Assembly: GCA_014058105.1 (NCBI GenBank)
Contig: JACGCM010001511.1
Coordinates: forward strand, 806,001-870,000
Direction: 5' to 3'
Length of the DNA: 64,000 nt
Source of the DNA: Kingdonia uniflora
Lineage: Eukaryota; Streptophyta; Magnoliopsida; Ranunculales; Circaeasteraceae
Part shown: positions 1 through 64,000 of the stretch, one piece after another
How the letters are laid out: each line of letters begins with the position of its first letter
How positions within the stretch are numbered: the first letter of the stretch is position 1
Position numbers and translations under genes: made by a program
The notes under the pieces: generated by a model
The model's input: the letters and a program-made list of their open reading frames with translations, nothing else
Told to the model about the DNA's origin: nothing
The model's database searches: none

Positions 1-99
1 GCACAAACCACTTCAAGGAGTTGAAGCAAACCTAATTCTACAGATGAAGCCTCGATAACACAAGTCCACCATCCCCTCGAACCACCTCAAGGACCCTCT

Positions 100-1606
100 A
101 TGCCTCAGCACCCCGCGGTTCACCAAGGTACAGGCCCACAACATCATCGACCAGTTTACCAGTTCAGTCATAACATCCCGCTCCCTCCTGGTCAATATGC
201 TCTTCAATTCCACAACCACCGAATACCAAATCCCGTCGTGGGCTACAGTGACCGATATGGCGACGATAATGCAAAACATTCACTGTGGCATCCTCCTTAT
301 AGCCCAGATGACCCTTCTTACCCCTACAGCCAAGACTGTCAACCCCATTACGATGGGAACCATGCGTACAATGAAAGATTTTGCGACCGATACCTAGGAA
401 TACCCTTTTTGGGACCAACTTATGCCCACAACTATGACAGCCACGTTGACGAGTCGACAACCCGAGGCAAAGCCATCCACAAAGGGATCGCAGAAACCCA
501 TGGCCAGTAACCACTAACAGCTACGACCGTGGAAGTACTTATCCGGACAATGCACAGCGCGAACCCAACTAGGCGGTTAACCACGGAGACGCTCCATCGG
601 ATCCACAATGCACCCTTTACTATAGCCATACGAAGCTACGTTCTAGCATAAAGTTACTCTCAACCCAAAATAGATCCGTTCACCGGTTTCCAGGATCCTA
701 GGCAACACCTCTCCAAGTTTCAGTACAGCATAGACCTAGAGCATCAAACAGGCGAGCACATGTGTCGTCTATTCCCCTCGACATTTCCAGACGGGGCCCT
801 CGTATGGTTTTAGAGCCTCGTACTAAACTAAATATCTACGTTCGAACAACTCTCGTTGGCATTTATCGAGAAGTACCTCCATAACTAACAATCAAAAAAA
901 GCAGTTAGCAGAACTGCTCTCCCTGAAACAACAAATCGGCGAAACCACCGACTCTCTCCTTTTACAGTTCAAAAGAGAGCTCACCCTCATAGAATGGGTA
1001 GATGCACCAGCAGCCTACCTCGCATTTATGGGCGCCTGTCTCCCCGGCTCTATGTTGCGCGAGGCCTTGCATAGAAAATGGCCCAAAACAATCGAACACC
1101 TGTATGAGAAGGTACATAAATATCAAAATGTAGAAGCGGACAACCGTGCCTCTGCCTCACAAACCGCCGCCTTCCTGAGCACCACATCAACGCTGGTACT
1201 ATGTAACCAGGCACCCAAACACTCATGGGATACAAACGAAGATCCACACAATGACAGGAATAGACAATGAACAGAAGGCAACCAACGAGATAACACTGAA
1301 ATCTCTAGGGACAGACGACAAAGAAACACCCGTTGGGAACGTTATCCTTCCAGCGACCTGACCATTTCATGGGTAGACTTGCTTCTTGCGGTCAAGAATG
1401 ACCCTGACTACAGAAAACCTCAAAACAGGCCTGACCGACCTGGTCACCCATACTGCGCTCATCATGAGATCCATGACCATCCGTCTAAGGAATGTTACGA
1501 TTTCATCAACATGATCGAGACTTGGTTTCGCCTCGGCCGATATACACGATACCTCAAAAAACCAATCCCACCCGCAGAGAGGGCGCCTCACCCCACCTAC
1601 GATTAG
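100..1606 (+). pseudogene. gag: Gag polyprotein remnant of the Tat-type element
   Basis: Gag forms the retrotransposon particle in the cytoplasm. Residues from 100-510 are rich in Pro, His, Tyr and Gln, as in the linker N-termini of these Gags. The Retrotrans_gag core lies at about 640-1140 (a PFTGFQDPR-like start, then ACLPGSMLREALHRKWP). The C-terminal part at 1379-1606 has the YCAHHEIHDHPSKECYDF block, which matches the short His/Cys segment usual before protease in plant gypsy Gags. The frame changes between 510 and 1028, and stop codons interrupt the core. The true start is uncertain; 100 is the first ATG of the open N-terminal segment. Confidence 0.75.
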
Positions 1607-1651
1607 CGCGCAACAAACATACAGGCACCAGAACATTTACCAGTATGTGAG

Positions 1652-2164
1652 ATGATATTGGGTGACCTCATCCAAGCTCCATCCAGACACTCAATTTCAA
1701 ATTCTACAAGGCAGTGTTACCGCCTAACCGAGAACCAACGAGCTGCCCACGGCATTGATGCAGCCACTAACCCTCCGGGGGATCATGCAATCTACTTCAC
1801 CGATCATGATCTTGGCACCGTTTCACACCCTCATGATGATGCCTTCGTTATTTGGATCGTCATAGGCGGTGTCTTCGTTAAAAGAATGTTGGTCGATTCT
1901 AGTAGTGGCGTTATTATTCTCCACTACGAGGCACTTCGCAACATGAACATGCAGGACTGCCTTGAACCCTCCAAGACTAAGATTTCTAGTTTTAACGGGT
2001 CCACTGAACGAGCAATGAGAGATCTCGTAACTCAAGTACAGGCAGGCCCGGTTATCGCACCTACAAATTTCATTGTCATCAACAGTCCCACAGTACACTA
2101 CAATGGAATTCTGGGACGCGACTGGATTCACGCCATGAAGGCCGTTCCCTCCACCTACCATTAG
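1652..2164 (+). pseudogene. Retroviral-type aspartic protease domain of the Tat-type element
   Basis: This 170-residue open segment carries the protease that would cut the Gag-Pol polyprotein. The active-site region reads MLVDSSSGVIILHYEALR. Related elements have Asp-Thr/Ser-Gly here, so the Asp (codon 1895-1897) is kept but the following Gly is lost, giving Asp-Ser-Ser. A second recognisable block, PTVHYNGILGRDWIH, matches the C-terminal NxILGRxWL-type motif of plant gypsy proteases. The frame is that of the Gag C-terminus and of reverse transcriptase. A stop after 2161 separates it from the next domain. Confidence 0.8.
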
Positions 2165-2559
2165 GTAATACGCTTTCCAACAAAGTTCAGCCCCTGCCAG
2201 ATATGCGGCTGTCAGGTCACAGTGCGAGTCTGCTACGCCAACTCACTGCAAAACTTAATCAATCAAGAAAACACAAAAAAGAAAGGGAAGCATATCGAGC
2301 GAGTCGATTAGCAACGAACGGGGCATGATCCCATGGCGGTGGACTCGTCTCCCGTTCCTTGCTCCAAAAACAACTTAATGCTCACAAACGCGATACACGA
2401 CCAAAACGATGCCATTATAAATACATTCAGTAAATTGTGGACCCTGCCTCTCGTGGGGCCAGTCGTTCCAATTGACATCGACGACCCCACGTGAACAACA
2501 TATATTGGTTCCTTCTTGACAGGTGACGAGCAAGCATACCTCATTACACTACTCTAACA

Positions 2560-3859
2560 GTTCAAAGATATCTTTGTGTGGTCTTTTGACGAATTGCCAA
2601 GCATAGACCCCGCGATGGCCTGTCATCATTTACATGTTCATGAAAAAGCCAACCCCGTCAAGCAGGTACCATGACGAACAGCACCACGACTACGTGAAGC
2701 TATCAACGATAAGATACAAAAGCTGCTGCACACAGGATTTATAAGACCTGTTGACTGCCTACGCTGGGTAGCAAACATGGTCGCGGTACCAAAAAAGAAT
2801 GAGAAAACCCGAGTGAACATCAATTTAACCAACCTCAGCCGCCACTGCCCAAAAGATAGTTTTCCTTTGCCCCTCATTACCAGACTAGTCGATTCCATGG
2901 CCGGCCAGGAGTGGTTATCATTCATGGACGGCTACTCCGGATACAACCAAATACTATTAGCAGTGGAAGATCAAAAGTGCACGCCATTCACCACCGAGCA
3001 GAACCTGTACTGCTATACGGTCATGCCCTTCGGCTTGAAGAATGCGGGATCCATGTACCAATGTCTTTTAACTACAATGTTTGAAGAGCAGCTTGGCAAA
3101 ATAGTAGAAGTCTATATCGGCGACATGCACGTCAAAAGCCGCCTTTTCCACGACCATCTTCGCGACCTCGAGACAGTTTTTACAAAGATTCGGTCATACA
3201 AGATGCGTCTTAGCCCAGAAAATTGCAGCTTTGGGGATTCCTCGAGTAAGTTCCTCAGACACCTAGTCATCCAACGTGGAATCGAAGTAGACCCTGATCA
3301 GATCGGTGCTCTTGCATGTATGCCATCACCACGGACATTAAAGCAAGTGCAATCTCTCGTTGGAAAAATAACCGCTCTGGGACGCTTCATTTATAAAGCT
3401 TCCTTCAAATGCCGCCCATTATTTCACTGCATTCGGGAGAACAAAAATTACCAAAGGAACGATGAATGCAAAACAGCCTTTCAAAACATGCTTCGTTTCT
3501 TTGCCACTCCACCAATTCTAAGCGCCCCTGTCGAGCACGGGTTACAATGTTTATACCTAGGCAATACTGATAAATCCATCAGCGCGGTCCTCATACGCAC
3601 AGAGCACAAAGTGGAAAAGCTAGTATATTTCGTCAGTAAGACCCTAATGGGAGCAGAACTTCGGTACTCCACGGTGGAAAAACAGGCCCTCGCTCTTGTA
3701 TATGCCTCACAAAAGTTACGACCATATTTTCAGGCACATAAAATCAAGGTCATCACCACCCAACCACTTCAAGAAATTTTTGTGAAGAAAGATAAAACCC
3801 GCCGGATCACAAAATGGACAATTATACTAGGTGAATTTGACATCCGATACGAACTATGA
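2560..3859 (+). pseudogene. pol: Reverse transcriptase domain of the Tat-type element, active site altered
   Basis: This domain copies element RNA into DNA. The N-terminal part (about 2560-2776) is readable despite one stop and includes INDKIQKLLHTGFIRPVDC. The open part from 2777 has VAVPKKNEKTRVNINLTNL, the SFMDGYSGYNQI block, the TPFTTEQNLYCYTVMPFGLK block and a thumb and connection region. The active-site box reads VYIGDMHVKS, where Y-V/I-D-D-M is normal. Codon 3119-3121 is GGC, so the first catalytic Asp is replaced by Gly. The end (KVITTQPLQEIFVKKDKTRR) leads into RNase H in the same frame after a stop at 3857-3859. Confidence 0.92.
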
Positions 3860-4360
3860 GTTTCCATTAAAGGATAGGAAGTAGCGGACCTCCTCGCAGA
3901 CCTCCCTATACATGACGACAATTGGCATAACAACAAGGAGGATGACCTCGATACCCACCCCGACGCTGACGAGCAAGCGCATACTAAGGGATGGCGGTTG
4001 TATACCGACGGGTCCGTCAACGCTGGCGGCTCCAGTCTTGGCATAGTTTTAGTTTCTCCGGCCAATGAGAAAATTGAGAAGGCCATACGGGTCAATTTCC
4101 CCCTCAGTAACAACGAGGCAGAATATGAGGCGCTGTTGAGCGGACTAGAAATAGCGTTTGCCCTGGGCGTGGAGGAACTCTCCATCTTCACCGACTCACA
4201 GCTAGTTGTTAACCAGTATAGCGGAACGTTCCAGGGCCACGGCAGCATGGCCAGCTACATGGAAATACTAAAATAGCGACTAATCAAGTTCCAAAAGATC
4301 AACCTCGAACACATCCACCACGGCAAAAATAAACACTTAGACGCCCTTGCGTAGCAGGCA
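3860..4360 (+). pseudogene. RNase H domain of the Tat-type element
   Basis: RNase H removes the RNA strand during reverse transcription. The open part at 3998-4276 shows YTDGSVNAGGSSLGIVL (first Asp), NNEAEYEALLSGLEIA (Glu) and IFTDSQLVVNQ (third acidic residue). The linker before it (about 3870-3990) is acidic (DDLDTHPDADEQ) and follows an in-frame stop. A stop at 4274-4276 ends the open part; related sequence (INLEHIHHGKNKHLDALA) continues to about 4355. The catalytic residues visible here are intact, unlike those in the neighbouring reverse transcriptase and integrase. Confidence 0.88.
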
Positions 4361-4437
4361 TCATTGGCGACAAACTCCGAGTCATCCAGATTTATATCCT
4401 TGATAAACTGAGCATTAACGTAAACACAATACTAGCA

Positions 4438-5706
4438 ATGCAAGCTGACCTACTCATTCCCCCCGATTGGCGCAAACCTCTCCTAGATTTCTTTGGGGAA
4501 CACCACATCCTTCCGGATGATCGATCAGCAGCCGAAAGCATCCGCAATAGGGCCCAAAAATATACAATGATTAATGGTGACCTCTTTCGGACAAGACTAT
4601 ATGCTCCGCACATCACTTGCATCGCCGGAGAGCGAATCAATATAGTTATCGAAGAAATTCACGATGGTGTCTGCGGTGCCCATACGGCTGGTCGTTCCAT
4701 GGCTGACCGTGCACGTACCCAAGGATTATACTCGCCAACTATGCAACAAGATTTCATAACATACGCCCGAAAATGCGACAAATGTCAAATCTACGGGCAT
4801 ATAATCTACGCACTAGCAGTCGACCTCAATACAGTTTCTAGCCCATGGCCATTTGTAAAATCTGGCCTTCATATCGTCGATACCCTCCCAATGGCGTGTG
4901 GAAGATTCCAGTGGCTACTGGTAGCAACAGACTATTTTACCAAATGGGTTGAAGCAATACCCCTCGCTCAGATTAGGGAGGAAGAGCTCATCGCGTTCCT
5001 ATGGAAACATATTATCACATGGTTTGGCATCCGCACCGTACTGATGACCGACAACGGTACACAATTCGTGGGAAGCAAAGTCGCAGATTTCGTACAACCT
5101 TACAATATAAAAATCCTTCCTTCGAGCTCTAGATACCCCCAGGGAAACGGACAACCCGAGGCCACAAACAAGACCATCATCGACGGAATCAGTTAACGAC
5201 TGGGCGCAGTAAATGGTCGCTGGGTGGATGAGTTACCCCACGTTCCGTGGCCATACCGAATGGCCCCTCGAAAAAGTACGGGCTTCACACCGTTTATGCT
5301 TACCTACGGCTCTGAAGCAGTACTCCCCACAGAAGTCTTCGCCAATACGACGAGATCCCTAGTAGTTGACAGTGCAATCAATGATCGACTACTCGCCAAG
5401 AACCTCGACTTTATAGATGAAACCAGAGAGGAAGCTTTTTCGCGACTGTTGTGGTATCAAGAGACATTGAAAAGAAACTATCACAAGCAAGTAATCCCTC
5501 GACAGTTCTGCGAAGGCGACTACGTTATGAAAAAAGTCTTCCCAAGAGCTCACAATCACAACAAGGGCAAATTACAACCTAACTGGGAGGGCCCTTACCT
5601 CATATCCCGTGTCGCCATTGGCAACAGATACTATCTACACAACCGCGATGACGAGGAACTCAAATCCCCCTGGAATGCCATGAATCTCCACAAATGGGTT
5701 CATTAG
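4438..5706 (+). pseudogene. Integrase of the Tat-type element, first catalytic Asp replaced
   Basis: Integrase inserts the cDNA copy. The zinc-binding HHCC domain is visible (IHDGVCGAHTAGRSM, then CDKCQIYG), followed by the catalytic core (VATDYFTKWVEAIPL, MTDNGTQFVGSK, NGQPEATNKTI) and a C-terminal part with NWEGPYLISRVAIGNRYYL and PWNAMNLHKW. The usual W-G-M/I-D-I-V-G-P run reads SGLHIVDTLP, so the first Asp of the D,D-35-E triad is His (codon 4870-4872). A stop at 5194-5196 splits the core from the C-terminal segment, which resumes at 5224 in the same frame. The frame differs from that of reverse transcriptase and RNase H, so a frameshift lies near 4360-4438. Confidence 0.9.
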
Positions 5707-5824
5707 AAATGTATAACATGTACATGATCACTCGTGCTCAATAGAAGTTCAGTTTCAGCATCACCATCCAAAACGTAGATCCCTATTATATGATCACTCG
5801 TCTAAACGAGATAAAAAATTGTGT

Positions 5825-6900
5825 TGAAAAGGCAGTTAAGGAACTGGAAGCGCCTTTGAAGTAGGTTGCCCCCGTAAAGAAAGAAAACCGAGGACATCCT
5901 TGACGAAGGTTGTCCTTGCAAAGTACGAAAGTTGAGATGTCCTTGACGTAGGCCATCCTCGCAAAGCACGAAAGTAAAGGCACCCTTGAATTAAGCAACC
6001 CCCGACAACAGGAAAATTGTCTTTTGACGAACAAAACGAAATTACTTTACTGGGGGCATCCTTGACGTATGCCGCCCCTGCAAAGAACGAAAACCGAGGA
6101 CGTTCATGAGGAAGGTGGTCCTCGCAAAGTACAAAAATAGAGATGTCCTTGACGTAGGCCATCCTCGCAAAGCACGAAAGTAGAGGCGTCCTTGAAGTAG
6201 GCAACCCTCACACAGCAAGAAAGACATTTTTTTACGGACAAAACGAAAGTACTTTACTGGGGGCGTCCTTGATGTAGGCTGCCCCGCTAAGTACGAAAGC
6301 CAAGGATGTCCTTGATGAAGGCCGTCCTCACAAAGCATAATAATAGAGATGTCCTTGACGTAGGCCATCCTCGCAAAGCACGAAAGTGGAGGTATCCTTG
6401 AAGTTGGCAGCCCTCACTGCAAAAAAATTGTTTTTTGACGGACAAAATGAAATTACTTTTCTGAGGGCGTCATAGAGGTAGGCCACCTCCACAAAGAACA
6501 AAAACGGAGGACATCCATGACGAAGGATGTCCTCGTAAAGTACAAAAGTGGAGATGTCCTTGACGTAGGCCATCCTCACAAAGCACAAAAGTAGTGGCGT
6601 CCTTGAAGTTGGCAACACACATACAGTAAGAGTCATTTTTTGACGGACGCTTTACTGGGGGCGTCCTTGACATAGGCGGCCCCCGCAAAGATTGAAAACC
6701 GAGGACATCCTTGTCGGAGGCTATCCTCGCAGAGTTCAAAAATTGAGGTGTCCTTAACGTAGTCGCTTAAATAAATTGCTTTATTGAGGCCGTCCACGCT
6801 AAGTACAAAACTCGAGGTGTCCATGACATCGGCGACCCTCGCGAAGCACGAAAATTGAGAGGTCTTCAAGGAAGGCCACCCTCGCACAACACGAATGTTT
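5825..6900. repeat. Tandem array, ~205-bp unit made of ~45-bp subrepeats
   Basis: A block of about 205 bp recurs with its marker (TTTACTGGGGGC or close) near 6047, 6253, 6458, 6651 and a shortened copy near 6780, so the spacings are about 206, 205, 193 and 129. Within each unit a shorter motif of about 42-50 bp (TCCTTGACGTAGGCCATCC, then GCAAAGCACGAAAG) occurs about four times with variation. The array sits between integrase and the antisense gene. Tat and Ogre elements are known to carry tandem repeats in this place, and some have seeded satellites. Long open frames on the minus strand here come from the repetition and are not taken as genes. Confidence 0.85.
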
Positions 6901-8119
6901 TTTATTTGCCAAAAAAGAAATCATGACTGGAGGCACGCCTAGTCGCCTAAATGACCAAAGAAGTGCCAAACATCGAGGACTGTCTAACTTTTTTATTTAT
7001 TTTTATCGAGCCCATCGCGCCTAATCAATTCGACAAGGTTAACTAGGCGACCAACGTACCCCAATCAAATGAGGACTTAGTAAATTCTGGTCGATTGTTT
7101 CGCGCCTAATTTTCACGGATTATTAAATGCGCGGTTACTAATAAACATAACGATTACGATACATATTTCTGGTAGCCAAATTTAATTTCAAAATTAACGG
7201 CAATTAAATTCACAGCAGTAAAAGACTACTAACAGACAAAAACACGGCAGAAAGTGACTTGATTCAGAGCAAATTCACCAAGAACAACAGGGACACGACC
7301 TCTCCTATTTTCCATAACCCGACCCTTCACAACTAGCCGCTTCGACATCTTCCTCGGCCATCACGCACAAGACAATTTCACGGCTAAAACAATTCTACGC
7401 TTGACCCGTCAAAATTAGATACCAGAACCACCGCTTTTCCTGCGTCTCCCTCACGGGTATGGGGAGGGTTGACAGGTCGACTTAGATTTACACTAACAGC
7501 TTCCCAGCCAGCCGACGGTCGCCAAAGTAGAACTTCTTATAAAACTCCACCCACACGCTTACCCGTGCTTCATATCTGGCCTTCGACCGTATCTGCATCT
7601 TTCTTCTCTAGATGTTTGGACTCTCAATCGCAAGCTCCAATGAAAGAGTAAGAGCGCTCCACCCAGAAGTTTGCTAATGGGGGATGGAATCCATCTCCCA
7701 CAAATCAACATTTACATAAGCCTCATTAACTGTCATGGGGAAACCAAATAGCCATCACCTTCATTTATTATGCCGCACACGTCCCCCCAAGTAACCCCAG
7801 TCACTGCCCCTTGGAACTCACAACTTACATTAAAAAAAGACATGACGTTTCGCCTGCATTAATTCCTCATTACGTGGCCAATACGAGAGCATCATACCGA
7901 GAGCACCCCAAAGTCGTCATTAACACGAGAAAGCGTACAAATTACAAATATGACTGCACAAATATATCAAGCAAGGAGCACGTTCAAAAATAAAGTGTGC
8001 GACAAAACCCTATGAGTTTCATAAGTTTACATACTAAAAATTAAAGCATTTTTCCAAGGCAAACACATAAAGCCTTCCTCGCCAAAATGTAAAAACGGCC
8101 GTTCCCTTAATACGAGCAT
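6901..8119. other. Non-coding spacer of the Tat-type element
   Basis: No protein similarity seen on either strand. Short open stretches at 7469-7651 and 7811-7993 show no family motif and look like chance. The first part, to about 7240, is AT-rich; the rest has mixed composition. The spacer separates the tandem array from the 3' end of the antisense gene. Confidence 0.6.
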
Positions 8120-10430
8120 CTAAACAGGGGATACGGTCCCGTCCTCCTCCGCTAGTCGCATCTCCTCTTCAGGAGTAATATCCATCTTTCCCCCTATAAG
8201 AAGAGAGCCTTGATGCCCGGAATAGCCAAGATGACGCAACTCAGGCGCGTCCTGGGTCTGATGCAATATTGGCAACGGTGGAGCCAACGTATCCACCCAC
8301 CACTTCGTCGATGAACAAAACTCATCCTCTAAACGAGTATGGCACAATTCCAGCTCGGCAACACGACGCTGCAAACCATTCGTTACTTTCTTCGCCCCCG
8401 CCAGCTCCTCACGTAATCCCTGCTCGCTCGCTTCCTTCTCCAGCGACAGAGTCCTTAATTGTCTGTAGGTTACTTCCAAGTCCCTATCGACTGCAAGCTT
8501 CAAGTCATTCAGCACTTTCAATTGTTCTTTGAGTCCAGCGGTCCTGCTCCCTACGTGCTCCGCCAGTTCGCGATGTAGAGCCTCGGTTACAAGCTCTTTC
8601 TACGCGGTCCTCATTTCTTCCAGTCACAATTCTAACTCTGCATTACGATTGGCAAGGGTATCAGCTCAGAGAAATGAGGCCTCGAGTGTAAGGGAACCCT
8701 GCATAAACTAAACAACAATTTTATTATTCATAACCCTAAAGGAAATGGACGTTTAACCACTAAAATAATTACCTACCCGGACAACTGCCATGACCGCAGT
8801 ACGACGATCCCGAGGGTCATCTAGAGCCTGAGCTAGACGCTTCTTTTCCTTGTCCATGTAAGGAGTACTCTGCATTTACCCTTCGGACAAACTACCACCA
8901 AAGGTTTTACCGCTCCCGACCGAGCGTGTCCCCTCCTCGACGTAAGAATGAGACAACGGCTCCCTCTTCCTGCCTCGTAGCTGCCTAGGCTCCTCGTCCA
9001 AAAGACCGATAGTAACTGACCTCTGCCGCTTCGCGATTGGGACATCCTCTGTGTGACCACTAACCCCTCACAGCCCAGGACTCCGTCCAGCGACAAGTGG
9101 CACGCAAGCATTTGAGCCAGACAAATCTTTTCCCCTCGCATTTAAGAGCCTTGGCTTCATTCCAATGCTTTCCACGGATTTGTAACTGTAAACACTTTCC
9201 ACAGAGTAAGTATTGCTCATGGGACAGATATGAGGCTCGCTATACTTGACTGCTGACCAATATTTATCAAAGTCAAACTTCCCGTCAATAATATTGGTCA
9301 ACACTTGATTCTCTTTATTTATATGATCGAGCATACGCAATCGCAAGGACTTATAAGTTACCCTTGCTAGCGTCACACCTGTGAAATAAAAGTGCAATCA
9401 TTAGTCACTGAATGACAGAGACTCGCATACAACTACAACGACTTATGCGAAGGAATGTACACTTAGTATTAAACACGTTATGATGCAAACGACGGTTTGG
9501 GCCGTTGTCATAATCAAATGCCCCCGTCACCAGAATTGGATGCCGACACCAGTAATTCCCACTCGTCGGCAACTTTAAAATCTTTGGTTCGCCAAATTTA
9601 CGAGCAAAATAGTACCAGTGCCTCCACTCAGGCGCACAAGGACCCATGACTCTTTGACACCTCGGGCCGGCATCACTCTCCTTGACTACGACCTTTTTTG
9701 CCTTGGCGGCAGTCCGAGTTTGCCGCCCCTTATGACCTGCCCGCACTCGTGAACGAGTAATGCGAGGAGACGCCGGCTCATCTAACGCCTCGTCCCTATC
9801 ACGTTCTACCCCCGAGCCCTCCGAAATAGTATCCCATTAACGCGAACAGCGCCCCGTCTTGTAGGAAACCATTATGTCCCCACAACCCACATTTCAACGA
9901 GGAGGCACCAATTGATTAATCAGCCGACACCCCGTTATCACCCGGTAAATATTTCTATTCATTTGCCCCGGGGCATGCCCAAATGAATTTAAACATTTTT
10001 CGTTAAGTCATCCAAAGGAAATCTCAGCCCTGCATCCAATTGCCCAAAGTTCACGATGCATTGGTTGGACGTTAATGTTTGATAATCCAGCCATATCCAC
10101 TTATGACCGCCTCGAGTTTTCTCCTACTTGTTAACGACGTCCAGATACCCCATTGTTATCCCTAAACTTTCGTAATCAGCCAACGTTGCGGGCAACCTCC
10201 ACTCGCTTGGATAAGGCCAAAACAAATCAGACACTCCTTCCTCACGACCACTAATAATGTCTTTATGGGTCAGATCTCCAGGTACTCTCCCTAGTACCAC
10301 AAAATCTACCTGCGATTCTACCCTCAAATTCTGAGGCATGGAAGTTCCTGCCTCGTGGTCGAAACAGCCCACCAACCCCACGGGCGCGACACCTGTTAGG
10401 CCGACCGTTGAGCCTTCCATTGTTGACTCA
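8120..10430 (-). pseudogene. Antisense spliced gene of the Tat-type element (gypsy-type transposase-like plus coiled coil)
   Basis: This gene is read opposite to gag-pol. From its start, residues from 10420 (SDLFWPYPSEWRLPATLADY) run into a segment near 9950-10110 resembling the 'putative gypsy-type transposase' domain of plant databases (LDAGLRFPLDDLTKNV, IHLGMP). Weakly conserved blocks follow at 9405-9746 and 9068-9397, then a basic part, then a C-terminal coiled coil at about 8270-8650 (EVTYRQLRTLSLEKEASEQG). Likely introns: one ending in TTTATTTCACAG near 9380, and one from about 8775 to 8703 ending in GTTTATGCAG. Stops and frame changes occur. Its biological role is unknown. Antisense ORFs in this place are described for Retand-like elements. 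Confidence 0.72.
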
Positions 10431-11190
10431 CGCTCAGATACGAATATATTTTAGTCCGACTTTTCTTTATTCCTTACCTCGTATCTATCTACTGATCTGT
10501 GCTCGACACTCGTATGCCCCTGCACGAGCCAAACGCAAACATCAGCCTCAACCCTAGTATAGCGAAGGGCATAATGGCCACCTAACTACTGGGCACCCTA
10601 GGGCCAGGCCACTCCCTAGTGCGGCCCATTAACCAGGCTACCTCCTGGTGTGGCCACCGAAAGTTGACGCGACTCCGGGATGTATGGCACGATTCATCTC
10701 GGAGCCACAGTCACCACAACTTATTTGGCTACCACCGTTTCGCTCAGACATTTCACATGAGTCCAACATATATCAAAGAGATTACACTACCATATATTAT
10801 ACAAGTTAAAAGGGTAAACTCACCTGAGAATTCCAGCGCGAAATTCGACCGCTTCGCTCTAACCCAAGTGTATCAATTCTGTACAAAGCTTAGAATTTTC
10901 TTTTTTCTATTTCAAACAAAGAAGAAGCCCCAAGCTACGTTGTCTGCCATTTTATAATGGAAGAGGTAGTTATGGGAAAACACAATATCCTGAAAAACTA
11001 TGTCGGGCCCACATACATCATTTGCCACGTTACCTACTGCATCAGCAGTCACACTACACATCTTCCAATGAATTTATTTGTCCGCACCCCTCTCGAGACA
11101 ATGTCAGATAGACTGTCACTCCCCCCGCTGAGCGACTAACTCAACATGCGGCCAGACCTACCTCAGATCTCCCTCCATGCTAACTAGACC
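10431..11190. other. Region between antisense gene and 3' LTR
   Basis: Probably holds the promoter and leader of the antisense gene on the minus strand, by position only. Open stretches on the plus strand at 10619-10957 and 10957-11139 match no family and are not called. I see no clear TATA box placed for the minus-strand gene. Confidence 0.4.
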
Positions 11191-11203
11191 TGAGGGGGGC
11201 GAT
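11191..11203 (+). promoter_or_regulatory. Polypurine tract of the Tat-type element
   Basis: TGAGGGGGGCGAT lies directly before the TGTAGGAGC start of the LTR. Such a G-rich purine run is where plus-strand DNA synthesis is primed. The second Tat-type element has the same layout in mirror image at 57909-57921, which supports both calls. Confidence 0.85.
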
Positions 11204-11686
11204 TGTAGGAGCACGCTCCCGCTAGTGACTAAGTCATGGTAGTCTTACGAGCAAGACCTCCAACGACCTAAACCTCGTATAACTAGAGCAGGGAAACGTC
11301 AGGTCATCCGATAAGCAAAGTCTTTAGTCGCCTTGTACGAGTATGGATGCCCTGACGAAACTACTCTTAAGTATCTCCATACAACGAGCAATTATTAGCA
11401 AATGCAGAACAAATACGAGGAACACCCAACCCTATGAATCTGAAAGGATAATCTAGGAATTTCCCTGAGCACGTGAGAGAGGATCCTCCTAGGTCAAACC
11501 CTCCTTATAAATAGAAAGGAGGAGGCTAAACAAAAAGGGGGCATAATCTTCTTCTTCTTCTTCTTCTTCTTCCTTCTTCCTTCTTGATGCAAACAACTAT
11601 TTCCCAGCGATCAGAGAGGGAGCTAGAGAGAAGAACCCCGAGATAGTTGAGTGGTGCCCTCCTCCGATTTAGTATCAATCCCAACA
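11204..11686 (+). repeat. 3' LTR of the Tat-type element
   Basis: Starts with TGTAGGAGCACG right after the polypurine tract and contains a TATA box and a pyrimidine-rich (TTC)n run at about 11549-11586. I place the end at CCAACA (11686), because TG...CA ends are the rule and copia-derived sequence appears soon after. The left LTR is outside the window, so the end cannot be checked by pairing. Start confident, end uncertain. Confidence 0.7.
11506..11513 (+). promoter_or_regulatory. TATA box in the 3' LTR
   Basis: TATAAATA about 300 bp into the LTR, followed some 35 bp later by the (TTC)n run. Position and sequence fit the element's own RNA polymerase II promoter. Confidence 0.6.
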
Positions 11687-11842
11687 CGTCTAACGATTAT
11701 TGTTGTCTCCTAATAAAACAAGGAGACTACAATCACAAAAGCATAACAAACAAAGTTCACCCTCACATGCTATTTGGCTTTGAGTCTGAACCCGAGAAGT
11801 AGGATCACCGATAATATCGGCATTTGAGTGATCCTTACGAAC

Positions 11843-12350
11843 TTATTGCCATCCGGGTTGCGGTACAGTTAGGGTGGGAGGGGGTGGTAGAGCTAGAAAT
11901 GATGAAGTAGGTAAGGGATAGCCAACCTTTGATGTAGAACTAGATGTAAAAATGTCACTCGAAGATATTTCTAGATTTTCCGTTGTACTATCAACTTCTC
12001 TCACCTCCACAGAACCAGTGGTGCAAGTATCATCAACAACCACATTACAAGACTCCATCATCATATTGGTCCTCAAATTGTAGACTCGAAAAGCTTTACT
12101 ATTTGTTGACTAGCCCAATAAAATACCTATATCACTCTGAGAGTCAAATTTCCCAATGTTCTCCCGATCTCTTAAGATGAAACATTTACTCCCAAAAACC
12201 TGGAAGTAGTTGACATTCGGCTTCCTTCCAAACCACAGTTCATAAGGCGTGTTTAAAGTAAGGGGACGTAGATACACTCTATTAATAGTATAGCACGCAG
12301 TATGAATGGCCTCCCCCCAAAAGTGTGCCAGAAGATTCTTGGATAAGAGG
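11843..12350 (-). pseudogene. Ty1/copia integrase C-terminal fragment
   Basis: On the minus strand from about 12350: LLAHFWGEAIHTACYTINR, RPLTLNTPYELWFGRKPN, VNYFQVFGSKCFILRDRE, GKFDSQSDIGILLGQSTNSK and AFRVYNLRTNMMMESCNVVV. These are consecutive blocks of the end of a copia integrase, up to the region before reverse transcriptase. A stop at 12110-12112 (TAG; LLGQSTNSK-side) breaks the frame. The distal part (12076-11843) is an acidic, Ser/Thr-rich linker. The fragment lies between the Tat-type LTR and CACTA sequence; no reverse transcriptase or LTR is attached. Confidence 0.85.
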
Positions 12351-12539
12351 TTGGATAATTAATTTGAATGCTCAAGTTGCATTTAGTGATTGAACAATAA
12401 TTTTTAATGTTCTAGGTGGATTGCGACCTTATTTATTTATATGAACCTTGAAAATAAAATTTTTCTTTTAAATTAATTTGTGGTTGATGAATGATTTGTA
12501 CTATCTAACAGAGGTGTAATTCAAATTGCATTTAGCATT

Positions 12540-13075
12540 ATATTCTTTAGAGACGATTTATTCTGTCTCTATTAATATTGGTGCTATATTTTTAGAGAGA
12601 AAAAAATTTGTCTCAAATATTGTATATTAGAGACATAATGATTTGTCTCAAATAATATTGGCACTGGCAAGAAAATTTGGCTCCATACTTTTAAAGGCAA
12701 ACAAATCCGTCTCAAATGTTAGGTATCAGAAACAGAATAATCCGTCCCCAATAATATTGGCGCGGGCGGGGAAATTTGGCGCCAAACTTTCAGAGACAAA
12801 CAAATTCGTCTCTAATATTATGTATTAGGGACGGTTGTACTCCGTCCCCAAAGGAGTTGAAAAACAAAGACCTTTAGAGACAAATTTTTGGCGTCTCAAA
12901 AGCCGTCTTTAATAGTATTAGAAACAGATGTGTCCATCCCTAATTTATTTGGGACACCACCCTAAAGGGACAACACTTTACCGTCCCTAAAGACGACCCT
13001 AATAGCTATAGGGACGGATTAGTAGCATTTTGGGACAATTTTTTACCATCCCTAAAGGTGGCTTTTCTTGTAGTG
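12540..13075 (-). mobile_element. End of a CACTA (En/Spm-type) DNA transposon with subterminal repeats
   Basis: The right edge reads CTTTTCTTGTAGTG, the reverse complement of the CACTACAAGAAAA terminus typical of plant CACTA elements. Inward lies a dense set of subterminal repeats built on GGGACGG, CCGTCCC and GAGACAAA-like words, with an imperfect ~95-bp unit starting near 12565, 12656 and 12753. No transposase is seen. The left end is not found, so this is a truncated or non-autonomous copy. The extent to the left is a guess; similar AT-rich sequence reaches about 12360. Confidence 0.75.
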
Positions 13076-13855
13076 GAACGACAAAGTATAGTCCTTCAAT
13101 GCTTTGGGATCAAGAAGTTGATGTTTGTGCCAAATGTAATGTTAAAGCACATAACGTCACCGAAATATTGGTAGCCACTCCCCGACTTGGAAACAAACCT
13201 AAAACATGAGCATATGTGGCCGTCCTCGTTAACTTGTATAGAGTAAAAGAAAAATTTATTTTGTCTGCTTCTCTCTAAAATATGCTAAAAGACATTCTGC
13301 ATCTCCTTTCTTTAAAAACTCAGTACGTTCTCTACTAGAATAATTATTTGCGTCATGTCGAATAAAACCAAGATTATGAGAACTACCAGCTTCTTTGTAA
13401 AATTATGCATATATCGCACCAATTTTCATCCCTGAAATAATACATATTAAAATTTAATGTGGCTTTTTCAGGACTTATGTTTCTTTGGGATCTCAATAAA
13501 TGAACCCTACTAAGATGTTCAAGCTCATGATTATGACCCTCGACAAACTTTGTCGTGTGGTATTTTCCACCCTCCTCAAATGTGAACTCAACCATAGCCT
13601 GACAACTTGCTCTTTTAATTTATCTTTTCTTCTTAGGGGTTAGTTTCTTACTCGATTCTCCCTCAAAACTACAAACTAACTCCCTTCAAATTATTTGATC
13701 ATTTTCCTTCTTTTATTTGTTGTGTTTCCGTATTTTTAAACCCCTTAGTCGCATAGAAATTTTAAAAATCGTATGCCTCATCTTCCGTTTTAAAGCTTCC
13801 TTCGATGGTATTTTCATCGTTTACCATCCCAATAACAAGAAAATTAACACACTTA
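13076..13855 (-). pseudogene. FAR1-type protein, N-terminal part, broken
   Basis: From about 13850 downward the minus strand gives GSFKTEDEAYDF (start of the FAR1 DNA-binding domain), a basic ESSKKLTPKKKR stretch, CQAMVEFTFEEGGKYHTTKF and VEGHNHELEHLSRVHLLRSQ (WRKY-like zinc finger with the HNHEL signature). It continues with SSHNLGFIRHDANNY, FLKKGDAECLLAYFREKQTK and, after a frameshift, GYQYFGDVMCFNITFGT, the start of the MULE-type transposase core. FAR1 proteins are transcription factors derived from Mutator-like transposases. The rest of the core is missing where the CACTA end begins. It may be a domesticated FAR1 relative or a transposon copy; both fit. Confidence 0.85.
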
Positions 13856-14128
13856 TAATGTTGAAATTTTAAAATTTACAATAGAATAAACATATGCTCT
13901 TTGAAGTAGTATTTTATTATTATTATGGAATAGTGAAAAAAGAATGAATCTAAAATAAAAATATGATACATAGCTGTATTGTAAATCATGAGATGTTAAT
14001 CAAATAAATACTAACCTCAAACCTTGTTTTTGTTTGTGAAAGAGTTTTGGTTTGGTGGGTAAGAGGGAGAGAGTGAAAGAAGACAGAAGGAGTTGGTTTG
14101 GTCGAGAATGCGTGAGTTGGTTTATTTG
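13856..14128. other. AT-rich flank, no gene seen
   Basis: Open stretches on the minus strand (13986-14309) run across the edge of the neighbouring Mutator-like element and show no family motif. It could be the upstream region of the FAR1-type gene, by position only. Confidence 0.4.
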
Positions 14129-14190
14129 GGGAGATAAATATTCGGAAATTATGCGAATAAATACTAGTTTTTGCCATCTTTGCAAAATCA
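14129..14190 (+). repeat. Left terminal inverted repeat of the Mutator-like element
   Basis: Includes TCGGAAATTATGCGAATAAA and ACTAGTTTTTGCCATCTTTG. The reverse complement of 33540-33606 gives the same order with few changes (GCGAAT to GAGAAT, CTTTGCAAAAT to CTTTACAAAAT). Similarity may continue weakly inward to about 14220. Confidence 0.8.
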
Positions 14191-14317
14191 GACCCAGAGA
14201 ACAATAAATTGCAAAATCGATAATGACAAGAGGGAAAACTATATTTGTCCCTACTAAAGTTCCAATATTGCAGTAGACAGCCACCTCTTTTTGGGCTCCA
14301 CAAGTTCAAATGTTACA

Positions 14318-15560
14318 TCCGACCTAATAAAAAATTGCAAAAAATCTTTTAACTCATTTAAAACTATTATATCAAGCCACGTGTACGAGGAAGGCTGACA
14401 TTATCACCATCTCATGAACTACTTGTCATTTGTTGTAGTACATTTTGTCCTACCTTTGAACATATTTATTATTTATAAGAAGGCATACTCTTTTACCAAT
14501 TTTGTCACTTTTTCTCATCGTTTAAGGTTACGTACCACCTGCGGTTTACAGGAGTTTGTCTGGCTTTTGGAGCCAAAGCGATCCCGATTCATCGAACAGT
14601 TTCTTCCTCTTGCTCAACCGTAAAAACTGCCCTGATTATTTGTTATAAACCGTCTGTGTGACTGCTGCCTACTAAGTGTTTGTTTGAAGACTGGTACTCT
14701 ACTCCTTAGGCATGGAGGAATTGATTGTACTCATAACTCTTGCAGATGGTACCCCACTTTACTCAACTCGTGGAACAAATGATGGCAAATCGTCTGCGCG
14801 GCTGCGATAAACAAAAATATGTCATTTATTTAGTTCATCTCTGGCATTTTTTCAGGCATCTATGCTATTTTTAACAGATTGTTGTCATATTTGTAATGTA
14901 ACTTTATCATTTTTTCAGCCTTATTTGTCATTTGTATTATACATTTTTGCCATTTGTTCTGAAAATATTAACTGCTTGAATATTAAAATAGGTTTCAAGG
15001 CCGTGGGCTTCACAGGTAAGGCCGTGGACTTCATCCAATGTCACTTCATAATTAATAATAAAAAAAATTTAAATCATTTAAAAATATTATTATCGCGCCA
15101 CGTGTCTAATTTTAATCGTTCCTCGATCAACACGTGTCCTAACTATTTCGAGACGTGTAAGGCACACCCTGTCACCATTACATGCATTTCTTGTCATTCG
15201 TTGAAAGCAATTTGTCATGCGTTAAACCATTAGTTGTATTATTTGGCATTTGTTTACTATTTTCCAGGGTTAGGTAAAGAGTATAATTGACACGAGTTCG
15301 TTTAGCTTTTGGCGCAAAAAACCATTCTTATTCCTCAAATACACTCTTCCTGTATGACCACTACAAAATCGTAAAAATCATCCCGTTTCTACAAATCGTG
15401 TGTGTGATTGACGAGCGTAAAACTGTCCTAGTCGCACAAACTATTTTCCCAAAAATCATTGGCAAATCATCTGTGTGTTTGTGTAATTTCAGTGCTAAAG
15501 AAGTGACAAATCATCTATGTCACTACTGCCTACCAGGTGTTTGATCAAAGTCTGTTTTTT
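14318..15560 (+). repeat. Duplicated upstream region of the Ulp1-type gene
   Basis: Two blocks, about 14318-14700 and 15035-15560, share an ordered set of motifs: an AT-rich run ending in GCCACGTGT, CTTGTCATTTG-like words, a TAGCTTTTGG/TGGCTTTTGG segment, and near the end GACTGCTGCCTACTAAGTG against CACTACTGCCTACCAGGTG. Both blocks carry a CACGTG G-box, and the second also has two further ACACGTGT- or GACGTGT-like words. The second block ends just before the ATG at 15575, so the pair looks like a duplicated promoter and leader. The copies are well diverged. Confidence 0.55.
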
Positions 15561-15574
15561 CATCTTCTTCCACA

Positions 15575-16666
15575 ATGAAGTCTGATAAAGAATTTAATGA
15601 ACAAGTTGACATAGAGAACCAAACACAAGAGGTTAGAACCAAGAAGGGCACCTCCAATGCTAAAAATTACACCTCCTGGTATACAGGTTTGGGACTACAT
15701 AAAATGTTTGCAGCTCTACCTGAAGAGGAGAAGGGTGTTCTTCGTACCACCTGCTTTACACCCTTACTGCTGATTGATCCAATAGCGACGATGTTGACGT
15801 TGGTTGTGAAAATATTCGATCGTCACCTCGGTGATATGAAGTTCCAATTTCGGGAGATGATAATTCAGATGAAGCCCATTCATGTTTGCCTAATATTTGG
15901 GCTACGTGTCTCGCCTATTGCAAACGAGTTCTTTTCTGCTAATCCTGAGCATATGACAAATTTTAGAAGGAGGCGATTCCCCAAGAAGAAGAATACATAT
16001 GGGTTGAAGGAAATTGATGATGCCTTAAAGCAGGCAAAATTGGAAAGGCATCAGGGTAAGCCTCTAATTTGTCATTTGTGTTGTATTCTTTATCATAATC
16101 CTTCATTGCATTTCTCACCACTCTAATATTTGTATTGTATTTGCCATTTTTGGCTCATTATATTCTAAGGTTCTTATCATTACATTGTGTTATTTCATTT
16201 TGCAGAAGATGTTCTTCGATTAAATTTGTTAAAAATTATACTATTCGTTCTCCTCCCGAACAAGGGGAGAAACGTTTGGGTGAAGTATGTTGATCTGGTA
16301 GATGATCTAAAGCAGTTCAGCAGATTCCCCTGGTGTGAGCAAGTCTATAATTTCTTGTGGAGGCAAATAATGGAGTTTGACAAATATCGATCGGCCGCTG
16401 ATAAAAAATTAAATAAAGCTTTATCACTCCACGGATATACCTGGGTGTTGATGATATGGACTATCCTTTCTATTCCCAGCCTGAAGTTTCCAAGAATTGA
16501 GGAATCCATACATTTGATCCCTAAGCTACAGGGATGGAGGATGACATCCTTTAAGCGTCGCCAAATTGTGACATTTAAAAAGATTTTTGCAAACCCCGAT
16601 TTGCTAGTAATAGTTATAAAGCCTACTGAGACTAACATGCAGCAAGATCTTGTACAAGAGTCCATG
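15575..16666 (+). pseudogene. DUF1985 part of the Ulp1-type gene (two exons, open)
   Basis: Exon 15575-16055 joins exon 16206-16666 across a 150-bp intron (GTAAGC donor at 16056, TTTTGCAG acceptor at 16205), giving 314 uninterrupted codons. Domain DUF1985 is recognised from LHKMFAALPEEEKGVLRTTC, the MKPIHVCLIFGLRVSP block, KYVDLVDDLKQFSRFPWCEQ and WVLMIWTILSIPSLKFPRIE. Plant DUF1985 proteins usually join this domain to a C-terminal Ulp1 (C48) peptidase, found here at 21.9-22.7 kb. The start ATG precedes an acidic/basic N-terminus (SDKEFNEQVDIENQTQEVRT). The next intron was later invaded by a solo LTR. This part is intact, but the gene as a whole is broken downstream. Confidence 0.85.
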
Positions 16667-16837
16667 GTAATCTACCATTCTTTGTATGATCTTGATTTAT
16701 TTTATTGCTTCTTTGTCATTTAATTTAGGTTTCCTATCATTTTATTTGTTAGATTTGGCATTTTATATTCCCTTCTTGACATTTGCTTGATTTTTTTGTC
16801 ATTATGAAGTCATTTTTGTTATTTGTTGTATGCTTAT

Positions 16838-19407
16838 TGTAATGACCCTGATTTTTATTTCCTAATTATAGCTATTATTATATTCATTGTTGTGATACTC
16901 TGCATATTCCTATTCATTCTCTTGTCTGCATATTAATTATCCACGTTAAGTCTGCATACATTTTCCGCATATACTCCTTTATCCATTGTGCATCCATTAT
17001 TCCTTTCGGCAGGTTTTGTCCATTAGATTCCTTTTCGGCGTTCCGGTGGTTTCAAGCGATAGGGCGGTGTTGTGATTTATGGGAACCCCTAGTTGGGTTG
17101 TAATTGGTGGTTGTGTGGCTGTTGTTAGTATGTTTTAGGGGTCATGATGTTTTTGGGTGTTTTGGCGTTGCTTGAAGTGGAGGCGTAGCGGGCGTTTTCC
17201 AGGGTGAATCCTTTATAGGATTTCTGGGGTCTTTTTCTAAACAGACCAGTTCTATTCGAATAAGACTTTCTCTATTCGAATAGGATCCTTCTTAGTACAG
17301 TTGGATTTTTCCCTGAGTTGCTTTATTCGTATAGGATTTCCCTCTTTTCAAATTGGACTTCTCTCTATTCGAATAGGATCCTTCTTAGAACAGTTACTTT
17401 TCCCCTTAACTATTTTATTAGAATAGGATGTTTCTCTATTCGAATAAGTCCTTCCTTGTACAGTTAATCATTCATCGCTGGTATTTTCTATTCAAACAAG
17501 CCTTCTCTATGTTCGAATAGAGAATATTCTCTCTATTTGAATAGGAATATTTCTTATTCGAATAGAGGCGCGTTTTGATCACCTGTTGGGTTTTATGCTC
17601 TCTTTTCTTCACTTCCACTCTCCACTCAAACTCACTCACTCTCTTCTCTCCCTAGCCGATTCCCCTCTCCTCCACACTCTTGATCCAATCTTCCCCATCA
17701 CTCGCGGATTCTTCGCCAGCTTCGTCGCAACCTTCACTCCTATCCTTGGTGAGTTATTCTCGATTCCCTTTCCGTTCTTTTCCCTCGATTTGTTGTCATT
17801 TTCTTAAATTGTCTATTTGCTTGCTGTTGTTATTGGTTGTGTTAGCTTGTTCGTTGTTTCGATTGCCTCGTCGTCGATCCTAGGTTTAGTATTTCGAGTT
17901 GGTTTGCTACCGAACTTAAATTATTATCAGGTGAGTTTTATTCCCTCATTATAAGTTTTTATAATAGTTTTTTAGTATTATTTTAGAGTGTTAAATTGAA
18001 ATTAGAGATGCCATAGAATTAAACTATAATTTAACCTAGGAATTATTCTATTTATATTGTTAACCTAGAGTTTAGGCTTGTTAATTATTCAGGAGCTTGG
18101 TTTATGGTTTGCATAGGACCTGAGCTTAGTTAGTAGTGGTTGGGTTAGCGTTCTCGTGGCTTTGCCCCTGAAAGCCCCTTCTAGCCTTAAGATATTGGTG
18201 TGTTGGATATAGTGACGGTTAGGTTGCGGTGTCGGCTATGCTTAGTCGGTGCAACCGAGTCCCTATTCATCTGGATTGTATTGCTGTGTGAGCGGCAACT
18301 GTGTTGTTTTCTTGTGTACCTGTTGCATCTTAATAACTTATAATAACATCTTTCAAAACTTATTGAGATTGGATACACGAACACTCCACTTTGGTTAACC
18401 TCCGATAGGATCCAAGGAGTCCTAAGAACGTGTTAAAAGATTGGGTGAGATTGGGTATGACACTATCATACCTAATTCAGCCACTCAGAAGTGTGGAATG
18501 GTATGAGACAGAGTCATGGAGATCCCAACTTATCCACGTTGAGGTTGAAATTCCTTGAAATGATACTGACTATTGCTCCGTTGGGTTGGAAACTCCCATT
18601 ACCATTTTGATCAAGTGACACCTATCATTTGCTTGGTCGAGCTTAACCAAATCATACCTGTGTGTCCCCTTGCTGATCTCTTTAAGAAAATTAGACGTTA
18701 GCGGCTGATCAACCTACTACTCTGGAATTACGAGTAGCGATTTTATAGCATCACGTCACACTATACCTAGGATAAGTATGGGATTATCCTAGTCATCACG
18801 TCACGTCATGGCATTGTATATTCTCTTATCATCCCATCTCCCTCCTCTCATATTCTTGACTTTATTCTCCACCCTCTTATCAACTCTTTATCCATTATAG
18901 TCATTTAATGTATATTACTAGACTTGTGTAAACTTGTTTCATTATTACATTCATCTCTACCTCTATTTTTAGCACATGTTTATTAGTAGGATATTTAGTT
19001 CTGTTGGGTTTAGTGAGCCGTGGCTTGCTCACTCTCGCTTTATAGCCATTTCAGAGGTTGAGTAGCTTGGACTACCGCGCGGTCAGCCAGTTCAGAGGCA
19101 GATTTTAACGCTGCAGATTTCCTTAAGTTCTAGATTTCAGTAGGTGTTCTCAGCATATGTCTCTGAGTTTTATTCGAGATATTGTATTACATTTTTGATT
19201 GATGTGTAGATTTATATCTTTTGCTTCCGCGTATATTATTATTATTATTTCTTTACTCTGATGATTATTGCCATATGTGAATAGCCGAGCCAGAATTTGT
19301 CTATGGCTTGACTATTTGTGGAGTAGAATCCTTGGATTCCCCAGCCTGCACTACTTAGAATCTAGTAGTTAGTAAAGCTACCGATTACTAGATTTTGGGG
19401 CGTGGCA
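16838..19407 (+). repeat. Solo LTR, Tekay/Del-like family, with CTTAT target duplication
   Basis: Begins TGTAATGACCCTGATTTTTA and ends TTTTGGGGCGTGGCA. The five bases on each side are CTTAT (16833-16837 and 19408-19412), proving an insertion. The termini and an internal TTCGAA cluster match the LTRs of the element at 33950-42899 (which lies in the opposite orientation), but this copy is about 2.57 kb rather than about 4.0 kb. A solo LTR arises by recombination between the two LTRs of a full element. It sits in an intron of the Ulp1-type gene and is therefore younger than the Mutator-like element. Confidence 0.93.
17245..17575 (+). promoter_or_regulatory. Cluster of TTCGAA palindromes in the solo LTR
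   Basis: Six exact TTCGAA sites, mostly as CTATTCGAATA, and several one-base variants lie within 330 bp. They are followed by a CT-rich stretch and the leader conserved with the other LTRs. Spacing is 20 bp for the first pair and longer later, so the phasing seen in the sister LTRs is partly lost. Confidence 0.6.
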
Positions 19408-19483
19408 CTTATTATCATTGTTAGAGTATTTCTTATCATTTCTAAGTTGCCCTTTATCATCGTCATCTGTTTGAATATTAGAG

Positions 19484-21345
19484 AGATATCAAATCGAAGT
19501 ATCTGCAATCGACACTGTACTTGCAATCAGTATACCTGTAGTCGGTGCACCTGGAGTCATTGTACCAACAATAGGTAGCAGTTCTTCTGCCACTGAGATC
19601 GGAGCTGTAGTGGTTAGGTATGCTCCCAGTTGGAGGGGCATGGTAAAATGTTGGAACAAATTTTGATGTTTGCTGTGGAAGACAATACTCTACCACTTGG
19701 AGATACTCCACTCCTTGGGCAGTACCAATTTTCTACTCCTGAGAAAACCACAAAATTTAAGCGATAAGGAGGTAATGAGAAAGAAGATGGGAAAAGGAAA
19801 AAGGCGGAGCCGAGAACAAAAAAAAGTAAGGGAGAATGGTAGAAGAAGGCAAAAGAAGCTGATGTGCCCAACAAGAAGAAAAAGATTGATGGCCCGAAGA
19901 AAGAAGCTTTTACTCGTGAACAATTTGATCTTGTCCCACTGATCCAATTGAAAGGCTTAATCCCCAAGATCTTCAAGAAGGGCTTGGCTAATAGAGTGTC
20001 AAGGAAGAGATGGGTGCAATTTCCAGAACTTTAGAATATTCAATCAACTGCTAAAAATTGGCTTCAGCAAGTTACGTTTGGAGAGATATTGGAGGTGGCA
20101 AATGCTTTAATGGTAGATGATGATGTTGAAGTTGGGAGGGAAGTAAATTTCAATGCGATATCGTCTGAATATGGTGGTGATCTTCCAGAGGTATCATTCA
20201 TTTGCTACTGCTTATCATTTATATGATTTTATTTAACATTTGTGCATTACATATTGGCATTTACTTTATGCAATTTGTTATTTCCTCAGATGTTTGTCAT
20301 TTATTCATAATATTTTGACATTTGTGAAGTTGTCTTTGTCATTCTCTTTTCCAGAACTTTAACTTCTTCTGATGTTTTTGTTCATTTTAATTGTTATATG
20401 TAAAGTGGAAGAAGGGTGAAGAAAAAGATAATGATGATAAGAAAGATGTCGAGGAGAAAGTTAAATCAAAAGAAGAGGAAGATCAAGAGGTATTTATTTA
20501 TCTAAAAATTTTTTTGAGCTATCTACCATATTTGTTGCTACCCTGTTGTTGGTTCATTTAATTTTACCATTCGCAGTATGTATATCCTATTTTACAGATG
20601 GAAGAATCGAAGAATGGTGATGAGAAAGTTGATGGTGATAATAAAGTTTATGATATGGCTGAAGAATAGGATTCAGAACAACCAACTATAGTGGTGTATT
20701 ATACTGAAAAAAAGATGTACAACCTGACAATGAGGTATTTGCTGAACAAGAGAAATCGTAACCTCAAGTTACCTGAATATAACTAATATTTGTTTGTATT
20801 GAGCTATCTATAATAATATTAACATCACCAATCCATACCATTTTTTAAAATTTGTTTCTTCTTTAACCTTTGTTGTATAGACTATGGTGGTTGCAGAGGT
20901 AGAAAAAATGGATATAGTATTCTTCAAATAGGAGGAAGTTGTTTGTAAAACTTATCAGGTAACTTATCATTTTCTTCTTTTGCTTTACCATATCTTGTAT
21001 CACTCTAATCATTTATAGTCTGTTCATTTACAGGCTAGTGTTGACCAAACAACTGCTGTATCTGTCGAGGAACAGACTCTAGAGGTTAAAAAAACTAAAG
21101 ATGAAGCTTGTCAGGTAACTTATCATTTGTTTGCTGGTAACTTCTCATTTTCTTTTGTTTATTTCCCATATCTTGTATGACTCTTATCATTTGTAGTCTA
21201 TTTATTTACAGACTAAAGAGAGTGAAGAGGAGGTGGAATAGAATAAAGAGGAGGTATTTGAAGGCAAGGATGATGATGATGGAAATTCACAGAATAAACA
21301 AGATACTGAGCAAGTAATAAAACAAATGGTTGTTGACCAGACCAA
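19484..21345 (+). pseudogene. Charged middle exons of the Ulp1-type gene
   Basis: A run of short exons, most with GT...AG borders, codes Lys/Glu/Asp-rich sequence: about 19484-20191 (stops and frame changes inside), 20406-20490, 20599-20669, 20881-20958, 21034-21115 and 21212-21346. The introns carry TCATTTG-type words. The introns after 20958 and after 21115 are near copies (both start GTAACTTATCATTT and end in a TTTACAG acceptor), so an exon-intron unit was duplicated. In-frame stops (for example at 21238-21240 and near 20666) show decay. The highly acidic linker between DUF1985 and Ulp1 is usual in this family. Exon borders are read by eye. Confidence 0.65.
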
Positions 21346-21454
21346 TGTATGAAGTACCTTTAAATCAAATAACTGGTTTATTACTCATTCTCATGTAATA
21401 AGCACATTTATATTTCATTTTCTTCTTTCGACAACTCTGTTCCGGCTTGTTTTA

Positions 21455-22690
21455 ATGGAGTCAGAGGTGGATGTCACCTTAAAGAAGAGGTATGCACTAA
21501 ATAAGGAAGAAATTAATGAAAGAACAGTCAAAATGGCTTGTCAAATAAACCGATTGCACGCCCACCTTGACAAACTTCTTCCAGGATTATTATTGGAATC
21601 TTTTATTCAAAGACCCATCTCTCAGGATGAGAAAAACCAGGTGGACCAAGTCTGGTCACTGAGGAAAGATGAATTATCTTCTGAAGCTAAGAATGGCAAC
21701 AGAAGTACCTATATGATGATATGTGAAGAAGCTGTTTGCCTTAACATTTTGACCACCTTATATCCTAATCAATTGTTAGACAATGAGGCATTTATATCAT
21801 TTATTTCATTTCCTCTGCCATTTGTACAAGAGTCTCTACCATTTGTTTTCAAATTGTCCATCAGTTATTCGATTGCACTTTATCATTAGTTTTGCCTTTG
21901 TTGTCATTTGCAATATTGAACGTTATCATTTTTTCATCTAATTTGTCATTTTCTTTTTCTGTTCAGGTCATTGATGTGTATATTAAAGCCCTGATTTAAT
22001 ATTTTGACACACATCATACCCGCCCAGAAAACTAAAAGATTGTGCCGGCAGATATATTTGCCTGTCAATATATTGGCAAGGCTTTCAATGTCTGGACTCA
22101 TAATATGTCCTCTCTAGAAGGTGCAGAACTGAAGAAGAAATCAATTTGGGAACAAATTACATCTATGCAATGGGATTGTACATTTTCTAATTGCATCCAT
22201 CGAGGAGATTTAAAAGTTGTCAATTAAAAATTAATACTCATTCCCTAGAATATTAATGACAGTCACTGGGTACTTTGTGCTATGTCTTGTAAGGCATGAA
22301 AAATATGCATCTGCGGTTCAATGGTAGATTTAAAAAATGCAAATGTTCAGAAGAAGAAGTTACCTCCTGGATACCATTTTATTGAAGATCAGATATCAAC
22401 CATCCTCACGAAAATGTTGATATGGAGAGATTTTGCTCATCGTAGTAGGCCACCTACTGGTTTAGAGGTAAAAAATTATGGTCTAAACTCCAAATAGACA
22501 ACTCGCTTTGGGAAATGTCCATTACAACCAAATGGTAATGACTGCGGGGTCTATATGCCTGTCTTTATGGACAATCTCCTAAGGGAGTAAAATTTCCAGA
22601 TCTGATAGACGGTAATGAATGTCGTTACACAATTGCTTATGATATATTGAGGCTGGGAGTTCAGCTGGAGGAGATTTAATTTTGAAACTT
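21455..22690 (+). pseudogene. Ulp1 (C48) SUMO-protease-like domain, C-terminal part of the gene
   Basis: Exon 21455-21790 (LKKRYALNKEEINERTVKMA, coiled), then from 21967 VIDVYIKAL, PADIFACQYIGKAFNVW and GAELKKKSIWEQITSMQWD, then DSHWVLCAMSCKA (catalytic His) and CPLQPNGNDCGVYMPVFMD (oxyanion Gln and nucleophile Cys). Ulp1 peptidases cut SUMO from proteins in the nucleus. The His, Gln and Cys are preserved; I could not place the catalytic Asp with certainty. Stops at several points (for example two before PADIFACQ, one after SMSCKA, one before TTRFGKCP) make it inactive as written. The 3' end runs into the inverted-repeat region. Confidence 0.85.
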
Positions 22691-22904
22691 TAACATTCAT
22701 TTTGTTGTATGTATAATTTCTGTAATTTTGTAAAGTTATCTATCCGAAGATATAACAAGTAAAATCATTTATTTATAAAATATTTCTCCTTTTTTATATC
22801 TTCTTTGTCATTCGTATGTTACATATTTGTTAGAGTAGATAGTTTGTATAGTTTGATTATTATTGATTTTTCATTTCTTATGTACTATTTAGAATTTGTA
22901 ATGA

Positions 22905-23085
22905 AGAATTTGTCATTTGATTTGGCATTTGTTATGAGAGATTTGATATTTGCTATCTATGATATATCATTCGCCATATATTATTTGGCATTTATTATCA
23001 GGTATTTGTCATTTGCTATCTTAAAAATAATCATTCGTTATATATTATTTGTATTGTAGATAGACAGCATTTGATATAGGTAAAA
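22905..23085 (+). repeat. Left arm of the central inverted repeat
   Basis: The reverse complement of 24738-24912 matches this arm over about 175 bp. Shared blocks include GGCATTTGTTATGAGAGATT, CTATCTATGATATATCATTC and GTAGATAGACAGCATTTGAT. Within the arm are shorter ATTTGTCATTTG-based repeats; a weaker copy of the same unit starts near 22810. Confidence 0.8.
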
Positions 23086-23086
23086 A

Positions 23087-24690
23087 GTTGATTTGGTTCT
23101 TTGAATATTTATATTGTGTCTGTATAATAGTAGACTTTATTTGAAATTAAAAAAATTAGTTCTCAATAATTTGTCATTTGTTAGCAAAAATTTGTCATTT
23201 GTTAGCAATAATTTATCATTTGTTAACAATCTATAGTCGATTTGGTTCTTTGAACATTTGAATAGTGTCTGTATGATTGTAGACTTCATTTGAAGTTATA
23301 AAAATTAGTTCTCAAAAATTTGTCATTTGCTAGCCATTATTTGTAATTTATTAGCAATAATTTGTCATTTGTCAACAATCTATGGCCGATTTGGTTCTTT
23401 GAACATTTGAATCGTGTCTGTATGATAGTGGACTTCATTTAAAGTTATAAAAATTGGTTCTCAAAAATTTGCCATTTGTTAGCTATTATTTGTCATTTCC
23501 TAGCAATAATTTGTCATTCGTTAATAATCTATGGTCAATTAGGTTCTTTGAACATTTGTATCATACCTGTATGATAGTAGACTTCATTTGAAGTTATAAA
23601 AATTAGTTCTTAATTTTTTTTTCATTTGTTAGCCATTATTTGCCATTTGTTACCAATAATTTGTCATTTGTTAACAATCTATGGTTGATTAGGTTTTTTA
23701 AATATTTGTATCGTGTCTGTATGATAGTAGACTTCATTTAAAGTTATAAAAATTAGTTCTTAAAAATTTGTCATTTGTTAGCCATTATTTGTCATTTGTT
23801 AACAATCTATGGTCGATTTGGTTCTTTGAATATTTCCATCGTGTTTGTATAATAGTGGACTTCATTTGAAGTTAAAAAACTTAGTTCTTAATAATTTATC
23901 ATTTGTTAGCAATTTTTTTTCATTTGTTAGCAATAATTTGTCATTTGTTAACAATCTATGGTCGATTAGGTCCTTTGAACATTTTTATCGTGTCTGCATG
24001 ATAGTAGACTTCATTTGAAGTTATAAAAATTAGTTCTCAAAAATTTGTTATTTGTTAGCCATTATTTGTCATTTGTTAGCAATAATTTGTCATTTGTTAA
24101 CAATCTATGGTCAATTTGGTTCTTTGAACATTTGTATCTTGTCTGTATGATAGTGGACTTCATTTGAAGTTATAAAAATTAGTTCTCAAAATTTTGTCAT
24201 TTGTTAGCCATTATTTGCCATTTGTTAACAATAATTTGTCATTTTTTAATAATCTATGGTCGATTAGGTTTTTTGAACATTTGTATCGTGTCTATATGAT
24301 AGTAGACTTCATTTATAGTTTTAAAAATTAGTTCTCAAAATTTGTCCTTTGTTTGCAATTATTTTTCATTTGTTAGCAATAATTTGTCATTTGTTAGCAA
24401 TCTATGGTCGATTAGGTTCTTTGAACATTTATATCGTGTCTGTATGAAAGTAGACTTCATTTGAAGTTATAAAAATTAGTTCTCAAAATTTTGTCATTAT
24501 TTGTCATTTGTTTGCAATAATTTGTCATTTGTTAACAATCTATGGTCGATTTGGTTCTTTGAACATTTGTATCGTGTCTGTATGATAGTGGACTTCATTT
24601 GAAGTTAAAAAAATTAGTACTCAATAGTTTATCATTTGTTAGCAAAAATTTGTCATTTGTTAACTAATATTTATCATTTGTTAACAAATG
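23087..24690 (+). repeat. Tandem array of ~149-bp units, about 11 copies
   Basis: The segment GGTCGATTTGGTTCTTTGAA and variants recurs near 23087, 23236, 23385, 23533, 23683, 23811, 23960, 24110, 24259, 24406 and 24545, so the spacing is 147-150 bp except for two shortened copies (128 and 139). Each unit holds two or three TTTGTCATTTGTTAGCAATA-like submotifs and an ACTTCATTTGAAGTTATAAA palindrome-bearing segment. The array is flanked by inverted arms, and its orientation flips at about 24680, where CATTTGTTA changes to TAACAAATG. It lies just past the 3' end of the Ulp1-type gene. Confidence 0.9.
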
Positions 24691-24912
24691 ACAAATAATG
24701 GCTAACAAATGACAAATTTTTAAAAATTAATTTTTATAAGTTACATCAAATGCTGTCTATCTACAATTCAAATAATATATAATGAATGATTGTGTTTAAG
24801 ATAACAAAAGACAAATACCTGTTAATAAATGTTAAATAATATATAACGAATGATATATCATAGATAACAAATGACAAATCTCTCATAACAAATGCCTAAT
24901 CATATATAACGA
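24681..24912 (-). repeat. Right arm of the central inverted repeat
   Basis: Begins with a partial inverted copy of the array submotif (TAACAAATGACAAATAATGG) and then the inverted copy of 22905-23085. Further diverged repeats of the arm (CAAATGACAAATC words) continue to about 25020. Confidence 0.8.
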
Positions 24913-25226
24913 ATAATATATCATGGAAAACAAATGACAAATCTCACATTACAAATGCCAAATCAAATATAACGAATGATATTTCATTGAAAACAAATGG
25001 CACATCATGGCAAATGCTGTCTACTATCATAGAAATCATTGTCAACTAAAAAATAAATCGAAGCAAAACATAAATCAAAAGATTCAAAGCAAAGTAAATT
25101 ACATTCAACATTATCATTCATCAGCATTCATCATCATAAAAACTCTAAAAAGAGCCCCCAAAAAAATTTTGTTTGTAGGCTTCTTCTCAAAAAAATTCCC
25201 TCCAAAAAGCGAGCCACTAAAAAATC

Positions 25227-25353
25227 CTAATAGAATCTCCTCCTCTTTTTCTGAAGAGGAGGTTCATCATCTTCATCTTCATCTTCATCTTCATCTTCAT
25301 CTCCATCTTCATCTTCATCATCGATGCGTATTTCCCTCTCTTCCCCTAGTAAT
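25227..25353 (-). pseudogene. Acidic tail exon with basic nuclear-localisation-like end
   Basis: On the minus strand an open segment of about 42 codons reads EEREIRIDD, then a long Glu/Asp alternation coded by a (CATCTT)n microsatellite, then EPPLQKKRRRFY and a stop at 25229-25227. An AG acceptor (ACTAG) precedes it. KKRRR is a typical nuclear import signal type. It may be the last exon of the small gene starting at 26197, because the gap between (25354-25780) has intron-like CAAATGACAA words on the same sense. Gene membership is an inference. Confidence 0.45.
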
Positions 25354-25779
25354 CACTCTAGACACATAGCCAAATTATTTATTACAAATGAAAAATCTTG
25401 CATAGGAAAAGTCAAATCATGATTAACAAATGACAACTTATAGACAACAAATCTCTTATAACAAATGACAACAAAATTTTGATAACAAATGCCAAATCAT
25501 ATTTATCAAGTGACAACTCTATGCTAACAAATGTCAAATCATAAATAAAAAATGAAAAATTAATTACAATCCTGCAATACAGACTAGCCATTCTAGCAAA
25601 TATCTTTTATATGAATGACAAAGAAGGAATAACAAATGAGAAAAATTATATAAATTAATGATAGTAATTGTGTATAACTTAGGGTACCTTTCCAGAACTC
25701 ATTGGGAAAAAAAAAAGTAAGAAACATTCATTAGCTCGAATATTGTACAACTTTCAATTTACATTACAACAATTTAAAT

Positions 25780-26197
25780 CAGTTTATGCACTCGGAGGTG
25801 GTGGCAGTGGTCGGTCTACCCTACCTTAGCCACCGTCTCCTCCTCCGTAACCCCCACCACCCCACCATCTCTTCCTCTGATCCTACTCAGGGTACCGATT
25901 AGACATCATCGGACGCATACCAGCTGCTTCATTCACCGCTGTATCAGCATCCTCTGCCAGAAGACGTAAACCAATTCCCCTCCCCTGCTCCGACGTTACC
26001 ATATAGTGAAAGCGTTGTATTTGATAATAATCGTCGTCTGCCTCTTCCACCTGTTCATACATCATCTCATGGACGGTAGGACACACTGGAATGGGAGTAG
26101 GAAATTCAAGGGACAGGGTCCCAAAGTATCAAAGTCGTAGCTCTTACATCTAGGCAAAAACCCTAGCTTCGTGCGCTTGGCGTCTGGTGGTCACCAT
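25780..26197 (-). pseudogene. Small protein with TSE-LAEDA motif and Gly-rich tail, broken
   Basis: From ATG 26197 the minus strand reads MVTTRRQAHEARVFA, three early stops, then PTPIPVCPTVHEMMYEQVEE, ADDDYYQIQRFHYMVTSEQ, GLRLLAEDADTAVNEAAG and, after another stop, RWWGGGGYGGGDGG and a Pro-rich end. I do not recognise a named family. It aligns along its whole length with the protein at 58204-58640 inside the second Tat-type element: YFG..LE, PTP.P..PT, VE..DD/ED.Y, RFH..V.TSE, LAED.A and GGGGY..GD. The function is unknown; the acidic and Gly-rich composition suggests protein or RNA contacts but does not show it. It lies on the strand of the transposase gene. Confidence 0.7.
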
Positions 26198-27361
26198 CTT
26201 CTTCACGGTGTACTTGCCGAATAAGTTTAAATAAGGAATAAAAAAGTACTTTCCGAATAAACCACATTTGTATTTAATGTTGTGTCAAATCCAAATCTCA
26301 GATTTAGTTCAACACAGTAGACAATAGTATTTAATGCTAACGAAACCCATTAGAAATGATTATGGAGCATTGGAAAAGTATTTGTTATTTAATGAAATAT
26401 ATGTCATCCAACAATAAACCATTTGTCATTTGTTTTATGGTCATTGTCATTTATAATCCATAAATTGCATGGCATTATTAAAATGTTGTCATTTGTTATA
26501 TAAGATTTAGAATTTTATCCTTAAGAGTTTAACATTTTAATGACAAAAATTAACATCACTAAAGATAAGGCATATTACACTTTACTCCTTCATATTTCTC
26601 TACTTGTTAAGATCAAGAGATTTTAACTTGGACAAAAAATATTGCGGCATCTCCGTTCTGATCTCCGAGATCCTTAGTTTAGTGTAAGTTTTAGATGTGA
26701 TAGTGTCGAGGTTCTGATCGCTCCCTTGGCTAGAATTTGTGACGTCTTCCGTCGTTGATGACTGCAGCCTTTTAGAATCACCAGGCGTATAGGATTCTCA
26801 AAACCAAGTTTTGATCTGACAATAGTATTGTGGGCAATGGTAGAATTAATCTCCCACCGGGCGGCTTAGAAACTCTGCAAATGTGACCACAGTCACACCT
26901 TTTCACCTCATTTACCCACGCCCATAAATCATACCTACCAATTTTGTGAGCGCATTAACAGAACCAGCGGTTAGGGTTGAGGCTTGTGCGTGAGAGCAAA
27001 GATCACAATTTTCACCATACCGACAAATAAGGGAATGCATCATTGGTAGGGAAGTATGTAATGCTTAAGAACTGGAAGGAAGTGTGCAGGTTATGTAGTA
27101 TAAGGTTATGACAAGCTATTAATAAAGAAATGAAAATTAGCACATCACGATGATACCCTTGGTCACAACAAATGCCATATCTCCGTCTTTAAAGCCGACA
27201 GATTATTGCCTTTACAGAAGAATTGACAAGTCATTTTTAAAGTCAACTTTGATTATGTTTTCAACAACCTATCTAACCAAAATATCCATGTGGTTCCCGC
27301 TACTCTAAACAATAAGCCCTAAACCCTGCCACGCGTGATTCAAAGTCCTAATTCTCCCAAG
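26198..27361. other. Intergenic stretch inside the Mutator-like element
   Basis: No protein-coding similarity seen. AT-rich with ATTTGTCATTTG words around 26400-26490 in plus orientation. The right end holds the likely promoter of the first small coiled-coil gene, with TATATAAA near 27363 and AAACCCTAAA-type words after it. Confidence 0.5.
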
Positions 27362-27422
27362 TATATAAAAAAAAACCCTAAACTAAAGCTCTAACCCTCA
27401 ACTCTTTAAAACTTCTCAAGAA

Positions 27423-27858
27423 ATGTCACACTCCCACTCTACTCGATTTAGTTGTGCATCTTCTAGTACTCCCCCTAGATTGGTTTGAGGCAGTAGGGAT
27501 TGAGAAAGATTAGGTTGACGAACGTCTATTCATGTTGAATAGAATTTTCCTAATGGAGAAGGATATCACTGGTGAGAAGGTGCAACTGCTGAAAGAGCAT
27601 TATGAAGAGTTCAAGGAGAAATTAGGAGAACTCGATGAATTGAATGAAGAACTGGATAAAATAATAAAAAAGAAAAGAGAGCATTCTGAAGGGTTTAAGT
27701 TCCATATCCGCTTCTTGGAAGATCAGCTCTACGCCCAAAAGTTGGACCGAGATGAGTACAAGAAATTGCGGGAGGAGTTGGCCTATAAAATTAGCTGTCT
27801 CGAGCAGAAGATCATGGCTATGGAACGTGATCATAATTCCTCAAGTGAGAAGTTGTGA
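27423..27858 (+). pseudogene. Small coiled-coil protein, copy 1 of a tandem pair
   Basis: An ATG at 27423 opens MSHSHSTRFSCASSSTPPRL and then meets a stop. After a one-base frame difference relative to copy 2, an open 108-codon segment from 27532 reads LNRIFLMEKDITGEKVQLLK, EHYEEFKEKLGELDELNEEL and ISCLEQKIMAMERDHNSS, which is heptad-rich and very charged. A TATA-like TATATAAA lies some 60 bp upstream. The function and family are unknown to me; it is cargo within the Mutator-like element. The 3' part is intact, the 5' part damaged. Confidence 0.6.
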
Positions 27859-28423
27859 ACATTTGGGCTATTTCTAGTTTTTTTTTTCTTTTACTGTTCG
27901 GATGCTTCGATTGTATGAACATTTCTTTTGTTTCATTTCGGTTTTTCGCTAGAGAAGATCCATCATATATAAATGATATAAGGGAACCAAACCAATAATA
28001 AAGACTCCTTCAACAATGGTAGATAAATGTTGAACTTAACATAACTGGTGATAACATTTGAACAGAGAAATGATATATTATGGTTAAACAATGACAGGTC
28101 TGGAAAGATATAATGACATATAGCTTAACGACAAATGCAAAATTATCTTCAACATATGGAAAATTGATGTGACAAGTAATGATAATTGATTAGACAATTC
28201 AGTTTAAATACTCATATTACTTACGTGTAGAGAAAGAAACGACGGCGCCGAACCAAGTGATAAGAATTTTCACCATATTCTCTACTCTTCTCAATGCATT
28301 AAACTTCCCTTATAAAAGTTTTAAGTTCAAATAAACTATTCTCTACTCTTCAACTATTCAAGCCAAACACCCTAAACTATTTTCAACTTCTGAAGAAAAA
28401 TATCGCACTCCACTCGAGTTAGC

Positions 28424-28822
28424 CATGTCTCTTCGAACACTCCATACGATTGGTTTGAGTCGATAGGGATGCAGGATGATCAGCGTGACCAACGTCCCTA
28501 CAAACTGAATAGACTATTCCTAATGGAGAAGGATATCTCTAGTGAGAAAGTACAAATGCTAAAAGAGCATTACGAAGATTTTAGGGAGAAATTAGGAGCG
28601 TTCGATTATATCCAGGATGAACTGTACAAATCTATAACAAATAGAGATCAGTATTTTGAAAAGTTCAAGTTCCATATGTGCTTCTTGGAAGATTAGCTCT
28701 GTGCCATAAAGTTAGACCGGAATGAGCACAAGAAACAGTGCGAAGAGTCGGCTTCTAAGATTAGTTATCTCGAGCAGAAGATCCAGGCATTGGAGCACGA
28801 TCTGGAATGCAGAACGTGATCA
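28424..28822 (+). pseudogene. Small coiled-coil protein, copy 2 of a tandem pair
   Basis: Lies about 1.0 kb after copy 1 and is similar from the upstream TATA region (CTTATAAAAG near 28310) to the 3' end. The frame SSNTPYDWFESIGMQDDQRD runs into LNRLFLMEKDISSEKVQMLK and continues as FKFHMCFLED, where a TAG at 28694-28696 replaces the CAG of copy 1. After the stop, ISYLEQKIQALEHDLE still aligns. The two copies are complementary in damage: copy 1 is broken early, copy 2 late. No known domain seen. Confidence 0.6.
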
Positions 28823-29423
28823 AGAGGAGTTGTGAAAATTTAATATTTTGGTATTTAGTTTGTTCGTTTTTTGTGGTAACTAGTACTTTGCCTTTGTATG
28901 AATGAAAAGATGTTTTGTTTGGTGCTATTTTGTTTGTTTTTTGCAGTTAAGTAGTGGTTTCCGTTTGGTATGTGGCAAACAAAACAATCACAGTTATCTA
29001 AGAAAATAATGATGATAGGAGGGTCAAGTTTAATGATGAACTTAACAAAGCTAATGATAAAAATTCAGCAGACAATGAAAAATTCTTGGCGCATAATGAA
29101 ATAATATAAACCAACATATGGGAAATTCTTTATGAACAAATGACAGTTCAAAATAAAACAATGATATTGTGGATATAAATAAATGAGAAAGTATTCATAC
29201 ACAAATGATACTTCAGAAGCAAACAATGAGATCATACAAACAAACTAATGATACATTCTCCGTGTACAAATGATAGTTTTGTGCTAAATAATTATACAAT
29301 GGAAATAGACAAATGAGAATTTCTTTGTTAACAATCGAGAGTTACAATTAGATAAATGATGAATTTCTTAGTACTTACGATAAAGATCATAGAAATAAAT
29401 GATACATAGAGTACCCAAAATCA
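28823..29423. other. 3' flank of the transposase gene, no gene seen
   Basis: AT-rich, with many AAATGATA and AAATGACA words in plus orientation, i.e. TCATTT on the transposase sense strand. No coding similarity. Confidence 0.5.
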
Positions 29424-30180
29424 TCAGTACAAACTGATTGCAACATCTTCATATGGGATGACAGGCGGATCAGTGCTCATCGTAAAAGACGGTGCCATTG
29501 TCGGACGTGTATTGTCATTGGATGGGATTGGCAGAAGCTTACAATAATGGCGATTGTGTCCATTTTTTTGACACCTATTGCAAAATCTTAGTTTGGTAAC
29601 AAGATCAGGTATTTTTTCCCTTCTCTTCCATTGCGTGCGAGGACGACCAGCTCGAACTGTTAGAATAGGAGCGCGAACACGTGGATCTATTTTTAAATTT
29701 TTCCACTGCTTAATTCCTCTTATAGGAATCCATATAGGTTCATTAACTGCCTTGTATGTATTATTTGTATAGTATTCAGAGACACGTGTAGTTGGATCAA
29801 CATTAGCTAGACCCAGAGCGCGTACTCCGTGTTCACAAGGTATACCCATCATTTGCTACCAACGATAAGGGCAAGTACCATCTTCAATATTTAAAGAATT
29901 GGTTCTGCCATAACTAGCCATCTGAAAATGGTGACGTGATGAACGAACCCTGCAGGTTAGTGAATCTGCAGCAAACTTTCTACTCTCACAGTGATCCGTA
30001 GCCCATGGCGTTAAGTGAGATTGACTCTTCTCAGCTTCCTCCCTATACGTGTTGGACATTTCTAAACAGATTCTACGCAATTCCACAATAAGCACATGGA
30101 TAGGGAGATCTCTTACTTTTAAAATAACGTTATTCCAACTCTCGACATGATTTGTGTAAGCGACTCTGTATCAAAAAAAA
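29424..30180 (-). pseudogene. MURA-type transposase, C-terminal part with SWIM finger and zinc knuckle
   Basis: Minus strand: RVAYTNHVESWNNVILKVRD, LPIHVLIVELRRICLEMSNT, SHLTPWATDHCESRKFAADS, the SWIM finger CPYRW, a stop, then MMGIPCEHG, and the DPTTRVSEYYTNNTYKAVNE and PIRGIKQWKNL blocks, ending with the CCHC knuckle CNRCQKNGHNRHYCK. All are consecutive parts of Mutator-like (MURA) transposases, which bind and cut element ends in the nucleus. A single stop (near 29856) splits an otherwise open frame running to the natural end at 29424. Confidence 0.9.
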
Positions 30181-30389
30181 TAACAAACCATAGATGTCAA
30201 ATGCCAAATGAGCGTATACAGATGAAAAATGTAATCATACAACTGTAAAAGGAATAATAAAGAAATGATCAAAAATAATGGCAAAAAATGACAAATAAGA
30301 ATGTAAATGGACTTCCAATGACTATTGTTCATATAACAAATGATTAGTTGAGCAATACAGAGTGACAACGTACGTACCTACTCATTGGA

Positions 30390-30959
30390 ATGTATAGATT
30401 ATACAATGATTCCTTGGGAATACCTAGTATGTATTGGAGACCCACTGGATTTGTATTCCAGATAGCATTCATCTGCTTATCAAAATCAATACTGGTTAGG
30501 GCCTCTGCTACCATCTTAAATGTGATCCTCGTGCTTTCGTGGGTAATTTTAATGTTGTTAGATATGTGGAAGGCGCAAAATGGATTGCAAATGGAAACAC
30601 CTTGGATACAACATTAATAATTTCGGGTTCCTGTTAGAGATGATGACGAATCAAGTGTCATAACCGTAAAAATTTGAACCAAACATCTCCACGAAGTATG
30701 TCCAACTTTTGGTGGTCTCCGAGTCTGTTATCAAAAATGCAAGTGGAAAAATATGATTACTTGGGTCAATGGCGATGGCTATTAGTAGAGTCTCACGATA
30801 TCTCCCTTTTAAAAAAGTTTTGTCAATCACAACAACTGGTCTTAATAGTTTATAAGTTTTTTGGGGGGGACCAAAATACCAAAAATACCTTGTGAATCTC
30901 TTATCCTTACAACTCGCAGTTTGTATGTCAAATACAAAATCTGGGTCAACCAACCTCAC
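30390..30959 (-). pseudogene. MURA-type transposase, catalytic (DDE/D) core
   Basis: The block at 30959-30651 reads DFVFDIQTASCKDKRFTRYF, LRPVVVIDKTFLKGRYRETL, LIAIAIDPSNHIFPLAFLIT and DSETTKSWTYFVEMFGSN. The first Asp (VIDKTFLKG) and second Asp (ITDSE) of the MULE catalytic core are present. Downstream, 30640-30390 gives pieces of the region before the SWIM part in shifting frames (about FCAFHISNN, TFKMVAEALTSIDFDKQ, NAIWNTNPVGLQYI). It is part of the same gene as the 29424-30180 block, and an intron with TCATTT words (30180-30370) lies between them. Confidence 0.88.
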
Positions 30960-31334
30960 TTTCGCAAAGTAGCTCGTAAGTAGTTGGTATGCATCTTAAA
31001 AGCTGCCTTGCATCTGAAATAATTACGTAGATCAATTAAAATTATGGAGCAGACAAATGATAAACAGTATTTTACAAATGACTTCTATGGTAACTACAAA
31101 TGACAGAGTGCTTTACAAATGACTTGTATGGCAAGTACATATGAGAATAAATGATAAATAAGGTTGCACAAATGACTTTTATGGGAGAACAAATAACATA
31201 TAAAGTGATGATATCTCAGCGTGGGCTTTTTCTTTCGTACACCAGGCAAGATTGTATGTTACATCAATATTGTGATAAATTTGCATATCATCAATAATTC
31301 CGGAAGGTTTGTAGTTTGGGTCTTTTTGTAGTTT

Positions 31335-31700
31335 TTACCTGATTATAGAAGCAACCCATCTACTAGACGTTGCCTTATACGCGTCCCTACCTTCAGCTTC
31401 TACTCGGATGTAACTATGCATGGAGTAATAAGTACTTACTCTAAATATGGCAGAATTGACCAACCTTGCCGTATAAATCTGCCAAGAGCATTTATGACCT
31501 TTGCAACGTACCACAATTTTATATTCGTTGCTCATAACGTGTTCAAAATTAAACTTGTTTACAACTGCATAAGCTCTTATGTGATTCTTGAGTTCAATTC
31601 TATCTCGATATAAATCACCAATGCTAAACTTTTTACTGAAGTCATAGGGATCCTCCATATACGCAGCAGATTTTAGCCAAAAATCCATAAGATCTTTTAC
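31335..31700 (-). pseudogene. MURA-type transposase, MuDR DNA-binding domain exon
   Basis: An open segment of 117 codons reads FSKKFSIGDLYRDRIELKNH, IRAYAVVNKFNFEHVMSNEY, KIVVRCKGHKCSWQIYTARL and STYYSMHSY. This fits the MuDR family N-terminal DNA-binding/zinc domain, with a C-x4-C pair (CKGHKC) and the H-S-Y end. Downstream (31340-30960) is an intron-like AT-rich part with AAATGATAAA words. The exon is intact. Confidence 0.85.
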
Positions 31701-31841
31701 CTGTTCAGGCTGTGGCTCAAACTGAAACTCAGCTAAACAAATGAAAAATATTTAACTTAGCATGACAGAAATTGAATAAGAAATGATAAAGCATAGAACA
31801 AAAATGGCAAATTTTGTGAACTTGCCAGAAGTTTCAGTTTG

Positions 31842-32680
31842 TCAAATGATAGGTTCGGGTTCAATTGAAAGTGGAACATTAGTTAACATAGGTTCATTTG
31901 AAGGAGGAATATTAATTAACATAGGTTCATTTGAGAGATGAATACTTGATTGAGGAATAGAAGGTTCATTTGAGAGGAAAAGCTTAGTAGGGATAATTTG
32001 AAAAGGTTTATTTGATTGAGGAATATTAGTTAACACAGGTTCATTTGAGAGATGAACATTTGATTGAGGAATACTAGGTTCATTTGAGGGAGGAACATCA
32101 GTTCGGATAGTTTCGAAAGAATCATTTTCATCATCCACAAAAGGTCCAAACCTGTGCGGATCAAGCCCTCTACCATTTGTTTCAGGGTAACCCCTGTATT
32201 CAGGTTTAGGATCAAGAAATAAGTTATGCCGCAAGGTCCCCCCGCTTTGCTGGCAGACAAGCTTCTACCTGAACCAGTATCTTTGGTGGTGGACAACCCT
32301 TTACCCGAAGAACAAAAATCAGAAATAAAGTTTTGGGAGTTCTGGGAAGGTACCCTATGGTCATTAACAATCCATATGTGAAAGGGCGTGCCGGGATTGG
32401 CTTTATGCATATTGATTATTACGGTAAAGTCCTGGACTGATGAAATTGCGCATGCATAACCATGGACGAAGTTGTACAGCTTACAGTCCTCACGACGGAT
32501 TTCGCTTGTTTTTTCAAGGAGTATAACAAAATCTTTGTATGACGAGTGCGCTCTTAGTGAGGTAAGTTTTGTACTTCCTCCAACATAAGTAACGATTAAG
32601 CTGATCTTTGGACGTACGATATACCCACCAAAATGAACAATGGTATAAAGCTGAATTTCATTCATCCCTGAAACAAATGA
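31842..32680 (-). pseudogene. MURA-type transposase, N-terminal PB1-like domain and repeated linker
   Basis: From about ATG 32665 (MNEIQLYTIVHFGGYIVRPK) the segment runs through a PB1-like fold region of about 130 residues (LTSLRAHSSYKDFVILLEK, CKLYNFVHGYACAISSVQDF). A frameshift near 32225 then moves the reading to a second frame at 32234-31842. That part reads HRFGPFVDDENDSFETIRTD and then repeated SNEPSIPQS-like modules (SNEP occurs at least six times). PB1-like N-termini occur in plant MULE transposases. The upstream ATG at 32713 is possible, but its extra residues look like intron. Confidence 0.75.
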
Positions 32681-33539
32681 TATAAATAAACAATTCCGTT
32701 GATAAAGTACCAAAAAACAAATGAGAAAAATGATATAAAACTGAACTTCAGCAATCCCTCAAACAAATGGTAGGAATACCAAAATAAATGATATCAATGA
32801 ACAATTTCGGTGATATAGTAGCAGAAGACAGATGATTAAAAAGTTAAAGAAAAATGATTATGTACGAATTGTATCATCTTGCATAACATATTTTCTTACG
32901 ATAAATGGGACAAATCGTGATGCGGATACACAGTTAGAGATGATGGATACAGAGTTAGAAATGATATTTATTGAAATGATTATTTTATCGGTCGGAGAGA
33001 AGGATAACAGCGGTATTTGGCAACGAGAATAACATATGATAGCAGCGATCTTTTCCTCCCAATGACCTCTGTGTAAGGACTTTAGCAAAAGCAGAACGAT
33101 AGTTTAAAAACTTGGCACATGAAGGAGACAAACAGTACATAAAGGAGAACGTGCATTGATTTTTGTAGAAGCTTTGTTGTTGAAGAAGAAGAAGAATAAG
33201 AAGAAGAAGCTTTAATTTTTAAGGTTGGTAGTGTATTAAGAGGGGAATCTTCCCTCTTATTACTGTTCTGATTATTGTAACAGATTAGACTACTCAACCA
33301 CTCCAGTAGGATAGTTTCTCATTTTTTTTTGCATTAATTATCATTTGTTATGCGAGAACTTTGGCATTTGATGTGTAAATCTTTGTCATTGTTTTGGTAT
33401 AGCTTTGTCATTTGTTGAGTAATCTTTGTGAGTTGGTAAATTTATTACTGCAGCAGATTAGACTACCCATCAACATTTAATGTTTGAGAATAGGGTGGCA
33501 ACTACGGGGCAGTAGGTGGGACCCTTATCGATTTGTTAA
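32681..33539. other. Upstream region of the transposase gene
   Basis: Holds the leader and promoter by position. A (GAA/AAG)n run lies at 33181-33210, and TCATTTG words in plus orientation lie at 33340-33430, opposite to the rest of this half of the element. No coding similarity. Confidence 0.45.
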
Positions 33540-33606
33540 TTTTTGTATCAATTTTGTAAAGATGGCAAAAACTAGTATTTATTCTCATAATTTCCGATAT
33601 ATATTC
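33540..33606 (-). repeat. Right terminal inverted repeat of the Mutator-like element
   Basis: Inverted copy of 14129-14190; includes TAAAGATGGCAAAAACTAGT and ATTTATTCTCATAATTTCCG. The outer edge was set where matching stops (CTCTCC at about 33606). Confidence 0.8.
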
Positions 33607-33949
33607 TCTCCTTGATTTTCTCCATATTTTAGTAATTTCAAAAATATACTTAAATTCATAGCTTTGTAGCTCACCTGAGGGATGCCACATGTCTTGATTT
33701 AGTTGGGTCCTCACCTCCTCACCCAAATCTTTCCGTAGGAAATCTAGACTCAATTGGTACTTTTTAATTGTTTCCTGCTGAAACGACTGGAAGTACTTCT
33801 TTCCATTTGATTTACCCAGAAAAACAAAAAGGACCAGCATCACACAAAGAGCAACTTCACAATGTTTGTTCTTTTCATTACATTTACATTCTAAAGTAAT
33901 AACTGGATCATCTAATGTCAACACATTTCCTTGTTATTGATAAGTAGGA
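33607..33949 (-). other. Flank with an open reading stretch of unknown nature
   Basis: A minus-strand open stretch of 140 codons (33924-33502) crosses the right TIR. Outside the TIR it reads CKCNEKNKHCEVALCVMLVL and FQQETIKKYQLSLDFLRKDL. I recognise no family. It is cut upstream by the LTR element at 33950; the pre-insertion continuation is at 42905. It could be a piece of an old gene or chance. Confidence 0.3.
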
Positions 33950-36900
33950 TGTCACGCCCCAAAATCCAGTAATCGGTAGCTAGACCAATTACTGAGATTC
34001 GAGGATGTGCAGGTCAGGGAATCCAAAGGTTTGCCCCACGAAAAACTGAGCCGCAGACAAATTTTGGCCCAGTCATTCACAATAGAGTAATAAGGAAAAA
34101 TAGAAATAGCGGAAGACTAAGATAAAAATATCAAAACGTAAGATTCTACAAACCTCAACGCAACAAGCCCGACACTAATAACAGGAGAATGAGCCCCCAG
34201 CTCAGCTACCCAAAGATCACCAATACAATAACTATAACCAAAAACAACCTGCCACTGAAAGGGGGATGCGAGAGTGAGCAAAAAACGAGCTCACTAGCTC
34301 CCAAGAATAGCTAAACGATTATACTAACCAATGAGATGGATATAATAATGATAATAGGATATAATAATATCTAACGATAAACAATATATATATCTAAATA
34401 TATGCAGGAAGCCTAATAGGTATCTAATAGGTACATAACTAGTCTAATGATTATATGTAACTATACTATAATAATACATACACATCTCGAGGAAAGGAGT
34501 GCTAAGACTATAACTACACTCCAGTCCCAAGGACTACTAAGTACACTTTAATCACTACTGTGGCCCTCAGCGCCACAAGTGACTAACCAACCCCAGAAAT
34601 ACAATCACACATGAGGGTAAACACCCTCAGCTCACAATAATCCAACAGGGTTACCCAAACCCCAACCAGGCACAACCCCGAAGCTATCACAAGCTGAGAG
34701 AGATTGCCCACAACCAGAAACCTGCCTAAAGCTCACAGCAAGCAACCAGACTAATTAGCCTAATAAATTACTTAGATATAGAAGAGGGAGGTATAGATGC
34801 AAAGTGGAGAGGAATATGCAGAAAGAAGATGAATCTAATTACACTACAAATCAATTAGGAGAAGATGAATTCAATAAGTGGAGATGAATATGATAAACTA
34901 GTATAATCCCATAATTATCCCAATGCAATGATATGTTATGATTATCCCAAGTGCAGAAGATTCTATGTTAAACATAATGCAGAAAGGGTTAAGGATCCCT
35001 ATCTGAAGAACCTACGAATTGGAAGTATGCAGAGATGCAATTATATGTTTCATGATGATGATGATGATGATGATGCGCTATGATGCATAATGATTTAACG
35101 ATGTCAACCCAAAGGGCTAACCCCCGGGACTAAAGTGGCTGACAACTGCTAAAGAAGGATTGCCTTAAAGGACCATTATGGATACAGGTACGATTTTTCT
35201 ATGCTGACCAAGTTGGGGGAACTACACTGGGCGTCACGAACACCCCAAGGAATCACATCCTAAATCACACACAAGAAGCCACCATCCATATCACATATAA
35301 TATGGGTCAAGGGATGTATTCGGTCGCAATAAGATAAGAGAATATATATCTATGGATAAAAGTAAAAATCCTAAAGACTGAAACACAACTATTGCCAACA
35401 CAGCCAGCACACAATAGGATAACCACCTGCATGAGAGCGTGGCAACCAAAACTAACACAGATGCCCTCTTATGACTCATTTGCACCATCTAAACCTAGAT
35501 GAAACAACAACTTAACCGTCACGACATCTAAACAACATCAGTCTCAAAGATTCCTTAAAGCAATATGATTACCATCAAGTACTACAGTACTCTAGCTGTC
35601 AACACGGACTAGTACTCATGGGGTGACCTATAAGTGTCCAACAAGTAGCCAACAATCTCTAAAAACCGAACTGCATCACAATCCTCCTAATTATGTACAT
35701 AAGTCACCAGCACGAATGTGTAGGAAACCACCAGGTCTGTCTACACCCAAGGTAACAATCTCCGTGAATAGATGTTCGACGGTGACAGTTTCTCTATACT
35801 GATGTGATAGTCCACCCCAGCAAATTCCAACATCTCGGGTGATGTACAACTTTATAAACCACCAGGCTCAGTTGCGTACCTCACTGAGCCATACTATCTC
35901 GCAGCCTCCTTGATGACAGAAGGGAACACAACCTTAACAGCCTCATCCCGGGGAAGGAAGGCTCACGAGTAAGCTCTATTAGCTCTAAGAATCATAAGGA
36001 TAATAATTGTCACAACACGATAAACAAACAATCCTAAGGCAAACTATCAGAAGTTCAACATCCACGACCAACCACCACGGATAAGCTGTCTGCTCACCAC
36101 CAACTACTAATAGTACAAGAGATTCTACACTCCCACAAGGAATCTAATATTCCAACCAACCATGAATTACAAAGACAGTGCTCAAGGACCAGGCCTCGAG
36201 AACACAGAGTACACCTAGGCTATTCCTAAGACAAATCAAAACAATAGCAGGCAAGAGGACGGGTTCCAAATCAAAGACCATGTCTTACTGAAGCTATATC
36301 ACCCCAAGACTACCCTAGAACCAAGTCCTGCATCCTAAACTAATCAAGGTCCTACACTATAAGGTGAGTACTATAGTCTCAGAACTACACTATCTCAACG
36401 TAATGGCGGCGAAACCACAGCTGTCCATACATCTCCACTAATAGCCAAACCTAGCTACAAGTGCCCTGAAACAAGCTGGGCACCCTAATAACTAGGCAAT
36501 AATACCATACTCAATATATTTTATATATATTCCTTAGTCAATATTATATATATATAGCGATACTGAGGCGTCGTAACACACTGAGAAATGCCTTTGTTCT
36601 CAACCTCAACGAAGAAAAGAGTCGCGATAACCACCCTCAATGAAATTGGTCTAAGAGGAATCTTAGGAGTCATCGTCACATCGACGACAACAGAGAATAA
36701 CCTCCTCTGGCTAATCATAACCTGCGGATTCAATCTAGTAGCTAAACTCACATTATTACGGGCTTCACTAACTTATCAAACCCTTAAATACTCTTGTCTA
36801 AGGTAATACTAAACGGATTACCAGTAAAGTGTCTTAAGCAATTAACCCACATACTTCCCTAGTCACAAATATAATATATAAAACTAGGCATTTCTATAAC

Positions 36901-37960
36901 TCACGAATCAGCATAATAATCTAGTTATTCAGGAAATAAAACTCACTTGATAATAATCCAAGTCTGGCATAAACCAACTCGGAAAGTCGAACCTAGGATC
37001 GACGACTAGGCAATCAGAACAACGAACAAGCTACCACAACCAATATCAACAACAAGTAAACAATCAATTCAAGAAAATGAAATCAAACCCAAACCCTAGA
37101 AATCAGACCTACGCCAAAATTGAGTGAAAGGAGCGGAAAAGAAATCGAGAATTTCTTACCGAGGATAGGAGCAAAGCTTGCGACGAAGTGGGCGAAGAAT
37201 CCTCGAGCGATGGGAAAGATAGGATTTAGAGTATGGTGGATAGGGGAATAGGTTAGGGAGAGAGAAAAAGGGGAAGTGAGGAAAAAAGAGGAAATAAAAC
37301 CCAAAAAAGCTGAAAACGTGCCTCTGTTCGAATAGGAAATGATCCTGTTCGAATAGAGTGAAGTATATTCGAACAGAGACAAGTCTTGTTCGAATAGAAC
37401 GAGATCTATTCGAACAGAAATGGTCATGTTCAAACAGAACTGCTCCTGTACCAAAAAAATAACCCCGGAAACACCACGGACCACACCGGACACCCCGGAA
37501 GCGCCACGAACCACCACCACTACCACACAAACACTACTATAGGCCCAACAAAGGTTTCTCAAGGCAAAATCACCATCTCCACCGCCTCACGACCACCAAA
37601 ACGCCTAAGCCCCCCAAAAGAAATTTTTTCCTCAGGAGACTCCGGAAACCTACCGGCCAATCCAACAGCTCACCGGAACCACCCCAAACCACACACACAT
37701 CAAACAAAAATCACTACCAACCCATATAGGGGTTCCCAAGGCCACAACCCCACCTCCTTCTCCGAATAACCTCCGAACTGCCAAAACTACAAAAATGAAT
37801 CTAATACTAAACTACCGAATGGAATAAATTGATGCATAATGGATGAATAATGGATAAAAGAGTATATGCGGAATATGAATGCGGAACTTAATGTGGAGGC
37901 AAAATAATAATAATACTTAATAATAAATAATAAAGCAACCTAAAAATCTGGGACATTACA
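33950..37960 (-). repeat. 3' LTR of the non-coding LTR element
   Basis: Runs from TGTAATGTCCC (minus strand, at 37960) to GGGGCGTGACA (at 33950). Aligns over its whole length with 38845-42899. Contains a (GATGAT)n run near 35050, the phased TTCGAA array at 37318-37440 and a conserved leader segment near 37160-37260. Open stretches within it are not conserved as proteins. Confidence 0.93.
37318..37440 (-). promoter_or_regulatory. Phased TTCGAA palindrome array in the 3' LTR
   Basis: Five TTCGAA sites and one decayed (TTCAAA) follow each other at steps of 20-21 bp, each in a CTGTTCGAATAG-like context. It lies upstream of the CT-rich leader in the element's transcription sense. The sister LTR has the same array at 42291-42410. 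Twenty to twenty-one bases is about two helix turns, so all sites face the same side of the DNA. Confidence 0.6.
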
Positions 37961-38844
37961 ATCTACCCTCAGAAGAATTTCATCCCGAAATTTAAAATAC
38001 TTACTTAAGTATAGTATAGTATATTTCAAATGTAATGTGCAATCATATCGTACTTGCGGTTACACAAGGTTGATCAATAGAAAGCCCTGAACTCCCCGTC
38101 CAGGCACGACATTATAGCAAAAGTACATATCATAGATTTTGGTTAAATATATTAATATATAATTGTATTGAAAGAATATATAGTTTAATTATAAAAAATA
38201 GTTTAAGAATGCCAAATACATAAGGGGAAAGTGGAATATGATGTCCCTTTCTCTATATGGACAACGTCAAAATCTGATGTGGACACGATCCCCAGTCTTA
38301 TAAGACGTCTGCTATGAGATCAGATCCATGACACAAAAGATGGAAATAATCGGTTAAAACGATGTATTTCAGTAAATAATGAAAACCAAACCAAACGATC
38401 AGATCTAACATCCAGATCGATCTGGATTCGATTAAGAGAAAATACCCTAAACTCGATAAGAGAAATACAAAAATGGAACACACATCGAAACTACTACGAT
38501 GGCAAACATAACGTCGTCCAAATAGCATAAAATCACAAATCTGAAGTCGAAACCCAACACCAAAACAAACAGGGAAACCACTACCACTAGAAGCCAATCA
38601 AACACCATACTAAGGGCTCAAGATAAACATCTTAAGTCCTCTAAATCTACAGCAAAAGCCTACACGCTAGACCTATGCTAGAAGCCTACACGTAGAAGGC
38701 CTCAAGAGATTAACTCTCTAACCAAACATGTAAAACAAAGACACAGGATACCAAGGAATCATCCCAACTTGCACGAAGAATAACTCAACCTATGAGCCCT
38801 AGACACCAAGATTGGAGTTTAAGCTAGAGCTCTGATACCAAGTT
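37961..38844 (-). other. Short internal region of the non-coding LTR element, with primer site and purine tract
   Basis: On the minus strand: four bases after the 5' LTR (38841-38844), then the primer-binding site TGGTATCAGAGC (38840-38829). About 850 bp without coding similarity follow, then TTTCGGGATGAAATTC and the purine tract TCTGAGGGTAGAT (37973-37961) touching the 3' LTR. A 99-codon open stretch at 38597-38298 on the minus strand matches nothing and is hydrophobic; I do not call it. Confidence 0.88.
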
Positions 38845-41800
38845 TGTCACGCCCTAAAATACAGTAATTGGTAGCTAGACCAATTACTGAGATTCGAGGA
38901 TGTACAGGTCGGGGAATCTAAAGATTTGCCCCATGAACAACCAAGCCGTAGACAAATTTTAGCCCAGTCATTCATAATAGTATCATAATAGAGTAATAAG
39001 AGAAAACAAAAAAAGCGGAAGACTAAGATAATAATATCTAAACGTAGGATTCTACAAAACTCAACGCTGCAAGCCCGACAGTAATAACTGAAGAATGAGC
39101 CTCCAGCTCAGCTCCCTAAATATTACCACAGCAGCAACTAAAGCCTAAAACATCTGCCACTGAATGGGGGATGCAAGAGTGAGCAAATAGCGAGCTCACT
39201 AATTACCAAGAATAGCTAAACGATTATACTAACAAATGAGATGGATATAATAATAATAATTGGATATAATAATATCTAATGATAAACAATATATATATAT
39301 ATATATATATATCTAAATATATACAGGAAGCCTAATAGGTATCTAATAGGTACATAACTAGTCTAATGATTATATGTAACTATACTATAATAATACATAC
39401 ACATCTCGAGCAAAGGAGTGTTAAGACTATAACTACACTCCAGTTCCAAGGACTTCTAACTACACTCTAATTACTACCGTGGCCCTTAGTGCCATAAGCG
39501 ACTAACCTACCTCAGAAATAGAATCACGCACGAAGGTAAATATCTTCAGCTCATAATAATCCAACAGGGTTACCCAAACCCCAACAAGGCACAACCCCAA
39601 AGCTATTACAAGCTGAGCGAGATCGCCCACAACCAGATACCAGCCTAAAGCTCACAGCAAGCAACAAGACTAATTACCCTAATAAATTACTTAGATACAA
39701 AAGAGGGAGGGATAGATGCAGAGAGGAGAGGAATATGCAGAAAGAAGATGAATTTAATTACACCACAAATCAATTAGAAGAAGATGAATTCAATAAGTAG
39801 AGAAGAATATGATGAACTAGAATAATCCCATAATTATCCCAATACAATGATATGTTATGATGATGATATGATGGAATGAGACAATCTTATGATTATCCCA
39901 AGTGAAGAAGATTTTATATTAAACGTAATATAGAAAGGGTTAAGGATTTCTATCTGAAGAACCTATGAATTGGAAGTATGCAGAGATTCAATGATATGTT
40001 TGATGATGATGATGATGATGCGTTATGATGCAGAATGATTTAGCGATGTCAACCCAAAAGGCTAGCCTCCGTGACTAAAGTGGGCTGGCAAATGCTAAAG
40101 AAGGATTGCCTTAAAGTACAATTATGGATACAGGTACGATTTTTCAAAGCTGACCAGGCTGGGGCAAGAACACTAGGCGTCACGAGTACCCCAAGGAACC
40201 ACATCCTCAATCACACACAAGGAGCCACCGTCCTTACCACACACATGTCACATATAATACGGGTCAGGGGATGTATTCGGTCGTAATAAGATAAGAGAAT
40301 ATATATCTATAGATGAGAGCAAAAATCCTAAAGACTAAAATACAACTACTGGTAACACAGCCAGCACACAATAGGATAACCACCTGCCTGAGAGAGTGGC
40401 AACAAAAACTTACACAAATTCCCTCCTGTGACTCAGTTGCACCATCTAAACCTAGATAAAACAGTAACTTAAGTGTCACGATATCTAAACAACATTAGTC
40501 TCTAAGATTCCTCAAAGCAATATGATTACCATCAGGTACTACAGTAATCTAGCTGTCAGCATAGACTAGTACTTATGGGGTGATCTACAAGTGTCCAACA
40601 AGTAGCCAACAATCCCCGAAAACCAAACCGCATCACAATCCTCCTAATCATGTACATAAGTCACCAGCACGGATGTGCAGGAACCCACGAGGTCTGCTAC
40701 ACCCAAGGTAACAATCTCCGCGAACAGATGCTCGACGGTAACAGTTTCCTTATACTGATCTGACAATCCACCCCAACAGATTCCAACATCACGGGTGACG
40801 TATAACTTCATAAATTACCTGGCTCAGCCACGTACCTCACTAAGCCATGCTGTCTCGCTGCCTCCTAGATGACGGAAGGGAACACAGCCCTAACTGCCTC
40901 ATCCCAGGGAAGGAAGGCTTACGAGTAAGCTCTATTAGCTCTAAGAATCATGAGGACAAAAACTGTCACAACACGATAAGCAAACAATCCTAAGGCAAAC
41001 TATCAGAAGTTCAATATCCACAACCAGCCACCACGGACAAGTTGTCTGCTCACCACCAACTACTAATAGTCCAGGAGATTCCACACTCCCATAGGGAATC
41101 TAACATTCCAGCCAACCACCAATCATAACGATAGTGCTCATGGATCAGGCCTTGAGAACACAGAGTACACCTAGGCTAATCTTAAGACAAATCAAAACAA
41201 TGGCAGACAAGAGAACAAGCTCTGAATCGAAGACCATGTCTTACTGAAGCTATGTCGCCCCAAAACTACCCTGGAACCAAGTTCAGCAACCTAAACTAGC
41301 CATGGTGCTACACTATAAGGTGAGAACTATAGTCTCAGAACTACACTATCTCAGCGAAATGGCGGCTAAGCCGCAGCGGTCCATACATCTCCATTAATAG
41401 CCAAACCTAGTTACTAGTGCCCTCAAACAAGCTAGGCACCCTAATAACTAGCAAGAAATACCATACTCTATATATTATATTTATATTCCACACTCAATAT
41501 ATTATATATATACCGACTCTGAGGCGTCGCAACATACTGAGAAATGTCTTTGTTCTCAACCTCACCGAAGAAAAGAGTCACGATAACCACCCTCAATGAA
41601 ATCGGTCTAAGAGGAATCTCAGGAGTCACCGTCACTTCGACGACAACAGAGAATAACCTCCTCTAGCTAATCATAACCTACGGATTCTATCTAGTAACTA
41701 AACTCATATTATTATGGGTTTTACTAACTTATCAAACCCTTAAATACTCTCGTCTAAGGTAATGCTAAACGGATGACCAGTAAAGTGTTTTAAGCAATTA

Positions 41801-42899
41801 ACCCACATACTAACCTAGTCACAGATATAATATATTAAATTATGCATTTCTATAATTCATGAATCGGCATAATAATCTAGTTATTCAAGAAGTTAAAACT
41901 CGCTTGATAATAATCTAAGTCTGGCAGAAACCAACTCGGAAAATCGAACCTAGGATCAACGACGAGGTAATCGGAACAACGAACAAGCTACCACAACCAA
42001 TAATAATAACAAGTAAACAATCAATTTAAGAAAACGACATCAAACCCTAACCCTAGAAATCAGACCTACGCCGAAATCGAGCGAAAGGAACGGAAAAAGA
42101 ATTGGGAATTTCTTACCGAGGATAGGAGCGAAGCTTGGGACGAAGTGAGTGAAGAATCCTCGAGCGATGGGAAAGATAGGATCTAGAGTAAGGAGGAGAG
42201 AAGAATAGGTTAGGGAGAGAAGAGAGAGAGGGAGAGAAAGGGGAAATGAGGAAATGAGGAAATAAAACCCAAAAAAGCTGAAAACGCGCCTCTGTTCGAA
42301 TAGGAAATGATCCTGTTCGAACAGAGTAAAGTGTATTCGAACAGAGACAAGTCCTGTTCGATTAGAAAGGGATCTATTCGAACAAAAAAGGTCTTGTTCG
42401 AACAAAACTGCTCCTGCACCAAAAAAATAACCCCAGAAACACCACGGACCACCACCACTACCACACAAACACTACTACAAGCCCAACAAAGGTTTCTCAG
42501 GGTAAAAACACCACCTCCACCGCCTCACGGCCACCAAAATGCCTAAGCCCCCAAAAAAAGAATTTTTCCTCGGGAGACTCCGGAAACCTACCGGCCAATC
42601 CAACGGCTCACCGGATCCACCCCAAACCATACACACATCAAACAAACATCACTACCAACCCATCTAGAGGTTCCCAAGGCCTCGACGCTACCTCCTCCTC
42701 CGAATAACCTCCGAACTGCTAAAACTACAAAAAGGAATCTAATACTGAACCACCGAAAGGAATAAATGGATGCATAATGGATGAATAATGGATGAAAGAG
42801 TATATACGGAATATGATTGTGGAACTTAACGTAGAGGCATAATAATAATAATACTTAATAATAAATAAATAAAATAACCTAAAAATCTGGGGCATTACA
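38845..42899 (-). repeat. 5' LTR of the non-coding LTR element
   Basis: Partner of 33950-37960. It has an expanded (AT)n run near 39290-39312 and an insertion near 39860-39890 that the other LTR lacks. Since LTRs are identical at insertion, their differences measure age. Confidence 0.93.
42291..42410 (-). promoter_or_regulatory. Phased TTCGAA palindrome array in the 5' LTR
   Basis: Five TTCGAA sites and one decayed (TTCGAT) at 20-21 bp steps. Just downstream in transcription sense comes a CT-rich leader and CCTATCCTCGGTAAGAAATT (about 42127-42108), a good splice donor also present in the other LTR and, as a weaker GGTGAG form, in the solo LTR at 17749. Confidence 0.6.
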
Positions 42900-42904
42900 T
42901 AGGA

Positions 42905-43537
42905 ATTCTTAACTTACTATTTAGTATTAAATATGGGCTTATCTCACACTTTCTGAAATGACTAATTACAAGTTTAGAGGGATTAAAATTTCATTTTATC
43001 TTATATGATTATTTCTTACTCTTTTCATATATTTGATGGAACATGGAGAGGCTTTTTATGTTGTAAACGACTCTTCTAAGCATAAAGCTTCCGACCAACA
43101 TGGAAACTTTGGCATAGCCAAGTAAGTTTTGCCCTCCAAGTGTGTGGCCTAATACATTATACTTTATATTTTGTAATTTATTGAAAGTTGGGAGCATTGT
43201 TCTTATGTTATTTACTTTGAACACATAAGTATATAAGAGCATAGAATATAATATTACCCCAATGCCTTTGATGTACAAAGGGTTTTGTAAGTGATGAGTA
43301 ATGGGGTTTTTTTTCCATACTTTGTCTTGAAATTAAGAAATTAGTAATATTTCAAATTTGCATTTGTTTAGTTGTTGTTGTTGCTTTAGTAATTGATGAA
43401 AAAGTTAGCAAGCTACGTACTAAACATGACCCGAATGGTATGCTATTTTGATTTCTTAAGCACTCGACCATGTTAATCTTTTTTAACTCAAATTATAACA
43501 TCAAAGTGATCAGAGTTACCTATTTTCAGGTGGGCAT
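42905..43537. other. Unclassified AT-rich segment
   Basis: Continuation of the sequence interrupted by the LTR element (joins 33949 before insertion). A minus-strand open stretch at 43278-43009 matches no family. Nothing else seen. Confidence 0.4.
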
Positions 43538-44325
43538 TGTAATAGCCTATTTTCATAGAGACCGAAAATAGTGTTTTACACTTTCGAAATGTAGAACTAT
43601 GGTTAGGAACTAAAAGCAATAGACATGAGTTTTAGCGTGGAAAATCCTTGAATGGGTAAAAAACCACGACCTCTCCTGAGGATTTCTGAAAGTATGGTCT
43701 TTATTTAGATGCTAGCTATTACAAAGAGAGAAAGAGGTAGAATATCTAAGTTTTGGTAAGGATAACCTTCTCTCAGAGCTCTGTAGGTGATAATAGCCAT
43801 CCTAAATTCTAATCTCCAGGTCTCCTTTTATAGGTCTTATAATATGACCGTTGGTTACATTGATGAGAAACTTTACAATATCAAGCTTTGATGAGTCTTT
43901 ATAATGGTCTTCTGCAACGTCTTGATATTTGTTGATCTGTAATGGATCTTTTAATTCTCTTGGTTGTACCTTCTGATTGTTGGAGAAGATACGATCTCTT
44001 GTAATGTTCGCATATATACAACCTGTTGCTAAGTGGAAGAGTATCTTCTGTAGTACAAAGTTACAAGATGCTTTGATATCTCTGACCTGTGATGAAGGTA
44101 CGATCTCCAATAGTGTTTGTATTCATTCGAACTGTTGATAGACGTCTGAGTATTTTCTGTAACGCGATGTTTATTAGATGCTTCAGCCTTCCCGAACTGT
44201 AGATGAGGAAGTCTGTATTGTGAACTGCTCGCCTTCACCCCTTGGTTAGTTACTCGTGTGTTAACTTCGACCTATATGAGCTCGAATATCGGACTCAGTA
44301 TGAGGATTATAAATAATCCCTCACA
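43538..44325 (-). repeat. Solo LTR related to the second Tat-type element, GGCAT duplication
   Basis: Ends are TGTAATAGCC and AATCCCTCACA, and GGCAT flanks both sides (43533-43537 and 44326-44330). It shares TTTTAGCGTGGAAAA, GGTAAAAAACCA and similar segments in the same order with the LTR at 57330-57908, so it belongs to the same broad family in the same (minus) orientation, but is longer (788 bp) and well diverged. On the minus strand it starts TGTGAGGGATTATTTATAAT, with a TTATTTATAA TATA-like box near its start. Confidence 0.85.
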
Positions 44326-44330
44326 GGCAT

Positions 44331-45279
44331 CGGTCATTGTGAAGTTACATACAATCATAACTTGGGCTCAGCTTGGTATCCATGATGCACATTTAAGCAA
44401 ATCTTGAAACCCAATTTAATGAAGATAGTCTAATATTTGCTATTTCTAGGTCTTGACTTTGGGTTACTAAAGGTTGAGACGGTATGGCTATGATCACTTC
44501 AAGTTTATTTACGACGCAATTCAATTTAGCTTCCGGATAGTTGCAGCTGATTTAATGGCATGATCCAATTTTCCTAGCAAGGTTTCAGAGATATAAATAA
44601 TTTGTAGAAAAGATAAGGTATCTCCATATGTTTCCCCTGTTATTATCAATATTTGGGTTGCTAACAACTAGGTTCGAGGCACAGAGTATTATAGATGGGT
44701 ATTCATTTTATCTATCGATTTGAAAAATTGCCAAGCCTTTGACTAACTGTGAAGTACATTGACTTATTTAAGGACCGGCACGTTGCTCTTGTTGTTGGAC
44801 TCTAAAATTGTTGGACATAGGTAGGTATCTTGATAATTATACGAAGTTTTCTTTTTGAGAATTTTTCTATAAGATTCTTGAAAATGAAAGTAAGCACTTA
44901 AATTCTCAAAAATTATACATTATTAATTCTTTTTACTATTTTTTTGGCGATTTTATTTTAGATGGACTAAAAACTCAAAATGGCAGAGCTCAAACTTTTG
45001 AGAGGCTGATGGTTCAAATCCGTCCAGTACAATTTTTTAGAGCTTAATTGTATTCAATTTTGATTTAAAAAGGACTAGTTTTTCTTAAAATCAACATATA
45101 TATTAGTCTTTATTTTGCAAAAGATTTAGTATACTAACACGGGGTCAATTACGCAAAAAAGGAGACTCTATCTTTTAAGCTAAGAAGTCTGTAGAAACCA
45201 ATCTCTAGTATATACATCTACAAAAAATATTACCTAATAGTGCTACTTGCTAAATCTGAAGTATTCCATGTCTGAGTTC
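44331..45279. other. Unclassified segment before the LINE 3' end
   Basis: AT-rich with no recognised coding. The 3' untranslated end of the minus-strand LINE probably lies in its right part, but I see no clear poly(T) run marking the end of the LINE. Confidence 0.4.
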
Positions 45280-45321
45280 TTTATTTTTGTAAGAAAAGCT
45301 AGCCTTCCTGAACACCATTCT

Positions 45322-45737
45322 TCAAGAGGTTCTGCGTTTGCTGCACCCCTTTTGGCTGTTGAATCCACGGAAAAGTTTGCCTCTCTCCATACTTGAGAAA
45401 ATCTGATTGAATCTTGTTTCTATTTTATTCGTCTCCATTCTATGACCAAATCCCATGGAAGTATACCTATTGTAAAAGCTTGAACTGTTGCTTAAGAGTT
45501 TGAGACCATCCATAATTTCTTCCATCCTCTTTCTATTACCTTCTTAACTCCATTTATTATGGCATGTATCTCTGTGATATAGTTGTCGGTGGTGCCTATA
45601 GCCTTGGTAAAAGTTCCCAGTACCTCCCCTTCCTTATTTCGGTATACAATCCCAATACCAGTTGGTCTAGGGTTGCCCAGAGCTGGTCCATCACAATAAA
45701 CCTTTATCTCCCCTATTTTTAATAGTTCCCACCACAA
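45322..45737 (-). pseudogene. LINE RNase H domain
   Basis: Reads KVYCDGPALGNPRPTGIGIV, YRNKEGEVLGTFTKAIGTTD, NYITEIHAIINGVKKVIERG and KKLWMVSNSQTLKQQ. The first Asp (CDG) and the Glu (TEIHAI) are seen; where Asp follows in active proteins (the W-x-E-S/T-D-S type run) it reads VSNS, so the third acidic residue is changed. A frame change at about 45500 separates the end. It is the C-terminal domain of ORF2. Confidence 0.85.
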
Positions 45738-46039
45738 GCTTTTTATCGTTGTTGCTCTTCTTTATCTACACTGAACGTTCAATGATTTAATAATTTATAC
45801 GTCGGTTCCATTGTTGTGCATGCTATTCTTTGAGAGTTGGGAAATATCGGTGATATCCCTCAAGATGTTGTACTTTAGTTATTGACTGGTAGTCCTCCTT
45901 TCGTCATATCTGAGTCTGTTGTGAGCTTTCCATAAACCATTGCATGTAACGAATATCGCTGAATTCCACAAGTCTTTTACATAGGCACTTGAGTTCCTGC
46001 CTCTATCAATCACAGATTTCCAAGTATCATCTTCGTGTA

Positions 46040-46260
46040 CTGGTGCTATACCGAATATATTCGTAAGCTAGTCCCTGATTTCCAGGGAATAGCCGCATTC
46101 AAAGTAGAAATGTTTCTCTGTTTTTGTATGGCATTGGCATAGGAAGTAAGCCGGCGGTAGGGGGATTCCTTTGTTGGCTACTCTGTCATCAAATGAAAGT
46201 GTTCTATTAAGTAGTCTTTAAGTAAAAGAACTAATCCGAGGATGTAGGCTATTATTCCAA
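46040..46260 (-). pseudogene. LINE zf-RVT zinc-binding region
   Basis: Minus strand near 46170-46070: KGIPLPPAYFLCQCHTKTEK and HFYFECGYSLEI, matching the C-x2-C...H...C pattern of zf-RVT regions after plant LINE reverse transcriptases (here CQC, so one Cys spacing differs). Surrounding frames are broken. Confidence 0.7.
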
Positions 46261-46479
46261 ACTACTATCCACCACCATGTCGCATCATGGGCTTTCCATA
46301 TGCTATTAAAGGCATTTTTTACTTGCAAAATTCCCGTGTATGTCCGGCCTCGAGATTTGTTGGTCCTGATTTTGTGGGTCATTCGCTATTCTCTCTAAGT
46401 TTATTCCCAGTACCATAAACAACATCAGAATATCATGGGGTATCTTCTATCCTTCGATGTTGATAAAGCTACTCAGTTT

Positions 46480-48480
46480 TATTGTGCAGTTTCTCCACAA
46501 GTTCGTTGGAAGGTTTATTTATTCTCTAAGGGGTACTTCTGTTGCATAGTAGTCTCTCCAGAAGTAAATCTTTTCACCGTTGTCGATCACCCACCCCACG
46601 TGTTGTCATACCAAGTATTCCATTGCTTTTATCCCACTCCAAATGGATGATCTCTTGTAACATTGTATCACCTCTCCATGCCTATTTTTGAATTTAGCAT
46701 TCATGAAGCATGCCCAATATTCACTTTGTTGAGTGAAAGTCTAGTATAGTTTGTAGAGAAGTGCCTTGCTCACTTCCCCCAGTTTTCAAATGTCGAGACC
46801 ACCCTTCCTGTATGGGCTTGCACACCTTTTCCCATTTAAGGGTGATGCCCTTCCTTTTTGATGGATCTCCTAACCATAAGAAGTTTCTAATGATTTTTTC
46901 ACCCTCTTCGATAAGTAACTGGGGCTATTTGTAGACTACCATATTGTATATAGGTGTAATATTAAGGACTAATTTTGCCAACACCACCCTACCTTGAAAT
47001 GATTAAAGTCATCCTATTCAGCCAATCGTTCTCTTCCTTAGTTTCTCTACCAAAGGTCTCAGGATGTTCTTTGTAGCCCTTCCTTGAAAAAGGGGTATCC
47101 CAGGTATGTTTCTTGCAGCTTTCCTTCCTGGAATCCAAAAATGTCTAGAATCACTCTTCTTTTGGTTAATGGTACTCCCCCCCCCCCCCCCCATAAAATT
47201 CTTGCTCTTCTCCATACTTACAACCTGTCCAAATGCTTCATGGTATTGAGTAAGGACTTTTTTCAAGTTTTGTAGGTCTCTGGTATCCCCATTGAGGAAA
47301 ATAAATATGCCATCTATGAAGAACAGGTGTGTTGGAGCTTACATTTGCCGGATACTGAACATTGTGGGGATTTTGCCTTCTTCCTTCTATTTCTGCAGGT
47401 TATCACCCAGAATATCTTCAATGAAATAGCAGTGGAGAGAAAGGGTATCCTTGTTTAAGTCCTCTTCCAGGACTAAATTACCCTGTCGAACTCCTGCTAA
47501 CTGCGATTAATATCTTTCCACTGGTGATAATAGTCATAATCAACTCACAAAAATTTTGGAAGAACCCAAAGACTTGGAGAGATACCTTTAAAAAATCCCA
47601 ACTTAGTGTATCATAGACTTGGGTTATATCCAACTTGAGCCCCACATTTCCCCCTTTTTCTCTTTTTTTTCATCTCGTTGATTGACTCGGATGCCATCCA
47701 GATATTATTGTGAATACTCTACCCCGTGATAAAGGCACTTTGCTCTTGGGATACCACTCTTTTCGCTATTGGTGATAATCTAGTAGTCAGAATCTTCGTA
47801 ATTGTTTTGAGCACAAAGTTGATTAGACATATGGGCCTGTAGTGATTTACTTTCTTAGGTTTCTTGATTATCGTGATTAACACTCTTATATTTGAATTAA
47901 AGTTGATTGGGATCCTTCTGTCTTTGAAGAACGATGATATTCCTTTGCAGAAATCCTCCCTAACCACTGCCCAAAATGATATGAAGAAGGCTCTTAGAAA
48001 TCCATCTGGGTCTGGGGAGCTATCCTTGTTAAGACTAAATGCAGTTAGCTTGATCTCGTTGTCATTTGGGATTCCAGTCAGCATCATATTTTCAGTTTGC
48101 TCCACTCTTACCATTGTCACATCCAAGATGTTGCTATTTAGATTTACCTAGCTCTCTGAAAACTTGTTTGAGTAAAACTGGAGGATATGCGCCTTTATCT
48201 GATCTTAGTTTTTCAAGGTTATACCTTCCTCTATCTTGATATCTGTAATTATGCGGTTTTCCTTTCTAGCTCTCATCATGCTATGAAAAAAATAAGTATT
48301 GTGATATTTTTCTGTAAGCCACTTTATTCTGGATTTTTGTGATATATGTCTAGTCTTAAAATTAATATCCTGGTCAATGTCGCCACACTGCCATTTATTT
48401 TCCAGATTGAGTTGTAATTGTAGCAGTTCCTCCTCCATTCCCTTTTTGGTCCCTCTCACCGTGTTAAGTCTTATTTGTTT
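46480..48480 (-). pseudogene. LINE reverse transcriptase, active site altered
   Basis: Blocks in order: IKWLTEKYHNTYFFHSMMRA (about 48300), LNKDSSPDPDGFLRAFF, IRVLITIIKKPKKVNHYRPI, CLINFVLKTITKILTTRLS and SQEQSAFITG (48126-47719), then HLFFIDGIFIFLNGD (about 47330) and YHEAFGQVVSMEKSKNFMGG (47266-47018). The catalytic box is F-A-D-D in active relatives and reads F-I-D-G here (GGC codon at 47311-47309). Frameshifts lie between blocks. A run of 16 C (47177-47192) sits inside the domain and codes the odd GGGGG. Confidence 0.87.
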
Positions 48481-48484
48481 TCAC

Positions 48485-49329
48485 TGCTTGATATCATTCT
48501 TGAGTCTCCTGAGTTTTAGCATTAGAAGGAATAAAGGTGCAACATCAAGTTATTTTTTCCAACTTCTGCTAACCATTTCTCCAAAGTCTGCGTATGTGTT
48601 CCATGCCCGAAGGTATCTAAAGGGAATGTTACAAGGTTTTAGGGCTGCCTGGCATTCGCAAAATATTAGAGAGTGGTCTGACACTGGTCTTGGAAAGTTT
48701 TTAATTCTCCATCCCCAAAATTTATTTGACCAGGTTGGGTTGTGCAAGCATCTGTCCAGACAGCTCAGTATTCCGTTGACTCCTTTTTGTGCATTACTCC
48801 ATGAATAACTTACTCCCATTGTGTTACTCTCAGTTAGATTATCCCTGTCTATGAAGTCCCAAAATTCGTGCATGGCTCTTGTTAGAGGCAGCCTTCTACC
48901 CCTCCTTTCCTCTACTCTGAGTACATAATTGAAATCCCCCAAGAAAATTTATAATTTATTGATGCTGTTAGCAACTGATATTAGTTCACTCCACAACGCT
49001 GTTCTGTAAAGAGTTAGGCAGTTTGTGTGTACAAAAGAAAAATTACAGCTCATATATCTTACTGTGATTTACTGATTTGAAGTGCTCATAGTTTCAGGTT
49101 CTTGCCTATCTAGCATGTCTCTCTATAGAATCCATATGTCCCCTTTATTCTACCCATCTTCATTCGTTATTATTTTCCTTACAAATCCTTGAAGTCTTAA
49201 ATTCGCAGCATATATCTTTGGTTCTTCTATGCATATAATATCTGGTTTAAGCTCCTCCACTTTATGCTTCAAGTATGCATGAGTTTTGCAATTTCCCACA
49301 CCTCAAGCATTCCATAAGATCACTTTCAT
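48485..49329 (-). pseudogene. LINE apurinic-type endonuclease, start of ORF2
   Basis: ATG at 49329 starts MKVILWNA, an in-frame stop, GVGNCKTHAYLKHKVEELKP and DIICIEEPKIYAANLRLQGF. From 48942 the stretch MGDFNYVLRVEERRGRRLPL, SYSWSNAQKGVNGILSCLDR and the PRPVSDHSLIFCE block follow. GDFN and SDH are the catalytic signatures of the exo/endonuclease family that nicks target DNA. Broken by stops and frame changes between 49200 and 48950. Confidence 0.87.
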
Positions 49330-49759
49330 TGTCTATTATTGGATCTTGTGATGGTCAATGAGTGTATACATTTCTTCCTTTATAGACTTGGTTTAACCCT
49401 AGCGCTTTTACAATAGATTATTCTTCCTCTTCTATTTCATCTGCCTAGCTTCCAGGATTAAGCAACTATCAAATTTCTTCAAAATTTGCTTCTTCTTGAC
49501 TTTATATTTCCCCCTGTTCCTCCCTTGTTTATGCTGTGTTACATTCATTGGGAGAGTTCTCAGATTCATGTTGTGTTTTGGCCTTGTTTTATGTTTCTCC
49601 TTCGGTAGTCTGACTGGAGATAACCTCTTCATAAATTTTAGCTTCTATCTGCTCCCTTGTGTTGTCTAGTAACACTTCAAAAGTATTACTCCTAGTGATC
49701 GCAACCTCTTTATGTGAGGCTCTGCTATTGGTTTTGCTCAGCTTTACTAGTGACCATTC

Positions 49760-51179
49760 TTCCTTATTTATAATTCTCTTTACTTGCTCTAGTTGTCTCA
49801 TTGGCTTTATCACCCCCGAGAAGTATATAATCGGGGATATGCTGCTCTTACTGAGGGTAGTTGTTTTCTGAAAATATATGGGTTTATTGGGTTGTTGTGG
49901 TTGTGCCAGTTTGGTTTCCTTGCTTTTTGTTGTACCTTCTTGTATGGAAATTGGCTTATTGGTTTTGTTCTTCTATCCCCCTTTTCGTGAGTTCTTCTTT
50001 GTATTCTTGCCCAGTAACTTCAGTTTCATTCTATCTACATGCCCTTTGCACTATCTTTCATTTCGTAATGATATGCCCTACATTGTTGCAATGTTTACAG
50101 TATTTAGGGACCCTGTGTAGCAGAAACTCTTGTTTCACCATTCTCCCTTATATGTCAAGTTGTATATGATAGAGGATTGGTTTAGACATATCAATGTCAA
50201 CAAATACATTTGAATGGTAGCCATAGTCCTAGTTTCTTGTATATTGATCCAGATGGATCGGTGTCCCTTGAGTTTTACCAACGGATAGTATAATTTTGGG
50301 GATCCACATCTCTATAGGTAAATTGGAAATTTACATCAAATGAGACCATTTGAGTTGTTGAAGCTATCTACTAAGAATAATGGACTCCACATTAGTATCC
50401 TCATCGGTATTCTATCAACCATCCATGGTCCTCTACTCCATATCAAGATCTTATCCTCCTCGTTCTCCAGTTTGATGATAAAAAAACTTTTGCCAATTGG
50501 TATGAGTTTGCACGACCCTTTGGTTTTCCAGTGCATTCGTGCAAACTCTTGGACTGCTGTAAAGCTAATTTTCCGAAGGTCTAGCATGCCTATCAAACTG
50601 AATTGATATTGGGATATTCGTTCTTCTAGTTCTATGGACAGGATTGTAACCACTGGTGTATCTCCTCTCTTGCTCACTGACAGTAGCTCTCTCATTTCCA
50701 CTGTTTGATTCTTCTTGTCTTTCACCTTGTCTACAAATGTCTGAGTTGCTGTTATTTTACCTGGGGTTTGGTTTGTTGGCTCTGGGTTGGTTATCATTGT
50801 TCTTGTTCTCTCTTTGTCTTGACTTGAATTCACCTCTGGCAATTTTAGCAAAATAGGGTTAATTTGCCGATGCCTTTTCCAAGAATCCCCACGGGCAGAC
50901 CACTCTTAATCCATGCTTGTTACATTCCACCATTTCTTCATGTGATGCAATTTGGTCAGGGATTTTACTAGGGTTTGCAATCATGTTTCCCTTAACTTGA
51001 ATGGCATTGTTGATTTCTTCTCTAACCGATTGGGGCTTTTTAATGCTTTGATCTACCCCAGACCCCTTCCCTAAATCTGAATTTATCTCTTGATTCTTCT
51101 CTGCTACCTCTTGCGATGTTGGTGTGTATATCTCCATCCCTCTCTCATTATTGCGTCCCAACGATTTGATCGATCCCAT
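49760..51179 (-). pseudogene. LINE ORF1 with DUF4283 and damaged zinc knuckle
   Basis: 51179-50859 is a Ser/Asn/Lys-rich N-terminus. 50851-50336 holds DUF4283 (VTILSIELEERISQYQFSLI, FTAVQEFARMHWKTKGSCKL, FIIKLENEEDKILIWSRGPW). After it, minus-strand reading near 50110-50060 gives KYCKHCNNVGHIITK followed by a TGA (50060-50058) exactly where the last Cys of the CX2CX4HX4C knuckle is expected. ORF1 proteins bind LINE RNA. More acidic and Ser/Thr-rich sequence follows to about 49590 in broken frames. Confidence 0.82.
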
Positions 51180-51419
51180 TACTTAGAATTAGTTAGAGCA
51201 GGTTCAATGTTTGAGTATCCATGAATTCTAATGATTCTCCAACCTTAATCAGGATTACTGAGTTTGGGGTTAGAATTTTGAGTATTCATCTCCCTTTATG
51301 ACCTTTCCAATAATTGACCTCAAGAAAAAGTTAGGTGCTACCAATGTACATGTAATTGATCTGCTGGTGCTTACAGATGAGGGCATCTACTTATATATTA
51401 GTCGTGTATGTTTAAACTG

Positions 51420-51735
51420 AAATGATTTTTTCCCATACAGAAGACAAAGATAATGACACATAATTGTGTTGTATTTACTTTTGAAAATGACATATGTATT
51501 CGTTACATAAGTCTTAATTTAACAGCATTTATACCCTTTAAACGGAGTAACAACACTTGTAATTGTCGTATTTTTTGCTGGGAACTACATGTATATCCAT
51601 AAAATACGACAGTTTAAGTGTCATTTCCATTAACGACATCATAATTGACAACATTTTCTTACGACGGCATATCCATCATTAATACAGAAATAATGACATA
51701 TATTTCTGCCGTTTGTAAGGAATTTTGATGTGGTG
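51420..51735. mobile_element. Possible non-autonomous DNA transposon remnant
   Basis: Words such as TAATGACATAT, AATTGTCGTATT, TACGACAGTTT and ACGACGGCATATCC recur in both orientations over 300 bp, ending in GGAATTTTGATGTGGTGG. Dense inverted subterminal words are typical of CACTA-like or other DNA transposon ends. No matching left terminus was found. No coding. Confidence 0.3.
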
Positions 51736-54119
51736 GTTGTAGCTTTAAAAGTTTTAAGTATTCATGCAAGGTTACAATGTTAAATGGTCGGGGAAGGGAT
51801 TGCATAAACAATAGAAGAACAAGAGACAAAAATTGCATAATTTTCTACACTTTAATTGTTTAGACTTTAGATTAGTAGTTGTGGTTTACTTATGAATAAG
51901 GTTTCCCTGCATAACTGATGTAACTTCTCAATTGACTCGTCCTTAACTACTTAGGCTATTAATTCTAATGACTTGGGTTTTCATGCCTTATGGCTTAAAC
52001 GTATCTCTAAACTTTTGTACCAAATGAGCATTTATACTTTGAAGCATGAAAAAGAGGTTCCAAGTGTTGTAGATGCAAAATCTATAATAAGTATGTAATG
52101 TTCTTAGATGTATTCAACCAGGGTATATATTGGTTTAAGGTTACAACATTAAGGAGGATTGTACAGTTTGTAAGCTTTATAAGGCACTCAATAACCTTGT
52201 AAGGTTACAGAGAAATATAGGAGTATAGGATATTGTGCCTTTTGTAAATCTTGAGGTTATTTAGAAGGAAACTACATTGCCCAATTCCCTTTGATGACTA
52301 TGTTGAAGAGTAAACTCTCAAGTCTGAGACTCTGAGGAGCCGATTTCATGACTAACCAAATTTGATGATGTCACAAAAAAGTCCAGGAACCAAATACAGT
52401 CATCACAATAGGATCACAAAAATCAATTTTTGCTCTTAATCTCCTACTTGTTTTTGCTCAATGGTTTTTTAAACATAAATTCTTTACTAAACTTTACAAT
52501 ATAAAGAACTTTTTTTGTGAAAACACTTACAAAATCTTACTTCTATATGAAATGCAAGGACTTTGGAAAATTGAAAGCTCTTCTCAAGGATCTCTTAAAT
52601 ATTAGAGTGCCATAGGTCATGAACAAATGGTATAATAAATGTAAATTTTTAGATAATATTGTCCTTTTAACTCTAATACTTTCAATTACTATTTAAGATG
52701 GAAAGGAACACAAATACCTTGAAGATGGTGGAGTGATAATCTTTTATTGACATCCTTTAAGATAATGATAGTGGACTCTGTACTTTGAAACGGCCAATAT
52801 AATGATACATTGATCTCTTGATCTTCTCACGCATGTAACATACTTTATAACACTATCTCTATATAATGAAATGCTACTCGATTTCTTCCCCTCACCACAT
52901 GACATTATACCTCTTCTTTCTTTCTTGCGACCCACAACCGCATTACACCCAAAGACATCTTACTCTATGTAACTCTAGAGATGCATGCCAGCTGCAATAA
53001 TCATTCATTATTGTTAGCATTTTTGCTTGGCTTTATTAGTCAATAGAGTTATCAGCTCCGGGGCTTTGGGGAAATTTGTGATGCATCACCTCTAAAGTGT
53101 CTCAATATCCATCTGTGAGGTCTTTTGCAAATGCACCTCCGAACTTGGTCCAGGCAAAAATTATGGTTAGCATAATTAATTGGAAGACTAAACTTAGAGG
53201 CCTGATGCATATTTTTTAAAATATTTTGGGCTCTGCATATTTGTGTTTTTTGGCTAGCTAACTAAGAAGCATCTCAAGGGCTCAAGGTGTGCGTTATTAG
53301 AGGTTTTCATGTCGTTTTTTTCCAGTTACAATGTATTGTATAATAAGCTTTAGTTCATGTAGATCTAATAATTTATAGTCTAATATAATTTCGTCAGTTG
53401 GGAACTTCATTTCTTAAGTAAGAGCAAGCAAGCAATGAGAATTTATCCTTTATAAGACTCTCCGCCAATCATTAGATATGTTTCGACATTTGTGTAGTTC
53501 CACACCTTAAAGTGCCCGTTATGTGGTTACATTATTTGCAAGAATCATGTTGTACCATATTTTTTGTTGGTATAATTTAATTGCGTGAAGCACAGGTACA
53601 TAAAACTAGTTCTTTACTAAAGAAGTACAGAGAACGGGGTGATAAAACTAGTATCATATAGTTGTTTATCACATACTTCAATTTAAACAAGAAAAAAATA
53701 AACTGCATATATACTATTAATCAATTAAACCATTTTTACCAATTAAAACTAGCCTCAACAATAAATGAAAACTCAATTATATTTTCAAAAATAATGCGTA
53801 TCCACGCGCGATTGCCCATGCATAATTGTTCGTAGTAATATAAAAGTGTTGGTCCCGACTTCGTACCAAAGAATATAATAATAACCCCTCTAACTTCTTA
53901 TTAAATATATTCTTATTGTTACCATCTAGAACAATATGGTCACATCGGTTTTATAAAGTAATAAAAGGGTAAATTTACATTGATCATGGCACAAAATATT
54001 ATACTTTAAAGTATTTATCTATATCCATCCAAAAAATGTACTTGTTGTATCACTTTGGACCAATGACTTAGTCATATTTAAAGAGATTTCCATAAACAAA
54101 ACCCATATTATTTCAGAAT
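51736..54119. other. AT-rich region, no gene seen
   Basis: No family motif on either strand; the longest open stretch (52935-52744, minus) is not convincing. The last part lies just outside the copia LTR and may be older unique or decayed repeat sequence. Confidence 0.45.
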
Positions 54120-54411
54120 TGTTAAATAAAAGGAAGCAAGTAGGTAGAAAAAGTAAGTAAAGATCAGACTTTAATAGTATAATAGAGTAGAGTTTATTTT
54201 ATTTTCTCTTATTCTATATTACAATGAGATGATTCCTATATATAGATGTTAGGAAGCATGATATGTTATTGCATTGGTCAACTATTAAAGTATGTGTGCA
54301 TGTGATGCCACATCATACTTGAATCTCCACATCATGCTCCACTTCATACTTATGTGATAAACTCATATCAAGATATATATATATCATGCAAAATCCATAT
54401 CATGCTTTACA
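54120..54411 (-). repeat. 3' LTR of the copia element
   Basis: On the minus strand it begins TGTAAAGCATGATATGG right after the purine tract AAGGGGGAGTGT (54423-54412). I place the other end at the TGTTAAATAAAAGG at 54120. It contains several CATGATATG/CATCATAC-like words and a TATATATAGG-type AT-rich run. The left border is tentative because the partner LTR is not in the window. Confidence 0.6.
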
Positions 54412-54639
54412 ACACTCCCCCTTGGATGCCCAATATGTATCTCAATAAACATTTTGCCAGGAAAACTTAGTGGAAAATACCTTGGCGAAAGAAAAATTGA
54501 ATATTAGGACTGGTATGGACGGGCCAATACTATCTCGTTAAAATCTTGCCAAGAAAACCCAATGGGATAAAACCTTGACAAAGGAAAAAGAGTGCAGTGC
54601 ACTTGATGTCCTGTAATACGATGGTGAGAATACTCCTCC

Positions 54640-56300
54640 TATAAGTATTCTCTCCCTGATGTCAACTACATCAGTTGCATATCTGTCTCATGCCGATGCT
54701 GTATACAATTTTCTTGAACACTGACATTGATAAAGCTTTTGTAAATAGATCAGCTAGATTTTTACTTGAGCATATCAGTTGAACTTTGATATCATGAGCT
54801 CATGTGTGTATGAAAAGAGCTTAGGTAGGATATGTTTGATTATGTGACCCTTGATGTATCCTTTTTTTATTTGTGCAATGCAAGTGGCATTGTCTTCGCA
54901 TATATCCATCGGGAGGCTTATAACATAAGGTAATCTACACGTACTACGGATATGATGTACGACAAAATCTTAACCAAAAGCATTCACGACTTGTTTCATG
55001 AAGTGAAAATATCTTTGAGTAATTGGAGGAAGTAGCTATCGAGGTTTGCTTTGTAGATCTCCAGGAAATTACGGTGTCTCATCAACATGTGAATACATAT
55101 CCTATTTGTAAGTAAGCTTTGTATAGATCAAAAAGGTATCCAGCGTGTACATATCCCTTTAATTGACTAACATTTGGTAATTTATTTGAGTAGAATAAAC
55201 CTATATCAGTTATTCCACGAAGATAGCACATAATGTGCTTGATGCTATTCCAATGTCATTGAGAGGTGTTGAGCTAAATCTAGCTAACATATTAACTAAA
55301 AATGTAATGTCAGGTCCAGTACATTGAGCTAAATATAATAAGGCTCCAATACAACTATGATATGGTACGTCAGATTTAAAAAGTATTTCATTGTCCTCTT
55401 TAGGAAAAAATGGGTCAAGGGATCTGACCACCATTGGAGAACTTAACGGATAACATTTGTCCATGTTAAAGCGCTTTAACACCTTTTTAGTATATGCAGC
55501 TTGATGGACAAGAATTCCATTAGAACTATGTTCGATCAGTAAACCGAGGCAATATTTAATCTTTCTGAGATCTTTCATTTCAAACTCTTTCTTTATATAT
55601 TCCACAACTTTTGTAAGTTCTCCAGAAGTCCCAATTTGATTGATATTATCGACATATACTGTAATGATAACGAATTTGTATTTTGTTCTCTTAATGAATA
55701 CACATGGACAAATGAGATTATTGATATATCCCTAATTTATCAAGTTCTCACTAAGCTGATTGAACAACATACGGCCAAATTGTTTCAATCTATATAAGGT
55801 ACATTTAAGCTTAATTGAGTACTTGTCACGTGGTTTTGTTACGAGCAATTGGAGTCCATCTAGGACTTTTATGTAGATATATGTATCTAACATTCCATCT
55901 AAATATGCAGTAACCATGTTCATAAGATGCATGTCAAGTCCTTATGGGACTATCAGATTAATGAGATATTGAAATGAAATTGTATCCATTACAGGGGAAT
56001 ATGTTTCTTCATAATTAATCCTAGGCCTTTACTGGAAACTTTATGCCACGAGTCATGCTTTATAGCGAACGATCTCATTTTTCTCATTGCGTTTTTATGC
56101 AAATACCCATTTGTAACCAATACGGTTTATATTTTTAGGCGTTAGGACTACAAGTCCAAATACCTTACATTTTGCAAGTAAATCCAATTCTTCTTGTATT
56201 GCAAATTTTTATTTTGACAAATCATGTCATTTTCAACATTCATCAAGACTGTGTGGTTTAATATCATCATTCATGATATCAGTAGCTACTGCAAATTCAA
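54640..56300 (-). pseudogene. Copia reverse transcriptase and RNase H, active site altered
   Basis: From about 56050: RINYEETYSPVMDTISFQYL, MHLMNMVTAYLDGMLDTYIY (55932), KCTLYRLKQFGRMLFNQLSE, KFVIITVYVDNINQ (55645-55690), MKDLRKIKYCLGLLIEHSSN (55605), VLKRFNMDKCYPLSSPMVV, CIGALLYLAQCTGPDITF, then the RNase H part ending in SSKNLADLFTKALSMSVFKK and GMRQICN (about 54670). The Y-V-D-D box reads Y-V-D-N (AAT at 55647-55645). Stops and frame changes occur throughout. Confidence 0.87.
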
Positions 56301-56835
56301 ATATATTGTCGACAATTATTTCTTTGCGATTCTGTAATTTTTTTTACTATGCATAATTTGTAGAGATCTCTTCATTTACAGGTACCTGTACCTCATTAGA
56401 GGTATAATTATCTTTGAAGACTTCATCCTCGTGAGAGTTTATTTTGTCAAAAATGTGAATCATTTTATAGCATTTCAACACAACTTTTAATAGGGATCTT
56501 TCTCTTTGAAGCCTTTTCTAAAGTGCTACTATCTGTAGGATTAATTAGCCCTTTATGTTTCATTTTTCGAGGAACTAAATCTTTCGAACTAATTGGTCGT
56601 CTACACTTCAAACGCACATTAGATGATTCATTTATTATTACATTTGACAGTTATTTTTCTGGGACATCAATCTTTACTGGTACGTTTGCAACTAGTATAT
56701 ATGATTTGGTTACTCATGCTATATCTGTAAATCTATCAGGCATTTGATAAGCAACTTTCTGAAGATGAGTGATCATTTGTACTTTAATTTCATATTGATT
56801 GGTTCGTGGATCGAAATGAACATATTTATTGCATT

Positions 56836-57329
56836 TCAATATAAGTTAAGTTGTTCAATAGGCTTAATTTGTCCTTCTAATGGTGGGAAGATTGTCCCAT
56901 AAAAATGGTAATCCGCAAAATGTGCAATAAAAGTATCACCTATTACAGGTTTTGGATACAGTATAATAGATGGTGAGTCGAAACAAATATAAATTCCTAA
57001 TCTATGTTGAGGTCCCATTTTGGTATATTGTGGCGGTGCAATTGGAACATGTACCACACACCTAAAAATACATAAATGTGAGATATTTGGTTGGTGGCCA
57101 AGAACAAGTTGTAAGGGAGAATACTTGCGATAGGTTATGAGGAAAATCTAGACCAATGCTACTGCATGTAAAATATCATGATCTCACGTGGATATCGGTA
57201 ATTTTGTCCTCATAAGCATGGGTCGCGCAATCAGTTGAAGACGTTTAATAAATGACTCAGCTAATCTATTTTGGGGATGAACATGAGCAACAGGATGGTC
57301 AATGTCAATTCCAATTGACATATAGTAAT
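56836..57329 (-). pseudogene. Copia integrase C-terminal part, truncated at 57330
   Basis: Starting at the junction: GIDIDHPVAHVHPQNRLAES, FIKRLQLIARPMLM and KLPISTWDHDILHAVAL in broken frames, then VHVPIAPPQYTKMGPQHRLG and IYICFDSPSIILYPKPVIGD, FADYHFYGTIFPPLEGQI (57057-56836). These are the end of the catalytic core and the tail before reverse transcriptase. The catalytic residues upstream lie beyond the insertion. The stretch 56300-56836 is low-complexity linker with no clear motif. Confidence 0.85.
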
Positions 57330-57908
57330 TGTAATGACCAAATTCCATAACTCGATACGATTAGGAATTAGCTATCACACCAAATGAACCTGTAGCAATA
57401 CTCTACTAGAAAGTAAGAAATGCAAACAGGTGTTTTTAGCGTGGAAAACCTCTGAATAGGTAAAAAACCATGACCACGTATGGAGGATTTTTGTAAAAGT
57501 ATCTTTATTGCTTTGACTGGATATCTTTATTACAGGTGATGTCTAGAACATAGAAATGCTTTTCATCTCTTAAATAAGAAGTTTTAAGTAATTTTTCTGC
57601 TCCCTGTTTCTTCTAGAATTTTTCCTTTTTATAGGCTTCTTCACAACTCTTCATCGTGCTAGAACACATTTTCTGAATAATGTGGTTAGTGGTAGTTGAT
57701 TGAATATCTGACAAGTTCGTGGGAGACAGGTGTCTTTGACTGTATAACGTTTTCTGGGTTTAGCTTGATGTAATTTTTTAAATAGTTCATTGGGTTGGTT
57801 AGAATGTTAACTGGAGTGTCAAGTGCTAAAATTGTGTAAGCCTAAGATGAAGGTAATTCGAGCTGGATGAGCTTGATTTTGAGTGAGATAAAGGGATAAG
57901 TCCCTACA
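57330..57908 (-). repeat. 3' LTR of the second Tat-type element
   Basis: On the minus strand from TGTAGGGACTTATCCC (57908) to GGTCATTACA (57330). Similar in order to the solo LTR at 43538-44325 (shared TTTTAGCGTGGAAAA and GGTAAAAAACCA segments). The copia element is interrupted exactly at its outer end, which supports the left border. The five bases outside (57325-57329) are GTAAT; the matching duplication would be at the far end of the element. Confidence 0.8.
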
Positions 57909-57921
57909 ATCGCCCCCTAAC
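57909..57921 (-). promoter_or_regulatory. Polypurine tract of the second Tat-type element
   Basis: On the minus strand GTTAGGGGGCGAT lies directly before TGTAGGGAC. Same form as the tract at 11191-11203. Confidence 0.82.
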
Positions 57922-58203
57922 AACCGAAGTCACGAGTGACTTTGGTTGATAAAGGATGATTAAAAGTTTGAATTTTAAAATGGGGTAATGATGGCGTTCG
58001 ACTGGGTGAAGGTTTCGTGATATTGGGAAGTGACGAGTATTAAATGATGATGCGGATGTATGTGAGGATTGCGTTTGAATAGTCGTGTCCGTAATAAATG
58101 ATAACGCTTGGGATAACGTACCTGCACAATAAAGTTAGGGTTATATAAAGAGTACCTTGATCGATTCTTTGGAATAATTCTTGCATGTGTAACATTCTCT
58201 GAG

Positions 58204-58640
58204 ATGGTAAAAGCTTGGAGTATGGCTTTTGAAGAGGGGATTGCGTCTGAAGCGCAGAGGTTGAAGTTGAATTACTTTGGTGATCGTTTCTTGGAAATGG
58301 CGATCCCAACCCCTGTTCCTCCGACGTATCAAGGCTTGTCGGGAGAGGAAGCGGTTGAAGCTGAGGAAGATTTTTACTTTAAGTGGAGATTTCATGTCAT
58401 TGTCTTGACAAGTGAGGAACGTTGGGCCTGTCTCTACATCCTTGCAGAAGACAGGGCTAGGAGTTCATATACAGGGAAAGGTGTATTTGCGGGGTAGATA
58501 TGGTAATTTCTTGTGTTTTCGTCGATTTTAATGTTGGGCCCTCTTTATCTTTACCAACTTTTTGGTGGTGGTGGTTATAGAAGAGGCGATGATGGCAGTA
58601 GAGGAGGAAGATGGGAAGGGGGATCCTGCTGACACATTTC
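58204..58640 (+). CDS. Small protein with TSE-LAED motif and Gly-rich second exon, antisense in the Tat-type element
   Basis: ATG 58204 opens 97 codons: MVKAWSMAFEEGIASEAQRL, KLNYFGDRFLEMAIPTPVPP, TYQGLSGEEAVEAEEDFYFK, WRFHVIVLTSEERWACLYIL, AEDRARSSYTGKG. After a short AT-rich gap (likely intron, GTAGAT... to the AG before 58560) the frame GGGGYRRGDDGSRGGRWEGG gives a Gly-rich end at about 58568-58623. It matches the Mutator-internal protein at 25780-26197 along its length, including the Gly-rich end. No named family is known to me. The first exon is intact here. Exon borders are inferred. Confidence 0.6.
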
Positions 58641-58679
58641 CATCGTGTTTTTATGCTCAGAGGACCTTTCATCTTGTTT

Positions 58680-60651
58680 TGTAGGTTCTAATACTGAGTC
58701 CAGTGCTTGCATGCTTATTGCTTAGAGTTCGACTAGGCTTTAACCGAGCCATGTTATGGAAGATATTTATTGGTTCCAAGGTCATCTTTGCATCAGGGTG
58801 AAGAATCACTGAAGACAGAAGAACTAGAATACATGATTCCTCTGCATGCCTGAATAACCTGTAGCTTTTAACAAACAGGGAAAACTTGTTATCTGTAACG
58901 TACCTAGGTCTGGTGCTAGACGGTTAACGTTCTATTTTATTCCAGTATGAAAATTTGTTATCTGTAAATCGCATGTACTATGTTCGATATGAATAAAGGT
59001 GATTATTAGTAAACGGTGTACACAAAAATTTCATTGAATCAAACTGAAATGTGTGTTTGTTAAATAACCGTTGATAAGTGATGAAACAATGTTGTAATGC
59101 TACTTGAACTAATGTGAATACGAGCTGAGAACTTCATGCTGATATAAATGATTTGGGATAGAAATTGTAGGAAAGATGTAAATTCGAGCTATTTCAGGTC
59201 GATAGAGATACTACTCGTGGTAGCGTAAGGTCGATTTAGTTACCAATGTGTGTACTAGTGAGGGGATAAGTTATAATAAGTGAGTCCAAGATTTTGGGTT
59301 TCTGTTACGTCATACTAGGTAAATCCCATGTGAAAGGAGGAAGTGATTGAGAAACTTTTAAATACTGATAGTATGACCTACAAAAATTTTAGAGAAGGTT
59401 AGGTTAGTGGGGACTCGATCTCAGAGGATTTGTCATGCCGTAGAAGGTCGATTGGCTATAAAAACTACTGAAGTGCAGGAGAGGATCTTCGAATCATTTG
59501 GTTACGACGCTGAGTTACCAATGAGGGAATGTCAGCTCGAAGGATTAGATATAAGGAGCACAGAACTTGAGTACGCCCATTACTTTTATGAGTCATTCTT
59601 TCGTGTATTCATGAGGGATTCGGCATAACGAGAAAGGTTGGTGGGTTTAATCGCTGAAGTGGAAATCGAATTTAAAGATATGAGGATCAACGAATAATGT
59701 GATTAGATGTTCGTTACTTAAGTTTACCAAGGCTGTGATGGAAATTGTGTAGAGTGCGTCTTACGAATAAAATAAATGTTAGAATGTAACAGAAATAATA
59801 TTAGTCAATTAGATCCTTTATAGGGGTGAATCTGCTTTGAGACTGTTTAGCAAACATTTTGAATAAATTTAAACATTTGTACAGTTTTGTAAATGACGTC
59901 AATCACTATAAATATGGTAAACATGGACTGAAAAGAAAAAATATAAAAATGCAGAAGCTTCTAGTTTTGTTTTGTATAAAAAAAGAAATAGAGCTTTGAC
60001 ATCTCACAGTGCGAGTCATCAAGAGTGAGGGGAGGTCAAGAAAGGATATGGAAAGTAGAAAAAAAAATATTAAAAAATGAGGGGAGTTGTAATGATGGGA
60101 AGGTGGTTTTATCGAAAAGGTACAGGCGTCTGACATGGAGAGTGGAAAGGACGCATCAATTCTGGAATCGAGGACAGTTCGTACGAGGAGCAATAAATGC
60201 CAGCCGCATGAGAGAGAAAGGATAAATAGGTCTTCTTGGTCTCCAAACAAACATTTTATCAAAAAAAAACTTGGAGAGCACTCAGAGAGAGACAAAAAAT
60301 TAGGCGAGTCAATAAAGAGTTATCTGAAGGCGATAATCGGTTAAAGAGGGTAAAAGATTCAGGATCTCGTAGGTGGTAGTACAGCAACATTGGGAGGGGA
60401 AAGCTTGATTCTACTGCCGATTCTCATTCGGATACTGAAGGTTAGTAGAGATATATGCAATATATTTTGATTTGCTATAGTTTAAAGATATATGTTATAC
60501 ATGACTGATTGATCAAGGATATATGTTGAGTATATATATGTATTTATGCATATATAGATGGAAGAATGATAAATACATTGACCTGTATGTAGGTCGAGCG
60601 TGAGAGGTATCCTTGTAGGTTGAAAATGTACATGTAGAATTTGTTTTTAAG
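58680..60651. other. Region between small gene and main antisense gene
   Basis: Mostly AT-rich. An open stretch at 59407-59628 on the plus strand (EVQERIFESFGYDAELPMRE, TELEYAHYFYESFFRVF) could be a further exon or small gene, but I recognise no family. Stretches at 60025-60344 look like chance. A TATA-type AT-rich run near 60520-60560 and the ATG at 60652 mark the start of the next gene. Confidence 0.4.
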
Positions 60652-61380
60652 ATGGGTAGTTCATCTGTTAATGAGGCCTCGACCTCTGGTTGGACGAATG
60701 AGTCTGATAACGAGGAAGAAGGAGAGTTGGAACAATTCCCGGGTTTCCCTGGTCAGTTGGTATCTTATCCTCTGTGTTTTGATGCTTTTAGAGAATTTTG
60801 TAAAGCCAAGGTGGTTGTAGGAGGGAAGTGGGGTAAATGTGCAGAATTTGTCGGTAGGCAGTTCAAGGGTTGCACGGTAGCGGAGGGGTAAGTGTATTTT
60901 TACCTGCTGGCAAATTTAGAAGTAGAAAAATGTGGTAGGGGTATAGATGAATCGATCTTGTTAGAGTATTTTGGTGGGGATGTCTAGAGTAACCTCTCCG
61001 AGGGTTTTCTGTGATACCTATCTCAACTAGAGTATGGGATGAGTCTTCTCCTCACCAATTTGGCAAATGGGATTATGAATGCAATTGAGGCATGTCCTGT
61101 TCAAATGAACGGGAATATGTGGGAGGTAATAACTATATGTGACCATATAAATGAAAGGTGAGAATGGGAGGAAAAAATGAGGAGGATAACACCTGGGGAC
61201 GTTTTACAGTTTTATGAGGATAACCCCTGATAACGAGGGCGTAAGAGCGTTACTCGGCGTTATTTTTTTGATCTGAATTTAGAAGGTCAAACTTGGAATG
61301 ACAACATCACATGGGTGAAGGGTAATTGCCTTCAAAGAGATGATAAAGAACTTTTGGACCTTCGATTTAGATCTGTAAAG
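60652..61380 (+). pseudogene. Antisense gene, N-terminal gypsy-type transposase-like part
   Basis: ATG 60652 starts an acidic N-terminus (ASTSGWTNESDNEEEGELEQ), then FDAFREFCKAKVVVGGKWGK and, after a stop, QLEYGMSLLLTNLANGIMNA, EACPVQMNGNMWEVITICDH, ITPGDVLQFYEDN and YFFDLNLEGQTWNDNITWVK, GNCLQRDDKELLDLRFRSVK. This resembles the 'putative gypsy-type transposase' domain seen at 9.9-10.1 kb in the first element (LRFPLDDLTKNV against LLLTNLANGIM). At least six in-frame stops occur between 60889 and 61225. A likely intron starts after GTAAAG (about 61381) and ends at GTTGTTATTGTAG (61467). The role is unknown. Confidence 0.7.
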
Positions 61381-61626
61381 TAAAGTAAGTATAGGCCATC
61401 ATAGATTGAATTATTGTTATGTTTTGTTGACAATTGTAGCTAATAATAAAAACGTTGTTATTGTAGGTGTAAAGTCTACAGTAGAAAGGAAAAAATCCTC
61501 CTTGCAGGACAAAGTTGCGGAGGAGGGGACTGAACTTGAACTCGTTTAGGAAAACTCAGCCTGAGTAGAAAGAAGAGAGCTAGCAGTAGATCGATAAAGG
61601 TTCAAAAGGCTCAGTCTACTAAGTCA

Positions 61627-63960
61627 ATGACGGGGGTCGATGAAGGAAAAAGGAAAACCAGTGGTAAGGATGCTCGAACGAATCCTTCTAAGACTTCTGG
61701 AACTGGCAGTTCGGCCCCGCTGAAACCCGTTAAGCCGTGCAAAGTAGCTCAACTCTTTCTGAATAAACGAATGCTAAAGACTTTGTCAGCCCTGGATGTC
61801 ACAGAAAGTGGTGAGGTTGCCAAAGAAAAAAGGAGGAGGGTTAAATCCTCTAGGGAGAAGGTCGCTGAGGTACGACCTGCTGCGGTGGATGACCTTAGGG
61901 AGGTCGAGGATAAGGCTAGGTTTGCGGCTCTTCTGGGGGCAGAAGATATGAGCAAGATGGTAAGTGTTATATTACCAGTAAGAAATATTAATATACTTTG
62001 AGCGCTATAAACTAAGATCAATTCATTTTATGTAGGTCGCTCGACTTATGAAGGGAATCTGGCTCGGTATTGAAGAAGAAATATCCGAGCTGAAGAAGGC
62101 GAAGAACGAGCTGGAGAATTACCTAGCTCGAGCCGAGACTGAAGCTATGAAGGAAGTGTGGTAGCTAAAGGCCTCTCACGCTGTGGCGATCAGCCAGCTA
62201 CAGGTCGAGGCAAATGTAAATTTATACGAGATGGTGGAGGAGCGTGACAGACTAGGTCGTCACATGATGCTGAAGGGTTATTCTCAGGAAGAGGTGGATG
62301 CCATTAAGGCTGACACCTATGTTGAGGTGGAAGATGAGGAGGCAGAAGATGTAGGAGTTGTGGATGGTCTGGATAGTGTCTCCCGCCAGACAGTACTTGC
62401 CAACCAAGGGGATGATGTCGACCTCCCAGAAGGGGGGAGTGAGAAGGTAGGGTAGACATGTGTTTTGTATGAATACTTGTGAGTTGTTTGAATCATGTAT
62501 GGGGAAGAAAACTTCTGTAGAATGATTTTGTTTATAAACCTTATGTAGACAATTAGAGAGATGAGTCTCATAATTAACGACATAGAGTCTGAACTTGCTA
62601 GCGAAAGAGAGACCTCTAAAGCCTTATTATCTGCTCAATCGGAATTGCAGGTTAGATCGCAATAAGTTTCTCAACTAGCATGCTATACCAATGTTAAGTT
62701 ATCAAATCAGCCGGATAGAAATGCACGGAAAAATTCTAATGCTATTAATATGAAATAATATATCGAAAGTGTGTACCTTGTTCACCGAAAGAAGATTCAT
62801 GTAGGGTTCATCCGAGAAAAGAGTCCAAACTTCTAGTCAAAAAGTACTTGGAAATAGATGTATAGAAATCACACAGTCTCTTAGAAATGTAGTATGTATA
62901 TGCAAGAATTATACTTTTTGAATCGAATTGTACTAAATATTGTTATATGTCCCAGGTCAAATTAGATGCATCTCGCGCATGTGAGGATCACGCACTCATG
63001 TACAATCAAGAATTTGCAGAGCAATTTGATAGGATGAAGGAAGCGAGCGAGAGCAGAGAGGATCAATATGTAAAAGCGCATTTCAGACTTGAGAAGTTGA
63101 ATCAAGTTGTTTCCGACCTGACTTGTCAGGTCGAGGAGAAAGATCCTGGGATTAAGATGGAATTAGAAGATTTATCTACCGTAATAGAACATGCCGAGAA
63201 ACTTCAATATCAGGTCAATGCATTGGCTGTGAAGGGTAAGCAAGCCGATACGGCCCAATACCGCATTCAACCGCTGGAACAAACAGAGGAACGATTTCGA
63301 TCTAAACTTCAAAGATGTAGGAACGATCTGGAACGAATGAGACAAAAATTTGTCAAAAAGGATGATGAGCTGAGGGTAGCTCGAGAAAATCTATCTGCTT
63401 CGGAAGCCACAGTAAAACATTTGCAAACAGCTCTCCCCGCCAAGGATATGGAATTCTAAGAGATGCAAAGAAGGTGCGATGATTTAAATGAAAGAGTGGC
63501 TCTGCTTAAAGCCGAAAAGGACCAAGCCATTGCTCGTGCCATGAAGGCCGAGGCTAGAAAGTCTTCAGGGGGAAGTAGAACTGAGGTTAAGGCTCCTCTA
63601 GTTCGAGGGGATGTTGTTAGTCTCTCAGGTCGTATTAGAGAACTAGAAAGTGATGTATCTCAAATTCAAGGGCATGTTCAATAGGGAAATGTAAATTTGA
63701 GGGAATGCCAGCATAAGCTAGATGCTACTCTTATTAGGGAGAATGTTCTAGAGGGGGAGATCAAAGCTAAGGATCTACTGGTGAAGAGGAAGGAGGAATT
63801 ATTGAAGGATCTGCCGGATAGGGAAGAGTTGAGCACAAAAATTGTTAAACTCCGTGCTTAGGTAGTAGACTTAGAAGCCATAAACCTAGCTAAGTTGGCG
63901 CAATATATTGCCAAATTGGAAAAGATGTCATTTATCATTATAGGGTTGATGCGGAAATAA
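61627..63960 (+). pseudogene. Antisense gene, coiled-coil C-terminal part in four exons
   Basis: Exons read by eye: 61627-61959, 62036-62446, 62549-62650 and 62956 onward. All joins are phase 0 with GT...AG borders (acceptors ATGTAG, TATGTAG, GTCCCAG). The product is basic and Ser/Thr-rich first (RKTSGKDARTNPSKTSGTGS), then a long heptad-rich coil (ISELKKAKNELENYLARAET; DDLNERVALLKAEKDQAIAR) with an acidic hinge (EVEDEEAEDVGVVDGLD). In-frame stops at 62162, 63457, 63682 and 63859 make it a pseudogene; the reading resumes in frame after each, so single-base changes explain them. It continues past the window. A similar coil ends the first element's antisense gene at 8270-8650. Confidence 0.78.
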
Positions 63961-64000
63961 TTGCATGGAAGGATAATTTTACTAGGCTAAAGGTACGCCT

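Follow-up and report, generated by a model that had tools for sequence, protein, structure and literature searches.

A small gene carried by Tat-type LTR elements and by a Mutator-like element of Kingdonia uniflora

Introduction

Retand/Tat elements are known to carry antisense TRP28 genes (Transposase_28, PF04195), whose role is taken as regulatory; the cited passages of PMC11963269 report for these genes no resemblance to sequences outside transposable elements or to other known elements. Among the Mutator-like elements (MULEs), the cited parts of PMC5735166 and PMC13317346 describe carriers of Ulp1, namely KIU/VANDAL of Arabidopsis and relatives in melon, grapevine and rice. An uptake of a 2-ODD RNA demethylase gene by orchid Tat elements is described in the cited part of PMC9289625.

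Here we describe one small gene that occurs in two classes of mobile elements of the alpine herb Kingdonia uniflora, Tat-type LTR elements and a MULE. The window, i.e. the whole stretch of 64,000 nucleotides that was analysed, holds one copy in each class. A sequence-only reading of this DNA had claimed two proteins at these places, and both reading frames are present; in the following they are called gene A (in the MULE) and gene B (in the Tat-type element). We add that both genes reside in high-copy elements, and that a third family, C, is found in a sister Tat family. In the open-licence literature we found no report of a gene so shared between element classes.

Results

The following features of the MULE are relevant for gene A:

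14143..33596, minus strand: MULE containing gene A, with 47-bp terminal inverted repeats (TIRs, 96%) at its ends
16169..16720, plus strand: DUF1985-like piece of the MULE (E 5.8e-5, below the Pfam curated cut-off)
22915..25560, no strand: 21-bp and 149-bp repeat arrays of the ACAAATGACAAAT type, in the MULE and adjoining gene A
25787..26197, minus strand: gene A, decayed copy (start 26197; open 26128-25886; stop; Gly-rich tail)
30654..31751, minus strand: MULE transposase, DBD_Tnp_Mut (PF03108) and MULE (PF10551) in separate open pieces

The transposase domains on the minus strand (31751-31338 and 30995-30654) and the TIRs place gene A within a Mutator-like element, as had been proposed. Three in-frame stops occur within the first 23 codons of this copy; the frame then stays open for 81 codons (26128-25886) up to a further stop, behind which GGGGYGGGD is found. 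The window MULE, whose flanks ATAAATATT and ATATATATT are alike in 8 of 9 bases, is colinear with a complete copy (C2232), the MULE size being 17-19 kb. The C2232 copy possesses a 48-bp TIR pair, an exact 9-bp target site duplication (TSD; TTATTAAGA), transposase frames and a Ulp1 domain (Peptidase_C48, E 3.2e-12, piece L043), while its pieces matching the DUF1985-like stretch gave no Pfam match. Two copies of A were examined with 10 kb on each side, C2232 and C756, and for the latter no TIR pair was found in this range. As the similarity of all 29 further A loci to the window MULE extends over at least about 0.8 kb of DNA upstream of A, we regard gene A as fixed in its element. The frame is interrupted in most of the sampled copies, with a stop among the first 104 codons in 22 of 29, and a TATAWA box occurs in only 12 out of 30.

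For gene B the corresponding features are:

57330..57908, minus strand: 3' LTR of the Tat-type element, matching the 5' LTR at 518 of 579 aligned positions; TSD GTAAT at 57325-57329
57909..57919, minus strand: polypurine tract adjoining the 3' LTR
58142..58149, plus strand: TATATAAA box, 62 nt upstream of the B start codon
58204..58494, plus strand: gene B, open for 97 codons, then stop; antisense to pol of the LTR element
58564..58629, plus strand: Gly-rich stretch GGGGYRRGD in the B frame, counterpart of the A and C tails
60619..63456, plus strand: additional, broken antisense frames of the Tat-type element (four pieces scanned, no Pfam match above cut-off)

Gene B lies antisense in an element of 15.1 kb, with its start codon 296 nt from the edge of the 3' LTR. 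The 5' LTR is located beyond the window (G000:C940:877837-878418), and the assignment of B to the side of the 3' LTR of the second Tat-type element in the window is borne out by its position inside this LTR pair. The element contains RVT_1 and Integrase_H2C2, and a long region between pol and the 3' LTR with antisense frames. By their layout, this element and that of C are probably of Tat type. The GGGGY..GD stretch of B follows 66 nt past the B stop in the same frame, with one further stop between. All eight B loci have the outer LTR edge, the LTR and the interior in common (one LTR with a deletion), and seven of them the polypurine tract motif; together with the LTR pair and the 5-bp TSD this argues that B is fixed in its element. 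A TATAWA motif is present at −59 to −64 in each of the eight B copies, compared to one out of eight in a control window. Within the window, sequence comparison found no counterpart of gene B in the first Tat element, which is 39-58% like the C element in reverse transcriptase (RT) pieces. One of the four scanned antisense pieces of the B element (60619..63456) gave weak coiled-coil-type matches.

The sequence-only reading had aligned both proteins from start to end. The alignment of A and B is gapless over 83 columns from the first Met with 37% identity (stops counted as mismatches). Its Smith-Waterman score is 130, compared to a mean of 24.7 (SD 4.1) and a maximum of 44 in 2000 shuffles, and BLASTP with the open parts of both yields E 5e-14 (single comparison). 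A comparison of profiles from seven stop-free A copies and seven stop-free B copies is well above background (probability 99.2%, E 2.2e-19, 90 gapless columns). At the three codon positions A and B copies are 53/63/28% identical (29 A versus 8 B copies), which indicates a likeness of protein and not of bulk DNA. Judged by these alignments, A and B are homologous from the start codon. Chance or low complexity as the source of the likeness has practically no probability: both proteins are acidic and have a Gly-rich stretch close to their ends, but neither the shuffles nor the gapless profile match fit this explanation, and among the open frames of both elements A and B match with E 6.5e-11, while the best match of a reversed-sequence control has E 0.003. 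A wholesale likeness of the MULE and the LTR element was rejected as well, since beyond A and B there are only short matches (best E 8e-5 over 22 residues), which we read as chance, though the reversed control never fell below its E of 0.003. In the genome search the best 150 candidates were scored per query, so that at least 150 copies were scored for A and at least 150 for B.

The profile search of proteins that had been suggested along with the alignment was performed on 5.8 billion proteins, and depends on shared 5-residue words. It yielded two relatives, the hypothetical proteins GIB67_041553 and GIB67_027441 of Kingdonia uniflora, both of C type by sequence. The former corresponds to the locus C929:2512033-2512524 (100% match) inside a Tat-type LTR element. 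Family C is an antisense gene of a sister Tat family and, like B, lies a short way inside the 3' LTR: the ATG of a C copy (L044) lies 292 nt from the LTR edge, compared to 296 nt in B. According to the alignment, all 20 C loci have the upstream edge at the LTR in common, and in three RT pieces the pol on the strand opposite to C shares 65-77% identity with its counterpart in the B element. The comparisons show A, B and C to be one gene family of about 97-109 codons.

A possible G|GT splice site is seen near codon 93-94 in A and B of the window and in most of the 20 C copies. A conserved intron at this position seems less likely, as it would be only about 40 nt long in A, which is too short for a plant intron. 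The frame ends with a stop at a fixed codon in 19 of 20 C and 25 of 29 A copies, which suggests plain short frames instead of an intron.

The mean protein identity is 60% between A and C, 41% between B and C, and 38% between A and B. Likewise the tree distance is shortest for A and C (0.65, compared to 1.31 and 1.23). Midpoint rooting sets B apart from A+C (local support 0.96), and the separation of A and C is modestly supported (0.74 for A, 0.79 for C). Three groups without an outgroup do not give a rooted tree, so that any direction leans on the midpoint rooting and the shared place of B and C. In codons 71-80 the identity is 0.33 between A and C and 0.60 between B and C, and due to this divergence A or C may be a mosaic.

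The values of pN/pS are 0.28/0.69 (A-C), 0.38/0.72 (B-C) and 0.40/0.90 (A-B), while in the shifted frames pN is about equal to or above pS (three forward frames tested). The strong deficit of replacement relative to synonymous differences in each comparison between families indicates that the protein was kept by selection, and the nearly equal pN to B of A (0.40) and C (0.38) gives no sign of a release of A from constraint. Within B the dN/dS is 0.39, compared to 0.72-0.82 in other frames. Within A it is 0.50, with 0.49 and 1.17 in the shifted frames and 0.58-0.59 in antisense (one antisense frame); as this is no lower than in a shifted frame it is uninformative, and the comparison between families was used instead.

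That the family has no name is in agreement with our searches, in which neither Pfam nor PDB gave a convincing relative. Together, the 14 scanned A and B copies match nine families at an E of 1 or less, and PF04195 is not among these. A fold model of B from two sequences (pLDDT 48, mixed helix and strand) was useless, and a C model from four sequences (P0001) is weak with a mean pLDDT of 59.7; its ten-residue means are 62-82 over residues 1-100, with helices at 2-25, 47-68 and 70-91. Foldseek with the P0001 model found nothing at E 0.001 or better in PDB or a viral library. In scans of viral contigs 9 and 7 stretches fit the patterns, and none was confirmed as a relative.

Discussion

The homology and the element assignments support the earlier view of either two captures of the gene or a passage between unrelated classes. 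As the gene still seems to encode a protein in the MULE family, it appears that different classes of mobile elements exchange a gene which is of use to them. As a whole explanation, to which we give about an even chance, we propose an orphan accessory gene of Tat elements that was acquired and kept by a MULE and helps the expression of its element. The gene would have begun in the Tat lineage, where a TATA box of its own may drive transcription antisense to gag-pol. A MULE would then have copied the coding stretch, beginning at the ATG and ending shortly after the Gly-rich tail, with the C side as the source. The product could be a small acidic, mainly helical protein which acts in the nucleus to aid element expression, for example by countering silencing. 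This function is a guess by analogy. The direction from Tat to MULE is favored by A being nearer to C than to B. A narrower version, in which the protein is a nuclear silencing suppressor directed against the host, of Tat origin, acquired by the MULE and selected in both classes, is in our opinion unlikely; it would amount to a pool of accessory genes that is shared across the class boundary. Over the 30 nt upstream of the ATG the DNA identity of A and C does not exceed background (0.26), and over the first 30 nt downstream it is 0.75; this rules out that A is a Tat fragment inserted in the MULE with its own LTR.

The same onset of identity at the start codon is expected for any captured coding stretch, and would also suit a host gene which was captured repeatedly, by the common ancestor of both Tat families and by the MULE, and has since been lost, is undetected or too diverged. 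MULEs and LTR elements do capture host sequence (cited passages of PMC13317346), and a host copy could have escaped a search with 150 scored genome candidates and one by shared 5-residue words. Nevertheless, we hold this origin to be improbable: the profile search gave only two proteins, both of C type and the placed one in a Tat-type element, and the closer relation of C to A than to B is in better agreement with descent from a Tat gene than with separate captures. With regard to Pack-MULE capture, the relatives among the matches listed are transposon-borne or C-type. An origin in the MULE with a single uptake by the ancestor of the B and C families is permitted by the unrooted three-group tree, and the first Tat element of the window, lacking the gene, could point to a gain in this ancestor. 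The root would have to be on the A branch despite the shortest distance being that of A and C, and B would need a much faster evolution, which gives this direction a low probability. Finally, the stretch might work as antisense RNA or DNA without any protein being made, considering the position of B and C antisense to gag-pol and adjoining the 3' LTR, and the stops in many copies. This we judge to be very unlikely, as the excess of pS over pN is large in each of the three comparisons and restricted to the gene frame among the three forward frames tested, and fixed-codon stops end the frame in C and A.

While the uptake of host genes by plant transposons is already known, a gene serving a retrotransposon and then a DNA transposon would point to a shared need, which would be independent of how the elements move. 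Escape from host silencing is the obvious candidate, and the A/B/C family offers a concrete test case. The family also shows that a transposon gene underlies at least one of the hypothetical proteins of Kingdonia, and that genes annotated as orphans in plants can belong to the accessory genes of mobile elements.

Compared to the described systems, B and C resemble the TRP28 genes in their antisense position on the stretch from pol to the 3' LTR in long Gypsy elements of plants (cited passages of PMC11963269). They differ in that the scanned A and B copies are without PF04195 and short (97-104 codons), and in having a homologue in a DNA transposon. The MULE of gene A shares with KIU/VANDAL, as far as described in the cited parts of PMC5735166 and PMC13317346, the MULE transposase, the Ulp1 gene, tandem repeat arrays in non-coding DNA and perhaps DUF1985, to which one piece has a likeness below the Pfam cut-off. 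KIU/VANDAL are called non-TIR there, whereas the element described here has TIRs of 47-48 bp and is therefore not filed as VANDAL. Gene A is an extra small gene without a counterpart in those parts of the KIU/VANDAL descriptions; their VANC anti-silencing proteins may be set beside the protein of gene A, which is known here from its sequence. With respect to the orchid Tat elements, the source of the extra gene is a known enzyme family in the cited part of PMC9289625, whereas the relatives among the matches listed for the A/B/C family are transposon-borne or C-type proteins; common to both cases is a Tat-lineage element that gained and kept an extra gene.

Homologous genes in two transposon classes

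The sequence-only reading had proposed one protein family in both a Mutator-like element (MULE) and a Tat-type LTR element, captured twice or passed between them. In the 1.003 Gb assembly, where the window occupies C940:806001-870000 (C940, C929, C2232 and C756 denote contigs), the positions given there for the two genes, termed A and B here, proved correct, and the ends of their host elements could be placed:

26197-25787, minus strand: gene A
58204-58494, plus strand: gene B
14143-33596: MULE of the window, ending in 47-bp TIRs and flanked by a 9-bp duplication (8/9 bases alike)
57330 to C940:878418: Tat-type element carrying gene B, 15.1 kb, with an LTR pair and the TSD GTAAT

The proposed protein alignment was likewise borne out, with 83 gapless columns from the first Met at 37% identity and a Smith-Waterman score of 130, where none of 2000 shuffles exceeded 44. 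A profile comparison of seven stop-free A copies with seven stop-free B copies gave an E-value of 2.2e-19 over 90 gapless columns. In the window, gene A is decayed, with three stops close to its start and a further one ahead of the tail; gene B has 97 open codons.

An earlier protein search with B alone returned no match. The 14-copy profile (7 A and 7 B) yielded two matches at E≤10 among 601 candidates from 5.77 billion proteins, both from Kingdonia (E 7.7e-31 and 3.8e-14), in a search that relies on shared 5-residue words and that distant relatives elsewhere could escape. The Kingdonia uniflora protein GIB67_041553 (P0001), encoded at C929:2512033-2512524 (100% over 164 residues), represents a third family, gene C.

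Each gene occurs in at least 150 genomic copies. For gene B this lower bound comprises the window's own copy and 149 with 71-81% identity (best 150 of 16131 first-look candidates); the identity is 75-88% for P0001 apart from itself (best 150 of 17777 candidates) and 67-81% for gene A apart from the window's own (best 150 of 13433 candidates). Genes A, B and C are a real high-copy orphan gene family with marks of coding selection, common to two sister Tat-type families and one MULE family, and so far found only in Kingdonia. Such gene sharing across transposon classes with selection is unusual and testable.

Host elements

The outer LTR edge of the B element (near 57304-57330), its LTR (with a deletion in one) and its interior are common to all eight fetched B loci, among which identity is highest in the middle of B; seven carry the PPT motif. 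The LTRs of the window's element are alike at 518/579 positions (K2P 0.116), giving an age of about 4.5 million years if the rice rate of 1.3e-8 holds. Gene B is antisense, as the RT and integrase pieces of its element lie on the minus strand. Its ATG is located 296 nt inward from the edge of the 3' LTR, and a TATAWA box lies 59-64 nt upstream of the ATG in 8/8 copies, compared to 1/8 in a control window.

In all 20 fetched C loci the alignment places the start of their common stretch at an LTR, about 1.05 kb ahead of the ATG; TGTAATAG stands at its outer end in 16 and the PPT motif occurs in 15. In the P0001 element a 10 kb stretch farther in holds gag-pol frames antisense to C. Its identity to the B element is 65-77% in three RT pieces and 45-73% in other pol pieces, and to the window's first Tat element 39-58% in two RT pieces. 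In L044, one of the C loci, the distance between ATG and LTR edge is 292 nt. This pol likeness and the matching distances from ATG to LTR show B and C to be genes of sister families at the same place; both families we take to be Tat-type, from their layout. A stop follows codon 109 of C in 19/20 copies, P0001 being the sole sampled copy without it. TATAWA occurs upstream in 17/20 (control 4/20). An AATAAA no farther than 700 nt from the ATG is present in 19/20, and the six copies with listed positions have it at +592 to +594. The C loci (L044-L063) share a block 500-600 nt past the ATG, downstream of the frame, that is 92-97% alike, above most of the interior, and holds AATAAA. In the window, 43535-44325 matches the LTR of the C-type family at 85-91% and looks like a relic or a solo LTR.

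All 30 A loci, including the window's own, have at least about 0.8 kb of DNA upstream of A in common with the window's MULE, and the downstream side is variable. Two further MULE copies were taken with 10 kb on either side. The one on C2232 is complete (17.2 kb, 48-bp TIR pair, exact 9-bp TSD TTATTAAGA) and colinear with window 33594-14143; the one on C756 aligns to 33164-21869, and no TIR pair was found within its stretch. The window's MULE codes for a MULE transposase and, on the opposite strand, for a DUF1985-like piece below Pfam's cut-off, whose C2232 counterpart has no Pfam match; the C2232 copy encodes an Ulp1 protease domain (Peptidase_C48, E 3.2e-12). Repeat arrays of 21 and 149 bp adjoin gene A in the window. 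A coiled-coil-like plus-strand frame situated between transposase and A forms two tandem copies (76% alike), at 27478-27777 and 28448-28747, and is also present in the C2232 and C756 copies. Beside A there is a further frame, acidic and containing long runs of Asp/Glu, whose opposite strand is His-rich (window 25007-25369; L041:703-1191 in a fetched MULE copy; L043:770-1249 in the C2232 copy).

Relations and selection

We compared 29 A, 8 B and 20 C copies over 83 codons, leaving out the A locus L035 with its shifted frame. Mean protein identity is 60% for A-C, 41% for B-C and 38% for A-B, and the FastTree tree with midpoint rooting separates B from A+C with local support 0.96 (A 0.74, C 0.79, B 1.0). 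The A-C DNA identity sets in at the ATG, rising from 0.26 over the preceding 30 nt to 0.75 over the following 30 nt, and tails off about 380 nt farther on. One complication is that codons 71-80 of C are closer to B than to A, which could mean that A or C is a mosaic.

In the gene frame pN/pS is 0.28/0.69 for A-C, 0.38/0.72 for B-C and 0.40/0.90 for A-B, and in the two shifted forward frames pN roughly matches or exceeds pS. Since pN to B hardly differs between A and C, there is no sign of relaxed constraint on A. The low pN and this finding together suggest that selection kept the protein on both sides of the transfer. Despite this, many present-day copies are broken; stop-free are 7/29 A (104 codons), 7/20 C (109 codons) and 7/8 B copies (97 codons).

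Other features of the window

The first Tat-type element (25-11500, plus strand) has a 206-bp tandem array past pol (5856-6762). Its antisense frames are broken, and a search of this element for the A/B/C gene found none. A pair of direct copies, each close to 4 kb long (33938-37791 and 38833-42729), is about 84-92% alike and 4.9 kb apart, and may represent the long LTRs of an element whose interior is short. On the minus strand, 55210-57147 and 45495-50905 hold Copia-like and LINE-like coding remnants, judged by the look of their translations.

Potential function

Pfam gave no match for B alone and BCCIP at E 0.19 for A alone; with 14 members no family appeared in more than three, the best being DUF4634 (E 0.0013, one member). 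The 14-member profile matched no PDB chain at E≤10, and a two-member profile matched two at E 1.7. A model of P0001 from four sequences (mean pLDDT 59.7) shows mainly helix in residues 1-91, and a structure search with it gave no fold match. B and A are acidic, with pI 4.8 and 4.4, respectively.

The most likely role would be that of helping expression, perhaps by anti-silencing, because of the analogy with two known systems: VANDAL MULEs, some of which carry Ulp1, encode VANC proteins that counter silencing (PMC5735166, PMC13317346), and the antisense genes of Retand elements are presumed to be regulatory (PMC11963269).
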